A DNA stretch of 64,000 nt from NCBI GenBank assembly GCA_026987075.1, contig JALSNI010000058.1, positions 1 to 64,000 on the forward strand. The letters are read 5' to 3'. Within the stretch, counting starts at the first letter, position 1; each line of letters opens with the position of its first letter. A model generated the notes under the pieces. That model was not told the origin of the DNA, ran no database searches, and saw only the letters and a list, made by a program, of their open reading frames with translations. Below, piece by piece: positions 1 through 64,000 of this stretch. The DNA comes from Persephonella sp. (GTDB lineage: Bacteria; Aquificota; Aquificia; Aquificales; Hydrogenothermaceae). Position numbers and translations under genes: made by a program.

Positions 1-90
1 AAAATATACCTCCGATATTTCCCAAAAGTAATATCGTAGTGCAAACGGGATTTTTGGGGGTAAAATCCAGATTTTATGCGGTTTTGAAGG

Positions 91-130
91 CAGTCAAGGG
101 ACTTACAGTTTTATAAAAATCCCTTGGCTG
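91..130. terminator. hairpin cagtcaaggga / tcccttggctg followed by tttt
   Basis: Inverted repeat 91-101 / 120-130 with one mismatch, then TTTTGT; loop long (18 nt). Confidence 0.35.
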
Positions 131-205
131 TTTTGTAAAATACAATACAGAAGTTATAACATTTTACTTTGGACTGAGAACCATAGAAAAAGGACTGGGA
201 AAGGG

Positions 206-493
206 TTAGTCAGTTATGACATCTACTGTGAAGTTATATCCATAGTTTTCTTCTAAATAATCATAAACAGCATCCATAATTGAAATTCTTTTTTTCTCTG
301 GGATTTTTTTATGAATATCAATAGTAAGAGCATATAAAGGTTTTATAAAAGTATCCTCTTCTGTTATATCTCTTATGTCTATTTCATAATTGCCTTCCAC
401 ACCAAGGTTTTTCAGCAATAATTTCACGTCATTAATTATTTTTTTTGAATCTTCTTTTTTTGTTATCTTAAAATTTTTATTTATAACAGCCAT
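206..493 (-). CDS. hypothetical protein, 95 aa, immediately downstream of HEPN-like gene
   Basis: ORF track; compact two-gene arrangement with the HEPN-like ORF; no family recognised. Confidence 0.6.
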   Translation of the reverse strand: MAVINKNFKITKKEDSKKIINDVKLLLKNLGVEGNYEIDIRDITEEDTFIKPLYALTIDIHKKIPEKKRISIMDAVYDYLEENYGYNFTVDVITD

Positions 494-503
494 AACAAAC
501 TCC

Positions 504-875
504 TTACCCTATTCTTGAAATAAATAAATGGACGTTTTTAATATATGTTTTAAGTGCTCTCTTATCAACAGTCTTCAATTTCTTAAATTCAGATTTCTGC
601 CTGTAATCAGCATCATTTCTCATAGTTTTTAACTCTTCAAATTTTTTTGCTTCTTTAAGTTTCCCCATATCTGCCAAAACTTTAGGAATAAAATGGTGTA
701 TATTTTTACCTTTAAAGTTATAACCTTGTTTTGACAATCTATCTTTTAAATGCCAGATTAATCCATAATAAGCCCTACTTATACCTGTTCTTATGTAAAA
801 CTCTTTCTTTTGTCCTGAATAGTCGTCAACACTATTTAAAATATCCTCTGCAACCTTTAAAAACCCTTTACTCAT
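504..875 (-). CDS. HEPN-like domain protein
   Basis: Sequence features 'SRAYYGLIWHLKDRL', 'HHFIPKVL' and 'MRNDADYRQ' resemble the HEPN SRAYYA...H...R..ADY pattern. Confidence 0.6.
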   Translation of the reverse strand: MSKGFLKVAEDILNSVDDYSGQKKEFYIRTGISRAYYGLIWHLKDRLSKQGYNFKGKNIHHFIPKVLADMGKLKEAKKFEELKTMRNDADYRQKSEFKKLKTVDKRALKTYIKNVHLFISRIG

Positions 876-993
876 CTCCTTCCTCTGTTTCTTCTTCTGC
901 AGTTAGATATTTAATCACATCATCAATCAGGTCTTTGCCTATCTTTTCTATTTCAGCATTCAGGTTTATATTAACCTGATAAAAATCCTTTAA

Positions 994-1974
994 TTACTTT
1001 TTGTGGCACATCTGACATAAATATCTATCTCCTGTGTAATCGTTATTGAACATGAATTTGTAGTTTGATGCGTGGGGATTGTGGCAGCTTGAGCATACCA
1101 GTTCTCTTCCCGGTCTTGATGGGTCTGGTCTACCCCTCGTTGGATGTGATTTTCCAAAAACAAACCCAGCTAATACATGGGTTCCTGATGCTTTTTCTGC
1201 ATGACATGAAGTGCAAAGATTCCATATAGGTTTTTTTAGGAAAAAAATGTTGTTTGAGGAGTGGGGGTTATGGCATATGTTACACTGACCTGTAGAAGTG
1301 GGTCCATGGACATACTTTTTGCTCATCCATACTCTTTTTCTGTATTCATGGCAGGAAAAACATTTTTCTGAAATGGGGAAAGGTGTTTCGTATCTCTGAT
1401 AGGAAAGGCCAACGTCTAAATGACAGTAGTTACATGCCCAATTTGCTGATGGTGCATGGACTTTTTTTCGTGAGGTCAGGACTTTATGACAGCTGTAACA
1501 TGGAGATTTCTCTGGAGATTCAGGTATCATTTCTTCTGGAAGAGAGCTCATGTCGTGACATTCTTTACATCTATCTTCATTGCTTCGTGTGTGAAATGGT
1601 TTTTCTTCAAATTTTGCAGGTGGTTCTTCAGACTGCTTGTAGAGTATGGAATATCTGAATATCTCAACAGTTTTCTTTTTCTGTTTTCCATCCTGGTCTG
1701 TGTATGTTATTTCTACGATGTTTTTCCCTGGTTTTATTTTTAATGCTTTGCAGTATACATTCCTTTCTGGATTCATACCGAACATAAAGAAACTTTTGCC
1801 CACCTTAAACTCAAGACTAACACCATTTTCTATTTCATCTTCTGATAGTTTCACAGATATAGATACAAATTCTTCGTTGTGTATGCTGTTTTTGATAGGA
1901 GCTAAAATTTCAAAGCCTTCTGTTATGTGAATAAGTATTGTAAAAATAATAAATATCTGGCTGAAGTTTTTCAT
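994..1974 (-). CDS. octaheme c-type cytochrome with N-terminal Ig-like/adhesion-type domain
   Basis: Signal peptide; 8 CxxCH motifs (CKECH, CYSCH, CNYCH, CFSCH, CNICH, CTSCH, CSSCH, CQMCH); ~120-aa N-terminal beta-type region lacking hemes. Confidence 0.9.
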   Translation of the reverse strand: MKNFSQIFIIFTILIHITEGFEILAPIKNSIHNEEFVSISVKLSEDEIENGVSLEFKVGKSFFMFGMNPERNVYCKALKIKPGKNIVEITYTDQDGKQKKKTVEIFRYSILYKQSEEPPAKFEEKPFHTRSNEDRCKECHDMSSLPEEMIPESPEKSPCYSCHKVLTSRKKVHAPSANWACNYCHLDVGLSYQRYETPFPISEKCFSCHEYRKRVWMSKKYVHGPTSTGQCNICHNPHSSNNIFFLKKPIWNLCTSCHAEKASGTHVLAGFVFGKSHPTRGRPDPSRPGRELVCSSCHNPHASNYKFMFNNDYTGDRYLCQMCHKK

Positions 1975-2026
1975 TTTTTCCCCCAGTTATAAGGAAAATT
2001 ATAAAAAGTATAAAAACTATTTTATA

Positions 2027-3133
2027 TTATTTTTTATGACACATATTACAAAGCTGACTAAATGGTTTTAATAGCATGAAATTATTGTCTGAATTGTGGG
2101 CTTCGTGACAGCTAATACAGGACAGTTCTCTATCTGGATTTGAAGGGTCTTTATATCCTTTTGTAGGATGTGGTCTTCCTAAAAATGTAAATACAACGTG
2201 ACCTCTTAGAACCTTGTCTTCATGGCATGTGGTGCATAAGTACCACGCAGGTTTTCTCAAAAAGTATCTGTTTGGAGATGAGTGAGGATTATGACATTTA
2301 TCGCACATCCCTGCCACTACTGGGTCGTGGTGAAACCTCTTATTATCCCACTCTTTTCTCTTTTTCTTATGACATCTGTAGCATTCATCTCCTTGAGGTT
2401 CTGGCCAGATAAATCTGGACTTACCTTCTAATCTTCTGTTTAATCTTCCAGTTTTTCCTGTGTGACAAGCCGTAGCACACAGCCAGTTTTTAGCAGGTGC
2501 ATGCTTATATTGATATCGTTCTGTTAATTTTTTGTGACACTTGTAACAGTTGGATTTTGTTATGTCTTCAAAGGCAACTCCTTTTTTTTCATTTACTTTC
2601 ATATCATGGCATTGAGAACACACTTTTTCGTTTTTTTCTTTGTGAAAAAAAATTTCTTTATATTTAGGTGGAGGATATTTGTAAGCTCTAAGAATTGGTG
2701 AGGCTAAATATATTTCTACAGATTTTTTTATTGTTTTCCCTTCTGTGGTTTCTGCTAACACTTGTATTATGTTTTTACCGTATCTCAGGTCAATAGATTT
2801 ACAGTAGAAACCTTTATCTGATTTTATCCTGAATCTGAATCGTTCCTTTTTCTTCTTTGGTTTTTTCCCATACATCAGTTTTTCGTCTGGGTCAAGCTCA
2901 AATACTTGAAAGTATGTGATTATTTCTAATTTTTTTATTTTTTGTGTGTTTATTTGCACAACAATAGATGCTGTGTCTTCATAGTGTATGCTGTTTTCTA
3001 TAGGTTGTATTATTCTAACAGGTTCGTTGGGAACGACGGTCAGGTTCAGTCTAAAAACTTTGTCTTCTTTTGCTACTGTAACAGCAAAAATGATAAAAAA
3101 CGCCACTAAAATTTTTACTGCTTTTCTTTTCAT
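2027..3133 (-). CDS. octaheme c-type cytochrome (7 CxxCH + 1 CX3CH), paralogue of downstream gene
   Basis: 7 CxxCH plus CATACH; shared 'PI.NSIH.E' N-terminal region with 994..1974. Confidence 0.9.
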   Translation of the reverse strand: MKRKAVKILVAFFIIFAVTVAKEDKVFRLNLTVVPNEPVRIIQPIENSIHYEDTASIVVQINTQKIKKLEIITYFQVFELDPDEKLMYGKKPKKKKERFRFRIKSDKGFYCKSIDLRYGKNIIQVLAETTEGKTIKKSVEIYLASPILRAYKYPPPKYKEIFFHKEKNEKVCSQCHDMKVNEKKGVAFEDITKSNCYKCHKKLTERYQYKHAPAKNWLCATACHTGKTGRLNRRLEGKSRFIWPEPQGDECYRCHKKKRKEWDNKRFHHDPVVAGMCDKCHNPHSSPNRYFLRKPAWYLCTTCHEDKVLRGHVVFTFLGRPHPTKGYKDPSNPDRELSCISCHEAHNSDNNFMLLKPFSQLCNMCHKK

Positions 3134-3154
3134 TTTCTTCCTATTTAAAGCTTT

Positions 3155-4762
3155 TTATTTAAATTCTTCTCTGATTTCTCCAACATTTTTGACAGGTGTT
3201 ATTCTGTCATATTTAAATTCATCATGGCATGCTGGAGAGCATGAACCTCCTGTTTTTGTCTTCTTATATCTTATTGGGAACAAAATGCCGTTAAAATCTG
3301 TGTATTTCCCTATCATTGTAGGCCATTTTGATGCGTGGGGGTCATGGCATGCAATGCAAGTCCTTCCTTTTTTACCCTGTGTATGTCTCCAGTGGAGATT
3401 TTCGTCTCCATTTCTGAATTTTGTTGCTTTTGTTGTTCTCTTCTCAGTAAACCGTTCTTTTTCTTTGTGGCATGTGAAACACATTACTTCTCCAACTTTC
3501 AGCCCTGTAAGGTAAAACTCTGTAGGGAAAAACTTTTTCAGAGCATATGGGTTGTCTGAGCCGTGAGGATTATGGCAGGCTGCACATCCACCTTTTTTCT
3601 CCACTTCTTTGATTGGCTTGTGCCAGTATTTGTTTTCCTGTAGATGTTTTTTCATGTTAATCAGTTTTTCTCCTGTTTCTTTCTTTTCCACTTCTTTGTC
3701 ATGACAGGATAGACACTGCTGTACCATGGGTTTTTTCAGCATTATCCTGTAATTAGAACCGTGAATGTTGTGGCAGTTTGCACATTCGTCCTTGTCATAA
3801 ACGGCGTCGTGTTTTACTTTTGCTGTTTTTATAAGCTGTTTTAAATCTATCTTTCTTTTTATTTTAGGGTCTTTTACTTTAGAGTGACAGTCTATACAAA
3901 AGTCCATCTTCCAATCTAAAGATGTTATTAGCAGATGTTTATAGTTTGAGGTATGGGGGTCATGACAGTTAAGACAGTTTTGGTTTACAGGTTTGTGTTT
4001 GTATTTAACATTTATATCAACAATCTTCTTGATTTTAAGTTTTTTTGCTTTTTCAGGAGAATGACAGCTTATACAGAGGAGAGGGACTGTCTTTGCTTTG
4101 AGGAGTTTTTGAGTATTGGATTGGTGAGGGTCATGACATTTCAGACATTCTCCTTTTTTTATAGGTTTATGGTCGTATTTTTTTGTATATCTTTCTTTGT
4201 GGCAGGAATAGCACAGCTCATCAACTCTACCTTTTGTTAATGGATATTCTTTACCTATTTTTATAACTTTTCCATGTTTGTCAACCTGATGACATATGGC
4301 ACATGCACCCATTTTAAATGGTCTGTGAAGCACCTTTTTCAGCGGTAGAAACTCTTTCGGGTATTCTTCTAAAGGTAGAGGTTTTATGACTCTTTTAGGT
4401 TTTGGTTTTGGTGCTTTAGCTAACTTTTCTTCCTTTTTTATCTCTTTAAGCTCTTTTTCTAACTCTTTTATTTCTTCTTTTTCCTTTTCTTCTTCTGGTA
4501 GTTTTAATTTGGATAGTTCTATTTCTTCCATCTCCTCTATGTGAACCACACCGTATATATCTCCAGGGTGATGTTTTTCAAAGAAAAGGTTGTGAACTAT
4601 GTTTTTTAGGACAAGGACTGTTTTTTGGGGTATTCTTTTTTGCCATGCATAATAGCCAATAGCTGGAAAAACGACAAGTATAAAAAAAGCTGTCATAATA
4701 AGTATAAATTTTTTTGACCTGAAAACTTTTAGCATCCCCATTAATTTTTTTAGTTTTCCCAT
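3155..4762 (-). CDS. membrane-anchored dodecaheme c-type cytochrome (11 CxxCH + 1 CX3CH)
   Basis: N-terminal TM helix 'FILIMTAFFILVVFPAIGYYAW', long Glu/Lys-rich linker, 11 CxxCH and terminal CSPACH. Confidence 0.9.
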   Translation of the reverse strand: MGKLKKLMGMLKVFRSKKFILIMTAFFILVVFPAIGYYAWQKRIPQKTVLVLKNIVHNLFFEKHHPGDIYGVVHIEEMEEIELSKLKLPEEEKEKEEIKELEKELKEIKKEEKLAKAPKPKPKRVIKPLPLEEYPKEFLPLKKVLHRPFKMGACAICHQVDKHGKVIKIGKEYPLTKGRVDELCYSCHKERYTKKYDHKPIKKGECLKCHDPHQSNTQKLLKAKTVPLLCISCHSPEKAKKLKIKKIVDINVKYKHKPVNQNCLNCHDPHTSNYKHLLITSLDWKMDFCIDCHSKVKDPKIKRKIDLKQLIKTAKVKHDAVYDKDECANCHNIHGSNYRIMLKKPMVQQCLSCHDKEVEKKETGEKLINMKKHLQENKYWHKPIKEVEKKGGCAACHNPHGSDNPYALKKFFPTEFYLTGLKVGEVMCFTCHKEKERFTEKRTTKATKFRNGDENLHWRHTQGKKGRTCIACHDPHASKWPTMIGKYTDFNGILFPIRYKKTKTGGSCSPACHDEFKYDRITPVKNVGEIREEFK

Positions 4763-4773
4763 TTTCCTTCTCT

Positions 4774-5466
4774 CTAATGCCCAGTTTTTTCTTTGCTTTT
4801 TTTCTCAAGTATCTCAATAGATTCTTTTATCAGTTCTTCAGACTCTTCAATCAGCTTATGTTCTGGAGGTGGTGGGGGCAGATACTTTCCTAAATCTTTA
4901 TGTCCAACATGTTTATGGCAGTCTACACAATGGGCTTTGTCTTTGTGTTCTCCTATCTTTACAACTAATTTCCCTGAAAAATATGCTTTATGGGCTATAA
5001 ATGCCCTTTTCTTGTTCATAGTGGCAGCAAGAAGGTTCTCATGACAGTGAAGACAACCACTGTCATAAACAAAATGTCTTCTATGTTCTCTTTTGCCATG
5101 CCAGTCAATAGCATCAGGGTTTTGAAAAACATAAACTTTAAAGTCGTGAAGCCCAACCTGAACTTTGTTTAACAGATAATGTATTGTAGATTTGTGGTTC
5201 AGATGACAATCAGTGCAATGGGCAACAAAACCTGAATCACCCCATCCTCCGTGAATATCTTTTGAGTAAGCCTTATACATAGGAACCATAACGTGACAGG
5301 ATTTGCAAAATTGGGCTCCACCAGTTAACTTGACAACTTCAACGATAACATAAGAAATAACGAGGCCAGCCAGAAGACCAGCCCCTAAAAGAACTGTTCC
5401 AATAAATACCTTTTTCCTTCTGCCTACTTCCTCTGTAGGTTCTTCTTTCTTTTCCTCTGTCCCCAT
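4774..5466 (-). CDS. NapC/NirT-family tetraheme cytochrome, putative quinol dehydrogenase
   Basis: Single N-terminal TM helix followed by CKSCH, CTDCH, CLHCH, CVDCH; NapC-like 'FCKSCHVMVPMYKAYSKDIHGG'. Confidence 0.88.
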   Translation of the reverse strand: MGTEEKKEEPTEEVGRRKKVFIGTVLLGAGLLAGLVISYVIVEVVKLTGGAQFCKSCHVMVPMYKAYSKDIHGGWGDSGFVAHCTDCHLNHKSTIHYLLNKVQVGLHDFKVYVFQNPDAIDWHGKREHRRHFVYDSGCLHCHENLLAATMNKKRAFIAHKAYFSGKLVVKIGEHKDKAHCVDCHKHVGHKDLGKYLPPPPPEHKLIEESEELIKESIEILEKKSKEKTGH

Positions 5467-5483
5467 CCCTCGTTTCCTCTTTA

Positions 5484-6683
5484 TTACCTCTTATTGATTA
5501 CAGGATTTTCTCTGTCGTAATACCTCCGTGGATGACACATAGGAGCACAGGAACCGCCTGTTTTTGTCGGTATGTATCTGAGAGGAGCTTTAATCTTTCC
5601 AAATTTCATATACTTTCTTATGTGGTGCGGTGTTCCTTTTGTTGCATGCCAGTCATGACAGGCTCTGCATGTCCTACCTTTTTTCTGGTTAACATGGACA
5701 TAATGTAGATTGACCTCTCCATTTCTGAAGTTTGTTGCTGTTTTTGTGAGGGGTTCTGTAAATCTTTCTGTTTCGTGACACATGAAACATATATACTGGT
5801 TTATATTAAAGCTTGCGTAAAATGTTTCTGGGAATGGTAGTTTCAGCATTCTAAAGTTGTCAGAACCATGTGGGTTGTGGCACATTGCACAGTCTCCCCA
5901 CTGGATTGGGCCGTGCCAGTCAGGATTTTCATCAAGATGTTTCTTCATATTCATAAGAACTGTTCCATCTTCATCCCTTTTTAGAGGTTTGTTGTGACAT
6001 GTAAGACATACATCCATTGCTGTTGGTTTTCTGAGGAACTTTTCGTTTTCTGAAGCATGGGGATCGTGACAGTTGAGACATCTATCCTTAATAAATACGG
6101 CACCATGTTTGTTTTTTACCTTTTCTACCCACTCTTTTTTGTCAGCATGACAGGATACGCAAAGGTCAAATCTTCTGTCTGCAAACAATCTGTATCTGTG
6201 GTCTTCCTGATGGGGGTCGTGACAGTTTATACACTGGTCTTTTACTGGTGGGTGCATATATGGTTTAGATGTAAACTGCTTCTTCTTATCTTCGTGACAT
6301 GCAAAACATAGGTCGTTAACAGATTTTGCCTTTAACATTCTCATCGTGTCAGATTGGTGAGGGTCGTGACATGCAGTGCACATGCCTGCAGCGACAGGAC
6401 CGTGAACTCTGCTTTTGGTATCCTTTCTTTCATGACACATGTAACACAGGTCAGGAGGTTCTTTTGAGAGGGCATATTTGTTACCGTCTTTTTCTACGTG
6501 ACATATCTCACACTGTCCTATCTTGAAAGGCAAATGCTGAACTTTCTTATTAGGAACTATCGGCGGCTGTTCTTTTTTCACTGAAGCCTCCTGTTTAGAG
6601 GAACTTTTTTCCGTTTGAGCAAATGCAAAGTTAATAAAAACTAAAATTAACAGAAGCCTTAAACCTTTAACCCTCTTTCTCAT
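5484..6683 (-). CDS. dodecaheme c-type cytochrome (11 CxxCH + 1 CX3CH), periplasmic
   Basis: Signal peptide; 11 CxxCH plus terminal CAPMCH; co-linear with 3155..4762 product. Confidence 0.9.
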   Translation of the reverse strand: MRKRVKGLRLLLILVFINFAFAQTEKSSSKQEASVKKEQPPIVPNKKVQHLPFKIGQCEICHVEKDGNKYALSKEPPDLCYMCHERKDTKSRVHGPVAAGMCTACHDPHQSDTMRMLKAKSVNDLCFACHEDKKKQFTSKPYMHPPVKDQCINCHDPHQEDHRYRLFADRRFDLCVSCHADKKEWVEKVKNKHGAVFIKDRCLNCHDPHASENEKFLRKPTAMDVCLTCHNKPLKRDEDGTVLMNMKKHLDENPDWHGPIQWGDCAMCHNPHGSDNFRMLKLPFPETFYASFNINQYICFMCHETERFTEPLTKTATNFRNGEVNLHYVHVNQKKGRTCRACHDWHATKGTPHHIRKYMKFGKIKAPLRYIPTKTGGSCAPMCHPRRYYDRENPVINKR

Positions 6684-6724
6684 CCTGCTGCTCCTTTATT
6701 ATTTGGTTTTGAGAATTCCAATTC

Positions 6725-6740
6725 ATTGATTTATGTCAAT
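6725..6740. promoter_or_regulatory. FNR/CRP-family-like box ATTGA-N6-TCAAT
   Basis: attgatttatgtcaat: perfect TTGA-N6-TCAA dyad about 42 nt upstream of the 6683 start codon. Confidence 0.4.
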
Positions 6741-6807
6741 TAAAAATATATTTTATATAGTTACCATATCAAATACAAAAGAATATGTATTTATTATTAA
6801 CCATTAT

Positions 6808-6823
6808 TAATTATTAATAATTA
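6808..6823. repeat. 16-bp perfect AT-only palindrome TAATTATTAATAATTA
   Basis: Direct reading in the divergent intergenic region. Confidence 0.6.
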
Positions 6824-6895
6824 TCAATAATAAGCTGTGTATTGAAATATATTCTTATATCGCTTATATTAAACAATATAAACTATATTTTAGGC

Positions 6896-6924
6896 TTGAC
6901 AGTTTTTATTTTAATAATTATTAT
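6896..6924 (+). promoter_or_regulatory. sigma70-type promoter TTGACA-N17-TATTAT for plus-strand cytochrome operon
   Basis: TTGACA at 6896-6901, TATTAT at 6919-6924, 17-bp spacer, ATG at 7010 with gggagg SD. Confidence 0.6.
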
Positions 6925-7009
6925 TATTAATATCAAGTGCAAAATATAATAAATGCAAGGGGTAGGTGGTGGAGAACTTAAGTGAATATTACGTAGGGAG
7001 GTATAGAAG

Positions 7010-7765
7010 ATGAAGAGGCTTGTATTGAGCGGTATAATTGCCGCAGTTGGTATTATGACAACAAGTTCATTGGCTCTGATTGATGGTTCTAAACACGACC
7101 TTTCAGACCCAAATAACAAAATCAGAGCAGCAAATCCAGCAGACGTTAATAACGAAATCTGTGCATTCTGTCATACTCCTCACGGTTCTAACACAGACTT
7201 TGTGGGAGCTCCATTGTGGAACAAAGCTATTGATACTACTGTCACCTATCAGGTTTACGGTGGTGGACAGACAACTGGCGGGACAACAGTTGACCAGCCT
7301 GGTGATGTTTCAAGGGCATGTCTTTCCTGTCACGATGGTGTAAACGCTATCAACTCTATAATCAACCTTCCCGGTTCAGGTGGATGGTCTTCTACAGGAA
7401 ATCTGATTGCATTTACAACTGACGGTGGAGCGACTACAATTCCAGCAGGAACAGCAGCAACAATGCCTCCTGGAATTACACAGATTGGAACAGACCTTAG
7501 AAATGACCACCCAGTTGGTGTAATGTATAGAGGTGATGATGCTAATCCACCTGCAAGTCTCGTTCCTACAAATACAGCTCTTCCTGCAGGTTTTGTTATA
7601 GCGGGAGACAGAGATGGTAATCCTGGTCCAACAGTCGGAGACTTACTGAGAGGTGGAAAAGTTGAGTGCGTATCCTGTCACGACCCACACCTTGGAGAAA
7701 ATCCAACGTTCCTGAGACTGCCTAACGACAACAGTGCGCTCTGTCTGACATGTCACGCAAAATAA
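7010..7765 (+). CDS. tetraheme c-type cytochrome, OmcE-like extracellular cytochrome filament candidate
   Basis: Signal peptide; KHDLS...CAFCHTPH...PLWN...CLSCHDG...DHPVGV.Y...VECVSCHDPH...LR...CLTCHAK arrangement. Confidence 0.85.
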   Translation: MKRLVLSGIIAAVGIMTTSSLALIDGSKHDLSDPNNKIRAANPADVNNEICAFCHTPHGSNTDFVGAPLWNKAIDTTVTYQVYGGGQTTGGTTVDQPGDVSRACLSCHDGVNAINSIINLPGSGGWSSTGNLIAFTTDGGATTIPAGTAATMPPGITQIGTDLRNDHPVGVMYRGDDANPPASLVPTNTALPAGFVIAGDRDGNPGPTVGDLLRGGKVECVSCHDPHLGENPTFLRLPNDNSALCLTCHAK

Positions 7766-8865
7766 TAGGAAAAGTTTTAGTTCTATTTGTAATAGGGATA
7801 TTTATCTATTCGTGTGGTGGGGCCAAGAAACCTCAGAAAATAGAAAAGGTATTCTGGCCCCTTCCCCCTGAAGAACCAAGGATACTTTATCTTGGCAGTT
7901 ATCATGGGGAATCAGACTTTAAAGGAAGAAGTGCCCTTGATGTGTTGTTAGGTGAACCTGAAAGAGAGATTCCTAAAAACCTGATAAAACCCTATGGCGT
8001 GGCTGCAAGATTTGGAAGGATTCTGGCAGGGGATACCGTAGCTGCCGTCGTGTTTGTTATTGACCCTAAAGGTAAGAAGGTTTCTTTTATTGGTGATAAA
8101 GCGATGGGAAAATTGAGAATTCCTGTTGGTATTGATATAGATAAGGAAGGCAAGGTTTATGTCGCTGATGCAAGGAATCAAAGGGTTTTTGTGTATGACC
8201 TGAAAGGAAAATTTAAAACGGCTATTGGTGAGCCAGAAGGCCCTGGTAAATTGGAAAGACCAGCTGGTATAGCTATAAATGAAAAAAATCAGAGATTATA
8301 TGTTGTTGACGTTATGGACCACAGGGTAAAGGTCTATTCCCTTGTTGATGGTAAGTTCTTGTTTGCATTTGGAAAAAGAGGAAGAAACCCCGGAGAGTTT
8401 AACTTCCCAACAAACATAGCTGTAGATAGGAGAAATGGTAATGTTGCCGTTGTTGATACTATGAATTTTAGAGTTCAGATTTTTAACCAGGATGGTAAGT
8501 TTCTCAGAACTTTTGGGAAGTTAGGTATAGTTCCAGGAACATTTGCAAGACCAAAGGGTATAGGTATAGACAGTGAAGGACACATATACGTAGCAGATGC
8601 TGCCTTTAATAATGTGCAAATATTTGATGATAAGGGAAATTTACTGCTGTGGATAGGAAAGTTTGGTTTTGGACCTGGTGAGTTTAACCTTCCTGCAGGG
8701 CTATATGTTGATAGGGCAGATAGGATTTATGTTGCGGATTCAATGAACAAAAGAGTGCAGGTATTCCAGTATTTGAGTGAAGCCTGGAAGAAAAAGTATC
8801 CAGAAAAATACAGGGAGCTAAAACTTTATAAACCTTCAAATCTCAAAAAAACCCAGGAAAAATAA
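7750..8865 (+). CDS. NHL-repeat beta-propeller lipoprotein
   Basis: Lipobox-like 'FIYSCGGA'; repeated NHL units 'GIAINEKNQRLYVVDVMDHRVKVYS', 'IAVDRRNGNVAVVDTMNFRVQIFN'; 16-nt overlap with upstream gene. Confidence 0.88.
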   Translation: MSRKIIGKVLVLFVIGIFIYSCGGAKKPQKIEKVFWPLPPEEPRILYLGSYHGESDFKGRSALDVLLGEPEREIPKNLIKPYGVAARFGRILAGDTVAAVVFVIDPKGKKVSFIGDKAMGKLRIPVGIDIDKEGKVYVADARNQRVFVYDLKGKFKTAIGEPEGPGKLERPAGIAINEKNQRLYVVDVMDHRVKVYSLVDGKFLFAFGKRGRNPGEFNFPTNIAVDRRNGNVAVVDTMNFRVQIFNQDGKFLRTFGKLGIVPGTFARPKGIGIDSEGHIYVADAAFNNVQIFDDKGNLLLWIGKFGFGPGEFNLPAGLYVDRADRIYVADSMNKRVQVFQYLSEAWKKKYPEKYRELKLYKPSNLKKTQEK

Positions 8866-8867
8866 CA

Positions 8868-9512
8868 ATGATTTTTCCTTATATATTTCTGTTTTTCTTA
8901 ATGACTGCTTATTTATATGCTGCTGAAGATTTTGTTTCCCTTCCTGTGGAGGAAGGAGGGGAATATGAAAAAGGGATAAGAGCAACAAAACACAACCTTG
9001 CTGAGTATAAAGGTAAATTCCTGAACCCGAACATAGCAGGAGAATATAATCTTGCCCTGTGTATGTGGTGTCACACCCAGAATATAGATGTTACCTTTGT
9101 GGATGTTGAATACAAATGGGACCCGGAAAAAGAAGTAGATAAATTCCCTGTTTATGGACAGACAAAAAAAGGGCCGGTATTGAAGAGTGTAGCCCCATCT
9201 TCAATGGTATGCCTCAGCTGTCATGATGGAGCAAATGCTCCAAACATCACTTTTGGAAAGTCTTCTACAGGAACAAGTGTTCACAGTCATCCAGTGTTTG
9301 TTATTTACCGGAAAGACAGAAAGTATCTCAGACCTTACAACAGTCCGCTTATAGGATGGGAAGGTAAAAAACATTTTGTTTATGACCTGATTAAGGATTA
9401 CAACGGAAGGTTGCAGTGTGCAAGCTGTCATGACCCACATACAACCAATCCACTGTTTTTAAGGTCAAAAAACAGGGGAAGTAAACTGTGTACAGGATGC
9501 CATGCGTTATAA
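8868..9512 (+). CDS. tetraheme c-type cytochrome, divergent member of OmcE-like family
   Basis: CMWCH, CLSCHDG, CASCHDPH, CTGCH; N-terminal 'TKHNLAEY'. Confidence 0.85.
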   Translation: MIFPYIFLFFLMTAYLYAAEDFVSLPVEEGGEYEKGIRATKHNLAEYKGKFLNPNIAGEYNLALCMWCHTQNIDVTFVDVEYKWDPEKEVDKFPVYGQTKKGPVLKSVAPSSMVCLSCHDGANAPNITFGKSSTGTSVHSHPVFVIYRKDRKYLRPYNSPLIGWEGKKHFVYDLIKDYNGRLQCASCHDPHTTNPLFLRSKNRGSKLCTGCHAL

Positions 9513-10494
9513 ACTGATACTATTTTGCTTGTTTATATGGATGTTAGCATCTGTTTCTGGGAAGGAGTTACTGTTTCCAGAGCCAAAACCAGGCATAAAG
9601 CCACACATAAAGTATGTGGGACAGGTTCCCCCTTACGATTATGAGAAGAACAGTAGTTTCTTTGAAATTATATTTGGGGAGGAGAGTGAGCTTGCGAATC
9701 CAGACTTTATAGGAAAACCATACGGTGTTGTTTATGCAAGAGGATTCCTGTTTTTTACAGATACAGCCCATGGGGTAATTTTTTCTTATAGCTTCAAGAC
9801 AAAAAATCTCAAAATTTTAGAACTTCCCATTAGACTTAGACTTCCTATGTGCCTTGCCTACTCTAAAAAGCTAAATGTTCTGTTTGTTTCTGATGCAACC
9901 TTAAAGAAAGTCTTTGGATTTGACAGTAAGGGAAGACTTGTTTTTGCTGTAGGAAAGAGAGGTGAGTTTAAAAAACCAGTTGGTATAGCAGTTGATGACA
10001 ACTTAGAAAGGGTTTATGTAGTGGATACCTTTGACCATAGAGTAAAGGTTTATGACTTTAACGGCAATTTTATCAGAGGATTTGGACATAGAGGTGATAA
10101 AGACGGAGAGTTTAACTATCCTACAAACATAGCTGTTAACAGAAAGAATGGAAATATCTATATTACTGATACCCAGCTTTTCAGGGTTCAGGTTTTTAAT
10201 AAAAACTTTGAGCACATTACGACTATAGGCGGTAATGGTAACATTCCTGGCAGATTTGCCCGTCCTAAAGGCATTGGTGTTGATAGTGATGGGAACATAT
10301 ACGTGGTTGATGCGGCTTTTAATAATTTCCAGATTTTTTCCCCAGAAGGAGACGTTCTTTATTACATAGGAGAAGCAGGAACGCAGCCTGCGAAATTCTT
10401 ACTTCCTGCAGGTATGTATATAGATGAGAATGATAGGATTTACATTGTGGATTCATTCAATAAAAGAATACAGATATTCCAATATTTAAAGTGA
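9502..10494 (+). CDS. NHL-repeat beta-propeller protein
   Basis: NHL units such as 'GIAVDDNLERVYVVDTFDHRVKVYD'; signal peptide; overlaps upstream cytochrome gene. Confidence 0.88.
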   Translation: MRYKLILFCLFIWMLASVSGKELLFPEPKPGIKPHIKYVGQVPPYDYEKNSSFFEIIFGEESELANPDFIGKPYGVVYARGFLFFTDTAHGVIFSYSFKTKNLKILELPIRLRLPMCLAYSKKLNVLFVSDATLKKVFGFDSKGRLVFAVGKRGEFKKPVGIAVDDNLERVYVVDTFDHRVKVYDFNGNFIRGFGHRGDKDGEFNYPTNIAVNRKNGNIYITDTQLFRVQVFNKNFEHITTIGGNGNIPGRFARPKGIGVDSDGNIYVVDAAFNNFQIFSPEGDVLYYIGEAGTQPAKFLLPAGMYIDENDRIYIVDSFNKRIQIFQYLK

Positions 10495-10501
10495 AGGAGA
10501 A

Positions 10502-11470
10502 ATGATGAAAAGATTTTTATGGTTATTTTTAGTTTTTATCTCTTTGGCTCAGGCTTATCAGGATTTTAGCTGGAAAATAGACCCACAGCTTAAAAAGAAA
10601 GTAGTAGCAGAAGTGGGAAATAAGAAGATAACAGAGATGGACGTCCAGAGATATATGAAGGTGCTCCTTCCTATGAATTTTTATCACAGAAACATAACAG
10701 AAAAAAAGAAAAGAGAGCTTAGGAAAAAAGCTCTTGATTATTTGATAAATAGAGAGCTTCTATACTATGAGGCAAAGAAAAAGGGAATAAAAGTGCCTGA
10801 AAAACAGATAGACAAGCTGATAAAAGAGTTAGAAAAGAGATACAAATCAAGAGAAAACCTTGAAAAGATGCTAAAGGAAACTGGTATAACTTTGAAACAG
10901 TTTAGGGAAGAACTGAAGAAAAGATTGATGATAGACAAGCTCCTAAGTAAATATGTAAGTGTAAAACTAACAGATAAGCAATTGGAAGAATACTATCAGA
11001 AAAATAAATATAAGTTTAAAGAGCCAGAAGCGCTGAAAATTAGATACATATACATAAAGGTTGACCCTTCAAAGCCTAAAGGAAGACAGATAGCAAGAGA
11101 AAGGGCAGAAAAGGCTTATAAGGAAATAATCTCAGGGAAAGATTTTGGAGATGTAGCATACAGATATTCAGACGACCTGAGCAGAATAAAAGGAGGAGAA
11201 ATAGGATTTGTCCACAAAGGAAGGTTTGAGAAAAAAGTGGAAGAAGAGATATACAAGCTAAAAGTTGGACAGATAAGCAAAATAATAGAAACAGAGCTTG
11301 GATTTCACATAATAAAAGTTGAAGGTAAAAGACCTTCACGAATTGTCCCCTTTAAGCAGATAAAAGATAAACTTAAGAAGGAACTTACAGAAAAACTGAA
11401 AAGAGAAAAGTATGAAGCTCTGCTAAAAGATGCAAAAAAAGATTTAAAAGTGGTAGTTTACGATAAATAA
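10502..11470 (+). CDS. periplasmic parvulin-type peptidylprolyl isomerase (SurA/PrsA-like)
   Basis: Signal peptide; SurA N-like region; parvulin signature 'YRYSDDLSRIKGGEIGFVHKGRF...LGFHIIKVEGKRPSR'. Confidence 0.9.
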   Translation: MMKRFLWLFLVFISLAQAYQDFSWKIDPQLKKKVVAEVGNKKITEMDVQRYMKVLLPMNFYHRNITEKKKRELRKKALDYLINRELLYYEAKKKGIKVPEKQIDKLIKELEKRYKSRENLEKMLKETGITLKQFREELKKRLMIDKLLSKYVSVKLTDKQLEEYYQKNKYKFKEPEALKIRYIYIKVDPSKPKGRQIARERAEKAYKEIISGKDFGDVAYRYSDDLSRIKGGEIGFVHKGRFEKKVEEEIYKLKVGQISKIIETELGFHIIKVEGKRPSRIVPFKQIKDKLKKELTEKLKREKYEALLKDAKKDLKVVVYDK

Positions 11471-11487
11471 CCAATTGGTGGGAAGGG

Positions 11488-13830
11488 ATGAAAAAGAGGT
11501 ACCTTATCACTGCACTTATTACGGGGGTGGCATTAACAAATGTAAGCACATTGAACTATTTTGCCATATCAGCTTCTGCTTCTTCTCAAGGATATCAGGC
11601 AGAGAGAAGTAAAAAAACAAAAAAAGACAAACCATCAAAAACAGAGAAAATTTTACCTGATATTTATAGAGTAAGAATGTTAATTGCCCAGAATACTACT
11701 TCAGTAAAAAAAGAGAAAGCTTTTAAAACCCAAAAAGACAAGTATTTCTATTCACTTCAGTTAGGAACTTTTAAAAAAAGAAAAAATGCTGAAAAATTCT
11801 TAAAGAAACTACCAAAAGAACTGAGAGACAGTGCTTTTATATATAAGACGGATAAAGGATACTATACAGTAAGATATGGACTTTTTGATAACTACAACCT
11901 CCTGAAAGAAATACAGGAGAAACTTCCTGTCAGTTCTATTATAGTAAAAACAGATATAACAAAAGTTGCAAAAAAAGAGGAAATAGTTGCAGAAGAAAAG
12001 AAAATTGTAGAAAAAGTTAAAAAGAAGGTGGAAAAAACTGAAAAGAAAGAAGAAAAGATAACCATAGAGGAAGAAGAAAAAATTATCCCTGAATTTGAAG
12101 AAGAAGAGATAAGTCTATTTGAAGAAGAAAAAACTGAAATTCCTTTATATAAAAAGGTAATAGGTGCTGTTTTCTTTGTTCCAGCTTACATGCTTACCCA
12201 TAAACAGAGAGGTTTTTGGGGAAAGGTTGAGTTCACATACAAGATGGAAAATTATAAAGACCCTTATAGAAAGACAACAAGAAAATCTTTTAGACAGTAT
12301 TACGAACTAAACTATGAAGGTTATGTATACAGCCCAAGATTGCTTACTTATAAGTTGGGTGGTAACTTTATCAGAGAAGATTCCTCTCAGAAGACAGGAG
12401 GTTCCAAAACAGATACCACTTCTAAACTTATTGGTTATGACATTGAATTTAACATATTGAAAAACTCAAGATTTCCTGTAAATCTTTTTGCCAGAAAAAC
12501 CCAGTCTCCCCTATGGTATACATATTATGACAGAACATCTTATATAGAAAGGAAAACTGATACATATGGTCTTTTTGGAAGTATAAGGCTTGTAAATTCC
12601 AATGTTAACTACAGCTATAGAAAATCAAAATCAAAATCTGTAGGTATAGATTTCTCTGAAGACAGGAAATCTGAAGAGTTTTCATTTGGTTATGGAAAAA
12701 ATTGGATTAATAAATATTTGAATATAGCTTACAAAAAAAACATAGACGATTACATACAGAGATATCCTAACATATCTTCTTACAGGAAAGTATATCAGGA
12801 CATAAATAACTTTAACATGGATTATAGATGGAAAATCTCCAGAAAATCAAACGTAAATTCTAATCTTAGATACTATAGTAACTCCTACTCAAACATAAAA
12901 AATCTGACAGGAAACGTTAATTATATGTGGATGCCTTCTCAAAAATTAACTGCCAATTTTGGATTGTCAGCAACAAGGTCTGACTCAAAAAATTACCAGT
13001 TAACATTTTTTTCTTTTAATGAGAGTCTGTCATATGTAATCAATGAAAACTGGAATATGAACCATAATCTTATTCTGTTTACTTCTTCTGGAACCAATGC
13101 AAACCAAAAACTTCTCAATACAGGGGTGAACATCAGTTATAACAGAAATCTGTCAGAAACCTTTTCTGTTTTTGGAGGAACAGGTTTGTCAGGGCAGATT
13201 GAATCTGGAAATGTAAATAGAGTAGGGGGAACAGTATCGGTAAATGGAGGGATAAACAAGAGGTTTTCTTTTTTAAATTCAGACTTTACGCTTTCAGGTT
13301 CTGCATCTGAATATAATTCCAGCAAGAATGATAAAAGCACCACATACAACATAAATGAGCGTTTTAATGCGTACCTTCTAAACAACCTAAGGTTTGAGCA
13401 CAGCATCAATTATTACTACCAGGACAGTAAATATTACAGACCTTCTGGGGGATTTTCTAAAACTAACTATGATAATCTTGAAGTATCAAATGCCCTTAGG
13501 TATAGGAAACTTCTCGGATGGAAAGGAAAGTTAAGCTCAGTTATAGGTATGAAATACTATTATGGAAAAAACAGACCAGAAAGGATATATCCTTATGCAA
13601 ATTTAAACATTAGTTATAAACTTACGAGGAGACTTTTGTATAAGTTGTCTCTTGACGTCCATAGAGACTCTTACTACAACACAAACTATGCCACTTTATC
13701 TACAGGTATTGATTACAGAATTAGAAGCCTATTCTTCAAATGGGATTTCCAATACTTTTATGAAGATAACAAAAACTACGGCAAAAAGCATAACTACATA
13801 ACCCAGTTTAAAGTTTACAGAGTTTTCTAA
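11488..13830 (+). CDS. outer-membrane beta-barrel protein with periplasmic SPOR domain
   Basis: SPOR-like 'YSLQLGTFKKRKNAEKFLKKLP...YYTVRYGLFDNYNLLKEIQEKLP', charged linker, long alternating beta region, C-terminal Phe 'YRVF'. Confidence 0.8.
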   Translation: MKKRYLITALITGVALTNVSTLNYFAISASASSQGYQAERSKKTKKDKPSKTEKILPDIYRVRMLIAQNTTSVKKEKAFKTQKDKYFYSLQLGTFKKRKNAEKFLKKLPKELRDSAFIYKTDKGYYTVRYGLFDNYNLLKEIQEKLPVSSIIVKTDITKVAKKEEIVAEEKKIVEKVKKKVEKTEKKEEKITIEEEEKIIPEFEEEEISLFEEEKTEIPLYKKVIGAVFFVPAYMLTHKQRGFWGKVEFTYKMENYKDPYRKTTRKSFRQYYELNYEGYVYSPRLLTYKLGGNFIREDSSQKTGGSKTDTTSKLIGYDIEFNILKNSRFPVNLFARKTQSPLWYTYYDRTSYIERKTDTYGLFGSIRLVNSNVNYSYRKSKSKSVGIDFSEDRKSEEFSFGYGKNWINKYLNIAYKKNIDDYIQRYPNISSYRKVYQDINNFNMDYRWKISRKSNVNSNLRYYSNSYSNIKNLTGNVNYMWMPSQKLTANFGLSATRSDSKNYQLTFFSFNESLSYVINENWNMNHNLILFTSSGTNANQKLLNTGVNISYNRNLSETFSVFGGTGLSGQIESGNVNRVGGTVSVNGGINKRFSFLNSDFTLSGSASEYNSSKNDKSTTYNINERFNAYLLNNLRFEHSINYYYQDSKYYRPSGGFSKTNYDNLEVSNALRYRKLLGWKGKLSSVIGMKYYYGKNRPERIYPYANLNISYKLTRRLLYKLSLDVHRDSYYNTNYATLSTGIDYRIRSLFFKWDFQYFYEDNKNYGKKHNYITQFKVYRVF

Positions 13831-13840
13831 GGAGATAAAC

Positions 13841-14836
13841 ATGAGATATATGTTTATTTTATTTATTATGCTTACTGTTTCTCTGAAAGCAGAAGAAAGG
13901 CTTGTATGGCCTCCGCCGCCAGATACTCCCAAAGTACAGTTTATAAGAGAAATCAAAAAAATTGAGGATTTTGAGGAAGATAAAGGTTTTTTCAGTAGAT
14001 TTTTAGACATAGTTTTTGGGAAAAAGAAAAAAATTATGGTAAAACCTTTTGGCTCTTACATAAAAGGAAATAAACTATACTTCACAGATACAGGTTCAAA
14101 AGCTGTATTTATATTTGATTTCAAAAGAAAATCAGTAAAAATTATTGACCATATTGGGGATTATGCTCTTTCTTCTCCTATCGATGTCGTTGTAGACAGT
14201 AAAGGAAGAATTTATATCTCTGATTCTGTTTTAGGAACGGTTTTTATAACAAACGAAGACGGAGATTTCCTTGGGAAAATAGGTTCTACAACTATAATCA
14301 GACCTACAGGGCTTGCCGTAGACAATAAGAGAAACAGGCTGTTTATCACAGATACTGTAGGTGGAAAAATATATGTTGTTTCACTAAAAGATGGAAAACT
14401 TATTATGAAAATAGGAAAGTTAGGAACAGGCAAAGGAGAATTTAATAGACCAACCTTTATAACGTTAGACAGAAAAGGAAATCTTTATGTTGTAGATTCA
14501 ATGAATGCAAGGATTCAGATATTTGACAAAAATGGGGTGTTCCTCCGTATGTTTGGGGAACGGGGAACAGTTATAGGGACATTTGCAAATCCACGGGGAA
14601 TAGCTGTTGATAGTGATGGGAACATATATGTTTCAGACACACTTTTATCTGCAGTTCAAGTTTTTGACCCTAAAGGAAGACTCCTTCTTGTGATTGGTAA
14701 TTATGGAACAGGAAAAGGACAGTTTGCTTATCCTGCTGACATATCTATATCAAAAGATAATTATATATTCGTAAGTGATTCTTATAATATGAGAATTCAG
14801 GTCTTAAGGTACCTGAAGGGAGGTGCTGGACAATGA
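13841..14836 (+). CDS. NHL-repeat beta-propeller protein
   Basis: NHL units 'FITLDRKGNLYVVDSMNARIQIFDKNG', 'IAVDSDGNIYVSDTLLSAVQVFD'; signal peptide. Confidence 0.88.
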   Translation: MRYMFILFIMLTVSLKAEERLVWPPPPDTPKVQFIREIKKIEDFEEDKGFFSRFLDIVFGKKKKIMVKPFGSYIKGNKLYFTDTGSKAVFIFDFKRKSVKIIDHIGDYALSSPIDVVVDSKGRIYISDSVLGTVFITNEDGDFLGKIGSTTIIRPTGLAVDNKRNRLFITDTVGGKIYVVSLKDGKLIMKIGKLGTGKGEFNRPTFITLDRKGNLYVVDSMNARIQIFDKNGVFLRMFGERGTVIGTFANPRGIAVDSDGNIYVSDTLLSAVQVFDPKGRLLLVIGNYGTGKGQFAYPADISISKDNYIFVSDSYNMRIQVLRYLKGGAGQ

Positions 14837-16902
14837 AACTGGCAAGGATTATCATTTTAGTTGCAGGAATGGTCTTTTCTGCAAATGCTGGAATAGAACA
14901 AACCCTCCATAATCTTTCTATAACAGGTCCTGGAAATATAAAAGCAACGACGGAAACGGAGATATGTGTCTTCTGCCATATTCCCCACCATGAGAGGGAA
15001 GGAACACCTCTGTGGAACAGAAAGATGCCAACTACTGTTTATAATCTATACGACAGTGAGTTTATTGGAAGGATTAACTATCCTACACCTATGCAGCCTT
15101 CAGAAGTTGAGGGACAGCCGGGAATTGTTTCAAGGCAGTGCTTGTCCTGTCATGATGGAACAGTTGCAATAGGGGCTGTCTACATCGTTAGAGGAACGGA
15201 GCTTGGAAACAGTGTTATTCAGATGCAAAACGTCAACCCAGATGGAACACTGCCTTCAACACTCAGGACATTTATAGGCTCTGACCTTTCTGTCCATCAT
15301 CCTGTTGCAGTAGAGTATAATCCTAACATCCAGAAAACATTCGGAGATGGAACAGTAAAAACAGTAGAGCTTAGAGACCCTCATCCGTTGCCTCCTATAA
15401 AACTGTATAACTATGGTGGTAAATCATATGTTGAGTGCACCTCCTGTCACGACCCCCACAAGCAGAATAAACAGTTTTTGAGAGTTGACGTTGGAAATCT
15501 CGCACAGGATTTTAAGCAAACGTGCATTTCCTGTCACGACAAGCCCGGTTGGACAGGGAGTGCCCACGATACACAAACTCTAACATATACAGACCCAGAC
15601 ATAACAGCTAAATATGGAGAAGGTTCTCCTGTTACAGTTGCAGATTTAGGGTGTGGTAACTGTCATACACCTCACCACTCACAGGGTAAACCATTACTCA
15701 GAAAAGTAGAAGAAAATACATGTTTTACTGGAGCATCGTCATCTTCTAATACAGCTCCATGTCATGGAAGTGGTGGGGCAAAAGATATAGAAACCTTACT
15801 GCCTCCAGATAGACCCTTTGGACATCCTGTAAAAACGATATCTGGAATACATACAATATTAGATGTTCTTTATGGCTATACATCAACAGAGGTAGACCCT
15901 GCAGGCAGTTTCAGTGTTAAATTTAGCGATTCTAAGCATGCTGAATGTATGGACTGTCACAATCCCCACAAAGCATCCCCCGGTAATCATGCAACACCAT
16001 CTGATGCATCTGGCTGGTATCCTCAAACACCGTCAAATGCTGTATCAAATGTTCTTCAGGGTGTTTACGGTGTTGAACCTGTATGGCCATCAAGATGGAC
16101 ACAGCCTACAACATACAACACAACGGCTGAAGCTCAGAAAGAATATCAGATATGTATGAAATGCCACTCAAGATGGGGTCTTGGAGACAGCCCTAATGGG
16201 GACTGCACTACATCATTTACTTCAGACCAGTCAAACATAGTCCTCACAGACCAGTCCTGTGAATTTAATCCATACAACAGGTCAGCCCATCCTGTCGTGA
16301 TGACAACCAATGAGATGGGAGCATTGAGTGGATGGAATCAGGCAAACGGAAGATATGCTGCTCCGTTAACAGCAGCCCAGCTTCTTCCCCCATGGAATGC
16401 AAATGTGGGAAATCAAACAATGTATTGCACAGACTGTCACGGTGCAGATGCAGAAGACGGCGTTGACCCAAGGGGTCCCCACGGTTCAACCCATAAGTTT
16501 ATGTTAAAGGGCCCAAACACAAACTGGCCTACAAAACCAGATGGAACCCTTTACACAACAGGAGATGTAAAGAATGGAACTACGCAGGGGCTGTTCTGCA
16601 CCAACTGTCATGACCTGACGCAGGCTGACGTTCATATGTTACAGCGACCAAGACCTATGAGAAGTATTGCCTGTGTCAAATGTCACGTTGCTGTTCCCCA
16701 CGGCTCTCCTGTATCAAGACTTATTGGATACGAAACAATGCCAGAGCCTTACAACTACAACTATAATGGAAACCTGCAGCTTAGAATGAGAGGATTTAAG
16801 TGGAACACAACAATGAGTAACAGAGATGCATATGCTCCTTCCTGTGGTGGAGGAAGAATGTGTCACAACACAAATGCAGGAGGTTATGATTCATATCCGT
16901 AA
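14833..16902 (+). CDS. large multiheme c-type cytochrome (10 CxxCH plus CX12CH and CX5CH candidates) with OmcE-like N-terminal module
   Basis: Direct motif count; N-terminal HNLS...CVFCHIPH...PLWN...CLSCHDG...HPVAVEY...CTSCHDPH module; 4-nt overlap with NHL gene. Confidence 0.88.
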   Translation: MKLARIIILVAGMVFSANAGIEQTLHNLSITGPGNIKATTETEICVFCHIPHHEREGTPLWNRKMPTTVYNLYDSEFIGRINYPTPMQPSEVEGQPGIVSRQCLSCHDGTVAIGAVYIVRGTELGNSVIQMQNVNPDGTLPSTLRTFIGSDLSVHHPVAVEYNPNIQKTFGDGTVKTVELRDPHPLPPIKLYNYGGKSYVECTSCHDPHKQNKQFLRVDVGNLAQDFKQTCISCHDKPGWTGSAHDTQTLTYTDPDITAKYGEGSPVTVADLGCGNCHTPHHSQGKPLLRKVEENTCFTGASSSSNTAPCHGSGGAKDIETLLPPDRPFGHPVKTISGIHTILDVLYGYTSTEVDPAGSFSVKFSDSKHAECMDCHNPHKASPGNHATPSDASGWYPQTPSNAVSNVLQGVYGVEPVWPSRWTQPTTYNTTAEAQKEYQICMKCHSRWGLGDSPNGDCTTSFTSDQSNIVLTDQSCEFNPYNRSAHPVVMTTNEMGALSGWNQANGRYAAPLTAAQLLPPWNANVGNQTMYCTDCHGADAEDGVDPRGPHGSTHKFMLKGPNTNWPTKPDGTLYTTGDVKNGTTQGLFCTNCHDLTQADVHMLQRPRPMRSIACVKCHVAVPHGSPVSRLIGYETMPEPYNYNYNGNLQLRMRGFKWNTTMSNRDAYAPSCGGGRMCHNTNAGGYDSYP

Positions 16903-17395
16903 GATAGCTACAGTGCTGGCTTTTGTATATGTTTTTGTGTTTCCCTCTTATGGAAAAATGGATGATGTGGAGGAGATAAAAAATGTAGTGAAGATGTATA
17001 ACAGGATAGTTATTGAGGAGAGCAAAAACGATAGACACAGGGATATAAGAACATTTATCAAAATGATGGAAGAAATAGCAACACATGATATTGCAAGAAA
17101 GCTGTACATATGGATTCAGTCATGGCATGAGAATGGTCTTTTTATGAATGCCAGACTGGAAAATTTAAGCTTTGAACAGGTAGATATTAAAGATGGAAAA
17201 GCTGAAGTTACAACGAAAGAGAACTGGATTTACAATTATTTTGACAGAAGGATTGGCAAGGAAGTTCTTTCAGACAGAGAGATTTTCTATAGGGTAAAAT
17301 ACACCCTCAAGAAAGTTAAAAATAGATGGCTTTTGTTCCGTATTAAGGTTCTTGAAGAAAAACAGAAAAAAACTAATCAGGAGGAAAAAAGATGA
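16886..17395 (+). CDS. small secreted protein of unknown function, possibly NTF2-like fold
   Basis: ORF track begins at 16826; signal peptide 'MIHIRKIATVLAFVYVFVFPSYG' favours ATG at 16886; overlaps neighbours on both sides. Confidence 0.7.
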   Translation: MIHIRKIATVLAFVYVFVFPSYGKMDDVEEIKNVVKMYNRIVIEESKNDRHRDIRTFIKMMEEIATHDIARKLYIWIQSWHENGLFMNARLENLSFEQVDIKDGKAEVTTKENWIYNYFDRRIGKEVLSDREIFYRVKYTLKKVKNRWLLFRIKVLEEKQKKTNQEEKR

Positions 17396-17709
17396 AAAAA
17401 GTAGCAGGATTAGTAGCACTGATGTTATCGTTTACAACTTCTTATGCAGTTGACGGAAAGGAAATTTTTGAAAAAAATCAGTGTCCTATTTGCCACAAAG
17501 AAACAAAAGATGCTATAGGACCGTCTCTCAAAACAATAGCAGAGTTTTATAAAAATAATCCAAAACAGTTAAAGCAGTTTCTCCTGGGACAAGCAGACCC
17601 TATAGTATGGCCTGATAGATTTAATATGATGAAAACCCAGATGGGAAAGTTCAGAGCAATGAGCGAAGAAGAATTAGATGCTCTGATTAAGTTTATATTG
17701 AAACATTAA
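17392..17709 (+). CDS. monoheme class I cytochrome c
   Basis: Signal peptide; 'KNQCPICHKE' CxxCH, later Met ligand region 'FNMMKTQMGKF'; 4-nt overlap with upstream gene. Confidence 0.88.
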   Translation: MKKVAGLVALMLSFTTSYAVDGKEIFEKNQCPICHKETKDAIGPSLKTIAEFYKNNPKQLKQFLLGQADPIVWPDRFNMMKTQMGKFRAMSEEELDALIKFILKH

Positions 17710-17730
17710 GGGGCAAAGGCCCCTTTTTTT
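17710..17730 (+). terminator. Rho-independent terminator GGGGC-AAAG-GCCCC-T7
   Basis: Hairpin 17710-17723 followed by T run at the end of the cytochrome operon. Confidence 0.85.
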
Positions 17731-18463
17731 ATTTATCGTGACAAGCTCTACACAGATTACTGTTGTTGTTACCGTCACCAGATCTTAAAAATCTTGGAGC
17801 GTTTAGATGTGGGTTGTGGCAGGAGACACACTCTACTTTCCCATTTCTCAGTAAGTCTCCTATTGAAGGCCCCCCACTTCCATCAGGGTCACCAGAAACA
17901 TTCCATCCAGTTAAAGGTGTTGATGTAGGTTTCAAACTGGCAGGTGGGTTTGCATCATTACCCCTGTAAACAACTCCAATAGGGTGGTCATCTCTCAGGT
18001 CATAATTTCCGCCTGCACCGTTTTTACCCACTGCAAATGGAAATGGCATTCTCCATGGAGCTGTTGAACCTCTGTAGTTCAGGTAAGTTCCATTAGGGTC
18101 ATATCCTCCAGAACCAGGCATATTTATAACGACGTTAACACCAGAAACGCCGTCATGACAGGATAAACATGCTCTTGAAACATCTCCCGGCTGGTCAACT
18201 GTTGTTCCACCAGTTGTCTGTCCGCCACCGTAAACCTGAAATGTCACAGTAGTATCAATAGGTTTGTTCCACAGAGGAGCTCCTGTAAAATCACTATTTG
18301 AACCGTGAGGTGTATGGCAAAATACGCACACCTCGTTTGTTCCACCATTAGCAGGGTCACTGTAAGTAGACAGGTTGTGAACTGTTGCCCTGATGTCCTC
18401 TGTTGCTGCAATTGAAATTCCTGCAAAAACCAATGTTGCAAGTCCTGCTGCTAAAGTTCTCAT
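17729..18463 (-). CDS. tetraheme c-type cytochrome, OmcE-like, close paralogue of 7010..7765
   Basis: CVFCH, CLSCH, CVSCH, CRACH; 'QVYGGGQTTGGTTVDQPGDVSRACLSCHDGV' shared with 7010 product. Confidence 0.87.
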   Translation of the reverse strand: MRTLAAGLATLVFAGISIAATEDIRATVHNLSTYSDPANGGTNEVCVFCHTPHGSNSDFTGAPLWNKPIDTTVTFQVYGGGQTTGGTTVDQPGDVSRACLSCHDGVSGVNVVINMPGSGGYDPNGTYLNYRGSTAPWRMPFPFAVGKNGAGGNYDLRDDHPIGVVYRGNDANPPASLKPTSTPLTGWNVSGDPDGSGGPSIGDLLRNGKVECVSCHNPHLNAPRFLRSGDGNNNSNLCRACHDK

Positions 18464-18534
18464 AATCCTACCCCCAATATAGAAAATATATACCCCATAA
18501 AAAATATACTATATATACTCCCACCCCTAAAGTA

Positions 18535-18563
18535 AATTTATAAAAGATTTTTTTAAAAGTCAA
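18535..18563 (-). promoter_or_regulatory. candidate sigma70 promoter TTGACT-N17-TAAATT upstream of 17729..18463
   Basis: Minus-strand reading of 18535-18563. Confidence 0.4.
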
Positions 18564-18584
18564 TACCTTACTCCAATTTTGCTG

Positions 18585-21500
18585 TTAACTACTTAGTTTT
18601 CTATTTCTGTATGCTAAAATAATCAACAGTCCTATTGTTCCTAATGCCCAGTAAACCCATGTTGGGATAGGTATAGGGTCACCAGCTGCATACGAATGTA
18701 GTCCAGATAAATAATAATTAACGCCGAAGTATGTCATCAGTATAGAAAAATATCCTAAAACAGAGAACACAGCCATTTTATAGTGGGAATACCAGTTTTT
18801 AATATATTTCAGGTGAACTATAGCGGCATAAACTAATACTGAAACGGCTGTCCATGTTTCTTTAGGGTCCCATCCCCAGTATCTTCCCCAAGATTCATTA
18901 GCCCATACAGCACCAAGGAAGTTTCCTACAATAATGAGAGATAAACCAATTATCAGTGAAAGCTCACCAATTTTTATTGCTTCTTTTATTCCGTTTTCCA
19001 GTCTTATGACCCTTTCTTGACCCAGTAATTTTTCGTATTTTATGGCAAAGAATATAAGTGTCAGCAGTCCCAAAATACCTGCAAGACCTAAAAATCCGTA
19101 ACTTGCTGTAAGTACAGAAACGTGGAGAAGTAGCCAGTAGGACTTTAAAACAGGGACAACAGTTGTTATCTGTGGGTCAAGCCATCCTAAGTGGGCAGCA
19201 AACAGGAATACTCCTGCAAACATTCCAACAGAAGCCAGAACAAATGGGGATTTTCTTGCAAACACTATCCCTGCAAGTGCAACAGCCCACGATATAAAAA
19301 GCATTGATTCATATGCATCTGTCCACGGAGCATGGTCTGCAACATACCATCTAAGCCCCAGTCCAAAAGTATGGATAAGGAATAAAACAAAAAGCATAAG
19401 GACAAGTAGATTGAAGGATAGTTTTAAAAATCTGGACTGATTTTTAAAAATTTGAACAAATATAAGAGCTATAGACAGAATACCTACAAGAAAATAAAGA
19501 GGAGTAAGTCTTTCAAATACAAGGAGTTTATTATACAGTATTTCTGCTTTCAATCGTGTTTCTGAAGGAAGAACTTTGTATCCGTATTTCTTCTGGAAAT
19601 CTTTAATACTTTCAATTGCCATGTTTGCAGAGCTCCAGTCTCCTTCCTGCAGACCTTTCTGGACGCCGTGTATGTATTTTGAGAGTATTGCAGCAACTTC
19701 TTCTTTTTGTCTTTGGGGAAACTTGTTTAGTGCATCTCGGGGACCATACCATGTGTTGTTTGGGTCATTTTCTTTAGGGAAAATTCTTAGTATCTCACCT
19801 GTAAATGCTAAATACATTATGTAAAGTTTCTCATCAAGTTTTAAAATTTCCTTTTCAAACTGATTTCTGTTGGCAGGGTCTTTCCTTCTTGCCCCTTCCA
19901 CTGCTTGGGCTAATTTGTACATTCCTTTTTCATCGTATGCGTCAATAAATGCTATGTATTTTTCATCTAAGGGGACTCCTAACATTTTTTTAATTGCAGG
20001 ATGCTTAATTTTTATGATTTTTACATACTGCCATGGTCCCGGCATAAGGAACATACCTAAAACAATCTGGTTGTGTGTTAATCCAATTGCAGAATCGCTT
20101 CCGTGTATTTTGTTTACAACCTCTAACGATAATGTATCAAATGGCTTTATTCTCCCATCTCCACTTTGAACAGGGATTGTTCCAAATTTTTCTGCATGGT
20201 TTTTGTCAATCTTTTTTACTGTTTTCAGTATCTCTTCTATGTTAGGTTTCGGTGGAACTACCTGTTTCTGAGAACTTTCTTGAGACATTCCTGGATACGC
20301 GGAGGCACTGTAGAAAAATCCTAACAAAAAGATAACCAGTAGTATAGATTTTATGTTATTTTGGCTGTTGTTTAACATTTTGAGCGTCCTCCCAAATCTG
20401 CTAAATGGATTTAATAGGTTCAAAACAAGTCCTAATGCGAGAAGAGTATATCCTATATAGGTGGGTATTACTCCTGGGTCATGGTTTACAGATAAAACTG
20501 TTCCAAGCTCGTCTGGGTCGTAAGAGGATTGGAAGAATTTGTAGCCTCCATAAACGAGAGGATGATTCATATGTATGTTGTATTCAAACTCTTTGCCGTT
20601 TTTAGGGTCTTTCACAATAACATGACTTTCGTATGAAGAAGGTTTGTTAGAACCGGGATACTTTCTCATTACAAAGTCTTTTAAATACAGACTGAATGGA
20701 AGTGTTATAACCTTTGCTCCCCACTCTAATTTGATGTCAAGATTTTTTAGTTTTATCTCTGTAGGTATTCCCGGTGTGCTTCCTCCTCTTCCCAGTAAAA
20801 CTACTTCTTTTTTTTCTCCGTCGTATCCTACTTCAACAAATAGGGCAGATAAAACTGTTGAGTTCTGGAGCACTTTTTTGTCCCGTGGGAGAGGAACAAC
20901 TATTTCTTTTCCTTTAGGAACTGCCTGTCTTACAACAAAGTTTAGCCCTCCTACAGAGTATAATGTTCTTACATTTAAGGGATATTCGTTTCCTGCTTTG
21001 ATTTGTCCCCGGGACTGGTCAGCCATTCTCATCCACATAACAGGGAGGTTAGATAGCAGATAAAATTTTCCATCTTTTACATAGAAGAACACAAAATCTT
21101 TTCCTTCTAACTTTTTTCTAAACTTTTCTGGATTTTCAAATATAAATACAAAACTACCAAAATCTTCTACAGACCCTTCTTTCATTGTTAGGTCTACACT
21201 GTCCATACCTGCTGAAGCTCTAAGGGTGATTATAGGTTTTCCATTAGGGTCTTCTTTTATCTCTGTTCTGACACCTTTTATGTAGTTTTTGTATTTTATT
21301 ATTAAAGGTTTTCCACTAATAGTTAAACGTTCTTCAAAATCGTTAAATCCTAAAGCTGAAAGAAGCAAAGGTTTTTCTAAGTAATATGATTTTTCACCAT
21401 CTTGAACTTTTACCTGTAAAAATGGGTCCCTTGAAAATATCTGATTTTGCTCTTGTTTTTCTCTTATATGCATCATTCCTTCGTATCCAAAGTATCTCGT

Positions 21501-21791
21501 TATGGCAGCCCCGATAAATATTACTATAAATGAAATGTGAAATATCAGGAGGGGTATTTTTTTAGGCTGCCACATTTTATATCTGAAAATGTTTCCTATA
21601 AGATTTATAACAAGTAATGTCATTATTGCTTCTAACCATTTTGAACCGTAAACGAGAGCATAAGCTGTTTCTCTTCCAAAGTCATTTTCTATAAATGTTG
21701 CTGTTCCTACGGCAGCTGCAAATATTAGCATCAGAACAACGGTAGTTTTCATTGAGAACAGTATATCTGAAACTTTCTTTACAAACTTCAT
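18585..21791 (-). CDS. fused ResB/CcsB-CcsA cytochrome c synthase (System II)
   Basis: 1068 aa; N-terminal ResB-like half; C-terminal CcsA with WWD-type 'WANESWGRYWGWDPKETWT'. Confidence 0.93.
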   Translation of the reverse strand: MKFVKKVSDILFSMKTTVVLMLIFAAAVGTATFIENDFGRETAYALVYGSKWLEAIMTLLVINLIGNIFRYKMWQPKKIPLLIFHISFIVIFIGAAITRYFGYEGMMHIREKQEQNQIFSRDPFLQVKVQDGEKSYYLEKPLLLSALGFNDFEERLTISGKPLIIKYKNYIKGVRTEIKEDPNGKPIITLRASAGMDSVDLTMKEGSVEDFGSFVFIFENPEKFRKKLEGKDFVFFYVKDGKFYLLSNLPVMWMRMADQSRGQIKAGNEYPLNVRTLYSVGGLNFVVRQAVPKGKEIVVPLPRDKKVLQNSTVLSALFVEVGYDGEKKEVVLLGRGGSTPGIPTEIKLKNLDIKLEWGAKVITLPFSLYLKDFVMRKYPGSNKPSSYESHVIVKDPKNGKEFEYNIHMNHPLVYGGYKFFQSSYDPDELGTVLSVNHDPGVIPTYIGYTLLALGLVLNLLNPFSRFGRTLKMLNNSQNNIKSILLVIFLLGFFYSASAYPGMSQESSQKQVVPPKPNIEEILKTVKKIDKNHAEKFGTIPVQSGDGRIKPFDTLSLEVVNKIHGSDSAIGLTHNQIVLGMFLMPGPWQYVKIIKIKHPAIKKMLGVPLDEKYIAFIDAYDEKGMYKLAQAVEGARRKDPANRNQFEKEILKLDEKLYIMYLAFTGEILRIFPKENDPNNTWYGPRDALNKFPQRQKEEVAAILSKYIHGVQKGLQEGDWSSANMAIESIKDFQKKYGYKVLPSETRLKAEILYNKLLVFERLTPLYFLVGILSIALIFVQIFKNQSRFLKLSFNLLVLMLFVLFLIHTFGLGLRWYVADHAPWTDAYESMLFISWAVALAGIVFARKSPFVLASVGMFAGVFLFAAHLGWLDPQITTVVPVLKSYWLLLHVSVLTASYGFLGLAGILGLLTLIFFAIKYEKLLGQERVIRLENGIKEAIKIGELSLIIGLSLIIVGNFLGAVWANESWGRYWGWDPKETWTAVSVLVYAAIVHLKYIKNWYSHYKMAVFSVLGYFSILMTYFGVNYYLSGLHSYAAGDPIPIPTWVYWALGTIGLLIILAYRNRKLSS

Positions 21792-22011
21792 AAACAGCCT
21801 CCACTTTTAATAGTTTTTAAATGGCAATATATGTTATGATTTTAAATAATAAACATAATACTACTAATATTGTAAAAATGGGAGTATTTTCAACAGTAAT
21901 TATTACTGATAATTTAAAGTTTCAGGTAAATCAATCACTTGCTTTGTATTGAAAGTTTCCTTCAATTTGATTCTATTTTTTAATAACAAGAAATAAGCAT
22001 ATTGTAATATT

Positions 22012-22039
22012 TTGACTTATGTAATAAGCGTTATATAAT
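22012..22039 (+). promoter_or_regulatory. promoter TTGACT-N16-TATAAT upstream of modA
   Basis: TTGACT 22012-22017; TATAAT 22034-22039; ATG 22066. Confidence 0.6.
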
Positions 22040-22055
22040 ATAAACAATAACGCTT
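22026..22055. promoter_or_regulatory. candidate ModE-type operator AAGCGTTAT-N12-ATAACGCTT
   Basis: Perfect 9-bp inverted repeat overlapping the -10 of the modA promoter. Confidence 0.55.
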
Positions 22056-22065
22056 GAGGTGAAAA

Positions 22066-22794
22066 ATGAGATATCTTTTTATTTTTTTGATAGTTTTCAC
22101 CGTTTCTTACGGAGAAACTATTAAAATCGCAGCAGCAGCTAACGTTCAGTATCCATTGAGAGAGCTTATTACTTTATTTAGAATAAAGTATCCTGAAGTC
22201 CGTATTGTTACTGTCATTTCATCTTCAGGAAAGTTGACAGCACAGATAGAAAGGGGAGCTCCTTATCACATATTTATGTCAGCAGACATGAAGTATCCAG
22301 AGTATTTATACAAAAAAGGGTTAACTGCTTCTAAACCTCAGGTTTATGCTAAAGGGATTTTAGTTTTGTGGAGTATGAAAGATATCCCATTAAAACAAAA
22401 AGGAATAAAAGTTTTATTGGAAGATTTCATTAAAAAAGTATCTATCCCAAATCCTAACACTGCCCCCTATGGGAGAGAAGCTATTAAAGCTTTAAAGCAT
22501 TACAACATCTATAAAAAGATAAAGAGAAAGCTTGTTTATGGAGAAAGTGTTTCCCAGTCTACCCAGTATATATACAAAAAATTAGTGGATGTAGGTTTTA
22601 CCTCCAAATCTGTCGTTATTTATATGAAGAACAAAGGTGTATGGATACCGATAGATAAAAAAGCTTATAGTCCTATCAAACAAGGAATTGTTTTACTTAA
22701 GAATGCTAAAAATAATCCTTATGCTGTAAAGTTTATAGAGTTTTTGTTTTCTAAAGAGGGGAGAAAAGTTCTAAAAAAGTATGGATATGAGTAG
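22066..22794 (+). CDS. modA: molybdate ABC transporter substrate-binding protein
   Basis: ModA-like sequence 'IKIAAAANVQYPLRELITLF', 'SSSGKLTAQIERGAPYHIFMSADMKYPEYLYKKG'; adjacent to modB and modC. Confidence 0.9.
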   Translation: MRYLFIFLIVFTVSYGETIKIAAAANVQYPLRELITLFRIKYPEVRIVTVISSSGKLTAQIERGAPYHIFMSADMKYPEYLYKKGLTASKPQVYAKGILVLWSMKDIPLKQKGIKVLLEDFIKKVSIPNPNTAPYGREAIKALKHYNIYKKIKRKLVYGESVSQSTQYIYKKLVDVGFTSKSVVIYMKNKGVWIPIDKKAYSPIKQGIVLLKNAKNNPYAVKFIEFLFSKEGRKVLKKYGYE

Positions 22795-23205
22795 ATGAAT
22801 AAAATTGCAGGGAAAATAAAGTATATAGAGAGTTCTGATAGTATATCACTGCTCGAGATAGATACAGAAATAGGTGGTATGTGTGCAGTTGTAGTAGAAA
22901 CTTCAGAAACAGCAGGATATTTAAAAATTGGAAGGGAAGTTTATGTTCTGTTTAAAGAGATAGAAGTTTCTATAGGTAAAAATATATCTGGTATGCTTAG
23001 TATGAGGAATAAAATACCATGCACTGTAAAAGAGATAAAAAAAGGAAAAGTTCTTACCAGATTAATTTTAAAGTGTAGAAGCAAAACTATAAAGTCTGTA
23101 ATAACAACAAAATCAGCAAATGAAATGAATGTCAATGTTGGAGATGAGGTGATAGCTTTTATTAAGACAAATGAGATAACTCTTATGGAGAAAAGTGATG
23201 GATAA
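22795..23205 (+). CDS. TOBE/di-mop molybdate-binding protein without HTH
   Basis: 136 aa; two Mop-like repeats ('SARNxI'-type 'SMRNKIPCTVKEI', 'TKSANEMNVNVGDEVIAFIKTNEI'); lies in mod operon. Confidence 0.75.
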   Translation: MNKIAGKIKYIESSDSISLLEIDTEIGGMCAVVVETSETAGYLKIGREVYVLFKEIEVSIGKNISGMLSMRNKIPCTVKEIKKGKVLTRLILKCRSKTIKSVITTKSANEMNVNVGDEVIAFIKTNEITLMEKSDG

Positions 23206-23878
23206 TCAGTTTATAGAAACACTGTTTCTAACGTTGAAACTTGCTGTAATAACAACGGTTATCCTTCTGATAATAGGTGTTCCCGTTGCTTACTTTTTGT
23301 CATACAGGGACTTTAAACTTAAACCTGTGATTGATACAGTCGTGAGCCTTCCACTTGTCCTGCCACCTACAGTTTTGGGGTTTTATTTTATACTCTTTTT
23401 TAGTCCTGACAGTTTTTTCGGAAAGATACTTGATGAGATGTTTGGATTGAAAGTAATTTTTACTTTTGAAGGGCTTGTTTTAGGGTCTGTGATTTATAGT
23501 TTGCCTTTTATGGTTCATCCTCTACAGTCCGGGTTTCAATCTATTAATAGGAATATAATAGAGGCTTCTTATACTTTAGGTAAAGGAAAAATAGAAACAC
23601 TGTTTAAAGTGTTAATCCCTAATATGAAACATTCTCTACTGACAGGTATTGTTCTTACCTTTGCTCACACTATTGGAGAGTTTGGAGTAGTTCTGATGAT
23701 TGGAGGTTCTATTCCGGGAGAGACAAAGGTTGCTTCTATTGCTATATATGAGGAAGTAGAAGCCCTTAATTATGATAAAGCCAATATGTATGCATTGTTC
23801 CTGTTTGCTATTACCTTTATAATTCTTCTCTTTGTTTACACCCTTAACAGAAAATTTATAAGAGCGCAGAACTTATGA
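23198..23878 (+). CDS. modB: molybdate ABC transporter permease
   Basis: ModB permease signature 'SLPLVLPPTVLGFY', 'HTIGEFGVVLMIGGSIPGET'; ATG at 23198 preferred over GTG 23195. Confidence 0.92.
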   Translation: MDNQFIETLFLTLKLAVITTVILLIIGVPVAYFLSYRDFKLKPVIDTVVSLPLVLPPTVLGFYFILFFSPDSFFGKILDEMFGLKVIFTFEGLVLGSVIYSLPFMVHPLQSGFQSINRNIIEASYTLGKGKIETLFKVLIPNMKHSLLTGIVLTFAHTIGEFGVVLMIGGSIPGETKVASIAIYEEVEALNYDKANMYALFLFAITFIILLFVYTLNRKFIRAQNL

Positions 23879-24741
23879 AAATAAAGATAAAAAAAATACT
23901 CAAAGGTAAAAAGGGAAATTTTTCTTTAGACATAAACATATCAACAAAAGATAACACTGTGATTACAATATTTGGGAAATCTGGAAGTGGAAAAACTACT
24001 TTACTCAGAGCAATTGCAGGTCTGTTGCAACCTGATAAAGGTTACATAGAAGTAGATGGAAAGGTATGGTTTGACAGCAGTAAAAACATAAATCTACCTC
24101 CCCAGAAAAGGAAAGTAGGTTTTGTATTTCAAGATTATGCTCTGTTTCCAAACATGACAGTAGAAGAAAACATTGCATTTGGTATGGAAAAAAAGGATAC
24201 TTCATTTTTAGAGTATTTGCTTGAACTGGTTTCTTTGGAAGAGTTAAGGGACAGGAAACCCCACACATTATCTGGAGGTCAAAAACAGAGAGTTGCTCTT
24301 GCAAGAGCATTAGCGAGAAAACCAGACATTCTTCTTCTTGACGAGCCTCTCTCTGCTTTAGATTACGAGACTCGCAAAGGATTACAGGATGAATTGTTAA
24401 AGATTCACAGAGAGTTTGGTCTTACAACAGTTATAGTAAGTCACGATTTTTCAGAGGTTTTCCGTCTATCTGAGTTTGTTTTCGTGATAGATAAAGGTAA
24501 AGTAATTAAAAAAGGGAAACCTGAAGAAATATTTATTCAGGAGAGAATCAGTGGGAAGGTAAAGTTTTCTGGAACTGTGCTGTCTATTGAAGAAGATGAA
24601 ACCGTTTTTATAGTGTCAGTTTTGATAGGAAATAACGTAGTAAAAGTTATTGCCGACCCTGAAGAAGTAGAAGGTCTAAAGAAAGGTGATAATGTTATTG
24701 TTGCAACAAAAGCCTTTAGTCCTTTTATCCTTAAGGTTTAA
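23875..24741 (+). CDS. modC: molybdate ABC transporter ATP-binding protein
   Basis: Walker A 'GKSGSGKTT', signature 'LSGGQKQRVALARAL', Walker B 'LLLDEPLSALD', C-terminal TOBE region. Confidence 0.92.
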   Translation: MKIKIKKILKGKKGNFSLDINISTKDNTVITIFGKSGSGKTTLLRAIAGLLQPDKGYIEVDGKVWFDSSKNINLPPQKRKVGFVFQDYALFPNMTVEENIAFGMEKKDTSFLEYLLELVSLEELRDRKPHTLSGGQKQRVALARALARKPDILLLDEPLSALDYETRKGLQDELLKIHREFGLTTVIVSHDFSEVFRLSEFVFVIDKGKVIKKGKPEEIFIQERISGKVKFSGTVLSIEEDETVFIVSVLIGNNVVKVIADPEEVEGLKKGDNVIVATKAFSPFILKV

Positions 24742-25592
24742 AGAAATAATGCTGACAGTTTTTCAAGACTACCTGTTAAAAGTAAAATACCTACAAATAT
24801 AAGTAAAAGTCCTCCAGTAATTTCAATAAGAAGGAAGTATTTCCTCATAAAGTTAAAAAATCTGAAAAACTGATTTATCGCCATTGCCGTTAATATAAAC
24901 GGTATACCTAAACCCATAGAAAACGCAAACAGTAATGTTATTCCCTGAGATACTGTTTCTTGTTGCGATGCATATAAAAGTATTGCTCCTAAAACAGGAC
25001 CTATACACGGAGACCACCCAAACGCAAAAGCAATCCCTATAATAAAGGCTCCTACTATTCCAGCTGGTTTTTTCTTTATCTCTGTAGTTTTCTGCTGATA
25101 CAGAATTTTGTAAAAACCTGAAAAATAGAACAGTAAGAGAGCTACTCCTATTACAGGAAGTAATATTAGGTCATTTAACATGTCCTTTGTTATTCCTATG
25201 CTAATGCCATATATAACCACAGATATACCAAATATGATAAATAGCCACTGTTTAGCCTTTTGAGATTGAAACACTCCTGTAAAATGAACACCAAGGAGTA
25301 TAACAAGAACAGCTGCAACCTTGGATATTATGTATTTGTATTCTTGGAGAAGCTGTCCTACAAAAGTGGATGCAGCTCCTAAAGCTGTAAATACAATAGA
25401 AAAGCCAATAACAAAAGCAACTGCTGAATATACCACTTTCCAGTCTATTTTACTCTTTTCTTCCTGGGCTGTCTGGGCAGTTACACCTGATATGTATGCT
25501 ATGTAACCTGGTATTATAGGTAAAACACAGGGTGATAAAAAGGCTATTATACCTGCTAAAAATGCTGTTCCAATAGATACAGATTCTATCAT
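24738..25592 (-). CDS. ccdA: cytochrome c biogenesis thiol:disulfide transmembrane protein CcdA family
   Basis: 'GIIAFLSPCVLPIIPGYIAYISGV' and 'GWSPCIGPVLGAIL' Cys-Pro motifs. Confidence 0.9.
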   Translation of the reverse strand: MIESVSIGTAFLAGIIAFLSPCVLPIIPGYIAYISGVTAQTAQEEKSKIDWKVVYSAVAFVIGFSIVFTALGAASTFVGQLLQEYKYIISKVAAVLVILLGVHFTGVFQSQKAKQWLFIIFGISVVIYGISIGITKDMLNDLILLPVIGVALLLFYFSGFYKILYQQKTTEIKKKPAGIVGAFIIGIAFAFGWSPCIGPVLGAILLYASQQETVSQGITLLFAFSMGLGIPFILTAMAINQFFRFFNFMRKYFLLIEITGGLLLIFVGILLLTGSLEKLSALFL

Positions 25593-26065
25593 CTTTCTTC
25601 CTCTAAAAATTTATTGATGTACTTTTCAAGCTTTTTTAAACTGTGTGCACCGTAGATTATTTTACCAATAGTAAGGTCTTTCCTGAGTATGTAAGTTATA
25701 GGTGTTCCAATAATACGGTATTTGCTTTTTACTGTGTCATCTCCTAAAAGCACAGGAATGTCAAATCCCCATTTTTCCTTTATCTTTTTAATTTTATCAG
25801 GGTTTTTTTCATCTATGACCACTGCAAAGAATTTTACCTTTTTGTTTTTAAACTTTTTATACAGTTTGTTTATCTGAGGAAGTTCTTCTTTACAGGTGTG
25901 GCAGGTTTTTGACCAAAAAATGAGGTAAACCAAATTGCCTTTGAGTTGTTCTAACTTTACCGTGTTGCCGTTTTCATCTTTCAGCTGAAACATATATGGC
26001 TTTAAACCTTTGCTGAATGCTACAAGAGGCACTAAAAGTATTAGTATGAGAAATATCCTTTTCAT
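25589..26065 (-). CDS. TlpA/ResA-like thioredoxin-fold protein
   Basis: Signal peptide; 'FWSKTCHTCKEELPQINKLYK' CxxC active site; overlaps ccdA. Confidence 0.88.
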   Translation of the reverse strand: MKRIFLILILLVPLVAFSKGLKPYMFQLKDENGNTVKLEQLKGNLVYLIFWSKTCHTCKEELPQINKLYKKFKNKKVKFFAVVIDEKNPDKIKKIKEKWGFDIPVLLGDDTVKSKYRIIGTPITYILRKDLTIGKIIYGAHSLKKLEKYINKFLEEER

Positions 26066-26157
26066 AGCTGTCCTGCCTCTGTATAATGTTATTTTAAATT
26101 TTAGTGATTTATTAAGTTTAAGTTATGATGAATATTATATTTTAGCAGGTAGGAACT

Positions 26158-26892
26158 ATGGAAAAAATTGTCATAAAAATAAAAAGATTTAATGGAGAAA
26201 GAGAGTGGTTTCAAGAGTATACTGTAAGTGTAACAGAGAGAACCACTCTTATTGAAGCACTAATGGAACTACAGGGAAGTATAGACCCTTCACTTTCATT
26301 TAGAGTTCAGTGTAGAGCAGCAATATGTGGAACCTGTGGAGTGAAAATTAACGGAGAGTATCACGTTCTTGCCTGTAAGACAAAGATTAAGGAATTTATT
26401 AAGAATGGGATAATAACCGTTGAACCTCTATCTAATATGAAAGTTATTAAGGATCTTGTTACAGACCACGGAGAATTCCTGTATAAAATAAAAGACGTTA
26501 AAGGCTGGTTTGAACCTGCTGAAGAGTTTCAGCGTGTTTATCCTGAAGATTTACAGAAATTTGAAAAGGAAACAGACTGTATCCTTTGTGGAATATGTTA
26601 TTCCATATGTCCAGCTTTTGAAATAGATAGAGATTTTGGAGGTCCTATAAACTTTGTTAAAGTTTTCAGATTTTGGAAAGATAAGAACGATGCCTTGAAA
26701 GATGAAAGGATAGTTATTGCAGAAAAAAATCACATAACAAGTTGCGTTCACTGTAAATACTGCACTTTTTCCTGCCCTAAACAGATTCCTGTTGAGCAAG
26801 ACATTATGCAGATAGAGTTTTATGGGAAACAAAAGGGAATAATAAAGTCTTCAGAATCTGGAGGTGGTTTCTCTACACCCTTTGGTTTTTAA
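26158..26892 (+). CDS. sdhB: succinate dehydrogenase/fumarate reductase iron-sulfur subunit
   Basis: [2Fe-2S] 'CRAAICGTCGVKI', 'CILCGICYSICP', 'CVHCKYCTFSCPKQIP'. Confidence 0.9.
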   Translation: MEKIVIKIKRFNGEREWFQEYTVSVTERTTLIEALMELQGSIDPSLSFRVQCRAAICGTCGVKINGEYHVLACKTKIKEFIKNGIITVEPLSNMKVIKDLVTDHGEFLYKIKDVKGWFEPAEEFQRVYPEDLQKFEKETDCILCGICYSICPAFEIDRDFGGPINFVKVFRFWKDKNDALKDERIVIAEKNHITSCVHCKYCTFSCPKQIPVEQDIMQIEFYGKQKGIIKSSESGGGFSTPFGF

Positions 26893-27953
26893 GATTGTGA
26901 AACATACTTTTCTTTGAAAAGAAGTAGCATATTGTCTATCATTACAACTATAATAGGGGCTAAAAATATCCCTATAAATCCAAACAGATTAAGTCCACCA
27001 AGGATAGCAAAGACTAAAATCATTGGATGTATGTTTGTCTTGTCTCCTATAACCACAGGTTTTATGATGTTATCTATCGTGCTAATAACTAAGGTTCCGT
27101 AAACGGAAAATAAAAAGGCAGTCAGAAATCCTTTTGTAAACAATGTGTAAATAGCAACAGGAATCCAGATAAGAGAAGCTCCACCTACAGGAATAAATGC
27201 AGCTATGAAAGTTATAAATGCCCAAAAATAACTCATCTCTAAACCTATGGCAAAATAACCAATAAAAGATAAAATTCCTTGAGCTATTGCAGTTAAAACA
27301 GAACCTAAAACAACTCCTTGAATAGCATTATAGCTTTTTGATAAAAGAAAAGTTTTGTCTTTATCAGAAAGGGGAATTATGCTATAAATTCTGTTGTAAA
27401 GATGTATTCCATCTTTAAACAAAAAGAATATAGTGATTAACATTATAATTATTCCAACAATAAGCAATGTGACGTCAAGGAATATGCCTTTCCCCTGTTG
27501 TATCACAAAGGAGACTATCTCATTTACAATTCCTCTTATGGCATCGCTAATGTCGACATTTATGTTGAGAGATTTTAAACTGTTCTCAATGATTACATAA
27601 ACTTTTGAGATGATAGGTGTCTCTTTTATCAAAATCTCAATACTTCTATATTTGGAAATATTCTCAATTATTATTGGGTAGATTGTTATAATCTGATTTA
27701 CAAAAAATGCTATAAGGGTTATAGATGGAATGATTATAAACATCAAAATTAAAGCAGTCATAATTGATGAGGCTAAAATTTTGTTTTTTATCTTTTTCTC
27801 AATTTTGAGATACACAGGGTAGAAAATTATAGTTATCAGTATAGACAGAATAATAACTTTTAGAAATGGCTCAAACAGAAGATATCCTAAAAAAAGAAAA
27901 AAAGAAAGGAAACCAAAAAAGAAGAAGTTTCCTATCTGTTCATTAGAACCCAA
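26889..27953 (-). CDS. AI-2E/PerM family transporter
   Basis: Multiple TMs; 'FIPVGGASLIWIPVAIY', 'IIKPVVIGDKTNIHPMILVFAILGGLNLFGFIGIFLAPIIV'. Confidence 0.88.
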   Translation of the reverse strand: MGSNEQIGNFFFFGFLSFFLFLGYLLFEPFLKVIILSILITIIFYPVYLKIEKKIKNKILASSIMTALILMFIIIPSITLIAFFVNQIITIYPIIIENISKYRSIEILIKETPIISKVYVIIENSLKSLNINVDISDAIRGIVNEIVSFVIQQGKGIFLDVTLLIVGIIIMLITIFFLFKDGIHLYNRIYSIIPLSDKDKTFLLSKSYNAIQGVVLGSVLTAIAQGILSFIGYFAIGLEMSYFWAFITFIAAFIPVGGASLIWIPVAIYTLFTKGFLTAFLFSVYGTLVISTIDNIIKPVVIGDKTNIHPMILVFAILGGLNLFGFIGIFLAPIIVVMIDNMLLLFKEKYVSQS

Positions 27954-27962
27954 TCTTTAAAA

Positions 27963-28061
27963 TTATTCTTCTCCCCTTTTAAGTGCTCCTGAAAGGAAAG
28001 CTATAATTCCTGTAACAATTGTAAAGATAGTCATCACAATAAAAGGTATCCATGGTTCCAT
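27963..28061 (-). CDS. 32-aa single-TM small protein MEPWIPFIVMTIFTIVTGIIAFLSGALKRGEE
   Basis: Manual translation; strong SD ggagg upstream; hydrophobic segment with positively charged C-terminus; absent from ORF track because of length. Confidence 0.6.
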   Translation of the reverse strand: MEPWIPFIVMTIFTIVTGIIAFLSGALKRGEE

Positions 28062-28088
28062 CTCATGCTCCTCCGTTAGCCTTAGTTT

Positions 28089-29027
28089 TTATTTTATCTT
28101 AAGTTTAAAATACTGTATCGTATTTTCAAGCCCTTCGTCAAGAGAAACTTCTGGTTTCCACTGGAGGAGGTTTTTTGCTTTTGTTATGTCTGGACATCTT
28201 CTTTTGGGGTCGTCTTCTAAAGGGGGAAGGAATGTTATGTTAGAGCTTGAATTTGATATTTTTACAATCTTAAGTGCAATCTCAATTATTGTATGTTCAT
28301 CAGGATTACCTAAATTGAAAACTTCCCCATCTAATCCGTCTTTTACTGCAAGTGAAAATATCCCTTCAACCATATCTGTTATATAACAGAAACTTCTTGT
28401 TTGCTTTCCGTCTCCATAAATTGTTAGATTTTCACCTCTTAAGGCTTGCGATACAAAGTTGGGTATCACCCGACCGTCATCTATTCTCATTCTCTCTCCG
28501 TATGTATTGAAAATTCGTGCAATTCTTACATCTATTCCATGTTCCCGATAATAAGCCATACTCATAGCTTCAGAAAATCTTTTTGCCTCGTCATAAACAG
28601 ACCTTATGCCTGTTGGATTAACATTTCCCCAGTATGTTTCAGGTTGAGGGTGAACCTGGGGGTCTCCATAAATTTCTGAGGTGGATGCAAATATGTAGCG
28701 GGCGTTTTTCTTTTTGGCAAGACCAAGGGTGTGAAGTGTTCCTAAAGAGTCAACTTTCATCGTATGAATGGGATGTTTTAGATAATCTACAGGAGATGCA
28801 GGACAGGCAAAGTGAAGAATGATATCAATTTCGTCAGGTATGTATATGTAATTAGTCACGTCATATTTTATAAAACGAAAATTTTTGTTTCCAAATAGAT
28901 GGGCTATGTTGTCTGGTGAACCAGTAAGAAAGTTATCAAGACCTATTACATAAAAACCTTCTTTTAAGAATTTATCACACAGGTGACTTCCTATGAATCC
29001 TGCTGCTCCTGTTATAAGGACTTTCAC
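28089..29027 (-). CDS. UDP-glucuronate decarboxylase / NAD-dependent epimerase
   Basis: '[16 protein letters not shown]', '[10 protein letters not shown]' and '[10 protein letters not shown]' typical of UXS family. Confidence 0.88.
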
Positions 29028-30235
29028 TGTTCTAAGAGTCTCCTGTAACCTTTTTTTGATATGTGTCTAAGAGGGAGTTTATAGTGAAGGAATACAAGCT
29101 CTTTAAACAGATATGCAGGAAATCCTTTGAATTTTATACCGTTTTTTATCATTCCTACTCCGTATTTTCCCCCGAGAGCTGAAACCATCCCCTTAAATAC
29201 AGGGCTTTCTACTTTTGGTTTTTTTCCTTTTAATGTATCTCTTAGGTATCGTGCTGTAATTTCTCCTGTCTGTATAGCTATCTGTGCCATTGGGGGAAGT
29301 ATCTCACCTGTCTCATAATTTGTTATCTGGGCACAATCTCCAATAATGAATATGTTGTCAATTCCTTCAGGCCTGAAATACTCATTAACGATGGCTTGTT
29401 TTCTTTTGTTTGTTTTTATTCTCATCTTTTCAATGAGTGTGCTGGCTACTATACCACCAGTCCATATAAAAAAGTCTTGTTTTATGAAATCTTCGTCTTC
29501 AAAATAAACATTTTCTTTATCTACTTTTATAATTTTTTTCCCTGTTAGTATGTTCACTCCTAATGATTTCAATCTACTGTAAGCTGTCTGATAAACAAAC
29601 TCATCCATTCCAGGAAGTATCCTATCTGCTGCTTCTATTAGTGTTATGTTTAATCCTTCACACAGGAAACCTATTCTTTTGAAAAATTCTTTCGCATAGT
29701 ATGCCATTTCTGCTGCAATCTCAACTCCTGCAAGTCCTGCTCCTCCCACCACAATACTAAACTGGTTTTCTTTTACTATGTAGCACTTTTCTTCTTCCTG
29801 TATTTTTTGAAGTATTTTCTTTTCAAATTTCTGTTTAAACTGAAGACTTCTATCTAAAGTTTTTACTCCTGCAGCGTGTTCTCTGAGGCCTTCTATAGGA
29901 GGGAAAAAGGTTTTACTTCCTGCTGCTATAATTAAGTAATCATATTTTAGTTTGAATCTATTTCCATAAATCTCGTTTCTGTCAGGGTCTATGTAATTAA
30001 CTTTTTCTTTGAAAAAATGTATGTTCTTTCCCAATCCTTCACACAAAGTAGACAGGTCAATGATAATGTCAGATATTATAGATTCATTAGCAATAAAACT
30101 GTAAACTTCTGGCTGTAGATACTGATATGGATTCTGGTCAATTAAATAAACTTCTGCATCAATATCAAACTTAGAGAACTGTTTAACGAAGGAGACGCCT
30201 CCATATCCTCCCCCAATAACAACAATCTTTTTCAT
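29024..30235 (-). CDS. type II NADH dehydrogenase-like FAD/NAD(P) oxidoreductase
   Basis: '[14 protein letters not shown]', '[17 protein letters not shown]', '[10 protein letters not shown]'. Confidence 0.85.
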
Positions 30236-30236
30236 G

Positions 30237-31037
30237 TTAGTTATTCAGGAGCTTTATAGCTTCGTCAACTGTTATGTTTTCGTGAACTATTTTTGACAGG
30301 ACATATGTTATTTTGGAAACATTTTCGTGCTGGAATATGTTTCTTCCTACAGATAAGCCTGCACACCCTGCAACGACTACAGCATCATAAATCATCTGTA
30401 AAAGCTCTCTGTCTGAACTGACCTTTGGACCTCCTGCTATAACCACAGGAACAGGACATCCTTCCACAACCTTTCTGAAAGTTTCAGGATTTCCTGTGTA
30501 GGGGACTTTTACAATGTCAGCTCCAAGCTCGGCACCTATCCTTGCTATGTGAGCGATTGCGTCTGGGTCAAAGGGGTTTTTTACCTCAGGCCCTCTATAG
30601 TAGAGCATAGCTACAAGTGGCATCTGCCATTCTAAACATGCTTTTGATACAGCTCCAAAATCTTTCAGCATCTGTTTTTCATCTTCTGCTCCTATGTTTA
30701 CGTGTATTGATACTCCATCTGCACCAAGTTTTATAGCTTCTTCTACAGTGCATACTAAAACTTTATCGTTTTTTCTAAGGGAAAGGTCTGTTGATGCAGA
30801 CATGTGAATGATAAGCCCCACATCTTTACCTTTTCCTCTATGTCCCTGCTCCACAATACCTTTGTGGAGAATTATTGCGTTGGCTCCCCCTTCTGCTATT
30901 TTTTCAACAGTTTCTTTTATGTTAATCAAACCTTTCATTGGTCCTGAGCTTACACCGTGGTCCATAGGAACAATAACAGTTTTCCCTGTGTCTCTATTCA
31001 TTATTCTTTCTAATCTAACTCTTTTACCAATTCCCAA
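30237..31037 (-). CDS. DhnA-type class I aldolase / ADH synthase family
   Basis: '[15 protein letters not shown]', '[11 protein letters not shown]', 'VVIAGGPK'. Confidence 0.85.
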
Positions 31038-31057
31038 TTTTTCCCTCCTTCAGATAT

Positions 31058-31195
31058 TTATATAATTTTACCTAAAATAAATCCTAAGATAAAAGCAATT
31101 ATAGCAGTAAGAATAATCTTTGTATTATCTGAATGTTTGTTTGGCTGATAACTGCTTTTCCTTTCTCTCATGTAATCTCTATCATACAGACCCAC
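31058..31195 (-). CDS. 45-aa small membrane protein (GTG start) [13 protein letters not shown]...[18 protein letters not shown]
   Basis: Manual translation; N-terminal 'YDRDYMRE' followed by a TM helix; overlaps the upstream LapA-like gene. Confidence 0.55.
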
Positions 31196-31577
31196 TTTTA
31201 TCCTCCTCGTCTTTTTTTACGGTAATATTTTGTTTGTTCTTTAATATTTCAATTTCTCCTTCTAATTTTTTGATGGTTTCTTCCTTTGTTTCTAACTGTT
31301 TTTTTAATTTTTCCATTTCTTTTTCTAAACTTTTTATGTTTCTGTTTAGTTTTATCTTGTCTATTTTATAAGATATCCAGTCAGTTATGGTGAATATAAG
31401 GATAAGAATAGCTCCTATTATTATGCTGACGATGATTACCAGTGCCAGAGGTATTTCTGGTGTTTTAAGTGTGGGAAGTATGTTGACTGATACCTTTGGT
31501 GATGTGTTCATAGAAACAAAGTAAGCTACTGCAAGAAGTATTATTAGCCATAGTATAAGTTTTATTTTATTCCACAT
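31182..31577 (-). CDS. LapA-like (DUF1049) two-TM coiled-coil membrane protein
   Basis: Two TM helices followed by coiled coil. Confidence 0.8.
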   Translation of the reverse strand: MWNKIKLILWLIILLAVAYFVSMNTSPKVSVNILPTLKTPEIPLALVIIVSIIIGAILILIFTITDWISYKIDKIKLNRNIKSLEKEMEKLKKQLETKEETIKKLEGEIEILKNKQNITVKKDEEDKSGSV

Positions 31578-32064
31578 TTTCTTCCTCTAATGCTTTTTTC
31601 AGTTTATTGTATATTTCCTTCAAATCCTGGGATATTACTTTAACTTCTCCTATCACAGGCATGAAATTTGTGTCTCCATTCCATCGGGGAACTATGTGAT
31701 TGTGAAGGTGAGTTTCTAATCCTGCCCCTGCGACTCTACCAAGATTGTATCCAAGATTAAAACCATCTGGATTTAAAGTTTTTTTAAGAATTTTTATTCC
31801 TAATTTTGTTAATCTTGACATTTCACACATAGTTTCTTCGTCTAAATGTAAAAAATCCCCTATATGCTGGTAAGGAGCAACCATCAGATGTCCTGCGTTG
31901 TAGGGATAAAGATTCATAATGATAAAAGCTTTTTTCCCTCTATATACAACAAGTCTTTTCTCGTCTTCTTCAGGATTTTTCCCTGCTTCACACAGAAAAC
32001 AGCTTTCCATCTTATCGTATGTTTCTATATACTGGCTTCTCCAAGGAGAAAACAATTTTTTCAT
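31567..32064 (-). CDS. HIT family hydrolase/phosphorylase
   Basis: 'CFLCEAGKNPEED', 'ETHLHNHIVPRW' HIT motif. Confidence 0.92.
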   Translation of the reverse strand: MKKLFSPWRSQYIETYDKMESCFLCEAGKNPEEDEKRLVVYRGKKAFIIMNLYPYNAGHLMVAPYQHIGDFLHLDEETMCEMSRLTKLGIKILKKTLNPDGFNLGYNLGRVAGAGLETHLHNHIVPRWNGDTNFMPVIGEVKVISQDLKEIYNKLKKALEEENVE

Positions 32065-32072
32065 TTTTCCTC

Positions 32073-34112
32073 CTAAATGAGCTTTTTAGGTTCTACTTCT
32101 ATAATTAATTTTATACCTTTTTTTTCTGTTAGTTTGAAAAGATTTTTCAATTTCTCTTTTTCTTTGAAATTTTTTAAGATTATCTGAACTCTGTTTTTTT
32201 CTCTAAGATAAGAAAAGAACGCGCTGTAAGGACCTTCGTAATTTATCTGTTCTACATCGTTTTCTTCTTTCCACTTTTCAAAGATGTCTTTTACCTGTTG
32301 TAAAGTAAGATTTTTTTTCTCAAAAGTTAAAAGTATTATTCTGACAAATGGTGGCAGGTTAAGCTGTTTTCTTTCTTTTAGATGGGACAGGTAAAAGCTG
32401 TGAAAATTTTTTTGAGTAATCAGGTTTAAAGGAAAACTATCTTTTTTAAGATGGGAAAGAATTATGTATTTTTCCTCTGCTTTATAGTAAGGATACAACA
32501 CTGCTCTGAAAAGGTTTTCCATTCCTCTGAAATCATGCAAAATAAGATGAAAATCTGGATTTATGTTTATGACGTAATGGTATTTATCTATTACAGAATC
32601 TTTACCAGTTAGTGTTGTGATTAGCTGAACTCTTCCTTTTTTTTCTTCAGCTAAAAAGACTTTTTCCTTTAGTTCTTTTTCAAGAGTTTCTTTCACTTTT
32701 TCAACTCCATAACCTATTTCTTTAAGAGGAGTTTCACACTCAGGGCATTCTTTTATGTATTGAAACTTTTTTCCACATATTTCACATTGAAGATAAAAGT
32801 TTTTTCCTATATATATCTTCAATGGAGCATCACATCTACTACACTTTATTTCCTCTTCACATCTTGGACAGAAAAGAAAAGATGAGTATCCTTTTTTGTT
32901 CGTAACAATAAGAACTTTTTTGTTTTTCTGTTTGATGATTTTTTTTATTTGAGGGTCTGTTATTGGTAAATCTTTTATATCTATGGGGACTTTTAACTTT
33001 TCAAGGGGAGGTTTGACACTTAAAGGTTTAGCTAATTTTTTAGTTAGTAAATAATAGGTTTCAACAGATGGAACAGAAGCGGCATACACGACTGAGATAT
33101 CTTTTTTTAATCTATAGAGCTCAAAAGCTACTCTTCTAACGTCAAATCTGGGGTTTCTTAAGTTTTTGTAAGATGGGGAAAATTCCTCTTCAATTATTAT
33201 GGTTTTTAGATTTTTTATTGGTATAAATATAGAAGACAAGGTTCCTATTGTTAAAGTTCCTTCTGAATTTTTTAGTCTAAACCAGTTTTTTACTTTCTCT
33301 TCTTCTGTTAATGTATCGTGATACATAAATAGTCTGTTCCCAAATATCTTCTTAAGATGGGGATACACTGCCTTTATAGATTGAATGTTGGGAAATATAA
33401 TCAGTGTTCCCTTCTTTGCTAAGATGTTGTAAGATGCTATTTCTATGTAGTTTTTTAATCTTTTTTCCCATAAATCCCAGTAGACAAAGATTCCTTCTTT
33501 TATTTTTTTTCCTTTTGTGAGTCTTAGAGAAGAGGTTTTTTCTTCTGTTTGTGTAAAAGGCTCCTCTTTTACTAATCCTTTTTTTATGAGGCTGTTTAAT
33601 GTTTGGAATGAAAACCCTGCTTCTTTTATCTGGGATAAGGTAAGTTCTCCTCTTTCAATTATTAGTTCAAAGAGTTGTTTTGCTTTAGGTGATATTTCTT
33701 GGGAGAGTGACAGAGATGTTGCTCTATACATTTTTTCCTGTTTGTAAGGTTTAACCCATTTTTCTGACTTTCTGTCATATTTCCATCTTAGTCCTTCTGG
33801 CATACAGTAGTAGGTTGTTATTCCAATTGGGGATATGTAGTAATCAGATATTTTTTTTAAAAGTGTTATGTAATCTTCAGAGAAAACAGGTTCCTCATCA
33901 GGTATCTCTTCAACATCTCTAATTTTTTTTATATTGTAGGGTGTTGAAAAGTCTGTGATGATACCTGTCATTTTTGTTGTTTTAAAAGGAACTAAAACTC
34001 TTCTTCCTATAAGGTTGGAAATATTTTTTACTTTGTATGTGAAAGTCATAAACTGGGAAACAGGAAGGGCAACCTCAACATATGTAAAATCTTTTTCTAA
34101 CTGTTTTTTCAC
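32073..34112 (-). CDS. priA: PriA-like primosomal protein N', helicase motifs degenerate
   Basis: PriA N-terminal 3'-binding domain, zinc-binding '[13 protein letters not shown]...[17 protein letters not shown]' and 'FRAVLYPYY...NLPPFVRI' C-terminal region; no Walker A. Confidence 0.85.
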
Positions 34113-34639
34113 AATTCTTCAATAGTAAAGTTATCGTTTGTGTAGATACATATCTGTGATGCTATCTTCATTGCTTCTTCTACTATTTTTCTTGCTTCCA
34201 TATCAGTATTTCTGTAGAGGGCTAATGCTGCAGACCTTGCAAAGTCTCCGCCTGAACCTGTTGCAAGGACAGGTTCGTCTGGTTCTATAACATCTCCGTT
34301 TCCTGATATGAGAAACATCTTTTCCCTGTCGGCAGCTATTAAGACAGCCTCTAACCTTCTTAAGAATTTATCTGTTCTCCAGTCTTTTGCAAGCTCAACC
34401 GCAGCTTTCAAAAGATTTCCTCTGTATTTGTTTAGTTTTTCTTCTAATCTTTCCATAAGAGCAAGACCGTCAGCTGCAGAGCCAGCAAATCCAACAACAA
34501 CTTTTCCGTCGTGTAGTTTTCTTATCTTTTTTGCTGATGCTTTCATGATGCTGTGTCCCAGTGTTACCTGACCATCTCCTGCTATAACTGTTTTTCCATT
34601 TCTTCTTACGACCAATATCGTCGTGCTTCTACTTTTCAT
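34109..34639 (-). CDS. hslV: ATP-dependent protease proteolytic subunit HslV
   Basis: '[24 protein letters not shown]', 'GFAGSAADG', 'ATGSGGDFA'. Confidence 0.96.
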
Positions 34640-35213
34640 TTGCTATCTCCTCTATGTTGTAAAGGAAAAGCCTCTTTGCAAAAAGGAAGTTTCTAAGGTA
34701 AAAGTCTTTGTCTATATCGCTGATTATTATTCTTTTCCCAGCTGAAGAGGCGTGTATCATTTTACCTTCTCCTATGTATATACCAACATGGGAAGGAAAT
34801 CGTGCATATGTTCTGAAAAATAAAAGGTCTCCTGGTTTTAGATTCTCTCTGCTTACAAACATACCGTATTTAGCCTGATATCTCGCTGTTCGTGGCAGTG
34901 ATATACCTGCCATTGCATATACTTTTTGGACAAATGCTGAACAGTCCATTCCCCATATACTCTCTCCACCAAATCTATACTTGACACCTAACAGTCCAAT
35001 TGCAAAATCAACAATGCTCTTTTGAAAATCTGGCTCAGGCAATCCGTCATCAATCATTACAGCTTTGTATCTCTCTTTGGCATAGCTGTTTTTTAAACTG
35101 TTGTAGTAATCGCTGTCAAACAGTTCTAAAATTTCCTTACCTAAGGCAACTCCTGTAAAGACAAGTAAAGAAAGTATTACTTTTTTCATCTTTTCCTTCA
35201 TAACTTTTTCCAT
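34629..35213 (-). CDS. NlpC/P60 family cell-wall hydrolase
   Basis: '[33 protein letters not shown]', '[15 protein letters not shown]'. Confidence 0.92.
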
Positions 35214-35242
35214 ATTATAACAAATCTGATATTATTAAAGTT

Positions 35243-35698
35243 ATGGACAGGTTGAGACCTACATCAAGTAAAGTTAGACAGGCTTTATTTAACATACTTT
35301 ACGATGTGTCAGGGCTTGTATTTGCAGACCTATTTGCAGGAACAGGGGAAGTGGGAATAACAGCTTTAAAAAAGGGAGCAAAGTTTGTATATTTTGTAGA
35401 AAAAGACAGAAAAAGAGTGGAAAAAATAAAAAAGTCAGCCTCTAAATACTCTATAAACTTTAGAGTTTATAGAGCTGATGCCTTAAAATTTCTAAAAAAT
35501 TTTGACAAAAAAATTGACGTTATATTTGCTGACCCCCCTTATGATTATAAAGAGTATGATAAATTAATAGAATTAGCTTTACAGAAGCTTTCTGATGAAG
35601 GAATATTTGTATTAGAACACAGAATAGGAAAAAGTTTTGGTGCTGAAGAAGAAAGAAAGTATGGAGATACAGTTCTATCTTTTTGGAGAAAGAAATGA
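35243..35698 (+). CDS. rsmD: RsmD-like 16S rRNA (guanine-N2) methyltransferase, short N-terminus
   Basis: 'RPTSSKVRQALFNIL', 'DLFAGTGEVGITALKKGA', 'FADPPY'. Confidence 0.88.
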   Translation: MDRLRPTSSKVRQALFNILYDVSGLVFADLFAGTGEVGITALKKGAKFVYFVEKDRKRVEKIKKSASKYSINFRVYRADALKFLKNFDKKIDVIFADPPYDYKEYDKLIELALQKLSDEGIFVLEHRIGKSFGAEEERKYGDTVLSFWRKK

Positions 35699-36180
35699 TA
35701 ACAAAGATATGTGTGTATCCAGGAACTTTTGACCCTGTTCATTACGGACATATTGATATAGTAAGAAGAGCTTTAAACATATTTGAGTATGTTGTGGTAG
35801 CAATAGCTAAAAATCCAAGAAAAAAACCTCTTTTTTCTGTAGAAGAAAGGGTTGACATGTTTAGGGAATCTGTAAGAGAGTTAGGGGATGAAAGGGTTAT
35901 CATAGAACCTTTTGATGGACTTTTGGTTAACTTTATGAAAAAATACAACACAAAAATTATTGTTAGGGGAGTGAGGCTTTTTACAGATTTTGAGTATGAA
36001 CTACAGATAGCAATGACAAACTATAATCTTGATGAAGTAGAAACCCTTTTCCTTATGCCTTCCCAAGAACTGATTCATATAAGCTCTTCTATTGTTAAAG
36101 ATGTGGCTTCCCACCACGGAGACCTGTCTAAAATGGTTCATCCTTATGTTGAGAAGAAGTTAGAGGAGAGGTTTTTATGA
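35695..36180 (+). CDS. coaD: phosphopantetheine adenylyltransferase
   Basis: 'CVYPGTFDPVHYGHIDIVRRA', 'IIVRGVRLFTDFEYELQIA'; ATG 35695 preferred over TTG 35683. Confidence 0.95.
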   Translation: MITKICVYPGTFDPVHYGHIDIVRRALNIFEYVVVAIAKNPRKKPLFSVEERVDMFRESVRELGDERVIIEPFDGLLVNFMKKYNTKIIVRGVRLFTDFEYELQIAMTNYNLDEVETLFLMPSQELIHISSSIVKDVASHHGDLSKMVHPYVEKKLEERFL

Positions 36181-36659
36181 TAATAAGGGTTGTTGTTCTC
36201 CTTTTAGGAATCTTTTTTGCTTCCTGTAGCTACAAATCTATAGATTACGGAAAGATGAAGAAGGAATATTACTGTATAAAGAGAATAAACTTTCCAAGAG
36301 CTGAGGCAACAGCTCTTGACACTATTACAAGAGCAGTTTCTGATGCTATTATATCTGCAGGTGGAAGACTTGAATGTTCAGGAAGGACAACAAAATTTGT
36401 TGTCATTAACATAAAGTCTTTAAGCATATCTCCTATTGGGTATTCTCCAGCTCAGAGGGCAAGTATTTATAAAGTTTTTATAGATTTAGACTTTATGTTG
36501 GAAAATAGAAAAAATGAAACTGTTTTCAAAAAAAACATAAAAGAAATGGCACAGTATACAGGAGTAGGACTTACAGGAGATGTGGAGAGAAGGTATGCTA
36601 TTGAAGAAATTGGAAGACTTGTAAGTATAAGGATTTTTTCTATATTAACAGGTAAGTAA
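36177..36659 (+). CDS. LptE-like LPS-assembly lipoprotein
   Basis: Lipobox-like 'FFASCSYKS'; directly precedes holA as is common for lptE. Confidence 0.65.
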   Translation: MIIRVVVLLLGIFFASCSYKSIDYGKMKKEYYCIKRINFPRAEATALDTITRAVSDAIISAGGRLECSGRTTKFVVINIKSLSISPIGYSPAQRASIYKVFIDLDFMLENRKNETVFKKNIKEMAQYTGVGLTGDVERRYAIEEIGRLVSIRIFSILTGK

Positions 36660-37654
36660 TGGCAGAAAAAAGTATTATTCAGCTTATAAAAAATTTTGAT
36701 TTAAGGCAGTTAAAACCTGTTGTTTTTATTTACGGTAGTGAAGAGCTTTTAAAAAAACAGCTTATTGATAGACTAAAAGAAACCTTTGACGTTCATCTTT
36801 TCTGGGGTGATGAGGCTACATGTAACCAGATTAGGGAGGTTTTTGTTAGCTCTTCTTTATTTTCTGAAGGAAATGTGGCTGTTTTATTAGATGTGGAACA
36901 TCTAATTAGTAAATTATCAAAAGAAGAAATGAAAAACTTTGTAAACCTTTTAAAAAGTATAAAACTGCCTGACAGGCTTTTTATTGTTAGCAGAAAAGAG
37001 AAAATTTCGTCAAAGGAACCTTTTAAGACTATAAAAGATGTTGGAGACATCGTAATATCAAATAAATTGACCCCCAAAGCTTTTCTAATATCTGTAAAAA
37101 AGAAGATAGAAGGAGCAGGTAAAAAAATTAATGATGAAGCGTTAAAACTTCTTGTGTCAATGTTAGATAACGATTTATGGACGGCAAAACAGGAAGTAGA
37201 GAAACTGCTGATTTATGTAGGAGAGAGGGAAGAAATAACAACAGAAGACATAAAAGAAGTTATAACGCCGAGAATATCACAGAATGTTTTTGTTTTTTTA
37301 GACAGATTTTTTCAGAAAAGTCCAGATGCAGTAAAAGCTTATAGAGAGCTTATAAACACAACACATCATCCCTTTGAGGTGCAGTCTCTTTTGCTTAACC
37401 ATATAAATAAACTTTTAGTATTTATAACATTGATAAAAAAAGGGAAAACGGAGGAAGCAATCTTTAGTCAGATGAACATAAAACATCCAGCGATGAAAGG
37501 AACAATAAAGAAACATTCATCTTTAGTTTCCCAAAAGGAATTGATAGAGATGATTAAAGAGCTTTATAACGTGGAAAAAAAGCAAAAAGCTGAGTTTTTA
37601 GACATCAAAGAAACCTTTGAAGAATTTTTGATAAAACAGGTTATTCATGAATAA
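36659..37654 (+). CDS. holA: DNA polymerase III delta subunit
   Basis: 'VFIYGSEELLKKQLIDRLKE' and overall HolA organisation. Confidence 0.88.
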   Translation: MAEKSIIQLIKNFDLRQLKPVVFIYGSEELLKKQLIDRLKETFDVHLFWGDEATCNQIREVFVSSSLFSEGNVAVLLDVEHLISKLSKEEMKNFVNLLKSIKLPDRLFIVSRKEKISSKEPFKTIKDVGDIVISNKLTPKAFLISVKKKIEGAGKKINDEALKLLVSMLDNDLWTAKQEVEKLLIYVGEREEITTEDIKEVITPRISQNVFVFLDRFFQKSPDAVKAYRELINTTHHPFEVQSLLLNHINKLLVFITLIKKGKTEEAIFSQMNIKHPAMKGTIKKHSSLVSQKELIEMIKELYNVEKKQKAEFLDIKETFEEFLIKQVIHE

Positions 37655-38606
37655 AGGAGATATACACATTGATGCTGGCTTAAGGCCTAAGTTTTTAAAA
37701 GATTACATAGGGCAGAGAAAAGTCAGGGAGCAGATTAAACTGTTTATTGAAGCAAGTAAAAGAAAAGGAGAGTTACTTGACCATGTTCTGATAAGTGGTC
37801 CTCCAGGACTTGGAAAAACAACTCTTGCACAGATTATTGCAAACGAATTAGGGAGAAACATCATCTTTACCTCAGGACCTATCCTGGAAAAAAAAGGAGA
37901 CCTTGCTGGAATACTCTCTTCACTTGAAGAGGGAGACATTTTGTTTATAGATGAGATACACAGACTCAATCCTTCTGTTGAAGAAGCGTTGTATCCGGCG
38001 ATAGAAGAATTTAGGCTGGACATAGTAATCGGGAAAGGAAGCTCCTCAAGAACTGTCAGTATAAGCCTGCCAAAGTTTACCCTGATAGGAGCCACAACAA
38101 GGGCAGGTATGCTGACATCACCTTTGCTTTCGCGTTTTGGTATAGTCCTGAATATGGATTACTACGATGAAGATTCCCTGAAGCAGATTATAAAAAGGTC
38201 TGCCGTTATAATAGGTATTGAAATATCTGATGATGCTGCTTACGAGATTGCAAAAAGGTCAAGGGGAACTCCAAGGAATGCAAACAGACTTTTAAAGAGA
38301 GTTCATGATTATGCTGTTGTTAACGGAAGAGAGACAATAGATAAGGATACAGCAGTAAAAGCCCTCACATTTTTGGGTATTGATGAAGATGGATTAGACA
38401 CCACAGACAGAAAATATCTGGATGTTCTGATTAATAAATTTAACTGTAGACCTGTGGGTCTGAACACAATTTCATCAGCCCTGTCAGAGAGTAAAAACAC
38501 AATAGAGGAAATTATTGAACCTTATCTCCTCAGAAAAGGCTACATCCAGAAAACACACAAAGGTAGAATTCCAACAGAAAAAGCCGTAAAAAAATTTGAA
38601 AAATAG
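37647..38606 (+). CDS. ruvB: Holliday junction branch migration helicase RuvB
   Basis: 'LRPKFLKDYIGQRKV', 'GPPGLGKTTLAQIIA', 'LFIDEIHRL', 'IGATTRAG'. Confidence 0.97.
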   Translation: MNKGDIHIDAGLRPKFLKDYIGQRKVREQIKLFIEASKRKGELLDHVLISGPPGLGKTTLAQIIANELGRNIIFTSGPILEKKGDLAGILSSLEEGDILFIDEIHRLNPSVEEALYPAIEEFRLDIVIGKGSSSRTVSISLPKFTLIGATTRAGMLTSPLLSRFGIVLNMDYYDEDSLKQIIKRSAVIIGIEISDDAAYEIAKRSRGTPRNANRLLKRVHDYAVVNGRETIDKDTAVKALTFLGIDEDGLDTTDRKYLDVLINKFNCRPVGLNTISSALSESKNTIEEIIEPYLLRKGYIQKTHKGRIPTEKAVKKFEK

Positions 38607-38667
38607 AGACTGATTATATATATTTTAATAACAAAATCAAACACTGTTTTATTTCAAGGAGGTAAGA

Positions 38668-39612
38668 TTGACAGCAGTCATTGATGAAAGACAGCAACAG
38701 CTTATTGAAAAGATAAACAGCCTTAGAAAAAAGAAAAATGCCATTATACTTGCCCATTACTATCAGAGGGGAGAGATACAGGACATAGCAGATGTTGTTG
38801 GAGATTCACTGGAACTTGCAAGGAGAGCACAGGAAACAGATGCAGACATTATCGTTTTTGCTGGCGTAAAGTTTATGGCTGAAACGGCAAAGATACTAAA
38901 TCCAGACAAAAAAGTTCTTCATCCAAACCCTGAAAGCGGTTGTCCAATGGCAGATATGGCAACAGTTGAAGGAGTATTAAACCTGAAAAAACAGCACCCA
39001 GATGCCATAGTAGTATCTTACATAAACACAAATGCTGATGTTAAAACAGTATCTGATGTTATAGTTACCTCAAGAAATGCAGTAAAGGTTGTTAAAAAAT
39101 TAGATGCGAAGAAAATAATATTTGTTCCAGACCAGTTTTTAGGCTCATACATTGCAAAACAGGTTCCAGAAAAAGAGTTTATACTGTGGAAAGGTTTCTG
39201 TCCTCCTCATTTTAACCTTACACCTGACCAGCTTCTTGCTCTAAAAGAAAAGTATCCTGATGCAAAGATAGCTGTCCATCCTGAGTGTAATACAGAAACG
39301 GTGAAAATAGCTGACTTTGTTGGAAGTACATCACAGATTATTGAGTATGCAACAACCTGTGAGTCAAAGAACGTAATTATAGGAACAGAGGTTGGTCTGA
39401 AACACTGGCTGGAAAAAATTAATCCAGAAAAAAATTATATATTCCCTGTAAATGCAGACTACTGCGGAACAGTCCACTGCTGTGACATGAAAAAGAACAC
39501 ATTAGACAAGATAGCAGATGTTTTAGAAAACGAAACAAACGAGATTGTCCTTCCTGAAGACATTATTGAGAAAGCCAGAAAGCCTCTTGATCTAATGCTT
39601 TCGATAGTTTAA
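38668..39612 (+). CDS. nadA: quinolinate synthase A (TTG start)
   Basis: 'AIILAHYYQRGEIQDIADVVGDSLELA', 'GCPMADMA', 'HPECNTETV'. Confidence 0.95.
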   Translation: MTAVIDERQQQLIEKINSLRKKKNAIILAHYYQRGEIQDIADVVGDSLELARRAQETDADIIVFAGVKFMAETAKILNPDKKVLHPNPESGCPMADMATVEGVLNLKKQHPDAIVVSYINTNADVKTVSDVIVTSRNAVKVVKKLDAKKIIFVPDQFLGSYIAKQVPEKEFILWKGFCPPHFNLTPDQLLALKEKYPDAKIAVHPECNTETVKIADFVGSTSQIIEYATTCESKNVIIGTEVGLKHWLEKINPEKNYIFPVNADYCGTVHCCDMKKNTLDKIADVLENETNEIVLPEDIIEKARKPLDLMLSIV

Positions 39613-39630
39613 ACCTCCATATATGGAGGT
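39613..39630. repeat. 18-bp perfect palindrome ACCTCCATATATGGAGGT abutting nadA stop codon
   Basis: Direct reading; followed by purine-rich tract. Confidence 0.8.
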
Positions 39631-39670
39631 GAGGGAGGAAAGATTTAAAGGAAAGGAGGGAGGGGGATTT

Positions 39671-40021
39671 TTAATACTTTCTTACTGTTGGGTCTATGTA
39701 ATCACTCCAGGCAAGGATTCCCCCTTCAACGTTTTTTACATTTTCATAACCATGTTGCATAAGCCACAGAGTCGCCTGAAGACTTCTGTTTCCACTCCTG
39801 CATATAACGTATATAGGCTTATCCTTTGGTAGTTTTCCGATGACAGACGGCAGTTTCATCAGAGGGACAAGCATAGCTTCTTTTTCTCTGATTCTTGAAA
39901 ACTCATACTCTTGAGGTTCTCTTACATCAAGAAGTATAAAATCTTCATTACTGTCTATCTTTTCTTTAAGCTCCTGCACAGATATATGTATCTTCTGGTA
40001 TGTATCCCTGTCTAAAAACAA
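39671..40021 (-). CDS. rhodanese-like domain protein
   Basis: 'FILLDVREPQEYEFSRI', active-site 'YVICRSGNRS'. Confidence 0.92.
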   Translation of the reverse strand: MFLDRDTYQKIHISVQELKEKIDSNEDFILLDVREPQEYEFSRIREKEAMLVPLMKLPSVIGKLPKDKPIYVICRSGNRSLQATLWLMQHGYENVKNVEGGILAWSDYIDPTVRKY

Positions 40022-40227
40022 CTTTATTCCTCCATTAGATTATTTTTATATAAAAATATAATTTTTTTAATAAAATTTCATATGATTTACTTAATAAAAG
40101 TAGCATTTTCCAACAGGTTGTTAGAATTGAAAATACCTATATGTATCTTAAAAATGTCAATAGTGATTGATATCATTCCACTGGTTGTATATTTTAGATT
40201 ATTATCAAAAACAAAAAGGAGTGAAAA

Positions 40228-41634
40228 ATGTTTGAAATAAAACAGAGAGATGTTATAAAAGTTCCAGATAGAGTTAAAAGAGCACTGAAAGAGATATTAG
40301 GAGAGGAAAACTGTCTTGACGACAGTATGGACAGGCTTCTGTATTCTTACGATGCAACGAGAATAAAGATGCTTCCTGAGCTTGTTGCTATACCTGAAAA
40401 TCAGGAGCAGGTTCAAAAAATAGTTCAGATATGTTATGAGGAAGGTATTCCTGTAACTCCAAGGGGAGCTGGTTCTGGTTATACAGGGGGAGCACTGCCT
40501 GTTAAAGGAGGAGTGGTTGTTTCCTTTGAAAAGATGGACAGGATTTTAGAGATAGATGAGGACAACGCAGTGGCAAGAGTTCAGCCGGGGGTTATCACAT
40601 ACAGACTTCAGAAAGCTGTTGAAAAGGTTGGACTGTTTTACCCACCAGACCCTGCAAGCTACAAGTACTGCACAATTGGAGGGAATGTTGCTGAAAATGC
40701 AGGTGGTCCCAGATGCGTCAAATACGGGGTTACAAGGGAATACATAATGGAGCTGAATACTGTCGTGCACACAGGAGAGATAATACATACAGGCAAACCA
40801 ACACTGAAAGATGTTGCTGGATACGACCTTACTAGGCTGTTTATAGGCAGTGAAGGAACACTGGGACTGTTTACAGAGATAACAGTAAAACTGATACCAA
40901 AACCTCAATCTGCAAAGACAGCAATGGCAATATTCTCTGACATAGCATCTGTAGGGAAAACTGTGAAAGATATATTCAAAGCTGGAATACAGCCTTCAGC
41001 CCTTGAGTTTATGGATAAGTTAGCTATCAATGCTGTTGAGGACTTTGGACATTTTGGACTTCCAAGGGATGCAGAAGTTTTATTGCTCATAGAGGTTGAC
41101 GGTCATCCGCTGGCTATTGATGAGCAGATTACAGAGGTTGCAAGAATATGCGAAAGAAACGGAGCAAAGGTCAGCATAGCGAGAAACCAGAAAGAAGCAG
41201 AAAAACTGTGGGAGGCAAGAAGGGCACTTTCTCCGGCAGTTTCAAAACTTGGCAGAGTAAAGATTAACGAAGACATTGTTTTTCCACGAAGTTATCTTCC
41301 TGAAGCACTGCCAAAACTGAGGGAGATAGGAAAAAAGTACAACCTGAAGATGGTAAACTTTGGGCATATTGGAGATGGAAATGTCCACGCAAACTTTATG
41401 ATTGACGGCAGAGACGAGGATGAGCTAAAAAGAACAGAGAAGGCTGTTGAGGAGGTTTTTGAACTTGCCCTGTCCTATGGAGGTTCTATCACAGGTGAGC
41501 ACGGTGTTGGAATAACAAAGGCTCCCTTTATGAAAAAACAGTTCAGACCTGCAGAGATGGAGATAATGAAAGGTATAAAAAGGGTTTTTGACCCGAAGAA
41601 TCTTATAAATCCCGGTAAGATGGATATTGATTAG
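40228..41634 (+). CDS. glcD: FAD-linked oxidase, glycolate/lactate oxidase GlcD family
   Basis: 'VTPRGAGSGYTGGALP', 'NAGGPRCVKYGVT', 'GSEGTLGLFTEI', 'GEHGVGITK'. Confidence 0.9.
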   Translation: MFEIKQRDVIKVPDRVKRALKEILGEENCLDDSMDRLLYSYDATRIKMLPELVAIPENQEQVQKIVQICYEEGIPVTPRGAGSGYTGGALPVKGGVVVSFEKMDRILEIDEDNAVARVQPGVITYRLQKAVEKVGLFYPPDPASYKYCTIGGNVAENAGGPRCVKYGVTREYIMELNTVVHTGEIIHTGKPTLKDVAGYDLTRLFIGSEGTLGLFTEITVKLIPKPQSAKTAMAIFSDIASVGKTVKDIFKAGIQPSALEFMDKLAINAVEDFGHFGLPRDAEVLLLIEVDGHPLAIDEQITEVARICERNGAKVSIARNQKEAEKLWEARRALSPAVSKLGRVKINEDIVFPRSYLPEALPKLREIGKKYNLKMVNFGHIGDGNVHANFMIDGRDEDELKRTEKAVEEVFELALSYGGSITGEHGVGITKAPFMKKQFRPAEMEIMKGIKRVFDPKNLINPGKMDID

Positions 41635-41682
41635 CATTTGTGATATATTATTTATTTCGTTAATCAAAAGTGGAGGAAGAAA

Positions 41683-41877
41683 ATGGCAGTCTGTCAGATA
41701 TGCGGTAAGAAAACAGCTCACGGCAACAGGGTTGCCCACTCTGCAACCACGTCAAAAAGGGTATGGAGACCTAACCTACAGAGGGTAAAGGCAGTTATGC
41801 CTGACGGTTCAACAAAAAGAATATATGTGTGTGCAAAATGTCTGAAAGCAGGTAAAGTCAAAAAAGCGGTCAGATAG
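41683..41877 (+). CDS. rpmB: 50S ribosomal protein L28
   Basis: 'CQICGKKTAHGNRVAHSATTSKRVWRPNLQ'. Confidence 0.96.
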   Translation: MAVCQICGKKTAHGNRVAHSATTSKRVWRPNLQRVKAVMPDGSTKRIYVCAKCLKAGKVKKAVR

Positions 41878-41895
41878 GAATTATTCCTGTCTGAC
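41869..41895 (+). terminator. long hairpin GTCAGAtAGGAA-tta-TTCCTgTCTGAC at end of rpmB
   Basis: Nearly perfect dyad spanning stop codon, followed by T-rich sequence. Confidence 0.7.
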
Positions 41896-41948
41896 TTCTT
41901 GTCATACTTTTCTTCTCTATTTATCTTTATAAAAAAAACGAGGAACTG

Positions 41949-43889
41949 ATGAAACTCCTTTCAAAAGAGGAGATACTCCCATTTCTAAAAAATCTCTTTT
42001 CCCAGGCACAAAACAGTATAAAAATATCCTCTCCGTGGATTAAATCTGAAGTTTTTAAGGAGTTACTTCCAGAAAAAAATGTAAATTTAGAGGTCATTGT
42101 AAGGGACTCTGAGCTTGAAGATTTTTTGATAACAGATGTTGAAGTGCTCAGCACAATTCAGCAGTTAAAAGGAAAAATATTCCTCAATCCAGACATTCAC
42201 TCAAAATTTGTTATCATTGATGATACAAAAGCAGTTGTAGGCTCTGCAAACATCACAAAATCAGGGCTTTATCAGGATGGAAACATTGAAACTGCCGTTT
42301 TTATAGAGGATAAAAAGCAGATTCAGAAGCTAATTTCCCAGTTTGAAAGTATAAAGGAAAAGTCTGTAAATCTGTCTGAAGAGATTGTTGGAATTGTTCT
42401 GAACTCTGTAAGCTCAATAACAGCTGAAATTTTGCTCTTTCAGGAAGTGCCCCAGCAGACTTATCTGAAAATTCCTGCAGGAGATTCAGGTTTTCTCCTT
42501 GGAAGAATTGCTGTCATAAAAGATATAAACAGCTCTTTATTTTCAACATTTTTAAGCACTATTGAAAGGTCTGTTTTTTCAGAAGTAGAAAAGCTGAAGA
42601 TATTACTGACAGAGAAAGACCCCCTGTATAAAAAGGCTTTAACCCTCTCTTATCTGAATGAAAAAGAAAGCAGTATAAAGGTGGGGCAGTTAGAGATATT
42701 AGCTTACTTTAATCCTGAAGTATCCCATGGGGAAAGTGTATTGAAAACACCGATGGTTCCGCCTACTGCTGGAGCTCTTGTATACTCCCTTAAAACAGAG
42801 AAAGAGATACAAAGCATTATGAAGATAAACCACGCAGGATATCCGATGGGAGAACCTGTTTCTTTTGGAAAACTGTTCAACACAAATCTTAATGCATACG
42901 TAGACCTTGAAAAGATTTACAGCATGCATATGGCCGTTTTAGGAACAACCGGTTCAGGAAAAACAACATTCGTCAGAAGGATAATGGAAAACTTAAAATC
43001 AAAAGATGTAAAGGTTTACATATTTGACCTTTACAACGAGTATGAAAAATCTGTTTCTAAATCTTTTAAACTGACTTTTCCCCCACTGCTATTTCCTGTA
43101 AGTTTTGACAACATAAAAGAGCTGTTCAGACAGTACGGTGTATTTTTTCAGGAAAAGTCATCTGAGGAGAAAAGGGTTGCCTCTTACTTCAGAAGGCATC
43201 TTAAACCTGACCTTGAGATAATAGGATTTAACGAAAAATCCCTTGAGGATATGCTTATTGAATCTATCAGCCTTACAGATTTAAAAGGAGAGCTGAGAGA
43301 AGAGCTACAGACATTCCTTGATATGCTGAAGAAGGATTACACTGAAGAAGCTTTGAGTAAACATCCAGAAGTTGTGAAAGATATAAAGAAAAGCCTCAAA
43401 TCAAAAGAAAACGTTGTTATATACGACTTTCACAAGATTGAAGACCCAATAACAAGGGTAAATATCGCTGGCATCTTGATGAAGGAGATTTTTAGAATAT
43501 CAAAATCAGAGGAAGGAAAAAGAGTTATTATTTTAGAGGAAGCTCAGAACTTTGCCCCAGAAAAAGGGTTTGGAGAAATTCAGGCAGGTTCTTCAAACAT
43601 TGCTTACGTTATGGCAAGGAAGATAGCCACAGAGGGAAGGAAGTTTAATTTAGGATTGATAGCAATAACACAGAGACCTGCAAACATCAGTAAGTATGTC
43701 CTCTCTCAGCTGAACACACAGGCAGTTTTTAAACTGATTAACAGGAACGACCTTGAGGCTGTTTCTGTTTTTTTTGAATACTCAAAGGAAGACATATTTA
43801 ACATTCTTCCATTTTTAAAGCCGGGTAATGGTTTTATAACAGGACTGGCTGTCCCCTTTGGGATACTTACAGAAATAAAGTTAGGATAA
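41949..43889 (+). CDS. HerA-like DNA translocase ATPase with N-terminal PLD-like nuclease domain
   Basis: 'HSKFVIIDDTKAVVGSANIT' (HxKx4D...GSxN) then Walker A 'GTTGSGKTT', 'VIILEEAQNFAPE', 'AITQRPANI'. Confidence 0.88.
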   Translation: MKLLSKEEILPFLKNLFSQAQNSIKISSPWIKSEVFKELLPEKNVNLEVIVRDSELEDFLITDVEVLSTIQQLKGKIFLNPDIHSKFVIIDDTKAVVGSANITKSGLYQDGNIETAVFIEDKKQIQKLISQFESIKEKSVNLSEEIVGIVLNSVSSITAEILLFQEVPQQTYLKIPAGDSGFLLGRIAVIKDINSSLFSTFLSTIERSVFSEVEKLKILLTEKDPLYKKALTLSYLNEKESSIKVGQLEILAYFNPEVSHGESVLKTPMVPPTAGALVYSLKTEKEIQSIMKINHAGYPMGEPVSFGKLFNTNLNAYVDLEKIYSMHMAVLGTTGSGKTTFVRRIMENLKSKDVKVYIFDLYNEYEKSVSKSFKLTFPPLLFPVSFDNIKELFRQYGVFFQEKSSEEKRVASYFRRHLKPDLEIIGFNEKSLEDMLIESISLTDLKGELREELQTFLDMLKKDYTEEALSKHPEVVKDIKKSLKSKENVVIYDFHKIEDPITRVNIAGILMKEIFRISKSEEGKRVIILEEAQNFAPEKGFGEIQAGSSNIAYVMARKIATEGRKFNLGLIAITQRPANISKYVLSQLNTQAVFKLINRNDLEAVSVFFEYSKEDIFNILPFLKPGNGFITGLAVPFGILTEIKLG

Positions 43890-43934
43890 CTGGAAAACCC
43901 TATTTTCAGAAATAAATTATCCCAAAAAAGAAAG

Positions 43935-44981
43935 GTGAGGATTATGAAGTTTGTAGACAAGGCAAAAATCTTTGTAAAAGGCGGAGATGGCGGAAATGGA
44001 GTTGTTGCATTTAGAAGGGAGAAGTTTGTTCCTATGGGTGGTCCTGCAGGTGGAAACGGAGGGAAAGGTGGAGACGTTATTTTGATTGCAGACAGCAGAA
44101 TTAGAACACTGCTGGACTTTAAACACAAAATACATTTTAAAGCAGAAAAGGGACAGCACGGCTCTGGAAACAACAAACACGGCAAAAAAGGAGAAGACCT
44201 TATCATAAAAGTTCCTGTTGGAACGGTTGTTACTGATGCCCAGACAGGACAAATCATAGCAGACCTTAAAGAAGAAGGACAGAAGGTTATTGTTGCAAAG
44301 GGGGGAAGAGGAGGAAAAGGTAATGCTTCCTTCAAAACATCAACAAACCAGACGCCAGATTATGCAGAAGAAGGGGAAAAGGGTGAGGAGAGATGGATAG
44401 AACTTGAGCTGAAACTGATAGCTGACATTGGAATTGTAGGATTCCCTAATGCAGGAAAGTCAACACTTATATCTGTTCTTTCAAATGCAAAGCCAAAGAT
44501 TGCAGACTATCCTTTCACAACACTTGCCCCTGTCCTTGGGGTTATGAAGATAGATTACGGAAGGTCTGTGGTTTTAGCTGACATTCCCGGACTTATTGAA
44601 GGAGCATCACAGGGACAGGGCTTAGGTCATGAATTCCTCAGACATATAGAAAGAACAAAAGCCCTGATACATATGATAGACATATCAGATTTTGCAGAAA
44701 GAGAGCCAGTTGAAGCATTTAACATAATAAATGAAGAGATGAGAGAATATTCACCACAGCTTTTAGAAAAACCCCAGCTTGTTGTAGGAAACAAGATAGA
44801 CCTTCTGTCAGACAGGGAAAAGATAGAAGGGCTGAAGAAGTATTTTGAAGAAAAGGGATTCAGGTTTGTCCCTGTATCACTTGTCACATTAGAAGGAATT
44901 GACACCCTAAAAAAAGAGATAATATCCTTGTATGAAAAAACCCAGAAAGAGAGCCAGAATGTTAGTAAACAGATTTCCTAA
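43935..44981 (+). CDS. obgE: GTPase Obg/CgtA
   Basis: Gly-rich OBG fold 'VKGGDGGNGVVAFRREKF', 'GFPNAGKSTLISVLS', 'DIPGLIEGAS'; ORF start 43935, Met at 43944 equally plausible. Confidence 0.95.
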   Translation: MRIMKFVDKAKIFVKGGDGGNGVVAFRREKFVPMGGPAGGNGGKGGDVILIADSRIRTLLDFKHKIHFKAEKGQHGSGNNKHGKKGEDLIIKVPVGTVVTDAQTGQIIADLKEEGQKVIVAKGGRGGKGNASFKTSTNQTPDYAEEGEKGEERWIELELKLIADIGIVGFPNAGKSTLISVLSNAKPKIADYPFTTLAPVLGVMKIDYGRSVVLADIPGLIEGASQGQGLGHEFLRHIERTKALIHMIDISDFAEREPVEAFNIINEEMREYSPQLLEKPQLVVGNKIDLLSDREKIEGLKKYFEEKGFRFVPVSLVTLEGIDTLKKEIISLYEKTQKESQNVSKQIS

Positions 44982-45405
44982 AATGGCAGCCCTCCAGAAA
45001 TTCAGAGCCATAAAGTTAGGCTATCCGGAAGAAGAAGCAGAAGCCATTGGAATTGCAGAAGCCTTAAAGTATGCAATATTCAAAAGGCTTGCCCATTCTG
45101 ATAGAAGGTATAGAGAGATAGAAGAGAAGAAAAAAAGAAAAGAGATTAAACATTTAGACTGGGAAAAATATAAACTGTTTAAACTTGCCTCTTACAAGGG
45201 ACATCCATATGTTGCAGGAAAGATAGAAACCTCTGAGGATTATAAGAAAAGTGTGTTCTGGAGATTTGGAGAGGAAGGGGGAAAAAAGATAGAAGAGTGG
45301 GCAAGAGAGATAATTAAAAATACACCTGAAAGTTATCTAAAAAATGAACAGAAATTTTTCAGAGAAGTATGGGTTCCTAACAGGGATTATCCTATTAATG
45401 TCTGA
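44932..45405 (+). CDS. hypothetical protein overlapping obgE 3' end
   Basis: Long ORF between obgE and nurA-like gene; no family recognised; start at 44932 or 44959. Confidence 0.65.
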   Translation: MKKPRKRARMLVNRFPKMAALQKFRAIKLGYPEEEAEAIGIAEALKYAIFKRLAHSDRRYREIEEKKKRKEIKHLDWEKYKLFKLASYKGHPYVAGKIETSEDYKKSVFWRFGEEGGKKIEEWAREIIKNTPESYLKNEQKFFREVWVPNRDYPINV

Positions 45406-45430
45406 TAAAATATACAAAAAGGACTAAAAG

Positions 45431-46588
45431 ATGCGTCCTGAACTGCTGAAAAAAACATACAGCTTAAAAAGTGAGCTGTCCCAGCTTGCATTTTCTCTAA
45501 ATGAGGAGATAAAAAGGGAAGAAGTTCTGTCTAAATGGAAAAATTACGTACCTGCTCCAGTAGATAGGTTTGCAGTTTCAGCAGATGGTTCATTTAACAA
45601 AAAACATTACCTTGGTTTTTACCTTTACTCTGTTTCAGGTTATGCCGTTGGACTGAAAAATGGAAGCACACCAGCAGAAGAGGTTACGGGAGATATAAAT
45701 CTGTCTGTTATTAAAAAAACAGAGCTGATTGACCAGTATCTCAGAATGCTGATGTTTCTGTGTGAGATGAAAGCTCTTATAAAGCTGGCTGAAAGAGAAA
45801 AACCTGAAGTATTACTGATAGATGGAACACTCTCAAGCAGGTTCATAACAGTTTTTCCCAAAACAGACTGGTTCTGTTCTGAGGAGTTTGAAGGTAAGAT
45901 TGCCTCCATAGCAGGAGAGTTTATACCTGCCGTGAAAGACATGCTTTTAGAAGAAGATATAGCAGCTTTTTCAAAGGAGATAAAAGAAAAGGTTACAGCA
46001 AAACTGTTTAAAGAATTTGGAGAAAAGGGGTTAAGAAGGGACATCGTTGAGGCAACACTGTCAAAGCTTGCATACTTTGAGTATCTTCTTCTTCTTCATA
46101 AACTGTTTTATGGACTTGAATTTAAGCCTGTTGTTATAGGTGTTGCAAAGACATCCCACTCCACAGACATTTTTAAGAAATCCATTCCAGACATAAGGGT
46201 TCTTCATCAGTTTGTGAAAGATAATGGATACACATTACCACAGACTTATGTAAATCTTGATGAGATAAAGTGGGAGTTCTCTCAGATTTTTGAGTATATT
46301 GAAGAAAATATAGCGTATCAGCTCAGGGATGTTAGTATCAGATACTTTTATGGAAAGTATGACAGGGGAAGAACCATATCACTTATTGAGTATTACGAAA
46401 ATCCAGACCTTGAAGGAATAACCCCTGAATATGTATTGGATATACTTTCCCATTTCTCTGTTTCAGGATATCCATTTCCTCTGAGAAAGGCAGATTATGA
46501 GGTGAGAATTACCAGAAAGGATATGGAGATGATAGAAAATCTTTTAGGTCTCCAGAACGAAATTCATGGGAGAGAAGGGCTTGAATAA
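45431..46588 (+). CDS. NurA-domain 5'-3' nuclease
   Basis: 'FAVSADGSFNKKHYLGFYLYSVSGYAVGL' and 'VLLIDGTLSSRF' NurA acidic motifs; locus shared with HerA. Confidence 0.82.
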   Translation: MRPELLKKTYSLKSELSQLAFSLNEEIKREEVLSKWKNYVPAPVDRFAVSADGSFNKKHYLGFYLYSVSGYAVGLKNGSTPAEEVTGDINLSVIKKTELIDQYLRMLMFLCEMKALIKLAEREKPEVLLIDGTLSSRFITVFPKTDWFCSEEFEGKIASIAGEFIPAVKDMLLEEDIAAFSKEIKEKVTAKLFKEFGEKGLRRDIVEATLSKLAYFEYLLLLHKLFYGLEFKPVVIGVAKTSHSTDIFKKSIPDIRVLHQFVKDNGYTLPQTYVNLDEIKWEFSQIFEYIEENIAYQLRDVSIRYFYGKYDRGRTISLIEYYENPDLEGITPEYVLDILSHFSVSGYPFPLRKADYEVRITRKDMEMIENLLGLQNEIHGREGLE

Positions 46589-46874
46589 AAACCTTTTAAA
46601 ACTGCAGACATCTTTTTTTACGGCTGTTGTTCTCTTCTCTATGTTTTTTTCAAGTGGATTTATGCTTGTGTATACTTACAGTTCTCCCAAAAGTTTGAAG
46701 ATTAACGTAAACAGTGCAGACGCTCTGCAGCTTAAAAAAGTTCCTTACATAGGAGAAAAGACAGCTGAAAGAATTATCAGTATAAGGGAAAAAAATAATG
46801 GCATAAAAAATCTAAAACAGTTAAAGGGTGTAAAATACTATAAGAAGTTTAAATACTTTCTGAAGGTGGAATGA
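46566..46874 (+). CDS. ComEA-like helix-hairpin-helix protein
   Basis: N-terminal TM; 'INVNSADALQLKKVPYIGEKTAERIISIREKNNGIKNLKQLKGV'. Confidence 0.85.
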   Translation: MGEKGLNKNLLKLQTSFFTAVVLFSMFFSSGFMLVYTYSSPKSLKINVNSADALQLKKVPYIGEKTAERIISIREKNNGIKNLKQLKGVKYYKKFKYFLKVE

Positions 46875-47611
46875 TGCTGCTGGAAAATATGTCTTATGTT
46901 GAGGTTGAGGCATATCTGGTTGAAAAAGATATAGTTATTATTCCTATAGGCTCCTGTGAGCAACACAGCCCTTATGGAATTTTAGGAACAGACTTTATAA
47001 CAGCAGAAGCCATCGCAAGGGAAGTGGGAAAAAGGATGGACATTGTTGTTGCTCCAACGATAAGTTATGGGATGTCCCAGCATCATATGGGATTCAAAGG
47101 AACAGTTACATTATCTCCAGAAACGATGGTTATGTTTGTCAAAGACATAATAAACTCATTTTTAGAGCATGGGTTTAAAAGGATTGTTTTCATTAATGGC
47201 CATGGTGGAAATATTGAGCCTATAAAGACAGCATTTCATCAGATAAAGTTTGAAGGAAAATCGGGATTGTTGGAACTTATATCGTGGTTTTTACTCCCAG
47301 AGGTTCAAGAAATAGAAAGGGATATATTTGAAGACAAAAACGGCTATCACGCTACACCGTCAGAAGTTTCAATAACAAAATTTTTAAGGCCAGAGGCTTT
47401 CAGGAATAAACCATCAGAAAAAAAGGAGATAAGCAGAAGTCAGGTCTACTTTCCTCTTTCTAAGGATGAGTTTAAACAGGCATATCCAGATGGAAGGATG
47501 GAATCTGCTCCATGGCTTGCAAAAGAGAAGTATGGGAAGCTCATAATGGAAGAAGCTGTGAGGGTAATAATAAGGAGATTAAGGGAAATCTTAAAGACAA
47601 AAATATTATGA
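46871..47611 (+). CDS. creatininase family amidohydrolase
   Basis: 'IPIGSCEQHSPYGILGTDFITAEAIA', 'INGHGGNIEPI'. Confidence 0.9.
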   Translation: MMLLENMSYVEVEAYLVEKDIVIIPIGSCEQHSPYGILGTDFITAEAIAREVGKRMDIVVAPTISYGMSQHHMGFKGTVTLSPETMVMFVKDIINSFLEHGFKRIVFINGHGGNIEPIKTAFHQIKFEGKSGLLELISWFLLPEVQEIERDIFEDKNGYHATPSEVSITKFLRPEAFRNKPSEKKEISRSQVYFPLSKDEFKQAYPDGRMESAPWLAKEKYGKLIMEEAVRVIIRRLREILKTKIL

Positions 47612-47621
47612 AGGTGAAGAG

Positions 47622-48473
47622 ATGTTGGCAGGCAACATAGACGAGCAGATTAACAGAGCAAAAGAAGTCATCAAAGAGGCTGATGCTCTTCTTATAACAG
47701 CAGGGGCAGGTATGGGTGTGGACAGCGGACTGCCTGATTTCAGAGGAACAGAAGGTTTCTGGAGAGCGTATCCCATTGCAAGAAAACTTGGTCTGAGATT
47801 TGAAGAACTTGCAAATCCAAGGTGGTTTCATGAAAACCCTAAGCTTGCCTGGGCTTTTTATGGACACAGACTTAACCTCTACAGAAAAACACAGCCCCAC
47901 GAAGGGTTTTACATACTGAAAAAGTTAGGAGAAAGTAAAAGAGGAGGATACTTTGTTTTTACCTCAAATGTTGACGGACAGTTTCAAAAAGCAGGGTTTG
48001 ACGAGAAGAAAATAGTTGAGATTCACGGTTCTATACACCACCTTCAGTGTATTAAACCCTGCACAGACGACATATGGCCAGCTGATGATGTTGAGATTAA
48101 TATAGACATGGAAAAGTTTGAAGCAGAAGAACCACTTCCAAGATGCAAGCACTGCGAAGCTTTAGCAAGGCCTAACATTCTTATGTTTGGAGACTGGGAA
48201 TGGATATCCCACAGAACAGCGGGACAGGAGTTCAGGCTGGAAAGATGGCTTGAAAAGATTGACGACATGGGATACCAACTTGTTGTTATAGAGATTGGAG
48301 CAGGAAAAGCTGTTCCAACAGTGAGAATCTTTTCTGAAAGGGTTGCAGACAGGCTGCACGGAACACTTATAAGGATTAATCCCAGAGATTATGATGTTCC
48401 TTCATCAAGACACATATCTATTCCGTTAAAAGGGTTAGAAGGAATAAAAACTATCACTGAAGGTATTCTTTGA
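47622..48473 (+). CDS. Sir2-family NAD-dependent deacylase-like protein
   Basis: 'LLITAGAGMGVDSGLPDFRGTEGFWRAYP', 'TSNVDGQFQKAGF', 'EIHGSIHHLQC'. Confidence 0.9.
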   Translation: MLAGNIDEQINRAKEVIKEADALLITAGAGMGVDSGLPDFRGTEGFWRAYPIARKLGLRFEELANPRWFHENPKLAWAFYGHRLNLYRKTQPHEGFYILKKLGESKRGGYFVFTSNVDGQFQKAGFDEKKIVEIHGSIHHLQCIKPCTDDIWPADDVEINIDMEKFEAEEPLPRCKHCEALARPNILMFGDWEWISHRTAGQEFRLERWLEKIDDMGYQLVVIEIGAGKAVPTVRIFSERVADRLHGTLIRINPRDYDVPSSRHISIPLKGLEGIKTITEGIL

Positions 48474-48495
48474 AAAAAATTTTTTTCAGAATATA

Positions 48496-48522
48496 TTTCC
48501 CCTGAGAGCAAAAAGGGGGAAA
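48496..48522 (+). promoter_or_regulatory. hairpin TTTCCCC...GGGGAAA enclosing putative Shine-Dalgarno of 48528 gene
   Basis: Inverted repeat directly upstream of ATG 48528; SD-like GGGGG lies in 3' arm. Confidence 0.45.
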
Positions 48523-48527
48523 TTAAG

Positions 48528-48845
48528 ATGAAAATCAAGCTAACACCTAAAACTGTAAGTATAATAATCCTTGCTCTTATGGTTTCTTCTGTATTTTTTT
48601 ATATGGTTGAGAAAAGTATTGACTTCTTTAACTCAGAATTTGCCCAGAATGAAGCAGACTTTAGAGGTTACATAATTGTTCTGTTTGCAAGACTGTTTAT
48701 GATTATAGGCTGGCTTGCGATAATCTTAGGTCTGTTTTTCAGGGGACATTTTAAAGACATTGAAAAACCAAAAACAGATTTATTAGAACTTCATGAAAAG
48801 ATTGAAAAGATAGAGAAGAAAAGACTTAAAAAAAAGGGGACTTAA
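48528..48845 (+). CDS. hypothetical two-TM membrane protein
   Basis: Two hydrophobic segments and charged C-terminal helix. Confidence 0.75.
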   Translation: MKIKLTPKTVSIIILALMVSSVFFYMVEKSIDFFNSEFAQNEADFRGYIIVLFARLFMIIGWLAIILGLFFRGHFKDIEKPKTDLLELHEKIEKIEKKRLKKKGT

Positions 48846-48857
48846 AAGTCCCCCTTT
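48836..48857. terminator. bidirectional terminator GGGGACT-TAAA-AGTCCCC
   Basis: Dyad between convergent genes with A-run upstream and T-run downstream. Confidence 0.8.
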
Positions 48858-48860
48858 ATG

Positions 48861-49085
48861 TTATTCTTCAACAACCTCTGTAATAAGTGCTCCAGATGGG
48901 CATTCCTCAGTTACTTCAAGAGCTCTTTCTGCAAGCTCTCCTTCTATAATAGCACCATCTCCGCCAATATCATCCTTTACTTTTGCTATTCCATCTCCCT
49001 GGTCCTCGTAAACCTCTGGGAGTTCGTCGTAGCAGAGAGCACATGCTGTGCACAGGTCCTGGTCTACAGAAACTTTAACCTTCAT
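48861..49085 (-). CDS. [4Fe-4S] ferredoxin
   Basis: 'DQDLCTACALCYDELPEVYE...EECPSGAL'. Confidence 0.92.
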   Translation of the reverse strand: MKVKVSVDQDLCTACALCYDELPEVYEDQGDGIAKVKDDIGGDGAIIEGELAERALEVTEECPSGALITEVVEE

Positions 49086-49220
49086 CTGACTAAACCTCCT
49101 TGTTAGTTAGTAAAAATTGAGTTCTTATAGTATATGCTATCATATGTTAAATTGCAATATAACAGTGTTTTATTAGATTCTTTATAATACTGGAAGTTTA
49201 GCTATTTATGGGGTATTGAA

Positions 49221-50318
49221 GTGATAAAAGGTATTTATGTTCACATTCCCTTTTGCAGTTTAAAATGTCCATATTGTGATTTTACTTCTATAACTGTAGA
49301 TAACCAAAATTTATTTAAAGAATACATAAAAGCTGTATTAAAAGAACTTCGTATGTATAGAAATTGGGGCTTTAACCTTCAGACTGTATACTTTGGAGGA
49401 GGAACACCATCTCTACTCCCTCCAGAGATGATAGGTGAAATACTGGAAGGAATACGTAATACTGTTAAATCTATGCCTGTGGAAGTTACCGTTGAGGTAA
49501 ATCCTGAAACATACAGATATCAGCAGTTTAAAAGGCTAAGAGAATCAGGTATAAACAGGATAAGTATCGGCGTTCAAACTTTTCAGGATAGAATGCTTAA
49601 GATGTTAGGGAGGGAACATTCTGTAAAAGATAGCCTGCAAGCTATAGAAGAAGCTTTTGATGCGGGAATAGGAAACATAAGTGTAGACCTGATTTATGGG
49701 ATACAGGGTCAAACTGTTAGAGAAATAGAGAGGGATTTGAAAATATTAGAAAAACTACCAGTAAAACATGTCTCTGCATACATGCTTACAGCTTATGAAG
49801 GAACTCCTTTAGGACAATTAGTCAAAGAGAAAAGATACTTTTTACCTGACGAAGAAACAGTCAATGAGATGTTTCTTATAATTGATTCTTTCCTTGAGGA
49901 AAGAGGTTTTCTTAGGTATGAAATCTCAAACTGGGCTAAAACAAACTACCAGTGTAAACACAACCTTTTTTATTGGGAAAGGGAAGAATTTTTAGGAATT
50001 GGTGTGTCTGCGTGGTCATTTGTAAAAAGTAAGAGGTTTGGAAACATTAAAAATCTGTCTATTTATTTAAAAAGAATAAAAGAAAATAAAAAACCAGTTG
50101 AATTTGTAGAATTCATTGATGCAGATGAAGAGAAAAAAGAAAAAATATTCCTTGGGCTGAGATTAAGGAAAGGGATAGAGTTAAATCTTGTAAAAGGAAA
50201 GGAAGAGTTCCTGAAAAGACTTGAAAATGAAGGTCTTGTAGAGATAAGAAATGGAAGAGTCTGTCTAACTCCGAAAGGTGTATTGGTTTCTAACTACATA
50301 TCTGCAGAGCTTATTTAG
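49221..50318 (+). CDS. hemW: HemW/coproporphyrinogen III oxidase-like radical SAM protein
   Basis: 'YVHIPFCSLKCPYCDF', 'YFGGGTPSLL', 'RISIGVQTFQ'. Confidence 0.92.
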   Translation: MIKGIYVHIPFCSLKCPYCDFTSITVDNQNLFKEYIKAVLKELRMYRNWGFNLQTVYFGGGTPSLLPPEMIGEILEGIRNTVKSMPVEVTVEVNPETYRYQQFKRLRESGINRISIGVQTFQDRMLKMLGREHSVKDSLQAIEEAFDAGIGNISVDLIYGIQGQTVREIERDLKILEKLPVKHVSAYMLTAYEGTPLGQLVKEKRYFLPDEETVNEMFLIIDSFLEERGFLRYEISNWAKTNYQCKHNLFYWEREEFLGIGVSAWSFVKSKRFGNIKNLSIYLKRIKENKKPVEFVEFIDADEEKKEKIFLGLRLRKGIELNLVKGKEEFLKRLENEGLVEIRNGRVCLTPKGVLVSNYISAELI

Positions 50319-51105
50319 AAAGCTCTCTACTCCTTTTCGTTGCCTCTTCAACAGCAGAAATAATAGCATTTTTTAAACCTTTTTCTTCTAATTTATGGAG
50401 AGCATAAATAGTTGTTCCCCCCGGTGAGCTTACCTTATCCCTCAAAATGGAAGGGTGTTCTCCTGTTTCTTTCAGCATTTTTGCAGCCCCTAAAACAGTC
50501 TGAACAGCTAATTCTTTTGCCTGGTTATAATTTAATCCACACTTTACTCCTCCTTGAATAAGTCCTTCAATAAACATAAAAACATAAGCAGGACCACTTC
50601 CAGATAAGCCTGTCACAGTGTCCATAAGGTTTTCGTCAACCTCAACGACAACTCCAAGGGGGGAAAGAAGTTTTATAACTTTTTCTCTTATCTGACTGTT
50701 TTCCTTTTCTAAAGTAATACCAATAGCCCCTTCTCCTATTAAAGCAGGTGTGTTTGGCATAGCTCTAACGACAAAAACGTCTTCTATTAAACTTTTAATC
50801 TTTGATATTGGAGTTCCTGCAAGAATAGAAATTAGTATCTTTCCTTTGAAAAACTGTTTTATTGGTGCAACAGCGTTTTCTAAATCTTTCGGTTTAACAG
50901 CAAGTATTATGATTTCTGAATTTTCTACTACTCTTCTATTACTTGAGCTTCCTGCAACATTGTATTCTTCTACCATGTATTTAATTCTTTCAGGATTTAA
51001 GTCATAAACGATAATTTCTGTAGATTTTACTGTTTTACTTCTTACCAGTCCTTTTACTATAGCCTCTCCCATGTTCCCACAGCCTATTAATCCAACTTTA
51101 AACAT
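50311..51105 (-). CDS. proC: pyrroline-5-carboxylate reductase
   Basis: 'IGCGNMGEAIVKGL', 'MPNTPALIGEG', 'LSGSGPAYVF', 'VSSPGGTT'. Confidence 0.95.
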   Translation of the reverse strand: MFKVGLIGCGNMGEAIVKGLVRSKTVKSTEIIVYDLNPERIKYMVEEYNVAGSSSNRRVVENSEIIILAVKPKDLENAVAPIKQFFKGKILISILAGTPISKIKSLIEDVFVVRAMPNTPALIGEGAIGITLEKENSQIREKVIKLLSPLGVVVEVDENLMDTVTGLSGSGPAYVFMFIEGLIQGGVKCGLNYNQAKELAVQTVLGAAKMLKETGEHPSILRDKVSSPGGTTIYALHKLEEKGLKNAIISAVEEATKRSRELSK

Positions 51106-51715
51106 ATTTTTTCCTCTTTTCCCGATAGTTAATTTTTTTTCCCTCAGAAAGTTTTATTATATCAATAACCCTGTTTACGTTATAGTCTTCAAGAAAAGAG
51201 AGCATTTTTTCAAAAATCTGTTTTGTTACTTGAGCATCAGACATTGCTCTGTGTCTTTGATTATATGGAATACTGAAGTGATATGCGAGATTTTCTAAGG
51301 ATTTACTGTCAATATCAGGAAGAATTCTTCTGGCAAGATGGTCTGTGCATATGGATGGGTTTTTTATGCTTTTTCCTAAATATGTTTTTGTGTTGTAGTT
51401 CAGGAAAGAAAGGTCAAACCTTATGTTGTGGGCAACAAGTATAGAATCTTCAATAAATTGATAAACTTCAGGAATGACTTCTTTTATTACAGGCTGGTCA
51501 ATCACCATTGCATTTGTAATTCCTGTTAATTTTGTTATGAATGGGGGGATAAATCCTGAATCAGGTTTGATTAAGCTCCAAAACCTGTCTATCTCTACTG
51601 CCCCTTGAAATTTGATTGCGGCAATTTCAATAATGTAATCCTTTTCAGGAACAAATCCTGTAGTTTCAAGGTCTATTACTGTAAATGTAGCTTCATCAGT
51701 CGTAAGGTTTATCAT
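51098..51715 (-). CDS. DnaQ/epsilon-like 3'-5' exonuclease
   Basis: 'FTVIDLETTGF', 'LVAHNIRFDLSFL', 'HRAMSDAQ'. Confidence 0.9.
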   Translation of the reverse strand: MINLTTDEATFTVIDLETTGFVPEKDYIIEIAAIKFQGAVEIDRFWSLIKPDSGFIPPFITKLTGITNAMVIDQPVIKEVIPEVYQFIEDSILVAHNIRFDLSFLNYNTKTYLGKSIKNPSICTDHLARRILPDIDSKSLENLAYHFSIPYNQRHRAMSDAQVTKQIFEKMLSFLEDYNVNRVIDIIKLSEGKKINYREKRKKYV

Positions 51716-51737
51716 CGTTTTTTGCCTTTTTATAAAA

Positions 51738-52892
51738 TTATATCCTTATAATAAATTTAAACAACCACGGATATATCGTGCCGCTTATCAGGGAAGCTAA
51801 AATAATCATAGATGCATATTCCTCGTCAATAACTTCTGTTTCCAACCCTAATGTTGCTATTGCAACAAGTAGCGTTAAAGGCATAGAAAGGGCAAAAGGA
51901 AATGCTAATGTTTCTTTTATTGAAAAACCAGCAAGGGGAAGGGGAATGGCTGCAACAAACCTTATTAAGAGAATAGTTATTGTAATTAAACAGGCTCCTA
52001 TCACGGTATCTTTTTTCAGTAATTGGAACAAATCAAATCTAAGACCTACTTCTATGAAAAAGACAGGAATTAAAAATCCATATCCAAAACTGCTTATTTT
52101 TTCCTGTATTTCGTGTCTTTTCTTGAAAACCATCGCAAATAACATTCCACCAAAAAACGCTCCAATTATGTATTCAAGACCTAAAAGACTGGCAAGGGCA
52201 ACAAAAATGAACATATTTGCAAAGTTCGCTCTTACTGCTGTTTCTGTGGGGTCATCTGTTTTTATAAGTTTATGGGCTTTTTCAGGGTTCCACCATGCAT
52301 AGAGCTGAAATATTTTCAGAGTAATATAAGCTATAAAAAAGAACAAATAAATCTCAAAAAGATGTATAAATGTTTCCTTTGAAAATCCATACTTGAAATA
52401 CATAAAAAACCCAGATATGAAGATAAGACTTACCACTTCTCCTATACTTCCAATAATAAGGCTTGACTGGGCAAAATCTGTTTTTATAAGATTACTGTCC
52501 TTCAAGACAGGGTATAAAAGACCTATAGCTATGGTAAGGTATATTAATATGTTTATCTTTGGTTGATTTGTATACATTACTAAAAGAAAAGACAAGATTA
52601 TAATTATCAGTATGGATATAAGATATATAATAAGATTTCTTTTTGGAGTTATCTTGATTTTTTCAAAATTTATCTCCAGTCCAGCAAGATACATCAAGAT
52701 AAGAAATCCTAAACTTCCTAAAAAATGTATGATAGTGAATGTTTCTTCTGTCCTGGAGAAAAATACTCCTATAACGAGCCCAAATAGTATCTCTCCCACT
52801 GCTGAAGGAAGCATTAACTTTCTACTTATAAAGGGAATGATGAAAGCCCCTACAGATATAACAAGTAAGAGAACAGCTTCTTCCTTACTCAT
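51738..52892 (-). CDS. Kef/CPA2-type cation:proton antiporter
   Basis: Multi-TM; 'LPSAVGEILFGLVIG' and 'FFIEVGLRFDLFQL'. Confidence 0.88.
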   Translation of the reverse strand: MSKEEAVLLLVISVGAFIIPFISRKLMLPSAVGEILFGLVIGVFFSRTEETFTIIHFLGSLGFLILMYLAGLEINFEKIKITPKRNLIIYLISILIIIILSFLLVMYTNQPKINILIYLTIAIGLLYPVLKDSNLIKTDFAQSSLIIGSIGEVVSLIFISGFFMYFKYGFSKETFIHLFEIYLFFFIAYITLKIFQLYAWWNPEKAHKLIKTDDPTETAVRANFANMFIFVALASLLGLEYIIGAFFGGMLFAMVFKKRHEIQEKISSFGYGFLIPVFFIEVGLRFDLFQLLKKDTVIGACLITITILLIRFVAAIPLPLAGFSIKETLAFPFALSMPLTLLVAIATLGLETEVIDEEYASMIILASLISGTIYPWLFKFIIRI

Positions 52893-54324
52893 AAGACTCC
52901 TCTAAAGGTAGACAAAGAGTGGATAATTTACTATTTTTTGCTATGTAAAAGGGCACACTTGGATTAAAAATAGAAATACTCTCTTTTTTGTCATAGGATA
53001 CTATGAGAAGAGAGTAATCTTTGCTTTTTAGGTAGTCTATTGTTTTCTTTACAGGGTTTCCTTCAAAAACTGAGTATTTTATCTCCTTTTTGTAGATATG
53101 CTCAAAATCGGAAATAATGTTATTTCTTTCCTTTAAAGCTTCTTCTTCTTCAACACCTCTAAGCTCGGCAGGCATAACGCTAAAAACAGCCTCAAACGGC
53201 AGCTTCATTAGACGAGATATCTCTATTCCCATTTCTAAGGTAAATGCTGGATCAGGACAGTTCAGAGAAATGATAATCTCTTTGTAGGGGAATTTACCTC
53301 TACTGAGTAAAAAAGGCTTATTTGCATTCTGAAATATCTTTTTCAGTTTAAATATAGAAAATACAGACTCTTTTATAAATGGAATTGTAACAACTCCTAT
53401 ACTGTCTTCCTGTGAAAATAACTGTAAGAAGTTGTTTACACTACTTTTAATCTCAAAACTGTCAACCTTTTCTTTTATAAATTCAAAATCCTTTCTCACA
53501 TCACAACCCTTGAAAGGATATATGAGAAGTTTATGAGCTTTTGTTCCTTTCTTAAAGTATGCAGCTTCTTCAAAGCTTTTTTTCCATTTTTGGTGATATA
53601 TAACAGCTAAGTCTGAGCCAAACTGAAGGGGAAACTGGGGAATTCCTTTCAGCAGAATGTTTACTAAATTTTCTAAAACTTTTGGGTCTCCAATAATAAC
53701 AACCTTATCTCCTACCTTTATTCTGTCTTCACCTGTAGGTATGATAAGCTCTCCATTTCTGTAGATGGCAGCAATTCTCCATTTTGTGGGTTTTAAATAC
53801 TTTAGCTTTCTATCTACCAGATGTGACCGGGCTAATATGTGAACTTCTATAATTTCTCCTTTTCCTAATCCTATGTTCGTTGCTATTGTGTAGTTTTTTT
53901 CAATCTTTGATATAACAGCATTGGTGATTATTTCAGCAGGTTTGATAATAGAGACATCAAACTTTTCAAACTCTTTTTCCCGTTCTTGTTCAAACAGTAG
54001 AACCATTATAGAAGCATCAAGATTAAAAACTTCCCTTGCTATTCTACATATTTCCAGTGAAACATCTGTATCCTTGATAGTTGATATTATGTATTTGATG
54101 TTTTCTGATTTAAGCTTTTTCCAGGTAAGAATACTGGATGCATCTCCTAATATAAGTTGTATGTTCTCTTTGTTTTTGAATCTTTCTTTAAGCTCTTTTA
54201 TCAGTTCTTCGTTGAAATCAATTCCTATGATGTCCCATTTATCTGAGAGATGTTGCAAAATTTTAAGACCAAAGAATCCCAGTCCAAATATGGTAAGTTT
54301 TCTTTTATCCCTTTCAGATACCAT
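52885..54324 (-). CDS. TrkA-N/TrkA-C domain protein with C-terminal UspA-like region
   Basis: 'LTIFGLGFFGLKILQHL', TrkA-C 'RIAAIYRNGELIIPTGEDRIKVGDKVVIIG'; overlaps antiporter gene. Confidence 0.85.
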   Translation of the reverse strand: MVSERDKRKLTIFGLGFFGLKILQHLSDKWDIIGIDFNEELIKELKERFKNKENIQLILGDASSILTWKKLKSENIKYIISTIKDTDVSLEICRIAREVFNLDASIMVLLFEQEREKEFEKFDVSIIKPAEIITNAVISKIEKNYTIATNIGLGKGEIIEVHILARSHLVDRKLKYLKPTKWRIAAIYRNGELIIPTGEDRIKVGDKVVIIGDPKVLENLVNILLKGIPQFPLQFGSDLAVIYHQKWKKSFEEAAYFKKGTKAHKLLIYPFKGCDVRKDFEFIKEKVDSFEIKSSVNNFLQLFSQEDSIGVVTIPFIKESVFSIFKLKKIFQNANKPFLLSRGKFPYKEIIISLNCPDPAFTLEMGIEISRLMKLPFEAVFSVMPAELRGVEEEEALKERNNIISDFEHIYKKEIKYSVFEGNPVKKTIDYLKSKDYSLLIVSYDKKESISIFNPSVPFYIAKNSKLSTLCLPLEESYE

Positions 54325-54391
54325 AAAAACCTCTAAATGTATAGTAAAATAATTGTCGGTTTATTATATCAAAACAAAAAATGGAGGAAGT

Positions 54392-55630
54392 ATGAAACCA
54401 AGAATTGTTTTTGTGAAAACACCTGACCCAAGGGGTGTTGTTGATACTCTTACAGAAGGTTTACAAAAGGCTTTATCAGCGAGAAATTTTGAAGTAAAAG
54501 TTGTTGAACCAACTCAAAGTAACATTCAGCAGGTTGTAAACGAGATTATAGAGTATAAACCTCTATTTACTTTTGATTTCAATCTTGATGGTTTAATATT
54601 TGCAGAGAAGGACAATCAGCAAAAAATATTAGCTGACATAATAGGAAACATTCATGTATCCTGGTTTTTAGACGACCCTATGATACATTTTGCAAAGCTA
54701 AAGTCAGCTCTTAAATCTAACCAGCTGTTGTATCTAACCATTGACATTGAACATGGTCAGTGGCTTGGTTCTATGGGGAAAAATGTTGCATTTTTAGCTC
54801 CCGGTATAAACCCAGCTGATTTTCCCCCTCCCAACATTGAAAAAGAGTTTGACCTTGCATTCGTAGGTCCTGTTACTGACCCTGATAACATTGAGATAGC
54901 GTGGAAAGAAAGATTTGATGAAGGACTATTTGGTTTTGCTGTTGAGCTTGGTAGGATGCTGTACAGAAATCCAGACATGCCTGTCAGATATGCATCAGGA
55001 TATCTTCTTTCCCAGTATAATCAGGACTTCCAGCAGGCAATGATAAAGTTCCAGCAGGAAAGGGAAGATGAATTTCTCCAGTATCTCACAGAAATTACCC
55101 TATATGCGATGCATCTGAGAAGATGGAATATTATTGATTCTATAGAAGACTTTGAGATAAATATTTTGGGACCTGTAGAAGGTGAAACAAAAGATAACGT
55201 GGTAGTGTATAAGCACATAATTGCAAATAAAGATATTATTAGTTTTCTTTCAAAAACAAAGATAGCCCTTCTTTCTCATCCACCGTTTATATCAACAGGT
55301 CTTGCATACACTGTTTTTGCTTCTGTTGCTTCCAATACGCTAACAATGGTAGAGGAGAGACTGTCTTCAAAAACATTTTTGGTTGATGGTAGAGACCTTA
55401 TCACATATCATCCTGTGGACAGTATTGAGATAGAAGGTAAGATTGCTTACTATTTAGAAGAGGCTCCAAAGGAAAGGGAGATGATAGCAAAACAGGGAAG
55501 AGATACAGTTTTCCAGAATCACACAATACTCCAGAGGGGAGAGTTTTTGGCAAATATGTTAAATGACATTATTGAAAAAGCTTCTCAACCTGAAGGAAAT
55601 GGGAAAGCACCAGAAGAAAAGCTAAACTGA
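54392..55630 (+). CDS. CgeB/DUF3880-like glycosyltransferase-family protein
   Basis: 'HVSWFLDDPMIHF', 'LGSMGKNVAFLAPGINPADFPP'; ATG 54392 with ggagg SD preferred over upstream start. Confidence 0.65.
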   Translation: MKPRIVFVKTPDPRGVVDTLTEGLQKALSARNFEVKVVEPTQSNIQQVVNEIIEYKPLFTFDFNLDGLIFAEKDNQQKILADIIGNIHVSWFLDDPMIHFAKLKSALKSNQLLYLTIDIEHGQWLGSMGKNVAFLAPGINPADFPPPNIEKEFDLAFVGPVTDPDNIEIAWKERFDEGLFGFAVELGRMLYRNPDMPVRYASGYLLSQYNQDFQQAMIKFQQEREDEFLQYLTEITLYAMHLRRWNIIDSIEDFEINILGPVEGETKDNVVVYKHIIANKDIISFLSKTKIALLSHPPFISTGLAYTVFASVASNTLTMVEERLSSKTFLVDGRDLITYHPVDSIEIEGKIAYYLEEAPKEREMIAKQGRDTVFQNHTILQRGEFLANMLNDIIEKASQPEGNGKAPEEKLN

Positions 55631-55631
55631 T

Positions 55632-55656
55632 GCGGGCTCTGACCCGCTTATATTTT
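55632..55656 (+). terminator. hairpin GCGGG-CTCTGA-CCCGC followed by T-rich tract
   Basis: Direct reading between convergent genes. Confidence 0.55.
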
Positions 55657-56265
55657 CCTGATAAATCCTTTTATGTTTTTAGCCTTCATAAAGCTGTATG
55701 CTTCCTTTTTGTTCTTAAAGCTTCCTATCATTACCTTGTAAAGCTCTCCTTCTTTTCTTATAAAGACATTCTTTATCTGGAGACTTTTCACGAGTTTTTC
55801 TGCTTTCTTTTTAGAACTGAATGCTCCTACCTGAATGTAAAATCCGTGAACAAAAGTAGGTTTTTTTACACTTTTAGCAGGTTTTTCTGTTTTTGTGACT
55901 TTTTTCTCTTCTTTTGGTTTTTTGTTTTCTAATTTAGGTGTCTCTTTAATTACCTTTTTTTCAGTTTTTACATTTTCTTTCTGTGTATCAGAATGTTGAG
56001 GTGGTGTTTTAGTGGGTGTAGGGGAAACAGGTTTTGTTATTTCTTGTTTAGGAGAGACTTCAGATTTCTTTATCTCTTTAGAAACAATAGTTATTTCAGG
56101 TTCAGATACTGTTTCTTCCTTGTCTGTGTAGATATTTATGCCGATTATAGAGAATATGATAATAATAAGAAGACCAGACAACAAAATTATTATTCTTTCT
56201 ATCTTTTCCTGCCTATTTTTTGCTTCTTCCAACTTTTTTATAGTATCTTTTAGGTCTGGCTCCAT
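55648..56265 (-). CDS. SPOR-domain membrane protein
   Basis: One TM, Pro/Lys-rich linker, 'FYIQVGAFSSKKKAEKLVKSL...GELYKVMIGSFKNKKEAYSF'. Confidence 0.88.
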   Translation of the reverse strand: MEPDLKDTIKKLEEAKNRQEKIERIIILLSGLLIIIIFSIIGINIYTDKEETVSEPEITIVSKEIKKSEVSPKQEITKPVSPTPTKTPPQHSDTQKENVKTEKKVIKETPKLENKKPKEEKKVTKTEKPAKSVKKPTFVHGFYIQVGAFSSKKKAEKLVKSLQIKNVFIRKEGELYKVMIGSFKNKKEAYSFMKAKNIKGFIRKI

Positions 56266-56266
56266 C

Positions 56267-57928
56267 CTACATCCTCTCTAAAGGAGTTATTCCCATCAGT
56301 TTAAAAAGGGTTCTTAAAGTTTCCCTTATAGCCTTTAAAAGTAAAAGTCTACTTCTCATTAAATTTTCGTCATCAGGATTTAAAAACTTAAAGTTATTGT
56401 AATAGTAATGAAACTCTGATGCTAATTGGTATGTTATCTGGGTTAGTTTATGGGGCTGTTTTCTCTCTCCTGCTTCTCTTATCAGGTCTGGAATAAAGGC
56501 AAGGAATTTCATTAAAGCTCTTTCTGTTTCTTCTTTCAGGAGGGAAATGTCTGCTTCAAAATCTTCCTCCGGGTCAAAACCAAACCTTTCTTTTGCTTCT
56601 CTGAAAACACTACATATACGGGCATGGGCATACTGAACGTAATAAACAGGATTTTCAGAAGATTTTTTTACAGCAAGGTCTATATCAAAGTTCAGATGTG
56701 TATCACTGTCTTTTGTTAGAAAGAAATAGATGACAGCATCTTTACCTACTTCCTCAATAAGCTCCTTAAGGGTAATAAAGCTACCAGACCTTTTTGACAT
56801 CTTTATCTCTTTACCTTCTTTAAACAGCTTTACAAGCTGAATAAACATAACATTTATCCAGTTTTCTGGAACGCCAAATGCCATAACGGCTGCTTTCAGC
56901 CTTGGGAAGTAACCGTGGTGGTCTGCTCCCCACACATTAACGATGAAGTCGTATCCCCTCTTAAACTTGTCGTAATGATATGCTATGTCCCCTGCAAAAT
57001 ATGTGTAAGAGCCGTCAGATTTTATTATTACCCTGTCTTTGTCATCACCGTAAAGTGTGGTTTTTACCCATACTGCTCCATCTTTTTCGTAAATCATTCC
57101 TTTATTTTTTAGAAACTGCAAGGCCTCTTCAACTTCTCCAGATGTGTAAAGCTTCTTTTCACTGAACCATATGTCAAACTCAACTCCAAATTCTTTAAGG
57201 TCGTTTTTTATCCTTTCTAATAAAAGTTCCTTTGCAAACTCTCCGCAAAAATCTATTGCCTGTTTCTCGTCAACCATTGAGAGTATCTTTTCCCTCTCGT
57301 ATTTGTATAAATGCTGTGCTATCTCCTTTATGTATTCCCCGTGGTATCCATCTTCTGGAAATGGATAGTCAGGTTGCTCAATCTGTCTGAATCTCGCATA
57401 CACTGACTCTCCCAATTTTTGTATCTGTCTTCCTGCATCATTTATGTAAAACTCCCTTTCAACATTGTATCCAAGGTATTCATATAGATTTGACTGGACG
57501 TTACCTACGACGGCACCCCTTCCGTGTCCAAGATGAAGAGGTCCTGTGGGGTTTGCACTGACAAACTCTACATTAATTCTGCCCTTGTTTTTGTCTTTTG
57601 CAGCTCCGTAGCTGTCCTTTTCTACCAGTATCTGTTTTATAATCTGTTCATAGTAATCTGTAGAAAGAAAAAGGTTTATAAATCCGGCTCCTGCAACCTC
57701 AACCTTTTGAAATTCTGGCAGTTTTTCCAAAATTTCTTTAATCTGGTAGGCTATCTCTAAAGGTTTTTTCCTGAGATGTTTTGTGAGAAGAAATGCTGCA
57801 TTTATGGACAGGTCTCCAAACTTTTCTTCTTTTGGAATTTCTACTTTTATTTTGTCTTTTATACTTTCTATATCTGGTATGCTTTTACCTATCTCTTTAA
57901 CAATCCTCTCTTTTATTTCCTCTTTCAT
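56267..57928 (-). CDS. argS: arginyl-tRNA synthetase
   Basis: '[24 protein letters not shown]', '[12 protein letters not shown]'. Confidence 0.97.
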
Positions 57929-58028
57929 CTTTCTCCTTTATAATCTTTGTTTTTTAATATTTTATAACAACGGCTTTTTTGAGGTCATAAAAAGATTTAA
58001 AATAAATAAACAAAAAAGAGGTGAGAAA

Positions 58029-59660
58029 GTGCAGAAGTTCATTTTTATCACTGGAGGTGTCCTTTCTTCCTTAGGTAAGGGCGTGGCGTCAGCAAGTATC
58101 GGTTCTATTCTTGAAAGTATGGGATACAACATTACCTTTTTAAAACTTGACCCTTATTTAAACATAGACCCGGGGACAATGAACCCTTATCAACACGGTG
58201 AGGTTTATGTTACAGAAGATGGAGCAGAAACAGACCTTGACCTTGGACATTATGAAAGGTTTACCAATGTTACGCTTACAAAATACAATAATACCACTTC
58301 AGGTAAGCTGTATCACTCTTTGTTAGAGAAAGAGAGGAGAGGAGCATATCTTGGTGCAACTGTTCAGGTTATTCCCCACTTTACTAACGAGATAATCAGA
58401 AGTATTGAAAAGGCTGCATCAAAGTCTGAGATAGCCCTTGTTGAGATTGGAGGAACAGTTGGAGACATAGAAAGTCTGCCTTTTTTAGAAGCTATCCGTC
58501 AGATGGGTTTAGAATTGGGAAGGGAAAATGCTCTATTTATTCATCTAACTTATGTTCCTTACATAAAAGCAGCAGGAGAGCTTAAAACTAAACCATCCCA
58601 ACATTCTGTAAAGGAATTAAGGGCTATAGGAATTCAGCCGGACATTCTGATATGTAGAGCGGACAGACCTCTTCCAAAAGCTATTAAAAGAAAACTTGCC
58701 CTTTTTACAAATGTGGAAGAAGATGCTGTTATATCAGCCCCAGATGTTGACATAATATACAGGATACCCCTTTACCTCCACAGGGAAAAGATTGACCAGA
58801 TTATTGCAAAGCGTTTAAATCTTCCATATAAAGAACCAGACCTGAAGCACTGGCAGAAGATAGTAAACACATTGACAAAACTGAAAGAAGAAGTAGAGAT
58901 TGGTATTGTTGGTAAATATGTAGAGCTAAAGGATGCATACAAAAGTATAATAGAGTCTTTTAATCACGCTCAGATACCAAATCAGATAAAGGTAAATCTC
59001 CACTGGATAAATGCAGATGAGATAACAGAAGAAAACATTCAGGAAAAATTAGGTAGTTTAGATGGAATTCTGGTTCCAGGAGGATTCGGAGAAAGGGGAG
59101 TAGAGGGTAAGATACTGACAGCTAAATTTGCAAGGGAAAATAATGTTCCATACTTTGGTATATGTCTTGGTATGCAGGTTGCTGTTATTGAGTTTGCAAG
59201 GAATGTAGTGGGACTGAAAGAGGCTAACTCAACAGAGTTTGACCCTGAAACTCCATACCCTGTAATTGACCTGATGCCAGAGCAAAAGGGTATAGATAAA
59301 AAAGGTGGAACAATGAGGCTGGGAGCATACAAATGCACACTGATAGAAGGAACGAAAGCTTATGAGATTTATGGGAAAAAGGAGATTTACGAAAGGCACA
59401 GGCATAGATACGAGTTTAACCCAGACTTCAGACCTCTGTTAGAAGAAAAAGGTCTTATTGTTTCAGGTGTCTACAGGGCAAAAAATCTTGCAGAAATAAT
59501 AGAACTGCCAGAGGATATGCATCAGTGGTTTGTTGCATGTCAGTTCCATCCAGAATTTAAAAGTAAACCTTTTAGCCCTCATCCTCTTTTTGTATCATTT
59601 GTGAAAGCAGCATATAGAAATAAACTTAGCAAAAAGGTGATAAATGAGAAACAATCTTGA
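58029..59660 (+). CDS. pyrG: CTP synthase (GTG start)
   Basis: '[23 protein letters not shown]', '[18 protein letters not shown]'; ORF-track extension upstream overlaps argS and is not needed. Confidence 0.96.
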
Positions 59661-61800
59661 TAAGCTTTTTTTCCCTTCCTCTATCGCAGTAGTTGGAGCA
59701 ACAGATAAGAAGGAAAAAGTAGGGTATGCTATTTTTAAAAATATAATTTCAGGAGGCTTTAAAGGGAAAGTATATCCTGTAAATAAAAGGTTAGATTATT
59801 TAGAAGGATATAAGGTTTATCATTCTGTTGTTGAGATACCCGATGAAGTAGACCTTGCAATAATAAGTATTCCCATAAGGTATGTTCCAGAGTTGTTTGA
59901 CCAGTTAGGTAAGAAGAAAGTTCCTGCTGCTGTGGTAATATCTGCAGGGGGAAAAGAAGTAGGTGAAGAAGGAAGAAAAATAGAAGAGGAAATCAAACTT
60001 AAAGCAAGAAAATACAACATCAGATTTTTAGGACCTAACTGTTTAGGTTTTTCTAACACTATAATAAATCTAAATGCAAATTTTGGGATTGATACACCAC
60101 TCAAAGGTGAAACAGCTTTCGTATCCCAGAGTGGAGCTCTCTTTACAGCACTTATGGACTGGGCTTTAGAACAGCGTATCGGATTTTCGTATGCTGTCAG
60201 TATTGGAAACATGGCAGATATAGAGTTTGGAGAGCTTATTTATTATTTAGGGAAAAAGAAGGAAGTAAAAAACATACTTGTGTATATGGAAAGCCTTACA
60301 AATCCCCATTCTTTTTATAAAGCAGTCAAAGAGATATCTCTACAAAAACCTGTTGTGGTAACAAAATCAGGTAGAGCAGAAACAGGACAGAGAGCGGCAG
60401 CTTCCCATACAGGAGCTATCGGTGGAAAAGATTTCTTATATACAGCTCTTTTTGATAGAGCAGGGGTTTTAAGAACAGACACTGTTCTTCAGCTTTTTGA
60501 CATCACAGACTCTTTTTCAAAGCAGTCTTTACCGAAGGGAGATAAATTTGTGGTGATAACTAATGCAGGTGGTCCCGGTGTTATGGCTGCTGATGAATTT
60601 GACAGATTAGGAATAAAAGCTGCCCAGCTTTCAGAAAAGACATTAATGCAGTTAAATGAATTTTTACCTCCTGTCTGGAGTCATGGAAACCCTGTGGATA
60701 TTATAGGGGATGCATCCCCTGAAAGATACAGGAAGACTTTAGAAATTATCTCCAAAGATAACAATGTAGATGGAATAATAGTTATCATTACACCTCAATT
60801 TATGACTAAGCCAGTTGAAACAGCAAAATCACTGATAGAAGTTACAAAAAAATCAGATAAACCTGTTTACTGTGTTCTTATGGGAGGTGTAAAACTAAAA
60901 AAAGCAAGAGATATGTTAGAGAGTAGTAATATACCTGTTTTTGAAACACCAGAAGAAGCAGTTAACACAATGTATTCAGGATACATTTATAACAGGAAAA
61001 GAAATCTCGTTAAGCAGGACAATTTTTTGTTGAACAAGAAGCATCCTGAGTATGAAAATGTTAAGAAGATTATTGAGCACCACTTAAATTCTGGAAAAAC
61101 TGTTCTTACAGAATATCAAACAAAACAGATAATCAGTAAATACGGTATTCCAATAAATGAAACAGTTAGCTCAAATAATGTTGAAGAAATAATATCTTTC
61201 GCAAGGAAAGTAGGATTTCCTCTGGTTCTTAAAATAGATTCCCCTGACATACTGCATAAAACAGAAGCTAACTGTGTTATAACAAACATATACACAGAAG
61301 ACCAGATAGTCAGAGGATATGAAGAAATTCTGAGAAATGGGAAAAAATACAAGAAAGATGCTGTTATATATGGTGTAATTGCAGAAAAACAGGTGGAAGG
61401 AGATTACGAGTTGATAATAGGAAGTAGTCACGACGACCTATTTGGGCAGTATCTTATGTTTGGTTCTGGAGGTATATTTGTAGAAGCACTGAAAGATGTA
61501 TCCTTTAGTTTAGTTCCTTTATCCGAAATTTTTGCAAAAGAGATGATAATTTCCACAAAAATATACAACCTTTTAGAAAAAGGTTTTAGGAATAAAAAAC
61601 CTGTGGACATAAGTAGGATTATTAATATATTAATGAATATATCTAAACTGCTTTTAGACTTCCCTCAAATAAAAGAGATGGACATAAACCCACTGATAGT
61701 TAAGGAAGAGGAAATATATGCAGTTGATGGGAGAATGGTTCTCAGGGAAAAAATTGGAAACAACAGTGTTTTGATATCTGATATAGGAGGAGATAATTGA
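59644..61800 (+). CDS. ADP-forming acyl-CoA synthetase, alpha-beta fusion
   Basis: CoA-binding '[21 protein letters not shown]', '[23 protein letters not shown]', C-terminal ATP-grasp region. Confidence 0.9.
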
Positions 61801-63140
61801 TAAGAGAAGAGCTTACACCAAGACAGATTGTTCAAGAGCTTGATAAATATATCGTTGGTCAAAAAGAGGCAAAAAAGGCTGTTGCTATAGCCTTAAGAAA
61901 TAGATGGAGAAGACAGCAACTTCCTGAAGATTTAAGGGACGAAATAATCCCAAAAAATATACTGATGATAGGACCTACAGGTGTTGGTAAAACAGAGATA
62001 GCAAGGAGACTTGCAAATTTAGTAGGAGCACCTTTTATAAAAGTAGAAGCAACAAAGTTTACTGAGGTTGGATATGTGGGAAGAGATGTAGAGTCAATAA
62101 TAAGGGAGCTTGCTGAGGCTTCCTTTAAGATGGTTAAAGCAGAAAAAATGGAAGAAGTTCAGGAAAAGGCAAGAAAGTTAGCTGAAGAAAAGGTTTTAGA
62201 CTATCTTGTTCCCCGTAAAGTAAGAAGATACGGAAGCCTTGAGGCATTTGAAGAGGAAGAATCTCCAGCAAGGGAGAAGTTCAGGCAGATGCTTAGAGAA
62301 GGACAGCTTGATGAGAGAACAATAGAGATAGATGTGGAAGAAAAGCCTGTATCTGTAATAGGTGGTGTAATAGCTCCAGGAATGGAAGACATAGAAAATC
62401 AGCTGAGGGATCTGTTCTCCAGCCTTTCACCTTCAAGAAAAAAAAGGAGAAAGGTAACAGTAAAAGAAGCTATGAAAATACTCCAGCAGCAGGAAGCTGA
62501 AAAGCTGATAGATATGGACGAAGTGGCATCAGAGGCAATTTATAGAGCAGAGAATTTTGGTATTGTATTTATAGACGAGATAGACAAAGTGGCTGGTAAG
62601 TCTTCAGGTTCTTCTCCTGATGTTTCAAGGGAAGGTGTTCAGAGAGACCTTCTACCTATTGTTGAAGGGACAACTGTTTCCACAAAGTATGGCCCTATAA
62701 AAACAGACCACATACTGTTTATAGCAGCAGGAGCTTTTCATCTTTCAAAGCCTTCAGACCTTATACCAGAACTTCAGGGGAGATTTCCCATAAGGGTTGA
62801 GCTACAGCCTTTAACGAAAGAAGATTTTGTTAAGATACTGACCCAGCCAAAAAATGCTTTGATAAAGCAGTATAAAGCTCTGATGGAAACAGAAGGTGTT
62901 CATTTGGAGTTTACAGATGATGCTATTGAAACAATTGCCGAGATAGCAGAAGAGGTTAATGAAAAGACAGAAAATATAGGAGCAAGGAGACTTCATACGA
63001 TATTAGAGAGGATTATGGAAGATTACTCATTTGAAGCTCCGGAGCTAAAAGGACAGTATATTATTATTGATGAGAAAGTTGTAAGAAAAAAACTTGAAAA
63101 TGTTATACAGAGTGAAGACTTAACCCGTTATATACTATAA
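61797..63140 (+). CDS. hslU: ATP-dependent protease ATPase subunit HslU (TTG start)
   Basis: '[37 protein letters not shown]', '[15 protein letters not shown]'. Confidence 0.96.
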
Positions 63141-63153
63141 GGAGGTGTTAAAA

Positions 63154-63396
63154 ATGGCTGAGAAAAAAAGGGAAGATGTTGACGTGGAAATTTTAAAACA
63201 GGAGATAGAGAGACTTAAGCAGGATTTAGAAAGGCTGAAAATGAGAACCCTTGAAAAAACTCCCGGAGAGATGATAAGTAAAGAAGCAGTGATAAAAGTG
63301 TTAGATGAGACAGAAAATATTATTAAAAAAACATTTTCTGTTTTAGAAGGAGCTATTATTGGAGCTATTGAAGGTGCCAAAAAAAATCTAAAGTAG
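63154..63396 (+). CDS. small coiled-coil protein of unknown function
   Basis: ORF; ATG at 63154 with ggaggtg SD. Confidence 0.65.
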   Translation: MAEKKREDVDVEILKQEIERLKQDLERLKMRTLEKTPGEMISKEAVIKVLDETENIIKKTFSVLEGAIIGAIEGAKKNLK

Positions 63397-63405
63397 GAGA
63401 GGACA

Positions 63406-63708
63406 ATGGAAGAGCAACTTAATGAAGTTCCTATACCTTTTTCACAGTTGCTTAAGGAGATTGACGTAAAAGATAAATCTACTGCCTATGTGTTAATTGA
63501 AGCTAATCCTCCAGACATTCCTTACATAATGGAAGAGCTTGCAAAGATAGAAAATGTAAAGTCTGCTGATGTGGTGACAGGAATATACGACATTATTGTT
63601 TTTTTAGAAGGAGAAGACCAGAACGAGATAGGAAAGGTTGTGATAAGAGACATACATTCAATTAGAGGTGTAAAAAAAGCAACAACCTGTATGGTTGTTA
63701 AGATTTAA
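63406..63708 (+). CDS. stand-alone Lrp/AsnC ligand-binding (RAM) domain protein
   Basis: 'TAYVLIEANPPDIPYIMEELAKIENVKSADVVTGIYDIIVFLEGED' RAM-like; no HTH. Confidence 0.75.
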   Translation: MEEQLNEVPIPFSQLLKEIDVKDKSTAYVLIEANPPDIPYIMEELAKIENVKSADVVTGIYDIIVFLEGEDQNEIGKVVIRDIHSIRGVKKATTCMVVKI

Positions 63709-63998
63709 TGGTGGTGTCTGTGTCTTTTTCTGACACACACCCTTTTTCTCTTTACTTTTATCAGTTTATCTCCTTTAAAATACTGTAATTTCACTATTCT
63801 ACATTTCCCAGCCCATCTGACCGGAACAGCCTTTATCCACACTTTTTCTCTACATTTGTAACACCTGTATATTACAGGTCTATCGTATTCAGAGCACTCT
63901 TGTGCTGCCCTGTTAGAAATCTCAACGATAGTTCCTGTTACTACAGCTCCAACAACACCACCGATAAATGCACCTCTCCACGGATTTTCCTCGTCCAA
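63705..63998 (-). CDS. hypothetical Cys-rich protein with Gly-zipper-like segment and His-rich tail
   Basis: 'GAFIGGVVGAVVTGTIVEI', 'YRCYKCREK', C-terminal 'RKRHRHHH'; may extend beyond window. Confidence 0.55.
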   Translation of the reverse strand: MDEENPWRGAFIGGVVGAVVTGTIVEISNRAAQECSEYDRPVIYRCYKCREKVWIKAVPVRWAGKCRIVKLQYFKGDKLIKVKRKRVCVRKRHRHHH

Positions 63999-64000
63999 TA

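Follow-up and report, generated by a model that had tools for sequence, protein, structure and literature searches.

The closest described relatives of the locus presented here are the Uet clusters (undecaheme electron transfer), described also under the name MHCR (PMC10734462, PMC9751133), which have been linked to cathode growth (PMC5371394, PMC9751133, PMC13293256). Their hosts include Ca. Tenderia electrophaga, the vent cathode bacterium Ca. Thiomicrorhabdus electrophagus, Azoarcus and Gallionella, and the Uet gene roles used below follow the same reports (PMC10734462, PMC9751133, PMC5371394). These reports assign function to the clusters from enrichment, transcript and genomic evidence rather than from knock-outs. 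Two other systems are relevant: the operons in which a six-bladed propeller and a peptidyl-prolyl isomerase (PPIase) accompany nanowire-type cytochromes and cytochromes of 16 and 26 hemes (PMC5539420, PMC10553843), and the Pcc porin-cytochrome clusters reported in the thermophilic vent bacteria Desulfurobacterium and Thermovibrio (PMC4245776). In the OmcE nanowire of Geobacter, one heme ligand is supplied by the adjacent subunit (PMC9473688).

The window, a 64,000-nucleotide stretch of Persephonella (Hydrogenothermaceae) DNA, contains at positions 994-18463 a set of 16 genes (g1 to g16) bearing 64 CxxCH and five atypical heme motifs. Judged by its sequences, this locus is a homologue of the Uet/MHCR cluster (PMC10734462, PMC9751133) and not a wholly new layout, so that the unclassified arrangement envisaged in the first-pass annotation, which did not mention Uet, can be set aside. 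The genes named there were all recovered at the positions it gave, and its motif count was reproduced. The CxxCH motifs are distributed as 8, 7, 11, 4 and 11 in g1 to g5, four each in g6, g8 and g16, ten in g13 and one in g15, compared with a mean of no more than about 0.1 motifs in each of the shuffled versions of the same proteins. The atypical motifs look real: the CX3CH of g2, g3 and g5 is present in every tested family member and, in g13, the CX13CH residues C297, C310 and H311 are invariant across nine homologues, the CX5CH motif being conserved in part only. The small genes g14 and g15 are also members of the conserved block. Its downstream limit had been drawn too early: conservation runs on through g17 to position 21791.

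The likeness to Uet is seen mainly in the genes read from the forward strand. The UetA position is taken by g6 (7010..7765), an OmcE-like tetraheme cytochrome and candidate filament subunit; the UetB position by g10 (10502..11470), a SurA/PrsA-type PPIase (PF13616 3e-21, SurA_N); and the UetC position by g11 (11488..13830), in which a SPOR domain (6e-9) is joined to a large outer-membrane β-barrel with a final Phe residue. UetH/I correspond to NHL propellers, here g7 (7750..8865; six-bladed, PF01436 3e-36, a probable lipoprotein with lipobox IYSC), g9 (9502..10494) and g12 (13841..14836), the latter two with signal peptides. The UetJ homologue is g13 (14833..16902), whose 12 hemes (10 CxxCH, one CX13CH and one CX5CH) fall within the 11-12 heme range of UetJ; the tetraheme, PPIase and NHL genes lie beside it as in Uet. 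The order UetA-B-C...NHL-UetJ-Ccs is kept, with a cytochrome c assembly gene last. This is g17 (18585..21791, reverse strand), a ResB-CcsA (CcsBA) fusion (PF01578 7e-35, PF05140 9e-27) that is syntenic in relatives and adjoins the block wherever their contigs are long enough. Beyond the Uet set, the locus adds the third propeller, the SPOR domain of the barrel and four genes: g8 (8868..9512, forward), a divergent OmcE-like tetraheme cytochrome; g14 (16886..17395, forward, with 16886 the likely start), a small conserved secreted protein for which family and domain model searches found no confident family, kept beside g13 in Aquificota and Campylobacterota; g15 (17392..17709, forward), a monoheme cytochrome c (PF00034 6e-11); and g16 (17729..18463, reverse), a second OmcE-like tetraheme cytochrome and a paralogue of g6 (55% identical).

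The barrel was assessed in two ways. An AlphaFold2 model of g11 shows a many-stranded barrel at moderate confidence (pLDDT 56), and the best Foldseek matches to it were outer-membrane barrels, mostly TonB receptors and MtrB (the latter third), with low TM-scores. This supports a large outer-membrane barrel and no closer identification, in line with the outer-membrane barrel named in the first-pass annotation. Comparison by hhalign of g11-type barrels with the Pseudomonadota barrels at the UetC position gave 98.7%, E 2e-16, over 504 columns, while reversed and shuffled cross-comparisons gave E > 0.01. On these profiles, which cover Pseudomonadota barrels other than that of Tenderia, the homology of g11 to the UetC-position barrels is distant yet significant.

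Among solved structures, the tetraheme proteins come closest to OmcE (7tfs, profile E 1.6e-28) and to 9yuq. Singly, g6 matches them at 1.5e-19 and 5e-21, respectively, and g16 and g8 match OmcE at 4e-16 and 6e-9. Each of g6 and g16 contains exactly eight His residues, four proximal and four distal, that align one-to-one with those of OmcE, and their last heme motif forms the extreme C-terminus, as in OmcE. The proposal of OmcE-like tetrahemes thus stands for three genes, with the reservation that g8 is without one OmcE distal His. An OmcE-type domain is also indicated at the N-terminus of g13, which matches OmcE at 2e-20 over residues 6-237 and is followed by a C-terminal multiheme head. Four proximal and four distal His residues recur in 41-43 of 43 tetrahemes and, at the N-terminus, in nearly all of 88 g13/UetJ proteins. 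With this signature present in UetA and nearly every tested UetJ, the vague description 'undecaheme cytochrome' can be replaced by a concrete structural prediction. Comparison with the Geobacter nanowire (7tfs) has its limits: four CxxCH and four distal His recur in g6, in g16 and in the N-terminal part of g13, but overall identity is low and g13 has its additional head. An AlphaFold2 monomer of g6, from a 10-row alignment, reached pLDDT 36 and was not used. The first-pass annotation had held that a nearest kinship with nitrite/hydroxylamine-type enzymes would count against its reading; OmcE and 9yuq proved nearer, and identity with such enzymes was rejected on matches that were short, local and far under cut-offs.

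The reverse-strand genes upstream, transcribed divergently, have a different character. Among them g4 (4774..5466), a tetraheme membrane cytochrome of the NapC/NirT/NrfH family, passes PF03264 at 86.7 bits against a gathering threshold of 24.1 (E 2e-24), as the first-pass annotation anticipated. It has an N-terminal transmembrane segment as membrane anchor, its nearest structure is NrfH (2j7a, 9e-5), and it is a candidate quinol/quinone link, although it could act with another reductase instead. Two paralogous dodecaheme cytochromes (47% identical), each with 11 CxxCH and one CX3CH, flank it: g3 (3155..4762), with an uncleaved TM-like N-terminal anchor, and g5 (5484..6683), which is soluble and a candidate barrel-inserted or periplasmic wire. 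The profile of g5 matches MtrA in the structure of the Mtr complex (6r2q_A) at E 3e-23. Since both proteins score below the curated cut-off of 192 bits for the MtrA/DmsE decaheme family TIGR03508 (g3 122, g5 116), we term them MtrA-like and not MtrA. The earlier description 'non-MtrCAB layout' is therefore too simple: the MtrA-like pair and a large barrel with MtrB among its best fold matches recall MtrCAB/MtoAB, but the pair has 12 hemes rather than 10, there is no MtrC-type protein and the likeness of the barrel to MtrB is one of fold. Completing the operon, g1 (994..1974) is an octaheme cytochrome (Paired_CXXCH) with a signal peptide and an N-terminal β-rich domain, probably a periplasmic carrier, with homologues in clusters of Aquificaceae and Sulfurimonas; g2 (2027..3133) is its paralogue (37% identical), with seven CxxCH and one conserved CX3CH.

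This divergent operon, with its NapC-type protein, two dodecahemes and two octahemes, separates the locus from described Uet clusters. The triheme UetD/E/G are absent from the window, and we therefore file the locus as a Uet variant rather than a canonical member. The same division extends across phyla. At least two trihemes occur in 22 of 29 Pseudomonadota loci, with g1, g4 and g5 in none (0/29); in 15 Campylobacterota and Aquificota loci at least two trihemes are never found (0/15), and g5, g4 and g1 occur in 7, 6 and 5, respectively (counting g2 with g1 and g3 with g5). By gene content, then, Uet falls into two subtypes with a common outer half and a swapped periplasmic half, which suggests that the outer half is a module that can be exchanged. 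In the g13 tree (the family comprises 79 loci) 37 Pseudomonadota members form one clade, with Aquificota and Campylobacterota members on the opposite side; g13 is 29-32% identical to its Pseudomonadota homologues.

The propeller-PPIase operons (Oet) share with our locus a six-bladed propeller, a PPIase, a barrel and nanowire-type cytochromes, and the first-pass annotation's placing of NHL and PPIase genes near such cytochromes agrees with the published account (PMC5539420). They differ in their 16- and 26-heme cytochromes, absent from the Persephonella locus, where no block cytochrome exceeds 12 hemes. Three Nitrospirota loci (L124, L129 and L136) hold a g13-like gene together with 26- and 15/16-heme genes. 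Searches with g13 gave matches in 16 of 136 Aquificota genomes, as well as in several other phyla; since the Aquificota matches are confined to four genera in two families of one order, Pcc is, within this search, a separate system. Across Persephonella relatives, probably including P. marina, the block keeps its gene order at protein identities of 42-96%; it is rearranged in one of the Aquificaceae (G060). The barrel and g13 are missing from two near-complete genomes (G001 and G006); the block is thus patchy within the genus and therefore not essential. Recent transfer, as judged by base composition, was rejected: GC3 of the block is 0.24-0.37 against 0.25-0.36 for sampled genes in the rest of the window, and there is consequently no sign of recent import.

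Two putative control elements lie between the divergent operons. Upstream of g5 is a putative Crp/Fnr-type palindrome, ATTGATTTATGTCAAT (6725..6740, reverse strand), kept in 6/6 aligned genomes; the exact pattern occurs at seven sites in the organism's own genome, with none for the reversed control. The motif is common to the g5 operon and the genes for NapA (nitrate reductase) and NO reductase. A gene for a Crp/Fnr-family regulator adjoins napA. Besides NapA and an NO reductase, the genome encodes heme-copper oxidases and hydrogenases. The site hints at when the periplasmic half may be expressed, not at electron direction. The g6 operon has a sigma-70-like promoter, TTGACA-17-TATTAT (6896..6924, forward strand; 11/12 consensus bases), kept in close relatives.

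From the observed gene content, homology, synteny and heme-ligand conservation we consider it probable, at roughly 0.78, that the locus encodes a Uet-type trans-envelope electron conduit, and infer its assembly and electron flow as follows. Electrons would be exchanged between the quinone pool and g4, and would cross the periplasm by way of membrane-anchored g3 and soluble g5, g1, g2 and g15. A dodecaheme MtrA-like cytochrome, most likely g5, would be inserted into the g11 barrel; outside, g13 would dock on that barrel by its multiheme head and offer its OmcE-type N-terminus to g6 and g16 polymers. The PPIase g10, the three β-propellers and the CcsBA protein g17 would see to folding, to assembly and to the attachment of heme.

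Given a conduit, filament formation seems moderately probable. Small extracellular or periplasmic shuttles made of g6, g8 and g16 would fit the low overall identity to OmcE, and even for Geobacter it is disputed whether the physiology requires cytochrome filaments (PMC11077965). We think such shuttles doubtful: the eight His residues of g6 and g16 align one-to-one with those of a protein that takes one ligand from the adjacent subunit (PMC9473688). More radically, the cytochromes might buffer electrons in the periplasm for NapA and NO reduction, as a reservoir or as a module of nitrogen-oxide respiration, the barrel being an unrelated porin. The promoter motif in common with nitrate and NO genes, the weak and local resemblance of g13 to NrfA and of g3/g5 to NrfB, and the position of NrfH as nearest structure to g4 are consistent with this. 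We regard it as improbable, however: the barrel, PPIase and propellers accompany g13 in four phyla (Aquificota, Campylobacterota, Nitrospirota and Pseudomonadota), g6 and g16 are nearest to OmcE and 9yuq with all ligands retained, and no protein of the locus reaches the cut-off of a nitrite-reductase model.

As to direction in a Uet-type conduit, the same apparatus might run outwards, with g4 oxidising menaquinol and extracellular S0, Fe(III) or Mn(IV) being reduced when both nitrate and oxygen are short. NapC/CymA-type proteins are known chiefly for oxidising quinols, which favours g4 in that role, and the Crp/Fnr-type site would place the g5 operon in an anoxic-respiration regulon. Same-subtype relatives point the other way, the named ones (Sulfurimonas, Hydrogenimonas and Persephonella) being chemolithoautotrophs for the most part. 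The best studied relatives, moreover, were enriched on cathodes that served as electron donors (PMC5371394, PMC9751133), but an undecaheme cytochrome is cited for the Mn reducer Ca. Dechloromonas occultata (PMC13264449), and conduits of this type are in principle reversible. Outward flow is thus plausible at somewhat under even odds. Inward flow, to which we give slightly better than an even chance if the conduit exists, would be the likelier in such chemolithoautotrophs, with conductive sulfides, Fe(II) minerals or neighbouring cells as the electron source; nitrate or oxygen would be the terminal acceptor, a step we infer and one that could be reversed.

The genus Persephonella oxidises hydrogen and sulfur at hot vents, and no extracellular electron conduit of this kind is reported for it in the searchable literature. 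Our analysis places in it a probable full conduit with nanowire-type subunits, and Uet, known from electrode-feeding bacteria, extends to a deep-branching vent lineage as a variant with a different inner half. Whether thermophilic vent chemolithoautotrophs can live on current that sulfide chimneys carry, as has been suggested for a cathode-enriched Thiomicrorhabdus (PMC9751133), thereby becomes a testable question. A bolder reading can be offered only tentatively, and we think it unlikely as a whole: that all Uet systems are OmcE-type nanowire machines, in which undecaheme UetJ/g13 is a filament subunit fused to a docking head and acts as dedicated filament base or cap. In the Aquificota/Campylobacterota subtype an MtrA-like dodecaheme and a NapC-type protein would then link g13 to the quinone pool, and the system would be induced together with nitrate respiration. 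Were it true, vent autotrophs could obtain electrons at high temperature from conductive sulfide chimneys.

The multiheme-cytochrome block occupies the first 22 kb of the window as two divergent gene groups, its genes being numbered g1 to g17 by position. Encoded on the minus strand are the dodecaheme cytochrome g5, g4 of the NapC/NirT family, the membrane-anchored dodecaheme g3 and the octahemes g2 and g1; the plus strand carries, in order, a tetraheme (g6), an NHL protein (g7), a second tetraheme (g8) and NHL protein (g9), a PPIase (g10), a SPOR-plus-barrel protein (g11), a third NHL protein (g12), the 12-heme g13, the secreted protein g14 (16886-17395; no confident family) and the monoheme cytochrome g15. 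Beyond g15, tetraheme g16 and CcsBA-type g17 return to the minus strand. These family assignments were upheld by Pfam and NCBIfam, and recounting reproduced exactly the 64 CxxCH and five atypical heme motifs reported in the first-pass annotation (shuffled proteins yield about 0.1 CxxCH or fewer each). Conservation of g14 3' of g13 extends to the loci of Aquificota and to many of those from Campylobacterota. By eye, a HEPN-like gene and small partner lie directly downstream of g1 (206-875), where similar-sized ORFs also occur in genome G009. Genes resembling a ModABC molybdate/tungstate transporter and CcdA/TlpA, likewise recognised by eye, adjoin the block (22066-24741 and 24738-26065), fitting the needs of molybdoenzymes and cytochrome c maturation.

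The host genome (1.66 Mb; window on contig C58) has Persephonella MAGs as its nearest named relatives, and those with block-spanning contigs, G015 included, keep the order and orientation of all 17 genes at protein identities of 42-96%, with variable flanking genes. GC3 does not differ between the block and the rest of the window. The barrel is present in 8 of 14 genomes of the genus, the near-complete G001 and G006 being among those where it was not found. Across Aquificota, a g13 profile matched 16 of 136 genomes, representing four genera in two families. Within 20 kb of G060, an Aquificaceae genome, these families recur in rearranged order (g1, g5-g9, g11-g15 and g17; g2, g3, g4, g10 and g16 not found). 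Solitary second copies of the g13 family, both with Met/Gly-rich C-terminal ends, lie apart from the main block in G015 (L052:1471-3582) and G011 (L054:1426-3588). Several block genes are split in G008 (locus L031), through sequencing errors or decay, and near-Persephonella copies on contigs titled Bacteroidetes and Flavobacteriales (L069, L095) are probably mis-binned.

The g13 alignment, run against a single genome of each species, gave 79 loci, which belong to Campylobacterota, Nitrospirota, Bacteroidota/Ignavibacteriota, Pseudomonadota, Aquificota and one Thermodesulfobacteriota species. The fuller Pseudomonadota loci run tetraheme, PPIase, barrel, trihemes, propellers, 11-heme protein and cytochrome c assembly. 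This is the electron-uptake cluster Uet, whose parts are UetA (tetraheme), UetB (PPIase), UetC (barrel), UetD/E/G (triheme), UetH/I (NHL) and UetJ (11-12 hemes) (PMC10734462), an assignment based on gene content and matching taxa (Thiomicrorhabdus, Azoarcus/Aromatoleum, Gallionellaceae). Sequence comparison places g13 and UetJ in one family. Its tree unites the 37 Pseudomonadota sequences in a single clade (support 100), with those of Nitrospirota, Bacteroidota, Campylobacterota and Aquificota on the other side; Persephonella, Aquificaceae and Campylobacterota group closely. Profile-profile comparison also joined g11-type and Pseudomonadota barrels (98.7%, E 2e-16, 504 columns), reversed and shuffled cross-comparisons all giving E > 0.01. 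Barrel periodicity does give some signal by itself, a barrel family matching its own reversal (E 5e-8 and 6e-5), but far more weakly and over fewer columns than the real match.

Uet typically has trihemes, whereas this block lacks them and carries g1-, g4- and g5-type genes instead. Among loci of at least 12 kb (many of them cut, so that counts are lower bounds; g2 pooled with g1, g3 with g5), at least two triheme ORFs were present in 22 of 29 from Pseudomonadota and in none of 15 from Aquificota/Campylobacterota. Conversely, g5 was found in 7, g4 in 6 and g1 in 5 of these 15, and none of the three in the 29. Since the defining triheme feature fails, we class the block as a Uet-type variant. 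In three Nitrospirota loci (L124, L129, L136; Thermodesulfovibrio included) a 9-heme g13-like gene adjoins 26-heme, 15/16-heme and PPIase genes, possibly bridging Uet-type and Oet-type clusters.

Against solved structures, the g6/g16 profile matched only the Geobacter nanowire cytochrome OmcE (7tfs, 1.6e-28) and 9yuq (9e-27), a multiheme cytochrome whose deposited entry contains 16 chains; OmcE is also matched by g13 over its first 237 residues (2e-20). An alignment of 43 sequences, among them OmcE, the g13 N-terminus and UetA-type tetrahemes, shows OmcE's four CxxCH His and four distal His retained in 41-43 rows, with one distal His missing from g8. All eight are present in the N-terminal part of g13/UetJ in 37/37 Pseudomonadota, 13/13 Aquificota and every Campylobacterota sequence with residues at those positions; the few rows falling short are all from Nitrospirota. 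OmcE takes one heme ligand from the adjacent subunit (PMC9473688). From these sequence signatures we infer that g13 may combine a filament subunit and a docking head in one fused protein, with g6 and g16 as putative polymerising partners.

On the periplasmic side, the g5/g3 profile matches the decaheme cytochrome MtrA (E 3e-23; the chain label is odd in the structure's sequence file, the entry itself being the Mtr complex), and scores below the curated MtrA/DmsE cut-off. A membrane anchor is borne by g3, and a signal of cleavable appearance by g5. Electrons would take the route g4 - g3/g5/g1/g2 - g11. The AF2 model of g11 (mean pLDDT 56) places an N-terminal SPOR domain before a many-stranded barrel. 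SPOR was detected in both Persephonella-type barrels tested and not in those tested from Campylobacterota, Nitrospirota and Pseudomonadota. Through SPOR, a domain that binds septal peptidoglycan, the conduit may be anchored to the cell wall.

The intergenic palindrome ATTGATTTATGTCAAT (6725-6740) is kept in 6/6 genomes aligned. Its exact pattern, the Crp/Fnr-type ATTGAYNNANRTCAAT, has 7 sites in the host genome (6725-6740 of the window; C2:1042, C9:13557, C62:9763, C77:2580, C78:34441 and C78:54302) against 0 for the reversed control, a contrast repeated in five relatives. Relatives, G015 among them, also carry this pattern. A looser pattern was not beyond chance within the window (1 found, 0.7 expected), so the weight of the case lies on conservation and genome-wide company. 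Other sites precede NapA (Crp-family regulator nearby), an NO reductase and MoaA, as well as an operon for a heme-copper oxidase, a cluster of rhodanese, sulfur-transport and molybdoenzyme genes, and a gene pair of copper-receptor and thioredoxin-like type. From this company a compact Crp/Fnr-type regulon is predicted to link NapA, NO reductase, MoaA, heme-copper oxidase and the g5 operon, which would put the latter in a nitrate/anoxia regulon; a separate sigma-70-like promoter precedes the g6 operon.

The oxidases, NapA, NO reductase and hydrogenases encoded by the host make either electron direction feasible. Outward flow would be allowed by NapC chemistry and by a Mn reducer in which an undecaheme cytochrome is reported (PMC13264449). 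A cluster of the Uet kind, named MHCR, occurs in Ca. Thiomicrorhabdus electrophagus, which was obtained by enrichment on a cathode powered by a deep-sea vent (PMC9751133). The homologous cluster of Ca. Tenderia electrophaga includes trihemes that rank with that organism's most highly expressed genes at a cathode (PMC5371394). Such cathode-enriched relatives favour electron uptake.
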